IMG/VR virus record: IMGVR_UViG_3300031957_001759
Location: 1 to 25,260 of that record
Origin: a virus
Strand: one strand, 5' to 3'
DNA: 25,260 nucleotides
Shown here: positions 1-25,260 of the stretch, in pieces
Layout of the letters: each line of letters begins with the position of its first letter
How positions within the stretch are numbered: the first letter of the stretch is position 1
Notes under the pieces: model-generated
Told to the model about the DNA's origin: nothing
Database searches by the model: none
The model's input: the letters and a program-made list of their open reading frames with translations, nothing else
Position numbers and translations under genes: made by a program

Positions 1-40
1 ATGGTTATTTTTCAATTATTTTTTACAAATATAAATATGC
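1..40. other. Short intergenic end of window
   Basis: These 40 AT-rich bases lie downstream of the last minus-strand gene and before a gene that would start beyond the window. They hold one copy of the recurring ATATTTAT element (positions 31-38). I see no terminator hairpin here. Confidence 0.6.
31..38 (-). promoter_or_regulatory. ATATTTAT element before an off-window gene
   Basis: Coding-strand ATATTTAT followed by AT-rich sequence, as in the other intergenic gaps. On the plus strand it reads TATAAATA when the preceding base is included. The gene it would serve lies beyond position 1. A promoter role is inferred. Confidence 0.45.
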
Positions 41-427
41 TTAAACATCCAATCGTTTGAGCATTTTCAATTTGATTTGTCTGAGTTGATCACCGTCCGT
101 TAACAACAGAGAGTTTCTGTAGAGTTGCCATGGAATAATGAAACTCTTGTCCAGAACTCCATTGTTACATTCCTTAATGACTGTGTTGAGAGCATTGATG
201 CTATACAATGTGTTACTCTCTTTCTTTCTGTGAATGGAAATGGTGTTAGCAGATCTTCTAGGTGACGGTAACACAATGTTGTAGGTTATATACAGATCAT
301 CCGGACGCTCCTGATCGCAGAACAGAAACATGCGATTTTCACTAAGGTCATATGTTGCAATGATATGTTCTGTAATAATATCCTGATTGCGTCTATGTGC
401 AAATGTACATAATAATTGCGTCTTCAC
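41..427 (-). CDS. Small protein of unknown function (128 aa)
   Basis: I do not recognise a family with certainty. The 128-residue product opens with LLCTFAHRR and has a mixed alpha/beta look, with alternating hydrophobic strands around residues 20-55 and a basic C-terminus (KLKMLKRLDV). There is no signal peptide or membrane segment. The start is GTG, supported by an unusually strong Shine-Dalgarno sequence (GGAGGAGG) lying wholly in the 13-base gap after the upstream gene's stop. It is probably co-transcribed with the PD-(D/E)XK-like gene, because no ATATTTAT element separates them. Small conserved proteins beginning with a similar LCTF stretch occur, from memory, in other marine T4-like phages, but I cannot verify that. 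Confidence 0.75.
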   Translation of the reverse strand: MKTQLLCTFAHRRNQDIITEHIIATYDLSENRMFLFCDQERPDDLYITYNIVLPSPRRSANTISIHRKKESNTLYSINALNTVIKECNNGVLDKSFIIPWQLYRNSLLLTDGDQLRQIKLKMLKRLDV

Positions 428-430
428 TCA

Positions 431-438
431 CCTCCTCC
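431..438 (-). promoter_or_regulatory. Strong Shine-Dalgarno site deciding a GTG start
   Basis: The coding strand reads GGAGGAGG, three bases before the GTG start (about five if the inner AGGAGG is used). It is the best anti-SD match in the window and supports GTG at 425-427 as the start of the 128-aa gene. Confidence 0.7.
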
Positions 439-440
439 TT

Positions 441-1655
441 TTATATTTTTTCTGCTTCTGCTGCAAACAATCCTACAGATCTACCTGAATGCGAATAACC
501 AACAGTATGTGCTCCTTGAGTCGCCCCGCCTGATATACAATCTTCAGTTTCTGCAAAATATAATTTTTGATCAGCTGGTACATAAAATATCAAGCCTTGA
601 CCATTACCAGTAGCAATTGCCATCTCTCTCATTTCCGTATCTAATTCTTCTTGTATTCTTAGATAACCTTCTTCGGCAGTGTTAACATTACCATATTCAT
701 CATTCAATGCATCGATTATATCTTGACGAAGATTACCATCCTCATCCTTGACACGCACTAAACTAAATTCACTTTTAGATAGACCGACTTTACTCAATGT
801 TTTGGCTAGATTTGAATTTGCATATGTATTCAATCCTAATCTTATATATGAATTTTTTGTTTTCAGTTCTTTTACGTGCCAACCTTTACCATTAATATCA
901 ACATCATGAATTGCATTAGCTCCGCCTAACTCACCTCTGTTGAAAAGAAATGGAATAATCAATTCGCCTCTGCCCATTTCAGTCCCTTTTGAACCTCCTC
1001 GCACAGTTCCGATATCTGCCATTCCATAAAATTCAGTAGGTACGCTATAACCACTTTCTCCTAATGGAGGCGATGATATACTAAATAATTCTTTTGCTAA
1101 TACATTAGCGTCAATATTATATAGTTCATCTAATACTTCGTCGATATATTTGGCCGTATATGTAGCAGATGTTATATCATATAAAGTAAAATATAACTTT
1201 TGCAACTTTTTATCAGGTATTATACCTTCTACTGATGATAACCACTCTTGCCAATGTTCTTCTTCAGCAAATTTACCAATCATTCTACGTTTTACTGGTA
1301 TAGTACTTTTTCCCGATGCCGTTTTTATAGCTCTCGACATAGGTTTGAAATCTTTCTTGTTCATATCTTTTTCAAGATATCCAGTAATTTGATCAATTTC
1401 AGCTTTACTGAGTTGATATGTTTTATCTCCTATATTAATTAGCACTTCTCTTAAATTAAGTTGTTGTTCTTCAAGATCTTTGTCAACTGGGTCTGCATCT
1501 AAAAATGCTTGATCTAAGATGTCAGGTGATTCCTTGATATGCTCTGATAACACTTCGTGGAAAATACGCATTTCCTCAGTGCTATATGGTGGTTCAGCAT
1601 AACCTTTAGGCAAACGGTAGAACCATTCCTGTATGACTTTCTCTTTGATGTCCAT
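441..1655 (-). CDS. Phage protein with PD-(D/E)XK nuclease-like signature (404 aa)
   Basis: The N-terminal half (to about residue 200) is charged and helical with no recognised domain. Residues 228-274 carry a pattern resembling the PD-(D/E)XK nuclease core: GRGE (E231), then DVDI (D251/D253), then ELK (E263, K265) and a following RLG. A similar layout (a KGE helix, GD, EVK, then GxRLG) recurs, from memory, in proteins annotated as structural in marine T4-like phages. Catalytic activity is inferred, not shown; the fold could instead serve as a virion scaffold. The ATG has no Shine-Dalgarno, but an ATATTTAT element lies 11 bases upstream and overlaps the polymerase stop codon. The 128-aa gene follows after 13 bases. 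Family membership is moderate; function is unknown. Confidence 0.8.
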   Translation of the reverse strand: MDIKEKVIQEWFYRLPKGYAEPPYSTEEMRIFHEVLSEHIKESPDILDQAFLDADPVDKDLEEQQLNLREVLINIGDKTYQLSKAEIDQITGYLEKDMNKKDFKPMSRAIKTASGKSTIPVKRRMIGKFAEEEHWQEWLSSVEGIIPDKKLQKLYFTLYDITSATYTAKYIDEVLDELYNIDANVLAKELFSISSPPLGESGYSVPTEFYGMADIGTVRGGSKGTEMGRGELIIPFLFNRGELGGANAIHDVDINGKGWHVKELKTKNSYIRLGLNTYANSNLAKTLSKVGLSKSEFSLVRVKDEDGNLRQDIIDALNDEYGNVNTAEEGYLRIQEELDTEMREMAIATGNGQGLIFYVPADQKLYFAETEDCISGGATQGAHTVGYSHSGRSVGLFAAEAEKI

Positions 1656-1666
1656 AGGATTTTCAT

Positions 1667-1674
1667 ATAAATAT
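1667..1674 (-). promoter_or_regulatory. ATATTTAT element before the 404-aa gene
   Basis: Spacing to the ATG is 11 bases. The extended coding-strand sequence ATATTTATATGAAA is shared with the copies before the PhoH-like gene and the Ig-like tail gene. It touches the stop codon of the upstream polymerase gene. A promoter role is inferred. Confidence 0.5.
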
Positions 1675-3017
1675 TAGATAATACGCTTAGTCATGTCTTG
1701 CATTGTGTGAAGATCTGCCCCTGCTTTGATTTTCACAGGAAAGGCTCCACGCTCTGACATCACATCTTTGAGTTTCAATATCAGCTCTTTGCCATCTGTG
1801 AGAGCATAATCAAACAACATGCTGTCATATGTATATAGTATGAACTTGCTGTCATGGCCCTGCAGTGTGTCCATTATTCTGTGTATCACCGTTATGTTGT
1901 GTTCTGTCTCAGTAGCCTGCAGCATGTAATTGAACAGCTTATTGGCATTCATATCATCTGGCAAAGCATCTTTATGCAGAGGCCGTTCAAATATAGGTGT
2001 CGTTACCTGTCCATTAGCTTTGAACTCTCTCCATAGTGTCTGCACATAATCATGACATGCTGCAAAGAATGGAATGCTACGAAACTCCTTGTCAATGTTT
2101 CCGTATAGCAGTCTGAAAGTGATCTGCTTGGAACGTTCATACTGTTCTTCTGTGAGATCATCACCGAAATAGTATTTGCCTAAATGTTCGTGAACAGATC
2201 CTTCTGGAAATTCATATCCTAAGATCTTGGCTATGAGTCGCACATGAAATGCATCGAAGTCCATTTCCAACAGCATGCCTCTCTGATGTCTGCTCACAAA
2301 TGCACTCCTGCAACCGTTCTCCTTATTCAAAGCAGCATAATTCACTCCTCCATGCTTGTTGGATGGCCGGCCTGTGGCAGTGTACAGATTGTATTCACTG
2401 AATGTCTTAGGAGATCTGGTTGCAGTGAAATGTTGTTCAAACACTGACCTGTCAATCTGAAGTCCAGACTGTTCAATAGCATGAAAGGCTGCGATGGACT
2501 GAGATTCATACTGTTGAAATGCTCTGCTGTGACGATGTGTCTTATAACTGCTCATGAACACTTCTCTCATTGCTCTGCAACGCTCCATATGCTTGGTCAT
2601 TGGCAACCAGTCATAACTGTTTGTGGTTCCGCTCCACCAGGCTCCCCAGGCATTGTGACATGCTGTATTGCTGTCATCCAATGGCAGTGGCTTTCCTGTT
2701 TGCCACCAATGCACCATGTCAGCATCCACCGTTCTATACGGGTAGTATGCCATTAATCGCTTTCTGCCCAATGCATAGATCACCTTGGAACTTGTAAGGT
2801 GTTGCAGAAGGTCGTTACTTTGGTTTACGCAGTCGAAATGATGGAATGGAACTATCCAGTCCTGTGCATCTGAGATAGTATAAATGTAAACGAAACTCAG
2901 TCTGGTATCAGCATAGTGTCGAAAAGCATCTGAGAACATTGGAATCCAGAAACTATCTGATTCCTTCAGAGATTCCTGCAATGCCTTGATGTCACCTGGA
3001 TGTTCAGCTATTATCAC
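1674..3017 (-). CDS. Compact family A DNA polymerase
   Basis: Template-directed DNA synthesis is indicated by all three polymerase-A motifs. A TATGRPSN stretch (213-220) matches the family's TxTGR motif. Motif A is DFDAFHVR (D253 as the metal ligand). Motif B is KQITFRLLYG (K297, F301, Y305). Motif C is YTYDSMLFD (D398). Differences from E. coli Pol I are Tyr293 at the position of Arg754, and TYDS in place of VHDE. The protein is only 447 residues. The N-terminal 160 residues look like a decayed 3'-5' exonuclease (VYIYTISDAQDWIVPFHHF) without a clear catalytic DxE, and only about 25 residues separate the LQID segment from TATGR, so the thumb is much reduced. The start is GTG with no Shine-Dalgarno, and an in-frame TAA lies two codons upstream. 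Proofreading, if any, must come from another protein. Confidence 0.9.
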   Translation of the reverse strand: MIIAEHPGDIKALQESLKESDSFWIPMFSDAFRHYADTRLSFVYIYTISDAQDWIVPFHHFDCVNQSNDLLQHLTSSKVIYALGRKRLMAYYPYRTVDADMVHWWQTGKPLPLDDSNTACHNAWGAWWSGTTNSYDWLPMTKHMERCRAMREVFMSSYKTHRHSRAFQQYESQSIAAFHAIEQSGLQIDRSVFEQHFTATRSPKTFSEYNLYTATGRPSNKHGGVNYAALNKENGCRSAFVSRHQRGMLLEMDFDAFHVRLIAKILGYEFPEGSVHEHLGKYYFGDDLTEEQYERSKQITFRLLYGNIDKEFRSIPFFAACHDYVQTLWREFKANGQVTTPIFERPLHKDALPDDMNANKLFNYMLQATETEHNITVIHRIMDTLQGHDSKFILYTYDSMLFDYALTDGKELILKLKDVMSERGAFPVKIKAGADLHTMQDMTKRII

Positions 3018-3021
3018 GCAT

Positions 3022-3028
3022 TAAATAT
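3022..3028 (-). promoter_or_regulatory. Variant ATATTTA element before the polymerase
   Basis: Only seven of the eight bases match (ATATTTAA), four bases before the GTG start. If the full element is a promoter this could be a weak or leaderless version, but it may be chance in AT-rich sequence. Confidence 0.25.
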
Positions 3029-3053
3029 AAGAAGAATATTTCAATGCACCAAA

Positions 3054-3692
3054 TTATTCGTGAAATTCTGTGAGATCAGATAAGAAGTTTCTCAAACCAG
3101 GCATCGAGTTTTCATTTTTAGATATCACACGTCGATTTGCCTTACGTACTTCTTCTACTAGCCCTCTGATGGTCCAGGACAAATCTATCAAATTGTAAAG
3201 TTTCTGATCAATACCAGTCTGATTTCTGTCATTTGAATATTGATATGCACTAGATGATATTTCTATAATGTCCAACTCATTTATTTTCTGAGCAAAAAAT
3301 CTTCTCATTGTGCCATTGCGCCGTTCTTGAGTTGTCGGTACTGGATAATAAGATCTAGGCGTTACATAACTATAAAACCTTGTACCTGTTATCTGAGCAT
3401 ATGTCAAGTTGTTTTCAGGAATATCATTGACAGTTTCATAATTATTTGAAGTCTCAATTCTGATGTATTTTGTAAGTGGCTGTGAATTTGCATTCGGAAC
3501 ACCGCCAGTATATACTGCTCCATTTGGATATATGTGATAAAGTCCAACATACTCAACTGTGGGAACCAAACCAAGATCATTATTCTCACTCTGTTGCATG
3601 AGCATGAATTCCTTACCATTTGTAAGTTGACGCAGTTTTACACGATTGAGGGGCGTATTCAATGGTCTAATTCTAAATGCTCTATCTGACAT
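3054..3692 (-). CDS. Probable virion structural protein (212 aa)
   Basis: Soluble protein with no signal peptide or membrane segment. Residues around 45-65 contain GLYHIYPNGAVYTGG, a pattern (YHxxxxGxxYTGG) that I associate with small structural proteins of marine tailed phages, though I cannot name a family. The C-terminal third is helical and basic. Its ATG lies two bases after the stop of the upstream hub-like gene, with no Shine-Dalgarno, so translation is probably coupled. Position at the end of the LysM/hub group suggests a baseplate or tail accessory role; this is inference from context. Confidence 0.75.
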   Translation of the reverse strand: MSDRAFRIRPLNTPLNRVKLRQLTNGKEFMLMQQSENNDLGLVPTVEYVGLYHIYPNGAVYTGGVPNANSQPLTKYIRIETSNNYETVNDIPENNLTYAQITGTRFYSYVTPRSYYPVPTTQERRNGTMRRFFAQKINELDIIEISSSAYQYSNDRNQTGIDQKLYNLIDLSWTIRGLVEEVRKANRRVISKNENSMPGLRNFLSDLTEFHE

Positions 3693-3694
3693 AA

Positions 3695-5455
3695 TTACTT
3701 TAAAATTCTAGGTACGCATTTCACTTCAGTTGTCCAATCAACTCCATCACATTTTTGCTCCCATTCTGTCACTGTCCATCTCAATTTTCCTCCTCCAGCA
3801 ATTGTACTTGGCAGCCCATTGAGTTTCAGAAGGCCTCCAAATTTCCAACCAACACAACCATTTGTCACCAATGTCACTTCCAATGGTATTGGTGTAGGAT
3901 CAAGTTTTTCTGAATTTCTAAACTTTTTAGTTGCTCTACTGTTCACAAGCTTCCTTAGTCCTGCACGTGCTGCTTCATCATAACCTGATTCGCCTAATAT
4001 TATTAAGGCATTTTTATAATCAGAGCTCGACGGGTCTTGCTTTTCAGCTTTTGATACTATACCAGTACCAACTTTTCCTGCGTTCTTTGCAGTACCATCA
4101 GAATCAGGAGCTTCTCCAAAATATTTAGCTGTCAAACTGCTTGGAACAGCTCCTGTGAGTTGTATTTCTCTCACACCAGATGTGCCACTGCCTATCTGCG
4201 GAACATTTATATTTAGAGCTGAAGGTGGAGCGCTACCAATGCTCATGTTCTTGTTGACCACATAGATGGTATTCGGATCATCCTCAGGCACATCTAATGT
4301 CAAATCTATCCAGTTACCGGTGTTCTGTCTGATAGCGCCGAATATGGCATCAAAGAATTTCTTCATAGGCAATTTACCTGACTCTCTGTCCTCAACTTCT
4401 ACGTTACTATCCTCCATTATAGCCATTTTGGTCTGCTCAATCAATTGATTGATGAAGATTGTGTTAATGAATATGTTTAATGCTTTATTAGGATCAAAGA
4501 ATGAACTGACATCAAATTCTGTCTTAGTGGCTGGAGTGCCATATGAATATGCATTGCTTGAAAACTTCCAAACCACTGCTGTGGGATCAGATGATATCAT
4601 GCCAGGGAATATATCCACCTCGCAATATTTTTGACTATCTGAGATAGAAAATCGAGATCCTTGCAAACAGAATCTATTGACAAGTCTTATAAGGCTCTGA
4701 AGTTCCACGAAGTTGCAAGGTGTGTTATGGTCTTCAATACCACCAGGATGTATCAGACCAGGTGTCTCCTTGCTCAGTCCTGCCATTTCTGCAACTACGA
4801 TAAAAACCATCTGCCCTCCTAAAGTGAAAGAATGAAGTTCTGCAAATCCATTTTCATTATAACCAGGATTGTTCAATCCATTGAACAGCCAGTTATCTAA
4901 TTGACCTGTCAATTTCTGACATTGATAATTGATGTAGTCAAAGAAAGTCAATGTTTCGATTTCTTCATTGAGTCCCTGATAACTGGCTACATACTTTGCT
5001 CTGGTAGTAAATTTGTGATTCAGAATGTCCAGCTCATCATAGAGTCGGCCCGGGCCTTCTCCTTTGCTCAGACCTTTCACTGTCACTTCAAAACCTCCTA
5101 ATCGATCCATTTCAAAATTGAAGTCAAATGTAGTGAAATTGCCTGATTCAGTACCTCCTGACGCTGTACCAAACTCTACATAAAATGAAGATCCCAGTCT
5201 CACTAAGTTTGAATACATTGTATTGAACTGATCCTGTGTGTAGGCTTTCAACACAACTTCACATCTTTTCAGAAGTCCAATGCCTTGTGTATGAATTTTG
5301 ATTGATTTGCAGTGAGCCGTCGGAGGGCCGGAAGGAGATACATCAGTTGTGTCATCTTTAAATCCATATCCCGCTGCTGAACCTTTAATTATTCTTTCTC
5401 TCAATGTACCTGTGCTGGGAATATTCACTGACATCCCTCTCATAAAGAAACTCAT
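3695..5455 (-). CDS. Probable baseplate hub/structural protein (586 aa)
   Basis: The N-terminal region (about residues 45-130) has a run of beta-strands around HTQGIGLLKRCEV and YSNLVRLGSSFYVEFG. This resembles the opening of hub-type proteins that pack a conserved strand pair before a surface-width (VEFG) segment. The middle (160-330) is mixed and the C-terminus ends in a beta-rich block with KFGGLLKLNGLPS and WTVTEWEQ. No lysozyme domain or catalytic residues are visible. The start overlaps the LysM gene's stop as TAATG and is preceded by AGAGGAG, so coupled translation is likely. Place between a LysM baseplate protein and a structural protein favours a gp27-like hub or spike role, but no specific T4 counterpart can be assigned from sequence alone. 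Confidence 0.75.
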   Translation of the reverse strand: MSFFMRGMSVNIPSTGTLRERIIKGSAAGYGFKDDTTDVSPSGPPTAHCKSIKIHTQGIGLLKRCEVVLKAYTQDQFNTMYSNLVRLGSSFYVEFGTASGGTESGNFTTFDFNFEMDRLGGFEVTVKGLSKGEGPGRLYDELDILNHKFTTRAKYVASYQGLNEEIETLTFFDYINYQCQKLTGQLDNWLFNGLNNPGYNENGFAELHSFTLGGQMVFIVVAEMAGLSKETPGLIHPGGIEDHNTPCNFVELQSLIRLVNRFCLQGSRFSISDSQKYCEVDIFPGMISSDPTAVVWKFSSNAYSYGTPATKTEFDVSSFFDPNKALNIFINTIFINQLIEQTKMAIMEDSNVEVEDRESGKLPMKKFFDAIFGAIRQNTGNWIDLTLDVPEDDPNTIYVVNKNMSIGSAPPSALNINVPQIGSGTSGVREIQLTGAVPSSLTAKYFGEAPDSDGTAKNAGKVGTGIVSKAEKQDPSSSDYKNALIILGESGYDEAARAGLRKLVNSRATKKFRNSEKLDPTPIPLEVTLVTNGCVGWKFGGLLKLNGLPSTIAGGGKLRWTVTEWEQKCDGVDWTTEVKCVPRILK

Positions 5456-5745
5456 TACTTCTCCTCTTCTGCTTGCTCCAGCATGTCTCTGTAACTCATT
5501 GTGCTGTCAGGGATACGTAACTGCATGCCCGGTGGTACTACTAATGTGCCTTTGCCAATCTGATTGGCCTCAGCCAGAATCCACCAGGCCTCTGCGGATC
5601 CGTAGAAACGATTGGCTAACAGATCTAAACGATCACCTGTTCTACTGATGATGAACAGATCATTGTCTGATCTTGGTATCTCAGGATATCTGCTACTGCG
5701 ATATCTGTCTTGATCAATGTCAGTGAATTCATATCTTCTCTTCAT
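5455..5745 (-). CDS. LysM-domain baseplate protein, gp53-like
   Basis: Residues about 30-79 form a LysM-type module: an opening ISRTGDRLDLLANRFYGS, the AWWILAEANQI helix, and a closing PPGMQLRIP turn. This arrangement is typical of small phage baseplate/tail proteins (T4 gp53, P2 gpX type), where LysM holds the hub and wedge or tail parts together rather than degrading peptidoglycan. It is 96 residues with an acidic C-terminal tail, so shorter than T4 gp53. It is first in a coupled group with the hub-like gene (TAATG overlap) and the 212-aa gene. An ATATTTAT element lies just five bases before the ATG and there is no Shine-Dalgarno. Confidence 0.85.
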   Translation of the reverse strand: MKRRYEFTDIDQDRYRSSRYPEIPRSDNDLFIISRTGDRLDLLANRFYGSAEAWWILAEANQIGKGTLVVPPGMQLRIPDSTMSYRDMLEQAEEEK

Positions 5746-5750
5746 ATGTT

Positions 5751-5758
5751 ATAAATAT
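5751..5758 (-). promoter_or_regulatory. ATATTTAT element before the LysM gene
   Basis: This is the shortest spacing in the window: five bases separate it from the ATG. If the element acts as a -10 box, the transcript would be nearly leaderless. The plus-strand reading is TATAAATAT. Confidence 0.45.
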
Positions 5759-5786
5759 CTAACTGTGAAGAATTTGATGTTTGAAA

Positions 5787-8303
5787 TTAACTGAAGCTTG
5801 TGGAGTTTGTACCAGACAACACTTTGAAGGTGATGCTCACTTCAGTGTAGATTGGCTTGGATCGATCAGAATCAATGTCCCATGGATATTCTGAATCCCA
5901 GTTATAGGTCAGATCAGTAATTATACAGCTTAATCCTTTGTAAAGTCTACCTATTGTCAAACTGACAGAGCCACCGCCACGAGATGATCCATATAATTGT
6001 CTAAGTCTGCTCCATTGTTCATTATAATGTTTTTTGTTGAAGGATGGTACTATGAAGGTCAGCCCTATGGTACGCTCATAGGAAGTGAACTGATATCGAG
6101 GATTCAGAGTCCCAATGTCCTGTGATGTGTCAAAGTTCGGACTGGATTGATCAGATAGGTCTGTTATGTAGGCATAAAAGCGTTGTCCAGCAATGACCAT
6201 TTTAATGAGATCCGTTCTTTCAGCTGAAGTGTCTTTATCACCTTGTGGTTGATAATGCACATATCTTTTGGAAGTTTTGTCGAATAATACTTCTTCTGAG
6301 GAGTTTAAAATTTTTGTTACAGCATCATTTACATCTGTAATTGCATTCACCTTTCTGAAGTCTATCGGAACACCAGTTTTTCTGTTCTTTGCCATTGCTC
6401 TGATGCGGTTGTAATCTGAACTCTGCAGTGTATTGACAGTGCTGATGACTTCACCAGTCTCTGCATCAACTTTGATCTCAGTGTCTTTGACAGCATTTCC
6501 TCCTCCATACTGTGTTTCATTCGCTGCTCCTAACGGATTCAGTACATTGTTATCACTATGATTTAACCAGAGTTCATTGTTGGAAACTATGTTGAACAGA
6601 GAATCATGATAAATGCGTCTGGCCTGCAGATCAGGTATACCAAAAGTATCACTTGATCTTTCTTCGTCTGGTCTCAGACTTAGAAAGTTATTTTTATCTT
6701 TCACAGCTATCAGCAGTCTATTGAATCCATCATCAACATCTCTTCTCCCGTCAACACTTCCAATGTATCCAAAACCTCTGGACGATGGATTCTTTGCTAT
6801 GATGTCATTGTAACTCTGATTTCCCAGATATCGCAATGGAACAGTTGCTCCTTGTGTTATGTTGTTACCAGAGAAGAAGAACTGGTTGGTCTGATCTCCT
6901 CTGCTAATTCTGGTCACGCCAATGCCTAACACGCTCTTTGGGCCTGCACGTCCAGTCAATATTGAGCTGGCTTGACCTTTTGGAAAATAACTTAGACCTA
7001 ACACAGCACCTGTGTTTCCAGTACCCTCTATACTGTTAACAACGTTTGTAGCACTTCCATCTAAGGCCTCAAAATCTGTATCTCCTACACCGCCGACACC
7101 TCCTAAGTTTGATGATACATTTTCAACTGTGACAATTGCCTGGCTTCCAGCTCCTTTGACAAGCCCATACTCTCCTCCTAACTGTACAAGTCTATTGAAT
7201 CGTGTGCGTTCTGCAGGGTCAAAGGCTCCTCTGTCCTGATGTATCTGTTCATATTTGCCTCTGGTAACGATAGGAGGTAAATGTCTGTCAAATCTAATGC
7301 CAAGACCAGAACTAACTGCATTCACTATCGCTGAAGTTGGATCATATAGCTGAGTTAGTCTCAATCCCTTTGCTCTTCCTAAAATGTTCTCCACATTTGG
7401 ATTCATGAACTGAAGTCCAAACTGTTTGGTCAGGAAGGCAAGACCTTTTGGTGATATTGCATATTTGCCTAATCGTACAGCATCAAACACTGCTCTGGTT
7501 GCAAATGTTAATGGTCCTCCTCTTGGTATGTCCAATAGACCTGATATCTGACCACCTATGGTGTTGTCAAGTCCCCATCGTTGTGGATCAGAATTGTCAT
7601 CTCTCTGAATACCTCTGAGTATGAATGGCTGTCTGGTGACACCAAATGTGAATGGATTATGAGCCTCATCTCTGACCTTGTACTTGTTGTACATGTCATC
7701 TATCGGAGAATTGGCAGTGTATGTGTCTGCCAGACCACTGTTGCTCTGAGCATTATATATGTTGCCATATCGATTCTGATCAAAGAATCCTGTCCTCAAG
7801 ATGTCAAAACTATGAATTTGCCCAGCCGGGCCAATAGGAAACTTGCTGCCATCACCTAGCTGTGCTCTGCGTTTTGCAATGCCTCTGTTTGAAAATGTCA
7901 CATTGTCGACCAGGAATTCATCTTTGGCAGTTCTGGTGAAAGATATGCTGCTTGCACCATCACGTTCAAAACCACGAGCTGTTATGCTTGGTATGTTGTC
8001 TACATTGTTCTGATATCTGGTTGTGAAGTTTCCGACACCTCCTCTGACAAATGTGTCTCTCGCAGGATTGCCTTGAGAGTCCAATGGTCGCAGATTAGTG
8101 GTCATGTTACCAAGGTTCCTGACACCTGTATGCTGATATTGAAATGCGCCTGGCACATTACCTTGCACACCAACGAAATCTGAAGCTCCCTGTTCCTGTT
8201 TTCTTGCCACAAAACCTTTGGCATCAGTGTTAGTAATGTAATCCACTGCAGGCGGTTGATTGCCATACCAGGAATACAAGGATTGATAGGTCATTAATGG
8301 CAT
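5787..8303 (-). CDS. Large baseplate/tail structural protein (838 aa)
   Basis: The N-terminal 600 residues are low in recognisable motifs and rich in Gly, Asn and Arg. The last 150 residues look like a baseplate-type module: AGQRFYAYITDLSDQSSPNF, then YERTIGLTFIVPSF, WSRLRQLYGSS, and LTYNWDSEYPWDI followed by YTEVSITFKVL. This series (an ITDL strand, a RTIGLTF strand, a helix, then a WD..YP..I segment) recurs at the end of baseplate proteins of marine myoviruses. It follows the tape-measure stop by three bases with no Shine-Dalgarno or ATATTTAT element, so it is probably translated from the tape-measure transcript. No T4 gene number is assigned with confidence; a tube-initiator or wedge role is possible. 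Confidence 0.8.
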   Translation of the reverse strand: MPLMTYQSLYSWYGNQPPAVDYITNTDAKGFVARKQEQGASDFVGVQGNVPGAFQYQHTGVRNLGNMTTNLRPLDSQGNPARDTFVRGGVGNFTTRYQNNVDNIPSITARGFERDGASSISFTRTAKDEFLVDNVTFSNRGIAKRRAQLGDGSKFPIGPAGQIHSFDILRTGFFDQNRYGNIYNAQSNSGLADTYTANSPIDDMYNKYKVRDEAHNPFTFGVTRQPFILRGIQRDDNSDPQRWGLDNTIGGQISGLLDIPRGGPLTFATRAVFDAVRLGKYAISPKGLAFLTKQFGLQFMNPNVENILGRAKGLRLTQLYDPTSAIVNAVSSGLGIRFDRHLPPIVTRGKYEQIHQDRGAFDPAERTRFNRLVQLGGEYGLVKGAGSQAIVTVENVSSNLGGVGGVGDTDFEALDGSATNVVNSIEGTGNTGAVLGLSYFPKGQASSILTGRAGPKSVLGIGVTRISRGDQTNQFFFSGNNITQGATVPLRYLGNQSYNDIIAKNPSSRGFGYIGSVDGRRDVDDGFNRLLIAVKDKNNFLSLRPDEERSSDTFGIPDLQARRIYHDSLFNIVSNNELWLNHSDNNVLNPLGAANETQYGGGNAVKDTEIKVDAETGEVISTVNTLQSSDYNRIRAMAKNRKTGVPIDFRKVNAITDVNDAVTKILNSSEEVLFDKTSKRYVHYQPQGDKDTSAERTDLIKMVIAGQRFYAYITDLSDQSSPNFDTSQDIGTLNPRYQFTSYERTIGLTFIVPSFNKKHYNEQWSRLRQLYGSSRGGGSVSLTIGRLYKGLSCIITDLTYNWDSEYPWDIDSDRSKPIYTEVSITFKVLSGTNSTSFS

Positions 8304-8306
8304 GGC

Positions 8307-10694
8307 TTAAGCTTTTTTCCTGAATGAATCTTTAGATCTGAGCTGTCGGTTCACTCTCGCTCCATCCAGTTCCACTGACATTGGTTTGTCTCTGATCTGT
8401 TCCAATATACCACGCATTAATGTGATAGCATTCACTACGGGTGTCATGTCAACTGAAGCTCCGCCTCCGCCTCCGCCGGCTCCTCCTTCTGTGCCAAAGC
8501 CTGGCCCCATTGACAAACCATCTCGCTTGTCTCCTTGGAAAATACCACCAACCTTAGGAGATGCGACAATTGGACCGCCGTTAGGATCAATCCCAAGGTC
8601 ACCCGTTTTTCTGAACAACTTCATACCTAGTCCAACAGCTGTGGCAGCTGCTGCTGCTCCTAATATTGGTCCTATGACAGGTATGGAAGCTGCGGATTTG
8701 AATGCTGTCATAGCAGCGCTGGCCAATGTTTTAAAGAAACCTCCGGACTGTATTGCATTAGATGCTGCCTGAATACCTATACCAGCTTGTACTCTTAAGT
8801 TTTTCAATTGCTCCATCGCAGCTATAGCTGTAGTTGTTATCAAACTTCTTTGTTGAAGACCTAATAATATTAAGAAAGCAGAACCAAAAGCAATTGTCGC
8901 TGCTTTGGACTTTTCAATGAAACCAAATATTGCTGACACGCCTCGCAGTATCATGTTAACTGGAGCCATTATCATTTTGAAAGTGAAACTAATCACTTTG
9001 AGTATTGGTGACAATGCTGAAAATACTTCTGTAAATGCTTCAGCTAATGGTAATAAGGCTTGCCCTAATTGTTGTTGCATTTTCTGAAACTCTTTCTGCA
9101 TCTGCATTGCAGATTGTTCCTGTTCTAGTCTTGTCTGAAGTTCAGCTGCCGACATATTCATAATCTCTGCCTGAGACAATCCTAATCGCTCAGCTGCAGC
9201 AGCCTGTGCTTCTGTCATGCCAGGTAACTTTTCCTGCAGTGCCAATGATTTTCCTAACTGTTCAACTGACATGCCCGTCGCTTCAGCCAATTTCTGTTTG
9301 GCCATGAAGTCCAACTGATTGAATTCATGTATGGAACCAACCTGATTCAGCACCTCCTGAGTCGCTCCTGCTATATCTCCCTGCAATGCCAATTGCCGAG
9401 CTAGATCAAAGTTAATGTTCTTACCTGTCAATGCCTGGAATTCAAATTGTGCTGCCAAAGAGCTTTCAAAATCTAATAACTTCTCAGCCACGCTAGCCAT
9501 ATCAGCAATGGACATTCCTAACTTGTTAGCCTGTATTGCAGCTCGTTTCAATTCTTCAGTGTTACCTGAAAAGTATTTTGAAACCACAGCAGTGTTACTG
9601 GTTATATCATCAAAGACCTGATCAACATTAGCTCCTGATTTGGTTATGTCAGCTGCAAACTCTCTCTGTGTATCCACAAGATCAGTGGATGCCACACCCA
9701 TGCTCATTAAAGTACTATTAATGAGACCTGCCTGTTCAGCACCATAACCAAATGCAATCCCTATCTCCGCTGTCTCAGCTGCAGCTTCTGCTGACAACAT
9801 GCCCACATTGCCCATATTAGCAATCATGGCAGTCTGCACTTCCAATATGTCCTCAGATGCTACTAACTGATTACCTAATTGATTGGCAACATTCTGTGAC
9901 TCAATCACCATCTGCTTTGTCTGAGCAACGTTCAATCCCGTTTCTTCTGCTAGATTCCTCGCAGATTCTTCATGGTCAATTGCAAGTTTCAATAGTCCAG
10001 CTAATGCCGCGGCGGCTGCAGCAATTGCAAGTCCTACCAACAGCATTGGATTTGCCATAACAGCTCCATTGAATGCAATCATACCTGCTCTTAATGAACC
10101 CATAAGGCCTACACCTTGCTGCATTGATCGAGCCATTGCAGAGAATCCGGCAGTCACGGCCATTGATAACTGATTATTTAGTTCTTCACTGCCTAAATTC
10201 AATCTACTAACAGCATCTTGTGCTTTATCAAACACCATTCCCAATGGAGAACTGGCAATCCTGTCTACATTTTTTGCAAGCTTGGCAGACTCAATGGCTT
10301 GTTTCTTCAAACCTTCTGCAGTCGATTTGCTCATCGTGCCTAATTTCACAGCATTATCTAACTGTGCTATGTACTGATTGGTAATGTCTTTAGATGTTTT
10401 ATGAACACCCATCAAACTTTTGATGTTACCTTTTAATCCAGCTTGTATTTTTGAAGCCAGATCAATTTGCTGACTTTCCAGATCACTGATTTTCTGCTCA
10501 ACTGCCTGACGTTTCTCTGCAACAGCTAAAGCTTTGGTCATTTCTGCGACCATTCGCCTTGTTGCCTGTACCTGTTCATCAGTCATTCTGTTCAGATCAG
10601 TCTGTATCTGTGTATATTCAGTCACAGATAACTTGCCGGCCTTTACAAGGTCATTGAGTTGCTTTTGAAATTTTATCTGATCTTGGCTAGCCAT
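8307..10694 (-). CDS. Tail tape measure protein
   Basis: This protein sets tail length and is later ejected with the DNA. It is 795 residues, mostly helical. It has an N-terminal coiled-coil region (about 1-145), a strongly hydrophobic stretch at 216-239 (VGLAIAAAAAALAGLLKLAI), a Gln/Ala/Met-rich coiled-coil at 495-545, and further hydrophobic stretches near 550-613 and 671-690. A Gly-rich linker (737-746) precedes the C-terminal segment. At about 0.15 nm per residue, a fully helical protein would span roughly 119 nm. Position just after the gp26/gp51 pair is the standard place for a tape measure. It is equivalent in role to T4 gp29 but not clearly similar in sequence. Confidence 0.9.
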   Translation of the reverse strand: MASQDQIKFQKQLNDLVKAGKLSVTEYTQIQTDLNRMTDEQVQATRRMVAEMTKALAVAEKRQAVEQKISDLESQQIDLASKIQAGLKGNIKSLMGVHKTSKDITNQYIAQLDNAVKLGTMSKSTAEGLKKQAIESAKLAKNVDRIASSPLGMVFDKAQDAVSRLNLGSEELNNQLSMAVTAGFSAMARSMQQGVGLMGSLRAGMIAFNGAVMANPMLLVGLAIAAAAAALAGLLKLAIDHEESARNLAEETGLNVAQTKQMVIESQNVANQLGNQLVASEDILEVQTAMIANMGNVGMLSAEAAAETAEIGIAFGYGAEQAGLINSTLMSMGVASTDLVDTQREFAADITKSGANVDQVFDDITSNTAVVSKYFSGNTEELKRAAIQANKLGMSIADMASVAEKLLDFESSLAAQFEFQALTGKNINFDLARQLALQGDIAGATQEVLNQVGSIHEFNQLDFMAKQKLAEATGMSVEQLGKSLALQEKLPGMTEAQAAAAERLGLSQAEIMNMSAAELQTRLEQEQSAMQMQKEFQKMQQQLGQALLPLAEAFTEVFSALSPILKVISFTFKMIMAPVNMILRGVSAIFGFIEKSKAATIAFGSAFLILLGLQQRSLITTTAIAAMEQLKNLRVQAGIGIQAASNAIQSGGFFKTLASAAMTAFKSAASIPVIGPILGAAAAATAVGLGMKLFRKTGDLGIDPNGGPIVASPKVGGIFQGDKRDGLSMGPGFGTEGGAGGGGGGASVDMTPVVNAITLMRGILEQIRDKPMSVELDGARVNRQLRSKDSFRKKA

Positions 10695-10697
10695 TTA

Positions 10698-10940
10698 TTA
10701 TTTACATTTAGGATGATCAGGATTTCTTTTGCACAATGATTTTATAATGTCATTGAGTCTTTCATGATAATTTTCCATATCTGCAAGTGCTGCCTGCAGC
10801 TTAGGATCATCCTTTGCAATATCATAAGCCTTTTTGTATTGCCTTTTAACTTTTCCTTTGATGAAGAGTTTTGCTATTCTTGACAGCAATCCTTCATTCA
10901 AGGTAATGTTTTCCTGCATTTGTTTTTCTAACTTATTCAT
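10698..10940 (-). CDS. Small basic helical protein (80 aa)
   Basis: No family is recognised. The product is helical and basic in its middle (KLFIKGKVKRQYKKAYDIAK), then has an acidic-basic helix and ends with CKRNPDHPKCK, containing two Cys. It lies between the gp51 frame and the tape measure, only three bases from the latter, so a tail-assembly role (for example a tape-measure partner) is plausible from position alone. An ATATTTAT element is 13 bases before its ATG, which suggests it is the first gene of a group that includes the tape measure and the 838-aa protein. Confidence 0.75.
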   Translation of the reverse strand: MNKLEKQMQENITLNEGLLSRIAKLFIKGKVKRQYKKAYDIAKDDPKLQAALADMENYHERLNDIIKSLCKRNPDHPKCK

Positions 10941-10953
10941 AGCAGCTTTTTGT

Positions 10954-10961
10954 ATAAATAT
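10954..10961 (-). promoter_or_regulatory. ATATTTAT element before the small gene/tape measure group
   Basis: It lies 13 bases upstream of the ATG, in the gap after the gp51-frame stop, and is followed by ACAAAAAG. The preceding base makes the plus strand TATAAATAT. A promoter role is inferred. Confidence 0.5.
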
Positions 10962-10975
10962 GTTATGATATGATT

Positions 10976-11251
10976 TTAACGTTTTCTTGGCCTGTTGTTA
11001 GTTTTCAACTTTCTCATCTGTTTATCATGTTCTTCCTGTTGTTTTTTGAAGTAACTTGATAGTTTCTTGATGTGAAACTGACGTATAAATACTGGCATGT
11101 CCATTACGTCAGAATATGTGAAAGCACCTTTGGAATGAAATATCAGATCATGAATCTGATCTTCCTTCTGTAATTTATATTTCGGTGTCAGGCCAAAAAA
11201 AGTCCAATCCAATGTTAATTGAACTTCGAAAGGTATCGCCGGACTCTCCAT
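10976..11251 (-). CDS. 51: gp51-like tail/baseplate-hub assembly protein, probably made by frameshift
   Basis: The segment YKLQKEDQIHDLIFHSKGAFTYSDVMDMPVFIRQFHIKKL resembles T4-like gp51 (baseplate hub assembly catalyst) with its conserved yHxxxafTyxdVxxMPxxxRxFxIKK pattern; the C-terminus is a charged helix. The open frame begins inside gp26 and overlaps its last 77 bases in the +1 (equivalently -2) frame. The only early ATG (11249-11251) has no Shine-Dalgarno, and conserved residues start after the T7 run, so the real product is probably a gp26-gp51 fusion. A shift after gp26 Phe284 would give 284 + 72 = 356 residues. Independent initiation at the ATG (91 aa) remains possible. Confidence 0.8.
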   Translation of the reverse strand: MESPAIPFEVQLTLDWTFFGLTPKYKLQKEDQIHDLIFHSKGAFTYSDVMDMPVFIRQFHIKKLSSYFKKQQEEHDKQMRKLKTNNRPRKR

Positions 11252-12047
11252 CCGGCACTTCTATTACTAGATCTAGATCTGGTGTTACTGATTTGATATG
11301 CTTTCGCAATGCTCTGGAATCAATGGCAAACAACTCTCTATCAACAAATTTTCTGATAGCGCCATCTGATGAATCGCCATCAATTGATGTGATAACGTAT
11401 TTCAACATGGTTGTCAAACTAGCATCTTTCTTAAGTTTTTTAATTGCTCTCTGTTCAGCGTCAATCTTCTTCTGTATACCATGTGTCAATAATGAGAATG
11501 TGACTTTACGCTTACTGGCTGGTAATTCAAATTCAAATTCATTTTTGCCATTTTCCAATTTGGACCAATCAATCTCTCGTTCGCCGATTGTAGTCAAATC
11601 CACCGTATAATCCACGTCTTCGCCCGTATATGGGCTTGTTACAGTTACAGGATAATCTTTACCATAGCCTAATACTCTCGCAGCAATCATAATGGCATTC
11701 TTGTCACAAAGCAATAGATCATTGTAATCAAACTTGGTTAATATCAGTGCCTGAAACAATTTATCTAACACAACACCATTTTTGATGTAACTCTGATTTG
11801 TCAGAATATCCTCTTCACGTGCTGTCATATATTTCATTTCGATAGTTCCAGCTTTCAGTGGATGACCATCTGGATACAATACTCCTTTCGATGGCAGTTC
11901 TACAATTTCACTCGGAACTGTTATTTTAGCAGATTCAACTGATTGCTGTTCATGTTGAGCAGTTGCTGCGGCAATCATTTCTGCGTCCGACATTGGTTTT
12001 GATGTTTTTTTCTTGTCCTGATAATTAGGATTGAGACTTTGTGACAT
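11175..12047 (-). CDS. 26: gp26-like baseplate hub / tail chaperone protein
   Basis: Residues 45-100 carry the hallmark of T4-like gp26: VELPSKGVLYPDGHPL, then GTIEMKYMTAREEDILT and a KNGVVLDKLFQALI helix. At 290 residues it is longer than the T4 protein (about 208). It ends with GLDFFWPDTEI; the FFWPD end is encoded across a run of seven T residues that could shift ribosomes into the gp51 frame. Start: ATG preceded by ACAGGAG, with an ATATTTAT element 29 bases upstream and a terminator beyond. Like lambda gpG it lies just upstream of the tape measure with a short overlapping partner. The family assignment is strong; a chaperone role is inferred. Confidence 0.88.
   Translation of the reverse strand: MSQSLNPNYQDKKKTSKPMSDAEMIAAATAQHEQQSVESAKITVPSEIVELPSKGVLYPDGHPLKAGTIEMKYMTAREEDILTNQSYIKNGVVLDKLFQALILTKFDYNDLLLCDKNAIMIAARVLGYGKDYPVTVTSPYTGEDVDYTVDLTTIGEREIDWSKLENGKNEFEFELPASKRKVTFSLLTHGIQKKIDAEQRAIKKLKKDASLTTMLKYVITSIDGDSSDGAIRKFVDRELFAIDSRALRKHIKSVTPDLDLVIEVPDGESGDTFRSSINIGLDFFWPDTEI
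11195..11201 (-). other. Candidate programmed frameshift site (T7 run) between gp26 and gp51
   Basis: The coding strand reads GAC TTT TTT TGG in the gp26 frame and ACT TTT TTT GGC in the gp51 frame. A Phe-tRNA on the second TTT can re-pair perfectly after a +1 or a -2 slip. The gp26 stop is only seven codons downstream of the run. The gp51 frame is offset +1 relative to gp26, so a simple -1 shift would not give the fusion. Confidence 0.6.
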
Positions 12048-12076
12048 TTATACTCCTGTTTAAAACTTGTTCAATA

Positions 12077-12084
12077 ATAAATAT
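12077..12084 (-). promoter_or_regulatory. ATATTTAT element before gp26
   Basis: It lies just past a terminator (relative to transcription) and 29 bases before the gp26 ATG, the longest spacing seen. The plus-strand reading is AATAAATAT, not the exact T4 late promoter sequence. Confidence 0.5.
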
Positions 12085-12101
12085 GCAACTCATATAAAAT
12101 G

Positions 12102-12126
12102 AAAAAGGTCTCCGAAGAGACCCTTT
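12102..12126 (-). terminator. Rho-independent terminator after the tail tube gene
   Basis: On the minus strand, AAAGGGTCTC and GAGACCTTTT form a 10-bp stem (one G-U pair) closed by a C(UUCG)G tetraloop. The U-run is the outer part of the right arm plus one more T. It lies 25 bases after the gp19 stop and before the gp26 promoter element, so it separates tube and hub transcription. Confidence 0.85.
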
Positions 12127-12150
12127 CACAATTTTGGATGTATGGCAATC

Positions 12151-12639
12151 TTAGAACTGTAAGATAGCGTAATCATATTTCAAAGTCAATTCAATTTCAA
12201 TTGGATCTTCAGCTGACCAATCAAAATCTCCAAAGGTGGCAGATGAAATGAATGCACCTTTCAATGTCCATTCTTCTACTTTGTCACCTACTGGTCCTAA
12301 GGCATTGAAAGTGATATCCTTCTTATAAAAGTCTGAATATCCATCTCTACCTGTCACTGACTCATGATGCAATCGTACCCACTCCATTACAGCCTGAGCT
12401 CCTGATGGTACTACTGGGTCATATAATGTAATGGTTACATCTTGCCATCTGGATTTTCCTTTAAGCTTTCGCTCAACATTGATGTGATCCAAAATTACCT
12501 CACCTTGATCAATTGAAGGTCTGTTAGCCGTTCTGATCAGGTATGATGGAATACCCTCAATGTACATGATGAACCTGTTAGACATTTTAGGCTCATATGC
12601 CGTATAAAATATCTCGGTGGGATCTAATAATTCTGCCAT
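12151..12639 (-). CDS. 19: Tail tube protein, gp19
   Basis: 162 residues, almost identical in length to T4 gp19 (163). It begins MAELLDPTEIFYTAYEPKMSNRF, then has the tube-monomer beta core: FIMYIEGIPSYLI, a VILDHINVERK loop, RWQDVTITLYDP, and the C-terminal IEIELTLKYDYAILQF strand. It polymerises into the inner tube that DNA passes through. A Shine-Dalgarno (AAGGA) and an ATATTTAT element 17 bases before the ATG support this start. It has its own terminator, as expected for a highly expressed virion protein, and follows the sheath gene. Confidence 0.95.
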   Translation of the reverse strand: MAELLDPTEIFYTAYEPKMSNRFIMYIEGIPSYLIRTANRPSIDQGEVILDHINVERKLKGKSRWQDVTITLYDPVVPSGAQAVMEWVRLHHESVTGRDGYSDFYKKDITFNALGPVGDKVEEWTLKGAFISSATFGDFDWSAEDPIEIELTLKYDYAILQF

Positions 12640-12656
12640 TCTCTATATCCTTTTAT

Positions 12657-12664
12657 ATAAATAT
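12657..12664 (-). promoter_or_regulatory. ATATTTAT element before gp19
   Basis: 17 bases before the ATG, followed by ATAAAAGGATATAG, so the Shine-Dalgarno comes just after it. The plus strand reads TATAAATAT. Confidence 0.5.
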
Positions 12665-12678
12665 CCTGTTTTCAGATT

Positions 12679-14838
12679 TTATTCTGGAAACTCCGCTCCG
12701 GTTGGTAATATGTTGAAGTCAATTATAATGAATTCCGCAGTCTTAGCAGGCTGAAGGAATATCTGACCTCTCATTTCGTTTCTGTCAATTACATCCGGAG
12801 TGTTATTTGTTTCATCCATAACAACACGGAATGCAAATAAACCTTGACGCTGTTGCACATCTTCAAAGTATGGATTTGCAATACCAAGGAATCTGTTACG
12901 AGTCGCTGCCGTATTCTGTTCAAATACTAAGAACTTGGTAGTCGATGCAATGAACTTCTTAGCTGCGATCAATAATCTTCTGACATTCACTCTGTCAAGA
13001 GCTGATGCTTTCTTCTGCAGCGTTTTCTGTCCAAATACTGTCACACCCGTATTAGGGAAAGTTGCAATTGGATTGACTGAGGCATCATATAAGTCATCTC
13101 TGTTTGCCTTAGTCAACTTACGCTCTGTCATTACAGCAACATCAATTCCTCCTCTGTTCAAACCAGCTGGTGCAAACCATGGCGCTGCAACTCTGTCATT
13201 GAACGCATATACAGATGGTATCAATGTCGATGCTGGTACCCATACATTCTTTCCAAGATCTGCATCTGGTATTTTGACCCATGGCCAATAAACAGCAGCA
13301 TAATTACTGTCTCTAGATTCTGCTTTGGCTGTAGCAGTTGATAAAGCAGATGCATACTCAACAGGATCGTATACTAAGAAGCAATCTGCTCTGTCTTCAC
13401 ACATATTGAGAGCCTCTGTGATTATCTCAGCGTGATTAGTGAAGTTATCAACTAGTCCAGGTAAAGTTATCAGATTTATATCATACTCATCTTGATTTTT
13501 CAACAATCTGATAGCATCTGTGTATGCTGTCTTTCCTTCAGTTGCTACTCCTAAATTGAATCCTTGAGTATTTGTGTTACTGATTTCATCATAGAAAGCT
13601 CTTGGATGTTTCACATTACCATCAGATCCTCCTGAGAATGAACCTGATGATGCTATTGGCAATGATCCTGATAATGAACCATCTCTGACATCGCCATTCT
13701 CATCTAAATATTTGTATGTGGTATTGGTTACTTCAACTCTAACGTATCTTGATCTATTTGGGAAAGATCCTGACAATTGTAAGAACGGATCATTCGTTCC
13801 GCTGTCTCTCATAGTGAACTTTTGGTCACCTATTGCTCTTGCAATGTAATTAGGAGTGGTTGGATCTAATGTAAGATTGTTATATTGTTCCAATATCGTT
13901 TTTCTACGATTTGTATCATCACCTCTTCTAATTAATAATGTGAATGTACCTTTGGCATTATTTACATTTGATACTTCCCATCTGAGATTATTAGCAGATC
14001 CAGATGTTAACAATCCATTTGTGCCTTCAGCACATGCACTGTTTTGATCTTCTCCGTCTGCTAATGTAAATATTCTGAATGCATTTGCTGTGCCTGCAGG
14101 AGTCGCACCTGAACCTCCACCCAAATGTCCTGAACTACCGGTAGTACCGGCTCCAAAGATAAACTGACTTAATGATCCTGTAGATACTCTGGAATCATTT
14201 CCTGCTACTCCTGTTCGTGATGATGATAATATTAAATTATTACCACTGATTGATGCTGAGAAATATGAATTTGCAAATGTATTGATCTCAGTTGCTAATC
14301 CTGATAATCCTCCTGTGAATCTATATAAATCTATTCCGGGGATGTCAGTACCTCCGCTTGAACCAGAAGTGAATAAGAATGAAAGACTTTCATTACCTTC
14401 AGCAACTAATTGTACGGTATCATTTGAACGTTGAGCAAAATTTACTCCATCAACACCGAAAATCTGAAACGATCCTGTAGAAGCTACGCCTGGAGTTGCA
14501 GCAGATCCACCTGATGATGAGACTTGAGTAGATGCTGGTCCAAAATCGCCTGCCAGAACACGTACTACTGTTAACGTATCAGCATATTTCAAATATTCCT
14601 GAACTGAATAATTTGTAAGATATTTGTATGCATCTTCTGCTGCGCCTGATCCAGATGAAAAATCTCCGCCAAATTTAGTTAAAAATTCAGAATATGATGA
14701 AACTCTGGTTGGTACTAACGCCGGCCCTTTCTGTGTAGGACCTACAACTGCTGCGCCAATGGCTTGAACAGCTGCGGGTAGAAACGACTGGTCAATTTCA
14801 TTGGTAAAAACACCGGGTGATATAATCTTTTCGGCCAT
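12679..14838 (-). CDS. 18: Tail sheath protein, gp18
   Basis: Contractile sheath subunit, 719 residues (T4 gp18 is 659). It opens with the sheath signature ISPGVFTNEIDQSFL followed by VVGPTQKGPALVPTRVSSYSEF. The C-terminal core contains VAAPWFAPAGLNRGGI and ERKLTKANRDDLYDASVNPIA, then NTGVTVFGQKTL, NVRRLLIAAKKFI, RFLGIANPYFEDVQ and a closing AEFIIIDFNILP strand. The middle (about 90-400) is a Ser/Gly-rich variable domain, likely surface exposed. An AAAGGA Shine-Dalgarno and an ATATTTAT element (27 bases upstream) precede the ATG. Gene order gp18 then gp19 is as in T4. Confidence 0.96.
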   Translation of the reverse strand: MAEKIISPGVFTNEIDQSFLPAAVQAIGAAVVGPTQKGPALVPTRVSSYSEFLTKFGGDFSSGSGAAEDAYKYLTNYSVQEYLKYADTLTVVRVLAGDFGPASTQVSSSGGSAATPGVASTGSFQIFGVDGVNFAQRSNDTVQLVAEGNESLSFLFTSGSSGGTDIPGIDLYRFTGGLSGLATEINTFANSYFSASISGNNLILSSSRTGVAGNDSRVSTGSLSQFIFGAGTTGSSGHLGGGSGATPAGTANAFRIFTLADGEDQNSACAEGTNGLLTSGSANNLRWEVSNVNNAKGTFTLLIRRGDDTNRRKTILEQYNNLTLDPTTPNYIARAIGDQKFTMRDSGTNDPFLQLSGSFPNRSRYVRVEVTNTTYKYLDENGDVRDGSLSGSLPIASSGSFSGGSDGNVKHPRAFYDEISNTNTQGFNLGVATEGKTAYTDAIRLLKNQDEYDINLITLPGLVDNFTNHAEIITEALNMCEDRADCFLVYDPVEYASALSTATAKAESRDSNYAAVYWPWVKIPDADLGKNVWVPASTLIPSVYAFNDRVAAPWFAPAGLNRGGIDVAVMTERKLTKANRDDLYDASVNPIATFPNTGVTVFGQKTLQKKASALDRVNVRRLLIAAKKFIASTTKFLVFEQNTAATRNRFLGIANPYFEDVQQRQGLFAFRVVMDETNNTPDVIDRNEMRGQIFLQPAKTAEFIIIDFNILPTGAEFPE

Positions 14839-14865
14839 TTATATATTCCTTTGATTTATTTTTTT

Positions 14866-14873
14866 ATAAATAT
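14866..14873 (-). promoter_or_regulatory. ATATTTAT element before gp18
   Basis: 27 bases before the sheath ATG and followed by AAAAAAATAAAT. The plus strand reads TATAAATAT. It lies in the 54-base gap between the 91-aa gene and gp18. Confidence 0.5.
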
Positions 14874-14892
14874 CGACCGGAACTCCCAAACC

Positions 14893-15168
14893 TTATTCTG
14901 CAGGCTTAAATTCTCCGTTTGTGAGATCAACAGTGCCGGTACCATATTTTTCATTGAGATTAGTTACTAATTCTTTTTCTCTGTCAAGTAGTTCTTGATA
15001 TTCCTTATTGAGACGTTCTTCTTCAGCTGCAATTGCATCTAATCTTTCTCTGGTAGTTTTATGTTCAAGATAAATATATCCAAACTCAGTCACCTTTCTA
15101 TCAAAACCATCTCTGATATCTTGAATACTTTCAAGTTCTTCATTCGTAAATTTTATTGTTTCTGCCAT
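14893..15168 (-). CDS. Small acidic coiled-coil protein (91 aa)
   Basis: Nearly all of residues 5-75 could be a coiled coil (ELESIQDIRDGF, then TTRERLDAIAAEEERLNKEYQELLDREKELV), ending with GTGTVDLTNGEF. No enzyme motif is visible. It sits between gp15 and gp18, where T4 carries the terminase genes 16 and 17; at 91 residues with no ATPase motif it is not a terminase large subunit. A small-terminase role is not supported by any motif, so it is left unassigned. An ATATTTAT element precedes the ATG by 12 bases, with an A-rich leader and no Shine-Dalgarno. Confidence 0.75.
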   Translation of the reverse strand: MAETIKFTNEELESIQDIRDGFDRKVTEFGYIYLEHKTTRERLDAIAAEEERLNKEYQELLDREKELVTNLNEKYGTGTVDLTNGEFKPAE

Positions 15169-15180
15169 AACTTTTTTTTA

Positions 15181-15188
15181 ATAAATAT
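15181..15188 (-). promoter_or_regulatory. ATATTTAT element before the 91-aa gene
   Basis: 12 bases from the ATG, followed by TAAAAAAAAG. The plus-strand reading is AATAAATAT. Confidence 0.5.
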
Positions 15189-15193
15189 ACGTT

Positions 15194-16042
15194 TTATAGC
15201 TGTGTATATCCATCAGTTGATCTGTAACCGCCAGGCGGTGGATTGTCTACATCTGCATCGAAATTGTCTGTCTGCCTTTCGTTAGTAAATGTAATTTTTT
15301 TCATTGAAAATTGTTTCTGCAAATTACTAGTTCTCAATTCATATGGCATTAACAATGTACCTTTTGCGACGAATGGAATCCTTGCTCTGACAATTCTGTC
15401 ATCTGTACCTGTATTTGTTGTTTCAAATGAATAATCACTTATATATACTGGAAATTTAAAAGTAGTTCCCCATGCAAATCCATTCAATGGCATTATCTGT
15501 TCTATTAAAGAGTTCAACTGTGTTGTATATGTAGTCCATAACACTATTTCATATGACACATCTAAAAATTCTGGAACTGGCACAACATAATATTCCTGTA
15601 TAGGTGTTTTATTTTGTTGCAGAGAAAATCTGTCATATTTGTTAATGTTATTGTATTTGGTACGATAAACAAATCCATTGCCATCAGGATTCTGATTTAC
15701 TCCCAATGTTTTAGGATCACGCTCAGCTATACTACTTCTAGTAATACTAATCAAAGGTGTCATTATCTTACCTTCGGCATCTCTCATGAAGCCTTTAGCT
15801 TGTATCTGAGCAAAAGTTTCTCCATTGGCATACATGACAGGAACTTCGATAACACTTTCATTTTCGACAACTACAGGTTTGATAACATCTCTGATATAAC
15901 TTATCATTGCAAAATCAATATCTTCAATTGTAATTTTAGGTGTTTTGACAGTATCATCATCTCGCCGGACTTGATCAACTCGACGATTGATTGGATCATT
16001 TGAAAATGCTGATATACTTTTACGTAATTCTTTCTTTGCCAT
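15194..16042 (-). CDS. 15: Tail sheath stabiliser / tail completion protein, gp15
   Basis: The segment around residues 37-100 matches T4-like gp15: IEDIDFAMISYIRDVIKPVV, then a VIEVPVMYANGETFAQIQAKGFMRDAEGKIMTPLISITR block. Later YDVSYEIV-type strands and LNSLIEQIMPLNGFAWG follow. It caps the sheath and tube at the end that joins the neck. It is 282 residues (T4 272). The start codon overlaps the gp14 stop (TAATG), indicating coupled translation, and the gp13-gp14-gp15 order matches T4. The Pro/Gly-rich last 20 residues look disordered. Confidence 0.9.
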   Translation of the reverse strand: MAKKELRKSISAFSNDPINRRVDQVRRDDDTVKTPKITIEDIDFAMISYIRDVIKPVVVENESVIEVPVMYANGETFAQIQAKGFMRDAEGKIMTPLISITRSSIAERDPKTLGVNQNPDGNGFVYRTKYNNINKYDRFSLQQNKTPIQEYYVVPVPEFLDVSYEIVLWTTYTTQLNSLIEQIMPLNGFAWGTTFKFPVYISDYSFETTNTGTDDRIVRARIPFVAKGTLLMPYELRTSNLQKQFSMKKITFTNERQTDNFDADVDNPPPGGYRSTDGYTQL

Positions 16043-16578
16043 TATAAGTTCCTTGGTATATCAGATGCTCGATTTATTCCTGATCTAACTTCTTGTATGT
16101 TAAGCCTGTTACGTTTCACAACATGAGCAGTTGCAGTGATTGCTATGGATTTTCCAAATTCATCTCTTTGACCTCTTACAAAGCCTAAATCTGTACTAGG
16201 ATTCTTGCCAGCGAAGTATTGTGATGAACTCACACCATTAACTTCATAAAATTCATTATCATATTCTATGATATCGCCTTCTTCTATTATTATATTCTTG
16301 TCTTTCAAATCATCTCTAAAAAAGGCAAATTCTCCAGATCTAGTCTGATCATATCCCGTTTCATCAGCCACATATGATTTTTCATCTTTTCTGATTATAC
16401 AATTTATTGCCATACGTTGAAAATAAATTTTATTTTCAGTTTCATCATAGATATTAATACTACTATCTCTAGCACTTAGTTTATAGAAACCAATCTCCAT
16501 GTCAATGAATTCATTGATAAGTTCTCTATTTAGGTGTCGTACTAAAGATGCATCGCGAGCTGATCCAAATAATGCCAT
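16042..16578 (-). CDS. 14: Neck protein, gp14
   Basis: 178 residues opening with MALFGSARDASLVRHLNREL, which is typical of T4-like gp14 (T4 itself is 256). It has beta-strand runs such as INCIIRKDEKSYVADETGYDQTR and IIIEEGDIIEYDNEFYEVNGV, and an IAITATAHVVKRNRLNIQE C-terminal strand. With gp13 it seals the DNA-filled head and provides the tail-joining collar. Its ATG lies three bases after the gp13 stop region, with an AGGAT Shine-Dalgarno-like sequence. It overlaps gp15 by the TAATG sequence. Confidence 0.85.
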   Translation of the reverse strand: MALFGSARDASLVRHLNRELINEFIDMEIGFYKLSARDSSINIYDETENKIYFQRMAINCIIRKDEKSYVADETGYDQTRSGEFAFFRDDLKDKNIIIEEGDIIEYDNEFYEVNGVSSSQYFAGKNPSTDLGFVRGQRDEFGKSIAITATAHVVKRNRLNIQEVRSGINRASDIPRNL

Positions 16579-16581
16579 ACT

Positions 16582-17778
16582 TTATCCTATATAAATTTTC
16601 AAAGGTATTGCGTTAAACTGAGATGATAGCGCTGAAGCTTCGGCTGCTTTTCGCTCTAACTGAGCTTGCCGTGACATGCTATCCAACATCTGTGTCAGTT
16701 CGTTTATAAGCGAATCTTTTTCAGACTGACCTTGAGATAGAAGATCAGCTGCGTTAAGTGTGATATCTGCATTTGGTATTGGTATACTACTATATTTACC
16801 TCTGACATATCCTAACATTTCTTTTACACATGCTAATGCGTAACGACGTATCCACTGTTTACTAATATCATTTAGATTAGCATATGTAACGTTATCATAA
16901 GGTATATTAGATAAATCTGATACTGACGTGCCAGTACCACCACCATTTCCTGTTTCAGGACTACTCAATGGATTATTGATATCAGATTTTAGATAATAAT
17001 CAAAACGGACCTTGGTAAAATTTCTTCCATTAGGTATAGGAAAAAATCTAATTCTGTTACCACTAAGTTCAAAACTGAATGCTGATTTTCTGATCTGATC
17101 ATTGAATTCAATTGCCTGTAATCTTAGTATATCATAATAGATAGGCATCATCATAAATGATACACCAGGAGAATAATTACCGTAACCAAATTCTGCTAAC
17201 AACTGCTGTGAGCCTAATCCAGTTCCTATAAATGGATCAAAGTATCTTACTATAGCAGGAGGAGCTTCATGATAAATTCTACGTATCTCTATAGCATCAA
17301 TACCTGGTGAACCACTTTCAAAAGATACCAAATCAGTATCTGTGAAATCATAAATTTGTTTTCCAGATACCATATCAATTGAACCTGTATAAAATGTATG
17401 ATTACCTCCTATGCCAGCTGCTTGACCATAACTTGAAGCTAAGTCTGTCAATGCAGTGAAAGATGGTTGGATAGCCTGTCCAGTTAATGAACCTCCATCT
17501 GTACTAGTACCATATACATTTATCATGTTGTCACGAGCATTGTACATGTTGACTTGAGTTCCATATTCTGATACGGCTTCTTCAAATGCTGCATAAAAAT
17601 TAATATCCTGCAGTTCGACATCTACAATAGGGTATCCTAGACGCTTTGCACACCAATCAGCTACCTGATCGGCCTCTGCTGCAAAATCAACATCAGTGTC
17701 ATAGAATGCGAAAGGTGTTTGCCCAGATCCTGGAAAGAAGGATGATGATCCTGGCCATATAGGAATGTTAGCTGCCAT
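16582..17778 (-). CDS. 13: Neck protein, gp13
   Basis: 398 residues, longer than T4 gp13 (309). The N-terminal WCAKRLGYPIVDVELQDINFYAAFEEAVSEYG is the conserved helix pair of gp13-like neck proteins. The middle (about 75-150) is a Ser/Gly-rich insertion. Further core segments are IEIRRIYHEAPPAIVRYFDPFIG, FMMMPIYYDILRLQAIEFNDQIRKSAFSFEL and FTKVRFDYYLKSD, then the C-terminal helix QWIRRYALACVKEMLGYVRGKYS. It binds the portal end of the filled head. It is first in the gp13-14-15 group. No Shine-Dalgarno is seen; an ATATTTAT element lies 18 bases upstream. Confidence 0.85.
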   Translation of the reverse strand: MAANIPIWPGSSSFFPGSGQTPFAFYDTDVDFAAEADQVADWCAKRLGYPIVDVELQDINFYAAFEEAVSEYGTQVNMYNARDNMINVYGTSTDGGSLTGQAIQPSFTALTDLASSYGQAAGIGGNHTFYTGSIDMVSGKQIYDFTDTDLVSFESGSPGIDAIEIRRIYHEAPPAIVRYFDPFIGTGLGSQQLLAEFGYGNYSPGVSFMMMPIYYDILRLQAIEFNDQIRKSAFSFELSGNRIRFFPIPNGRNFTKVRFDYYLKSDINNPLSSPETGNGGGTGTSVSDLSNIPYDNVTYANLNDISKQWIRRYALACVKEMLGYVRGKYSSIPIPNADITLNAADLLSQGQSEKDSLINELTQMLDSMSRQAQLERKAAEASALSSQFNAIPLKIYIG

Positions 17779-17796
17779 AGTCTATGAGATTTTATT

Positions 17797-17804
17797 ATAA
17801 ATAT
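17797..17804 (-). promoter_or_regulatory. ATATTTAT element before the neck genes
   Basis: 18 bases before the gp13 ATG, followed by AATAAAATC. The plus strand reads TATAAATAT. It would serve gp13, gp14 and gp15 together. Confidence 0.5.
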
Positions 17805-17827
17805 GGCAGATGTAGTTTAATCAATCG

Positions 17828-18043
17828 TTATTCGTCTACGTATGAAGCACTGTACCAGGTAATATATTCTGATGGTGCTGTGTCATACCATGTCCAGCCA
17901 TTGAAAGGATAGGAATGATCTTCATGATTTGCTACTGTTAGTTGCCATTGCTGGTAAGGGCCATGTATAGTATGACCTGTCCACCAATAGTCTTCTGTAC
18001 TATCGTAATTATAATAAGCTGATCCTGAATAAAACTTTGGCAT
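17828..18043 (-). CDS. Tiny Trp/Tyr-rich protein (71 aa)
   Basis: The product has 6 Trp and 11 Tyr in 71 residues and opens MPKFYSGSAYYNYDSTEDYWW. No family is recognised. Aromatic-rich surfaces often bind sugars, but that is inference only. I chose the ATG at 18041-18043, 11 bases after the BspA-like stop, rather than the upstream in-frame TTG (18074-18076), which lies inside that gene. Neither has a Shine-Dalgarno; the leader is A-rich. It closes the fibre/BspA cassette and has no ATATTTAT element of its own, so it is likely read on the same transcript. Confidence 0.65.
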   Translation of the reverse strand: MPKFYSGSAYYNYDSTEDYWWTGHTIHGPYQQWQLTVANHEDHSYPFNGWTWYDTAPSEYITWYSASYVDE

Positions 18044-18054
18044 AATTTTTAATT

Positions 18055-20115
18055 TTAAGATGTTGTAACTGTCCAACCTTTATCGGTTGCTATTGATGTA
18101 TCACAAGTTGAAGCTCCTACAGTACCGCTTACATCTATTGTTTTTCCTGTTACTGTTGCTAAACTTTCAAATATTCCATCCAATACTTCTTTAGTCATTC
18201 CATGACAACTGCTAAAGTCTACATTGTTAGAAATACCAGGAATATCAACTACGTTTAAAGCATCACAATTAACAAATGTACTAGTAAATGTTGCTCCTGT
18301 ATAACTCATATCAGCCTCCAATTTAGTTAACTCTCTACAACCTGAAAAAGCTTCATTCCAATTGGTTACATTATTAGAACCTGTAATATAAATAGCTTTA
18401 ACTCTTCCTACAGTTTTGAATAGGTCATCGCATGTAGTATTTTGATGCATGCTAATACTCACAGGTGTTTGAATTGTATTAGTAAAATCTGAAGATTCAA
18501 ATGTATCAGCTAAATCAGTTGCTGCAGTGAAATTGAAATGAGGCATATCAGTTAAACATTCTGCTAAATTAAACATTAGATCTGCAGAAGTGACCGATTG
18601 AAAAGACATTGATTCTAAAGTTTTCAATCCTATACAATTATTAAACATGTTTTGAACATTTTGACTCTTACCTACATTTAAAGGACCTAATGTATGCATA
18701 TCATTACAACCTTTAAACATCGCATTAGTGTCAACAGCTTCGGATACTAAATCAGGATGTGGTCTGAAATCTCTAAAACTTGAACATGCTGTAAACATTC
18801 CATCTGCTTGAGTAGCAGCAGGGAAGGTTAAATTAGTAGGAAACATTTTATCTGCTAAGCTATGACAATTTTCAAATGTTGTTACTGTGTTAGCAACATT
18901 AGTAAAATCAAATATACCATCTGAGTTAGCAGTCCCGGTTGCACTATCTATTGTTTGATTACCTATTTTTCGTAATGAACGGCATCCCATAAACATGTCA
19001 AAGGCAGTTGTAGCATTAGGAAATTCCATATTCCCTACATTTACAAGATTTGAACAATTTCCAAACGTACCTCTTACAGTAGTACATGATGAACCACTAA
19101 GGCTTCCGGAGGGTCCGTCAGCATGAAGCATAGAGTGATTACCATTAAACATGTTTTGAGCACTTGTACAAAGAGAAAGATCTTGTCTAAAATCCGTATC
19201 TCCTATTGTACATGCTAGTAATGCATTATTATTATTAAAATGACTATCTCCAGTATATGAAGCATTAGGACTAGGATATCTAAAAAATTTACAAGCTCTA
19301 TTCTGATTAAATGCAAAGTTAGTACTACCGTCTAGAGTTCCCATATTACCTACAAAGACAAATCTTTCTAACATTGTCCTTCTTGCTCGACTTTCTCCTT
19401 CTACTCTTAATTTAGTGAAATTGGTACCTGCCATTCTGATATCTAATGCGTTTATTGCCATTCCATCTAAACCTGGATTAGGAGTAGCAGTTGTAACAGT
19501 AGTTACACCCATTAGGAATTCAGTAAGTTGTTGGCCTGCCTGAGGTGTGATAGTGCAAGTAGCTACTTTATATCCTTCTGATGAAGCACTTGAAGCAGGT
19601 AGTGCAGACGCTGAATATATACGACCTGCTTCAGCATTAGCGCTATATGAATTAGAAGTACCATCACCCCAGTTCACATCAAAATCGCCGGCACATCTGA
19701 AATGTAGATAATTGGAACCAGTATCAAATACTGCAGTTTGTATTACAATTTTTTCATCTCCTTCACTTACCAAGGAATCTATGTCTGGCCAATCTGGTCT
19801 TATATGATCATAAATAACTCCTACCACTTCATGAGTAAATGAACCTGATGCGGCTGAAGTGCCATCTGAAGCAATACATTTGATAGGACGGTCTCCTAAT
19901 AGATTGCTAGCAGTGTAAGGTAATGTCAATCCTGAACCTATGTAAACATTGTCTTCATACCATTCAGCATTAGTTAGAGTTACTCCTGCTGTATCAGTGG
20001 TGGCTGTGAACACTGCTGAACTAGACAGATAAACACTTCTGGTCTGTGATTGTTGTAATGTTAGATCAAATCCTCCGCCGGTGGCAGGAGCTGGTATTGT
20101 TATGTATTGCATCAT
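18055..20115 (-). CDS. BspA-type leucine-rich-repeat tail/adhesion protein (686 aa)
   Basis: The N-terminus has an Ig-like domain (about 30-95, with AEWYEDNVYIG and IKCIASDGTS) and a VNWGDGTSN segment. From about residue 240 onward there is a long series of BspA-type repeats of roughly 20-26 residues, with a recurring MFxxCxxL/Lxxl core: MFNGNHSM, TFGNCSNL, MFMGCRSL, MFTACSSF, MFKGCNDM, MFNNCIGL, AFSGCREL, TFVNCDAL. The C-terminus (TIDVSGTVGAS, IATDKGWTVTT) is the usual closing strand of such proteins. BspA repeats in bacteria and phages mediate surface binding. The start overlaps the fibre stop by four bases. A receptor-binding role is inferred. Confidence 0.85.
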   Translation of the reverse strand: MMQYITIPAPATGGGFDLTLQQSQTRSVYLSSSAVFTATTDTAGVTLTNAEWYEDNVYIGSGLTLPYTASNLLGDRPIKCIASDGTSAASGSFTHEVVGVIYDHIRPDWPDIDSLVSEGDEKIVIQTAVFDTGSNYLHFRCAGDFDVNWGDGTSNSYSANAEAGRIYSASALPASSASSEGYKVATCTITPQAGQQLTEFLMGVTTVTTATPNPGLDGMAINALDIRMAGTNFTKLRVEGESRARRTMLERFVFVGNMGTLDGSTNFAFNQNRACKFFRYPSPNASYTGDSHFNNNNALLACTIGDTDFRQDLSLCTSAQNMFNGNHSMLHADGPSGSLSGSSCTTVRGTFGNCSNLVNVGNMEFPNATTAFDMFMGCRSLRKIGNQTIDSATGTANSDGIFDFTNVANTVTTFENCHSLADKMFPTNLTFPAATQADGMFTACSSFRDFRPHPDLVSEAVDTNAMFKGCNDMHTLGPLNVGKSQNVQNMFNNCIGLKTLESMSFQSVTSADLMFNLAECLTDMPHFNFTAATDLADTFESSDFTNTIQTPVSISMHQNTTCDDLFKTVGRVKAIYITGSNNVTNWNEAFSGCRELTKLEADMSYTGATFTSTFVNCDALNVVDIPGISNNVDFSSCHGMTKEVLDGIFESLATVTGKTIDVSGTVGASTCDTSIATDKGWTVTTS

Positions 20116-21995
20116 ATTGTTCTGGAACCACTTATAATGAATAATCCAACCGCAGCTGGAGTTATTTTCAATTTGTCAAACTGATTGAGTGTTATTGGCA
20201 AAAGCTGCTGTGAAGAGAATGTCTCAGTGTTAGCACTTGCAGTGACAAATCCTACCACATCCATTGATGCAGTGGAGGAACCTGTGAAGTTCACAGTCAA
20301 ACCAAATGGAGCAATGTAAGTGAATGCTGTAGCTGATTCAAAATTGAAAAATGTTTCAAAACTGGTATCTATCACTTCTGCGGTGATAGGTTGTTGAAAG
20401 GTAACTGAATCTCCGACTGTGATGGGCGAATTACCTACTAAATGTGAGAAAGATCCTGTTACTCCAAATACGTCTCCACTTGCACTTATGTTACCAAATG
20501 CTGTAATATTAGTAGCTCCAAATATATCACCATCTACCATACTTATGCTACCTGATACTTGTAAGGCATTACCATCGTCTGGTTGTTTTCTTATACCAAC
20601 ATTATTACCTGCTAATGCTAATACGTGATTATCTGAATTATTACTATTGAAATGTAATCCATGATTAGGATAAATGATTTGTGCATCTCTGTTATCTCCA
20701 TCAAATGTAGATCCTGATATTATTAAACTGGTATCAGTACCTCCAAATATTTGTTGTTGTACTTTAAAAGAATTGCCTACTATCTGACTACTTGCACTTA
20801 TGTCACCATTTACAATTACTTGAGTATCACCAAACAATTGACCCATAAATTTATGAGGGCCTCCTGATGCTGTTAAATTACCAACTAATCTTAGTGATTG
20901 TGCCGGCTGCTCTTCACCTTGAAAGCCTATACTTACACCTCCAGCAAATGCACCATCAACATTGATATTTAAACGATCAATTGCTGTTTGTCTGGCTAAT
21001 GCATTTTTACCACTTATTAGATAAGCTCCGCCGGCGGCTGTACTTTTTGCATCAAATCTATTAGCAGTTATATTTCCACTTGCACTTACAGCTCCCGACG
21101 CTGTTACATTTCCAAATATTACATCACTACCTGTTATTGCAAATGATGCAGTTTGTGCATTAGTTACAAATGAAGCAGTTTGTGCATTAGTAACTAGATT
21201 AGATAAATCTTGATCACCAGTGTTTGTACCACTTAAATTATTGGCTATGATATCACCACTTGCACTTATATCTACAGATGCTGTAATAGATCCTAAGCTG
21301 TTAAATCCGGCAACACCTGCTTCTAGTGATAAAAATTCACCCCTACCAGCTCTTACTTTAGTACGAGTACCTGTACTGTCTTGTACATTAAGTCCCGTTG
21401 TTGGATCAAATTTAAGTCTTCCAGTTTGGACTCCTGTAATTCTATTTCTGAACTCAATGGTATCATCATCAGTAATTATATGATTGAATGAACCTGTTAG
21501 AGCTGTAATTGTGGCACCACTTGCACTTATGTTGCCAGATGCTGTAATATCATTAACTACTATAGATGGTGTTCCAAATAAGTTACCTGCTTGATCAGCT
21601 GTTTGAGCATGTGAAGAAGACACTTCAAATGTTATCTCATGAGATGCTGACACAGCAAACAGTGCATGTGATGCAGTTACTGCAAAGGATGCAGACGTAG
21701 CTGTACCAGAAAAACTTCCTGTTATGCCTGCAGTGGCAGTGATAGATCCAGAAAATATGGCAGGACCAATATTTGTAAATGTTGATGATCCTGATATTGT
21801 AAGTGATCCTGTGATAATTTGATCTCCTACAAAACTGTTAGATCCAGTTACTGCAAATGATCCGGTGGGTTGTACAGCACCGTCTGCGCCGGTCGGGCCT
21901 TGAGGTCCTTGAATGCCTGCTGCCTGTACAACTACTGTTTGACCAGATGTTGTCACATTTACTGTATTCTCATTTGTTGTTACTTGTGTTGACAT
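20112..21995 (-). CDS. Long tail-fibre-like repeat protein (627 aa)
   Basis: Residues 27-40 are a short collagen-like run (GIQGPQGPTGADGA). The rest is dominated by Ser/Ala/Gly/Thr repeats: TASASFAVTASHALFAVSASH near 99-119, two copies of VTNAQTASF at 268-285, and repeated ISASG elements. The last 80 residues are beta-rich with LLPITLNQFDKLKIT and GLFIISGSR. This make-up is typical of trimeric fibres with a stiff repetitive shaft. The fibre starts one base after the Ig-like gene's stop and overlaps the BspA-like gene, so all are probably translated together. No enzymatic or intramolecular-chaperone domain is visible. Fibre identity rests on composition and context. Confidence 0.8.
   Translation of the reverse strand: MSTQVTTNENTVNVTTSGQTVVVQAAGIQGPQGPTGADGAVQPTGSFAVTGSNSFVGDQIITGSLTISGSSTFTNIGPAIFSGSITATAGITGSFSGTATSASFAVTASHALFAVSASHEITFEVSSSHAQTADQAGNLFGTPSIVVNDITASGNISASGATITALTGSFNHIITDDDTIEFRNRITGVQTGRLKFDPTTGLNVQDSTGTRTKVRAGRGEFLSLEAGVAGFNSLGSITASVDISASGDIIANNLSGTNTGDQDLSNLVTNAQTASFVTNAQTASFAITGSDVIFGNVTASGAVSASGNITANRFDAKSTAAGGAYLISGKNALARQTAIDRLNINVDGAFAGGVSIGFQGEEQPAQSLRLVGNLTASGGPHKFMGQLFGDTQVIVNGDISASSQIVGNSFKVQQQIFGGTDTSLIISGSTFDGDNRDAQIIYPNHGLHFNSNNSDNHVLALAGNNVGIRKQPDDGNALQVSGSISMVDGDIFGATNITAFGNISASGDVFGVTGSFSHLVGNSPITVGDSVTFQQPITAEVIDTSFETFFNFESATAFTYIAPFGLTVNFTGSSTASMDVVGFVTASANTETFSSQQLLPITLNQFDKLKITPAAVGLFIISGSRTI
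20477..21529 (-). repeat. Dispersed 12-base repeats encoding ISASG in the fibre
   Basis: The plus-strand word CACTTGCACTTA occurs at 20477-20488, 21077-21088, 21257-21268 and 21518-21529, with an 11-base match at 20790-20800. On the coding strand it encodes ISASG or VSASG. Identity at DNA level, including synonymous positions, suggests recent duplication or recombination within the shaft. Confidence 0.7.
21144..21197 (-). repeat. 27-base tandem duplication in the fibre shaft
   Basis: Two adjacent 27-base units, 21144-21170 and 21171-21197, share the core GCAGTTTGTGCATTAGT and encode two copies of VTNAQTASF. The unit length keeps the reading frame, so the number of copies could vary without breaking the fibre. 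Confidence 0.75.
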
Positions 21996-21996
21996 G

Positions 21997-22410
21997 TTAT
22001 ATAGTAGTTACCTGCTGTGTTACTGTCACATTACCTTCCAACAATCTAGTTCTTATCGACCCTGAAGTCAATTCAATGTCATATACTCCTTTGCTGAATG
22101 TGAAATTATCTGTAACACCATAACCTATATACACTCCTATACTACCTGAAGACAATGGATTTGTCAAATTGCTGCCAGATAAACTTAAGAATGATCCAAA
22201 AACTGTTTTTGAATAATTTGTTCCCGAAGCTAAACTAGATGAAAGTGATGCAAATGTTGTCGCAGTATCTCCAGGCCTGGCGTCTTTGATTTGCATACTG
22301 GCACTGTATCCTGTTAAATCTACAAGTGTGCCTGAACTGTCCTTGTAAACTATTTCAAAATCGGTAGTTGCTCCTCGTTCTACAACAAATGAATATTTAC
22401 CTGCGGCCAT
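21997..22410 (-). CDS. Ig-like tail/fibre-base protein (137 aa)
   Basis: Residues 1-60 have the pattern GKYSFVVERGATTDFEIVYKDSSGTLVDLTGYSASMQIKDA, widespread in small phage tail proteins, where a strand is followed by DLTGYxAxMQIK. The C-terminal half reads GVYDIELTSGSIRTRLLEGNVTVT, the usual end of this beta-sandwich domain. It resembles upper-baseplate N-terminal domains that anchor fibres. It comes directly before the fibre gene (one base gap), which supports a role in attaching it. An ATATTTAT element lies 13 bases before the ATG; no Shine-Dalgarno. Confidence 0.8.
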   Translation of the reverse strand: MAAGKYSFVVERGATTDFEIVYKDSSGTLVDLTGYSASMQIKDARPGDTATTFASLSSSLASGTNYSKTVFGSFLSLSGSNLTNPLSSGSIGVYIGYGVTDNFTFSKGVYDIELTSGSIRTRLLEGNVTVTQQVTTI

Positions 22411-22423
22411 AGCTTATTTTCAT

Positions 22424-22431
22424 ATAAATAT
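22424..22431 (-). promoter_or_regulatory. ATATTTAT element before the fibre cassette
   Basis: 13 bases before the Ig-like gene's ATG; the extended sequence ATATTTATATGAAA is shared with the copies before the 404-aa and PhoH-like genes. It would serve the four-gene host-recognition cassette. Confidence 0.5.
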
Positions 22432-22443
22432 AGAAGTTTTAAC

Positions 22444-23109
22444 TTAGTAACTGCCATTAAGTATGGTGAGTAGTTCATCAATCGCCGGATGTCTATGAGA
22501 GTCCTTTAAAACCGTTTTAAACACGTAATCAGACCCGGTTAACTTGCTCATGTCATGATAAGCAGAATAGTTAGGATCTTTCAGATCTATTTGAAATGTG
22601 TCACCACAGAATATCATTTTACTGTCTTTACCTAAACGACCAATTGCCATAGATAACTGTGATCTAGTCAGATTCTGAAATTCATCTACTATCACAACTG
22701 CATTATCAAATGTTCTACCTCTGAAATGAGCTAGTGCCACAAGTTCAATTTTTTCTTCTTTTTCAAGTTTTTCCAGAATGTCTGGTTTATTATATACTTT
22801 ACGCATATTACTTCTGATAGGAACTAACCATGGTTCCATTTTTTCTTTTTCACTGCCAGGCAGAAAACCATTATCTTCAGTTGCTACTGTGGGTCTTGTT
22901 ATTACAATTTTATTTACTTCACGTTTAAATAAAAGATCTAATGCAATCTGACAGGCTAACAGAGTTTTGCCAGATCCTGCCTTTCCTAAAATAAAGTTAT
23001 AAGGTTTACTTAAAATTTCAGCTTTGGCTGCTTTTTGCTCTTCAGATAATGTAACAGAGAAACGAACAGCTCCTTTTGGCGGAGCCTTGTCAATATTTTG
23101 TTTTGCCAT
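22444..23109 (-). CDS. PhoH-like ATPase
   Basis: P-loop ATPase of the PhoH family, 221 residues. Walker A is GKAGSGKT (42-49), Walker B is VVIVDEFQN (138-146), and a MIFCGDTFQID segment follows (165-175). KIVITRP (67-73) and GFLPGSEKEKM (81-91) are conserved family blocks. PhoH-like genes are common in marine phages. The biochemical role is unsettled; helicase/RNA-related and phosphate-stress roles have been proposed. It follows a terminator after gp23 and has its own ATATTTAT element 25 bases upstream, so it is probably transcribed separately from the capsid gene. Confidence 0.93.
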   Translation of the reverse strand: MAKQNIDKAPPKGAVRFSVTLSEEQKAAKAEILSKPYNFILGKAGSGKTLLACQIALDLLFKREVNKIVITRPTVATEDNGFLPGSEKEKMEPWLVPIRSNMRKVYNKPDILEKLEKEEKIELVALAHFRGRTFDNAVVIVDEFQNLTRSQLSMAIGRLGKDSKMIFCGDTFQIDLKDPNYSAYHDMSKLTGSDYVFKTVLKDSHRHPAIDELLTILNGSY

Positions 23110-23134
23110 ATAATTGCCGTTATATCGGTTTCAT

Positions 23135-23142
23135 ATAAATAT
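23135..23142 (-). promoter_or_regulatory. ATATTTAT element before the PhoH-like gene
   Basis: It lies directly past the gp23 terminator and 25 bases before the ATG, with the extended sequence ATATTTATATGAAA. Placement between a terminator and a gene start is what a promoter would show. Confidence 0.55.
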
Positions 23143-23159
23143 TGAACAAGCATATGAAC

Positions 23160-23188
23160 AAAAAAAAAGGGGTGCCGTTAGACACCCC
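23160..23188 (-). terminator. Rho-independent terminator after the capsid gene
   Basis: On the minus strand GGGGTGTC and GGCACCCC form an 8-bp stem with a TAAC loop, followed by nine T residues. One pair is G-U in the minus-strand RNA but would be a C-A mismatch in plus-strand RNA, so the hairpin fits minus-strand transcription. It lies 27 bases after the gp23 stop. Confidence 0.92.
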
Positions 23189-23215
23189 CTTTCTTTAACT
23201 CAATTCAAGTCATGT

Positions 23216-24997
23216 TTAGATAGTATCCAAACCTGCACAATGAATCTTACCATAGAACTCAGGACGAACCATTTTCTTAGCATAACGAGTCATCACACCT
23301 TTACGTGGAGTAAAGTTAGATGGATCGTATACTAATGGAGTCATGATTAATGGAATGTATGGAGCATAAACAGCACCAGTTTCAAGGAACTGACTTCCTC
23401 TGTATCCTAACAAGATAGTGTTTTCTGTCATGTAAGGATTTTTGTAAACTTGGTATCTGTTATTGATAGCACCTACTTTCTGTACACCCATTGCAAACTG
23501 CTGCTGATCACCGTCTGTATCTGCAGCGTATCCAGGAATGCTTTCAAGGATGGTAGCAACTGTTGGAGAACATACAAGGAAGTTAGCTCCACCACGTAAT
23601 GTTAACTGGTGAATTTTGTTACTAACTTTCTGAATCTTCGTACCAAGAGTCTGGAACCATGTTCCCTGATTGTAAGCCTGAGCGGTTGCATTTGATTGTA
23701 CAAATGAATTTGTACCACCGTCAAATTCAAAACCAATCTTAGCAGACCATCTCTCAGTTGTCTGAGCATTTGAGATCAACATGTCTAAGATCTCTAAGTC
23801 AATCTCTTGCGAGATGTATTCAGATAACATAGATGTCAATTCTGCTTCAGCATCAATTGAGTGATATGCATTGAGGTCTTGAGCAAATTCTGGTGACCAT
23901 ACAGCCTTCAACTTACGTGTCTTAGCAACAATTGCCTCGCTACGTAGCTCAAGGTTGATTTCTGGAATATCCAATGTAGATGCGTCAGTGATCTCACCTC
24001 CGTTTGTGTCCTCGAAGTCACCTCTGGCCGTGTCAGTCGGAGCTTTGTGATAAGCAACTTCAATGTCATCAGCTGTTATTGATTTGTAAATTGCAGGAGT
24101 ACTGTCAACTTCAACTAAGAATAACACTGATTCGTGATCAAATACGCCATTATCAGGAGTTGCCACTCTTGTAAACTCAGGAACTACATTCAAGATACCT
24201 GAACCAGACACGTTGAATGCTCTCACACCATTAAGGTCTGCATTACTTGTTCCCGCTGTTCCTCCAGTGTCTAATTCAGCTGTTTTAACAGCAAGTACTT
24301 GATATGATTTGCTATTAGCAGCTGTTGACGCTGAAAATTCAGAATTGAAATTTGTGAACTTGTCTAGCTGAGCTGCTGTCAATGCAGTAGCTTGATTAGT
24401 GAAGTCGTTATTGAAAGGATCAAATGATCCAGTAATGGCATCTGCTGAAATGTCTAATACTTTGTTGACATCATTTACAGAATATCCAAAACGACCAGGC
24501 CCGTAAAGACCTTCAGTAGCTGCAGTACCAGCAGCAACGCCAGTTCCACTTCCACCATCATTAGTAATACCAAATACTGAGTCTGCCTGAGATGTACGAC
24601 CTTGACCTGTTAGGAAGTCATTACCTGTAGCAGTATTGAAACCAGTAGTACCTTGTGCAGTACCATATTTGAAATCTAAGTAGAACACAAGACCTGATGG
24701 CAGGTTCATTGGTTGTACTGAAACGAAATCTTTTGCTGCAATTTCAGCAAAGATTCTACGCACCAAAGGAAGTGCAACACCAGCCCACTCTTCGCTGTTA
24801 GCAGCTGTGCCAGTATTGTTTACCTCAGATACGAGTTGCTTAGCCTGGTTCTCAAGGAGAACTGCCAGACCTCTACGCTCTACCTCAGAGCCGATGCCTT
24901 CCAAGAGACCTGTTCTTTCCCACTTTTTCTCAAGTTGGATAGATGCAGCCGTTTGATTAGCATTTGCGTCTTGAGGTAATAAAGAATTAATATTCAT
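23216..24997 (-). CDS. 23: Major capsid protein, gp23
   Basis: HK97-fold head protein, 593 residues (T4 gp23 is 521). The N-terminus resembles T4 closely in order: LLEGIG (31-36), VLLENQAKQLVSE (46-58), then LPLVRRIFAEIAAKDFVSVQPMNLPSGLVFYLDFKYG (76-112), the T4 VQPMNSPTGQVF region. LVSE at 55-58 is the likely prohead-protease cleavage position, equivalent to FLTE in T4. The C-terminal region has NFLVCSPTVATILESIPGY, KVGAINNRYQVYKNPY and MTRYAKKMVRPEFYGKI. The start is ATG with an AGAGG Shine-Dalgarno eight bases upstream that overlaps the scaffold stop. A strong terminator follows. Confidence 0.97.
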   Translation of the reverse strand: MNINSLLPQDANANQTAASIQLEKKWERTGLLEGIGSEVERRGLAVLLENQAKQLVSEVNNTGTAANSEEWAGVALPLVRRIFAEIAAKDFVSVQPMNLPSGLVFYLDFKYGTAQGTTGFNTATGNDFLTGQGRTSQADSVFGITNDGGSGTGVAAGTAATEGLYGPGRFGYSVNDVNKVLDISADAITGSFDPFNNDFTNQATALTAAQLDKFTNFNSEFSASTAANSKSYQVLAVKTAELDTGGTAGTSNADLNGVRAFNVSGSGILNVVPEFTRVATPDNGVFDHESVLFLVEVDSTPAIYKSITADDIEVAYHKAPTDTARGDFEDTNGGEITDASTLDIPEINLELRSEAIVAKTRKLKAVWSPEFAQDLNAYHSIDAEAELTSMLSEYISQEIDLEILDMLISNAQTTERWSAKIGFEFDGGTNSFVQSNATAQAYNQGTWFQTLGTKIQKVSNKIHQLTLRGGANFLVCSPTVATILESIPGYAADTDGDQQQFAMGVQKVGAINNRYQVYKNPYMTENTILLGYRGSQFLETGAVYAPYIPLIMTPLVYDPSNFTPRKGVMTRYAKKMVRPEFYGKIHCAGLDTI

Positions 24998-25005
24998 CGT
25001 ATTTT

Positions 25006-25010
25006 CCTCT
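25006..25010 (-). promoter_or_regulatory. Shine-Dalgarno site of the capsid gene
   Basis: AGAGG on the coding strand, eight bases before the gp23 ATG, overlapping the first base of the upstream stop codon. It fixes the capsid start despite the 12-base gap. Confidence 0.7.
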
Positions 25011-25260
25011 TATCGATTGTATGTGATTAATTTATTCCATCTTGCTGCAAGTTCGTTGCCCTCTGTTAATACTTTTTTAGGAGCAGTCGATGTACTTGCT
25101 TTAGATGCATAACTTTCTTTTAATTTTCTTTTCGCAACTTTTCCAGAACCGAATGACTCAGCCAATGTGGAGTAGATCAATTTAACTTCGCGAATATTTG
25201 ATGCGCGATCAAAGTTTTCAATAACTTTCAATTTCTGAGATTCGTTCAAAGAATGATTAC
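25010..25260 (-). CDS. 22: Prohead core scaffold protein gp22, C-terminal part (cut by window edge)
   Basis: The frame stays open to the window end, so the true start lies beyond it; the TTG at 25247-25249 is an internal codon. The visible 80 or so residues (KLKVIENFDRASNIREVKLIYSTLAESF, then a Lys/Ser/Ala-rich linker and ELAARWNKLITYNR) have the helical, charged character of a scaffold tail. Assignment rests mainly on its place 12 bases before gp23, where all T4-like phages have gene 22, with some resemblance in the REVKLIYxTLAESF segment. The scaffold directs prohead assembly and is then degraded by the gp21 protease. Confidence 0.7.
   Translation of the reverse strand, partial: NHSLNESQKLKVIENFDRASNIREVKLIYSTLAESFGSGKVAKRKLKESYASKASTSTAPKKVLTEGNELAARWNKLITYNR

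Follow-up and report, generated by a model that had tools for sequence, protein, structure and literature searches.

The octamer ATATTTAT recurs in the 25,260-nt stretch of phage DNA analysed here (the window), and on the opposite strand most copies read exactly as the late promoter box of phage T4. The original prediction took the element for a reversed T4 late promoter that points away from the genes that it precedes. We therefore asked which way the element faces, what kind of signal it is and which factor would read it.

Copies of the octamer in the window

By exact count, the window holds 12 copies of ATATTTAT. Every copy lies on the − strand, where all 24 genes listed are encoded. The chance expectation for both strands together was 2.44 ± 1.78, and the maximum in 100 shuffles was eight. 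All eleven intergenic copies described before were recovered, together with the known copy inside the 91-aa gene, which is probably a chance occurrence (Table 1). The count by strand and position confirms the original observation, with no copy on the non-coding strand and one of the 12 inside genes. By the gene list, DNA outside genes amounts to 627 bases (2.5 %) and contains the other 11 copies, including that at 1667–1674, which overlaps the end of the polymerase gene by one base and was counted as outside genes. Ten copies precede a start codon that lies inside the window, and the distance from the box to this codon was 5, 11, 12, 13, 13, 17, 18, 25, 27 and 29 nt, the range given earlier. 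Of the eleven intergenic copies, nine read TATAAATA on the + strand, as stated before (the exceptions are 12077 and 15181); this strand also carries the word at two within-gene sites (11084 and 18387).

Table 1. Boxes and associated elements, in window coordinates
Feature	Position	Strand	Context and conservation
Box	31..38	−	Just past stop codon of 128-aa gene; faces gene off left window end
Box, ATATTTATA-N2-AAA	1661..1674	−	Before 404-aa gene (then 128 aa); 2/2 relatives keep box
Box, no AAA tail	5751..5758	−	LysM-type 96-aa gene, start codon 5 nt away; box in only 1/18 relatives
Box + N2-AAA	10948..10961	−	Heads 80-aa gene/tape measure/838-aa unit; 18/18 relatives
Box, no AAA tail	12077..12084	−	Before gp26/51-like 290-aa gene, immediately past terminator; 46/47 relatives
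Intrinsic terminator	12102..12127	−	Upstream of box at 12077
Box + N2-AAA	12651..12664	−	Before gp19 (tail tube; assigned by PHROGs); 49/49 relatives
Box + N2-AAA	14860..14873	−	Before gp18 (tail sheath); 57/59 relatives, 51/52 in separate count
TTTGG, gp18 upstream element	14886..14890	−	Starts 17 nt before box; TTTG[AG] at exact spacing in 55/57 box-bearing relatives
Sole within-gene box copy	15070..15077	−	Inside 91-aa gene
Box + N2-AAA, ATATTTATT form	15175..15188	−	Before 91-aa gene; 44/54 relatives
Box + N2-AAA	17791..17804	−	Before gp13-like 398-aa gene, followed by 178-aa and 282-aa genes; 32/32 relatives
Box + N2-AAA	22418..22431	−	Heads 137-aa Ig-like gene/fibre/BspA unit; 6/6 relatives
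Box + N2-AAA	23129..23142	−	Before PhoH, past terminator; 5/5 relatives
Intrinsic terminator, GGGGTGTC...GGCACCCC + T run	23160..23188	−	Upstream of PhoH box; same stem also listed on + strand

Many copies had been said to continue with an A-run after two free bases, and N2-AAA indeed follows the nine-letter word ATATTTAT[AT] in eight of the 11 copies, the tail being missing in three. The strict form ATATTTATANNAAAA occurred five times on the coding strand of the window and not at all on the opposite strand. The two exceptions named earlier were also confirmed: the 12-nt gap upstream of gp23 holds no box, and the polymerase gene is preceded by the variant word ATATTTAA. Motif discovery in upstream regions, proposed earlier as a check, returned ATATTTAT or TATTTATA as the top 8-mer in the window and in seven other genomes or contigs (G001, G002, G003, G005, G020, G021 and immuto).

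Conservation and direction of the element

The structural genes behind boxes include gp18, gp19, gp26-like and gp13-like genes and others. Relatives carry the box before these first genes (Table 1), and unit-internal genes lack it (0/48 for p282, 0/46 for p178 and 0/27 for p91b), which supports the view that the box identifies the leading genes of likely transcription units. The earlier claim that the octamer heads gene groups stands in this form, except for the LysM-type gene, whose box is not a group-wide feature because a single relative has it there. One scan for stretches encoding gp18 relatives yielded at least 598, and the box was scored in 80 of these. The box was weaker in Mel-JY01 (19 of 240 upstream regions, with 27 copies within genes), and in LR756508, which shares 53% capsid-protein identity with the window, 50 kb with 67 genes were examined and TATTTATA preceded none of them.

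In the pooled logo of 256 upstream regions, we detected a single box, followed by a tail in which each A of N2-AAA reached about 0.94. A general −35 element, absent from this logo, was rejected; TTTG[AG] before gp18 is the exception. Shine–Dalgarno masking occurs in some T4 late genes, and we considered it for the bases immediately preceding the box in eight gene sets. Only gp18 stood out (the observed value was reached in 1 of 200 swaps); PhoH did so weakly (9 of 200, with five sequences), and the other six did not (132 to 198 of 200).

The side on which the tail stands gives the element a direction. In the window, the N2-AAA tail was on the gene side in seven of eight cases and on the far side in none of eight; gene-side counts were 16/19 in G001, 14/15 in G005 and 10/24 in immuto, with no far-side tail in any of the three. 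Little side bias was found in G020 (6 versus 2 of 24) and G021 (3 versus 2 of 10), and Mel-JY01 showed no preference, with 1/13 on each side, so that the preference was clear in four of the seven sets. Furthermore, 24 of 57 genes behind a same-strand terminator had the box, versus 116 of 750 without a terminator (odds ratio 4.0, p 4e-6), and where both were present, the box lay downstream of the terminator in 22 of 24. In the Rhodothermus phage RM378, which has genes on both strands, TTATTTAAA-N2-AAAA precedes 34 genes on both strands, and the word reads toward the gene in 27 upstream regions and away from it in 10, often about 5 nt from the ATG. From the gene-side tail, the position after terminators and the excess of gene-facing words in RM378, we conclude that the element faces the gene behind it, not away from it; the reversed orientation originally predicted is not supported. 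Since TATAAATA nearly equals its own reverse complement TATTTATA, a forward variant differing in two letters resembles the T4 box read backwards.

Relation to T4 late promoters and alternative readings

Read in the same direction, the box of the window group, TATTTATA, is identical to TATAAATA at six of eight positions. As described in a T4 review (PMC2988020), the T4 late promoter TATAAATA is gp55-dependent, consists of one 8-bp A/T box at −10 with an A/T-rich segment downstream and generally no −35 element, and stands before late structural genes in copies spread through the genome; the window group shares this layout and placement. It differs from T4 in the fixed AAA after two free bases and, at gp18, in the added upstream element. 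None of 22 window genes had the T4-type box TATAAATA directed toward it. Among the words facing genes, TATAAATA was at the top both in the T4 late region (12 versus 5 for TATTTATA, p 0.14) and in the Methylophilales phage Melnitz-3, where it preceded 7 of 61 genes, versus none for TATTTATA (p 0.016). In S-SM2 it preceded 3 of 60 and TATTTATA 0 of 60; Melnitz-3 and S-SM2 each have an annotated late sigma of the gp55 type. For marine T4-like cyanophages, PMC2984593 gives the late box as NATAAATA. The late box of cyanophages and Melnitz-3 precedes homologous genes, as in the window group, but keeps the AAA half (TATAAATA) where the window group has TTT. RM378 shares with the window group the TATTTA core, the N2-A tail, the place before genes and, in distantly related form, the sigma candidate described below. 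Its word TTATTTAAA, which often lies very near the start, ends in AAA rather than ATA; in addition, RM378 has an extra ECF-like sigma, which was not found in immuto or Mel-JY01.

Taken together, it is highly probable that the element is a gene-facing late promoter of a T4-related phage group, read by a phage sigma factor, and the box is most likely a two-letter variant of the classic T4 late signal that would switch on structural genes late. In the mechanism that we propose, ATATTTATA-N2-AAA on the coding strand would be the late promoter of the gene that follows: the core RNA polymerase of the host, with a phage sigma attached, would recognize TATTTATA as a −10 box, the A/T-rich tail would be the segment that opens, and the transcript would begin about 5–6 nt past the box and read through the structural-gene unit. 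As in T4, the −35 DNA would generally be unconserved, gp18, whose TTTG[AG] lies at a constant spacing of 17 nt, being the exception. Several boxes lie 4–5 nt from the called start, and a promoter at such a site would give a leaderless mRNA, which counts against this reading.

The alternative that TATAAATA on the + strand drives antisense transcription away from the genes takes its appeal from the nine exact copies on that strand, but is extremely unlikely. None of the tails in the window, G001, G005 or immuto stands on the far side, the box follows the terminator of the upstream gene, and relatives seldom show the TATAAATA orientation ahead of these genes (0–4 per gene set); since the box faces genes in T4 and Melnitz-3, a divergent promoter would also need a reversal. 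We consider it very unlikely that the box is instead a translation or RNA-processing signal in a 5′ leader, the other option raised originally. The closeness of some boxes to start codons, likewise seen for the RM378 words, and the fact that Bacteroidota hosts often lack Shine–Dalgarno sequences would suit such a signal. It fits less well, however, because the box-to-start distance in relatives is loose (9–41 nt) while the spacing between the gp18 element and the box is exact; moreover, a separate Shine–Dalgarno-like GGAG often follows the gp18 box before the start, unit-internal genes, which also need translation, carry no box, and the box is enriched after terminators.

A gene-facing promoter might also be read by a host sigma factor, given that the A/T word of the box is −10-like and that the Microcystis phage Ma-LMM01 is reported (PMC5780444) to use host-type promoters throughout. 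This is very unlikely, as Flavobacterium and Microcystis phages have the box in common, which argues for a phage factor. The promoters of these two hosts differ in consensus. In addition, many genes of the immuto early region carry a different word, ATATTTAG; sigma-70-type promoters are not in excess in the window (33 versus 38.5 expected and 48 versus 48.0 expected); and a conserved phage sigma candidate exists. As a proposed late promoter, the box gives a transcription map, obtained from sequence only, for a large and mostly uncultivated group of T4-related phages. Other phage groups have been annotated by searching for the T4 word TATAAAT (PMC3037559 and PMC9004378); in this branch, such searches would overlook the promoters or assign them the wrong orientation. 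We found no description of the box in the literature on gp55 and late transcription or on far-T4, RM378, Mel-JY01, immuto, cyanophage and Flavobacterium-phage promoters, within a coverage that consisted mostly of papers outside subscription.

A candidate sigma factor family

The most likely reader of the proposed promoter would be a family of proteins of about 230–260 aa (immuto26A_153, Mel-JY01 158764–159534 and Rm378p020), called hypothetical in all three phages, in which a part resembling sigma region 2, of gp55-like type, is joined to a conserved domain of about 97 aa at the C terminus. The phage sigma envisaged in the original prediction thus has a candidate in related genomes; the divergent orientation attached to it is unsupported. 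T4 gp55 (PHROG 234) has 185 aa, and only the candidate carries the conserved C-terminal domain. The sequence link between the two is weak: the immuto genome gave a PHROG 234 match at E 0.008 (hmmscan E 0.5), and the profile–profile match reached E 2.5e-4 with a probability of 43%. A gp55 profile built from five sequences had no match in immuto, Mel-JY01 or RM378, and the reverse search with the candidate profile reached Melnitz-3 gp55 at E 0.18 and T4 gp55 only at E 1.3.

An AlphaFold2 model of the candidate (pLDDT 77.5, pTM 0.48) has a predicted fold that resembles sigma region 2 and T4 gp55. In a structural comparison, the best 50 of 603 aligned chains were all, by title, sigma factors or RNA polymerase complex chains, and T4 gp55 (7d7c_F) was second, tied with the first (Z 9.6, rmsd 4.7, 120 residues), a Z below the value of 13 under which scores can be common for helical models. 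A Foldseek search with the model found nothing in the PDB at E ≤ 0.001, and PDB sequence searches with the candidate profile and its C-terminal domain gave none at E ≤ 1. Because no chain among 72 reached Z 5 with the C-terminal domain, it was left without a fold assignment.

The sigma gene is absent from the window, and no contig examined combined the sigma with a gp18 that matches the window at the 80% level; searches with the Mel-JY01 sigma alone and with the hub protein found no close relatives. Between the terminase (about 16 kb) and about 150 kb, G001 and Mel-JY01 are broadly colinear, and G001 has no homologue of any Mel-JY01 gene at 151–190 kb, the region of the sigma gene (158.8 kb); as this whole region is unmatched, the absence of the sigma from G001 says little. 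The annotated sigma of RM378 (PHROG 1740) was rejected as a common reader, being missing from immuto, Mel-JY01, T4 and ten related contigs.

More speculatively, and with considerable doubt, the TATTTA core with N2-AAA may be a late promoter re-coded across a T4-related branch (the window's group, Mel-JY01, immuto and RM378) and read by the branch's own, hitherto unrecognized fused sigma. In this protein, the second domain beside the gp55-like region 2 would perhaps replace gp33, and box and sigma would have changed together (TATAAATA, TATTTATA, TTATTTAAA). According to section 9 of the T4 review (PMC2988020), a natural fused late sigma had not been found. The several box forms and the candidate family make co-evolution of promoter and sigma testable. 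A point against the proposed promoter and its reader is that G027 has the sigma family but a different leading upstream word, CTTATCTT. In Mel-JY01, clamp-loader genes were recognized by PHROGs 168 and 225, and the adjoining gene was not recognized as a clamp. The candidate's own gene lacked the box in 17 of 17 cases, many of them closely related, and the 90 nt following it held a box in 15 of the 17.

Distribution and conservation of the box

All 24 of the 24 genes listed for the 25,260-base virus record lie on the minus strand; gp18, gp19, gp23 and PhoH were identified via PHROGs as T4-type, with weaker matches for the gp26-like and gp13-like proteins. The octamer ATATTTAT was detected in 12 copies, all on the coding strand, against an expectation of 2.44 (both strands summed), and 12 copies were reached by none of 100 shuffles. 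Only 627 bases of the window are non-gene, and these contain 11 of the 12 copies, in agreement with the original prediction of an intergenic, coding-strand element. By script count, the octamer preceded 10 of 22 scored starts and occurred once within genes. The distance to the start codon was 5–29 nt for copies whose start codon falls within the window.

The same genes were then compared in 80 loci fetched with gp18 (of at least 598) and four longer contigs, counting distinct, script-scorable upstream sequences, which leaves the conservation counts without the hub, BspA and fibre genes (no scored relative). The box was conserved ahead of gp18 (57/59; 51/52 distinct upstream regions in a separate count), gp19 (49/49), the gp26-like (46/47), gp13-like (32/32), 80-aa (18/18), 91-aa (44/54), Ig-like (6/6) and 404-aa (2/2) genes, and PhoH (5/5), the exception being the LysM gene (1/18). 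It was missing ahead of unit-internal genes, namely those of 282 aa (0/48), 178 aa (0/46), the second 91 aa (0/27), tape measure and polymerase (each 0/8), 212 aa (0/7), 838 aa and 79 aa (each 0/3), and gp23 and 128 aa (each 0/2). Reverse words numbered 0–4 per gene set. The pooled logo of 256 upstream regions read ATATTTATA-N2-AAA, and no general upstream element was detected in it.

ATATTTAT or TATTTATA was the top upstream word in six related contigs (G001, G002, G003, G005, G020 and G021) and Flavobacterium phage immuto, and the third in phage Mel-JY01. In 50 kb each of LR756508, LR756511 and RHph_I46, TATTTATA preceded 0/67, 0/81 and 0/58 genes, and in contig G027 the box was not the leading word (12/298 upstream, 33 within genes). 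These results indicate a feature of a branch, not one general to T4-related phages; the window's group is presumably that named far-T4. Other upstream words were also observed. In G027 (L318–L327), which has the sigma family described below, the leading words differ and overlap to about CTTATCTTTAAGT. In immuto (L086, L088), a longer word around ATATTTAG, approximately TATATTTAGGTATCAATAATTAAAA, is common to many early-region genes, mostly at ~60–77 kb of the genome; it differs from the late box and is possibly an early promoter. In Mel-JY01 (L087, L091–L093), a second word, ACCTAACA, preceded 7 of 240 genes and occurred in none.

Direction of the box

The box points toward the gene behind it. 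The original prediction had read it as the T4 late promoter in reverse. Since TATAAATA matches its reverse complement TATTTATA at all but 2 of 8 positions, a forward TATTTATA resembles the T4 box backwards, and the direction was judged on four results: the tail, terminators, Rhodothermus phage RM378, and the words of T4 and Melnitz-3. The N2-AAA tail was on the gene side in 7/8 boxes of the window, 16/19 of G001, 14/15 of G005 and 10/24 of immuto, and never on the far side in these four. The preference was not clear in Mel-JY01 (1 vs 1 of 13), G021 (3 vs 2 of 10) or G020 (6 vs 2 of 24). In nine sets, a box was present for 24 of 57 genes behind a same-strand terminator, compared with 116 of 750 without, and was placed after the terminator in 22 of the 24; these counts ignore the kinship of genomes, and G001 and G002 have one near-identical case in common. 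RM378 has genes on both strands, and TTATTTAAA-N2-AAAA preceded 34 of them in a search that by construction took only the gene-ward orientation; TTATTTAA preceded 27 of 161 starts, while the reverse, TTAAATAA, was rarer (10/161). With the tail on the gene side, the box after terminators and the RM378 word mostly gene-ward, the reversed reading was abandoned. Read gene-ward, TATAAATA was the top word in the T4 late region (12/56 vs 5 for TATTTATA, p 0.14) and Melnitz-3 (7/61 vs 0, p 0.016), and was found in 3/60 vs 0/60 in S-SM2.

The gp18 leader and a putative late promoter

Upstream of the gp18 box lies a GTTTG[AG] element, rare ahead of other scored genes, with TTTG[AG] exactly 17 nt from the box in 55 of 57 relatives, while the distance from box to start codon varies (22–34 nt). 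This spacing, fixed upstream and loose on the mRNA side, is the pattern a promoter would show. In some relatives (e.g. L013, L033, L041), base pairing is possible between the Shine-Dalgarno region and the bases immediately 5' of the box (TTTTACTC with GAGTAAAA in L013); a swap test of this pairing gave 1/200. Such pairing would mask the Shine-Dalgarno region only in read-through transcripts.

In T4, the late promoter consists of one 8-bp box lying about a helical turn ahead of the start and has no −35 element; it is recognised by gp55 together with gp33 and the gp45 clamp (PMC2988020, PMC7892883). By analogy, the box would be the late promoter of this phage branch. Its sequence, position, direction, conservation and association with terminators are demonstrated here, and its promoter activity, start site, late timing and sigma factor are inferred. 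Several boxes at 4–5 nt from the start codon would give leaderless mRNA, which is unusual; these start codons could be wrongly called. For T4-like phages, TATAAATA, TATAAAT or NATAAATA are described in the accessible parts of PMC2984593, PMC5587285, PMC3037559 and PMC9004378, and in the portions available of the literature on T4-like late promoters no report of TATTTATA as a late promoter was found.

A candidate sigma family

In a search of 14 records with PHROG 234, to which T4 gp55 belongs, the match besides T4 was a weak one in immuto, immuto26A_153 (E 0.008). Its homologue was clear in Mel-JY01 (phmmer 1.2e-38) and distant in RM378 (E 6e-7, two-row profile).

Coordinates of the sigma-family candidates and other features
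Feature	Coordinates	Description
immuto26A_153	L088:28174-28872	annotated hypothetical; sigma-family candidate
Mel-JY01 homologue	L093:8764-9534	annotated hypothetical; sigma-family candidate
Rm378p020 (RM378)	L095:17032-17826	annotated hypothetical; sigma-family candidate
RM378 ECF-like sigma factor	L094:48329-48928	PHROG 1740; three genes from gp23
GTTTG[AG] element	window 14874-14895	upstream of gp18 box

Two tblastn scans of IMG/VR gave at least 404 and at least 587 stretches encoding relatives. A 19-row profile matched 7 of 24 records, six of them profile members themselves and the seventh G017, with no match in T4 or the sixteen gp18-bearing contigs G001–G016, the longest of which, G001, is without a homologue of the Mel-JY01 region carrying the sigma gene. 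A candidate for the gp55-type sigma gene envisaged at the outset is present in immuto, Mel-JY01 and RM378, linked to gp55 weakly by sequence. Contig G021 carries both gp18 and a sigma of the Mel type, which shares 60% identity with the Mel-JY01 protein, and has ATATTTAT ahead of 24 of 138 genes. Against five gp55 proteins, the candidate's profile aligned over 90 region 2 columns (E 2.5e-4, probability 43%), and in a search with it among ORFs of the fetched loci Melnitz-3 gp55 ranked first, at only E 0.18.

In the AlphaFold2 model (pLDDT 77.5, pTM 0.48), the best 50 of 603 structurally aligned chains were all, by title, sigma factors or RNA polymerase complex chains; T4 gp55 in a promoter complex was second, tied with the first (Z 9.6, 120 residues). 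With Foldseek alone, no PDB entry matched at E <= 0.001, the best viral match being the Bacillus phage Shanette sigma factor (E 0.013). The three hypothetical proteins look like members of one phage sigma family that combines region 2 with an additional C-terminal domain; this domain was modelled at pLDDT 88 and had no clear fold match in structural alignment. The sigma gene was without its own box in 17 of 17 cases, and a box lay within 90 nt past the gene end in 15 of 17 (many close relatives), as if the candidate were produced ahead of the late units. The ECF-like sigma factor of RM378 had no counterpart in immuto or Mel-JY01, and its tblastn matches, to uncultured gut phages of the cr type, were weak.

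Follow-up and report, generated by a model that had tools for sequence, protein, structure and literature searches.

How is a protein domain translated when its reading frame overlaps the end of an upstream gene in another register? This question is raised by a locus in a 25,260-nt stretch of viral DNA (IMG/VR record IMGVR_UViG_3300031957_001759, positions 1 to 25,260; hereafter the window), where a gene for a gp26-like protein overlaps a second open reading frame (ORF). The original prediction was that the two form a tail chaperone pair joined by programmed frameshifting, and about 200 related junctions now support it strongly. In our reading, to which sequence comparison gives a probability of roughly 0.88, this is a T4-like myophage chaperone locus in which slippage on a run of seven U residues, most likely by +1, yields a long form of the protein.

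Organization of the locus

The locus belongs to a minus-strand block of T4-type structural genes in the order Gp23 capsid, sheath, tube, gp26-like gene, overlapping ORF, 80-aa ORF, and tape measure (Table 1). The chaperone gene lies between the tail tube and sheath genes and the tape measure gene, the position required of a tail assembly chaperone. The tape measure was expected to come next after one small gene, as indeed it does; the small intervening ORF had no match in family searches of Pfam and PHROG. Elsewhere in the window, a 447-aa ORF matching the C-terminal half of family A DNA polymerase (PF00476; 1674-3017) lies inside the structural gene block, a PhoH-like ATPase gene (PF02562; 22444-23109) adjoins the Gp23 major capsid gene, and an 838-aa protein, for which comparison with Pfam and PHROG gave no match, is encoded directly after the tape measure (5787-8303).

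The gp26-like gene ends with GGA TTG GAC TTT TTT TGG CCT GAC ACC GAA ATA TAA. After the seven T residues the gp26-like frame reads W P D T E I and stops, and the GGC CTG that directly follows the run lies in the frame of the downstream domain, which is +1 (equivalently −2). TTTTTTTGGCC has a single occurrence in the window. The overlap in this register, the seven T residues inside it, and the conserved residues after the run were all borne out in the window and in its relatives, and translation of the +1 fusion gives the predicted length.

Table 1. Features of the putative tail assembly chaperone locus and neighboring genes in the window
Feature	Positions	Strand	Basis
Short form (TAC-N), gp26-like tail assembly chaperone, 290 aa	11175..12047	−	PF12322, phrog_150, AlphaFold model
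Slippery run U7 (0-frame TTT TTT and the T of TGG)	11195..11201	−	Sequence; conserved block in 175/179 distinct junctions
12-nt block TTTTTTTGGCCT	11190..11201	−	Per-base information content, 70 cluster representatives
TAC-C, C-terminal domain, 72 residues (GLTPKYKL...) and stop, predicted to be read only after the shift	10976..11194	−	
Predicted long form (TAC-NC), +1 fusion of 356 aa (357 aa if −2)	10976..12047	−	Profile match
Overlapping ORF, 91 aa	10976..11251	−	ORF call
ATG of the 91-aa ORF, probably unused	11249..11251	−	Relatives without ATG; unconstrained upstream +1 frame
Tape measure protein, 795 aa	8307..10694	−	blastp E 7e-17 to annotated immuto tape measure; position
Small 80-aa ORF between chaperone and tape measure	10698..10940	−	ORF only
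Tail tube protein	12151..12639	−	phrog_4542, E 7e-26
Tail sheath protein	12679..14838	−	phrog_23, E 9e-75

Protein identity

The N part of the fusion matches PF12322 (T4_baseplate) at 27.5 bits against a cut-off of 24.5 and also matches phrog_150. Compared directly by profile, the window clade and T4 gp26 and gp51 show no significant match, and the link to T4 runs via intermediates. These intermediates are T4-like phages (S-PM2, P-SSM2, pelagiphage Mosig, Melnitz-3, DLP_6, AS-zj, nt-1, Mendera, and OLIVR6) in which a small "gp51" follows TTTTTTC, or a sequence close to it, in the −1 register. The +1 fusions of the window clade match the −1 fusions in both halves (profile 97.5%, E 5.6e-12), with the FF of one junction aligned to the FF of the other; taken separately, the N part matches that of the −1 group at 95.3% and the C part at 85.3% (profile-profile, E 5.9e-6). 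For the C part, phrog_634 (hub assembly catalyst) is matched by only 2 of 67 members. Against the T4 proteins, the −1 fusions align with all of gp51 (96.4%, E 1.3e-9) but with gp26 only through the N part (98.9%), which makes gp51 the long and gp26 the short form in T4. The label "gp51" originally given to the downstream ORF was therefore right in part: the 91-aa ORF corresponds only to the C-terminal part of T4 gp51, which is the complete long form.

The N and C parts were folded as separate AlphaFold models, both confident (pLDDT 90 and 89, respectively), the C part being modeled as three helices. In a fold search with the N model, the first PDB match in two programs was the HK97 tail assembly chaperone 2OB9, a weak match below significance (E 1.1; Z 4.7); the C part gave weak matches only. 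Identification of the locus proteins as the short and long forms of a T4-type tail assembly chaperone is strongly supported by the sequence comparisons.

Conservation of the slip site

Eighty relatives were collected with the gp26 protein; this set is biased, because one search peptide spans the slip site. About 160 further relatives were collected via queries whose search peptides avoid the site. The slippery block is present in 175 of 179 distinct junctions, including loci from the junction-free peptide patterns, and most relatives keep the T run. Most of the 175 carry TTT TTT TGG (136 junctions); the others have TTT CTT TGG (28), TTT CTA TGG (4), CTT TTT TGG (3), TTT TTC TGG (2), or one of two singletons. 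In all 164 complete relatives the downstream frame is open, over 62-105 aa and always in the +1/−2 register, and Gly-Leu directly after the run is invariant in the A1 set. The picture is unchanged after clustering at 80% identity (70 representatives), where TTTTTTTGGCCT is the most conserved DNA within ~45 nt on each side of the site. Judged from the aligned junctions, conservation of this block is far above chance. A bias toward TTT over TTC at the site (Fisher 1e-6) carries little weight, because the background use of TTT there is already 81% and the rows are related.

The +1 clade includes Flavobacterium phage immuto, Rhodothermus phage RM378, and Bacillus phage SP-15. In RM378, a distant isolate, the site reads TCC TTT TTT TGG AAT, and a +1-frame stop stands just upstream of the run with no start codon in between. 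The SP-15-like phages (L084, L086, L087) have a +1-register extension with a less clear slip site and were left out of the counts; L088 (LR756511), also among the collected relatives, has no interpretable junction. Queries with RM378 and SP-15 against viral contigs returned no additional relatives. Some relatives (L283-L288) lie on MAG contigs labeled Winogradskyella, Flavobacteriales, Flavobacteriaceae, Sphingobacteriales, and, in one case, Woesearchaeota. These are probably phage contigs binned with their hosts, and the labels hint at Bacteroidota.

Expression of the downstream frame

The 91-aa ORF might be translated independently from its ATG at 11251, by overlapping-gene coupling or reinitiation. 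An ATG does stand 57 nt ahead of the domain in the window, and likewise in many close relatives. However, no ATG precedes the run in 97 of the 175 relatives, and 48 junctions (16 of the 70 representatives) have no ATG, GTG, or TTG in frame from the last upstream stop to the run; 23 complete frames are also without a start codon in their first 30 codons, and in the extreme case, L053, the three codons are absent from the entire downstream frame. Given such start-less relatives, recoding is the only simple route to expression of this frame. Upstream of the run the +1 frame shows no coding constraint either. Among the 70 representatives, the third bases of the gp26 codons, which are the second bases of the +1 frame, carry 0-0.4 bit at −40 to −4, and the run with the following GGCCT is near-invariant at close to 2 bits. 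Because its second bases vary almost freely there, the +1 frame is not protein-coding upstream of the run; in these alignments protein-level constraint on it begins only at the run. In the two relatives described below that have a separate downstream ORF, the T7 run is absent and the ATG of that ORF stands behind the gp26 stop, which again speaks against a start inside gp26. The start-less relatives and the free upstream variation led us to reject initiation at this ATG, which we regard as very improbable. The original prediction also cited the lack of a Shine-Dalgarno sequence at the ATG; none is present, but this is weak evidence, because many clear genes in the window lack one too. What the junctions present is a short ORF and an alternate-frame extension without a usable start, joined at a conserved slippery site, the arrangement expected of a tail assembly chaperone.

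A change of register at the T run could also precede translation. RNA polymerase might slip on the seven T residues and produce a mixed mRNA pool, and most members do have a T7 homopolymer, yet seven T residues are short for transcriptional slippage, and members with TTTCTTTGG, TTTCTATGG or TTCTTTTGG, whose longest run is four, keep the arrangement unchanged. We rejected transcriptional slippage because of these non-homopolymer variants and consider its probability minimal. Since homopolymers are error-prone, the overlap might instead reflect an indel from assembly or sequencing in what is really one continuous gene. The register is, however, identical in 175 distinct junctions, including those of the isolates immuto, Mel-JY01, and RM378, and in the non-homopolymer variants; in practice these relatives refute an indel, the chance of which is negligible.

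No conspicuous stimulator accompanies the proposed ribosomal slippage at the run. Downstream RNA structure at the sites of relatives has a mean z of −0.6 to −0.8 against −0.7 for the control stretch, and none stands out. Ahead of the slip site, mean anti-Shine-Dalgarno affinity in relatives dips between −14 and −9 and is stronger there than the mean over gp26; a conserved Gly codon falls at the same place, and the dip may have arisen by chance.

Direction of the shift

A dual-tRNA −1 slip on a canonical X XXY YYZ heptamer does not describe the site, because the −1 frame of the window is closed by a stop near the slip site and the conserved domain lies in +1. The original prediction left the choice between +1 and −2. 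At the window's own U7 run full re-pairing is indeed possible for both alike, but the slip-site variants of relatives favor +1. For each of 197 junctions we considered slips of a single P-site tRNA within at most 5 codons, with re-pairing to the same first two bases and the same amino acid. All 197 junctions have a strict +1 route, whereas 44 offer no strict −2 route and 16 no relaxed one either; at random gp26 positions a +1 route is found in 35% and a −2 route in 19%. Since every junction allows +1 while 44 lack a strict −2 route, the comparison favors +1.

In the case of −2, the Phe-tRNA would be displaced backward by two bases within the run, adding one Phe to the product. This would agree with full re-pairing in the window and in 153 of the 197 junctions, and the phage Mu chaperone provides a precedent (PMC5009743). 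Besides the junctions without a −2 route, the 13 distinct junctions with TTC TTT TGG (L263-L277, L298, L299) argue against it, as a −2 slip would place tRNA-Phe on UCU. In most of these, the stretch open to slippage is closed off by a +1-frame stop only a few codons upstream; for L263, the only re-pairing slip found is UUU to UUU at +1. A −2 shift is unlikely for the clade as a whole, and the direction could differ between sub-clades.

Proposed mechanism

What the comparisons show is the conserved recoding signature and the homology; that ribosomes shift, that they do so by +1, how often this happens, and which proteins then interact, we infer as follows. Most ribosomes would finish the gp26-like ORF at its own stop and produce the short form, TAC-N. 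A minority would slip, the Phe-tRNA on UUU re-pairing with an overlapping UUU within U7, most likely one base forward and perhaps during a pause at the Trp codon UGG. The slipped ribosomes would then continue in the +1 frame to give TAC-NC with its predicted three-helix C-terminal domain. If their roles follow those of lambda gpG/gpGT, TAC-N would coat the tape measure protein, and TAC-NC would recruit tail tube subunits.

Comparison with known systems and evolution of the shift

The window clade shares with the T4-like chaperones the protein family (gp26/PF12322/phrog_150), the logic of a short and a long form, and the location near the tape measure. T4 itself has the two forms as separate genes on opposite strands, whereas in the window they are encoded in overlapping frames. 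The likeness to lambda gpG/gpGT is one of arrangement, a short and a frameshift-extended chaperone just upstream of the tape measure; lambda, in contrast to the +1/−2 register of the window clade, shifts by −1 at a two-tRNA site and at a low level (PMC5009743). Frameshifts of −1, −2, or +1 are known for tail chaperones, and the lambda type was described in a 2016 review as widely conserved "except T4" (PMC5009743). Extension via the +1/−2 register is found in HSTV-2 and phage Mu (+1 and −2; PMC5009743), which are not presented as T4-like. The TAC genes of Vandenendeviridae and Andersonviridae also have a T-rich slip site at the end of TAC-N and an uninterrupted alternate frame, but shift by −1 at GTTTTT (PMC12846349). 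A two-gene chaperone without frameshift was described earlier for phage 0305phi8-36 (PMC2147016).

The chaperone genes of T4-like phages were identified in 2022 by Vladimirov, Gautam and Davidson (Virology 566:9-15, as cited in PMC12846349 and PMC10885494). Frameshift-extended tail chaperones as such are therefore already known, as are T4-type equivalents of G/GT; the original prediction of such an equivalent is supported by the relatives' junctions and had been published in that year. The abstract of the 2022 study reportedly states that frameshifting is conserved in several T4-like groups, with T4 using separate genes. Relative to that study as represented in the papers citing it, what appears to be new is the reversed direction of the shift, the wide range of phages in the +1 clade, and the variants that separate +1 from −2. 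The frameshifted chaperone is extended here to a large, mostly uncultured half of T4-like phages.

The sampled −1 phages (cyanophage, pelagiphage, Vibrio, and Aeromonas phages) have a Phe-Phe site in common with the window clade, the register there being −1 in these phages and +1/−2, at TTTTTTTGG, in the window clade. A tree built from 61 N parts has one branch, with support 100/99, that separates the −1 phages and the T4 genes from the +1 phages; the −1 sample is small (11 rows), and several branches are long. On this basis we lean toward a single switch of direction between −1 and +1 within one family, the Phe-Phe codon pair and the short/long output being kept. One switch of register, brought about for example by a one-base deletion or two-base insertion near the run, is the simplest reading, and it suggests that the direction of a shift can flip while function is retained. 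As part of the same moderately favored reading, the +1 mode would need only a minimal signal, namely a YUU codon with a pyrimidine after it and, in most cases, UGG as the waiting codon, with no evident RNA structure. In the +1 programmed frameshift of prfB (RF2), at CUU UGA C, P-site CUU slips to UUU before a slow codon. The immuto-type CUU UGG C resembles this site, except that a sense codon follows, and no strong Shine-Dalgarno-like stimulator is demonstrated for the window clade. The natural slip-site variants form a compact set for testing what ribosomes require for a +1 slip.

Relatives with non-overlapping genes and no T run were sought, and two, L272 and L278, both nested inside the +1 clade, were found. 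Here the T7 run is gone (TTC TTG TAT and TTC CTT TGG, respectively), and the downstream domain occupies an ORF of its own in a different register, which starts at an ATG just behind the gp26 stop and carries an extra N-terminal stretch. The loss of the run together with the separate ORF fits the expectation if the run is needed, and the two cases look like an independent escape from frameshifting, reminiscent of T4. L278 had been a candidate +1 variant and was rejected as such, its downstream domain being a separate −1-register ORF.

The public records of immuto, SP-15, and RM378 list the C-terminal domain as a very small hypothetical protein (L081 3833-3943, L084 3797-3916, and L085 3701-3877, respectively). 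Annotations of these isolate phages truncate the long form, because they begin the domain at a start codon inside the +1-register frame.
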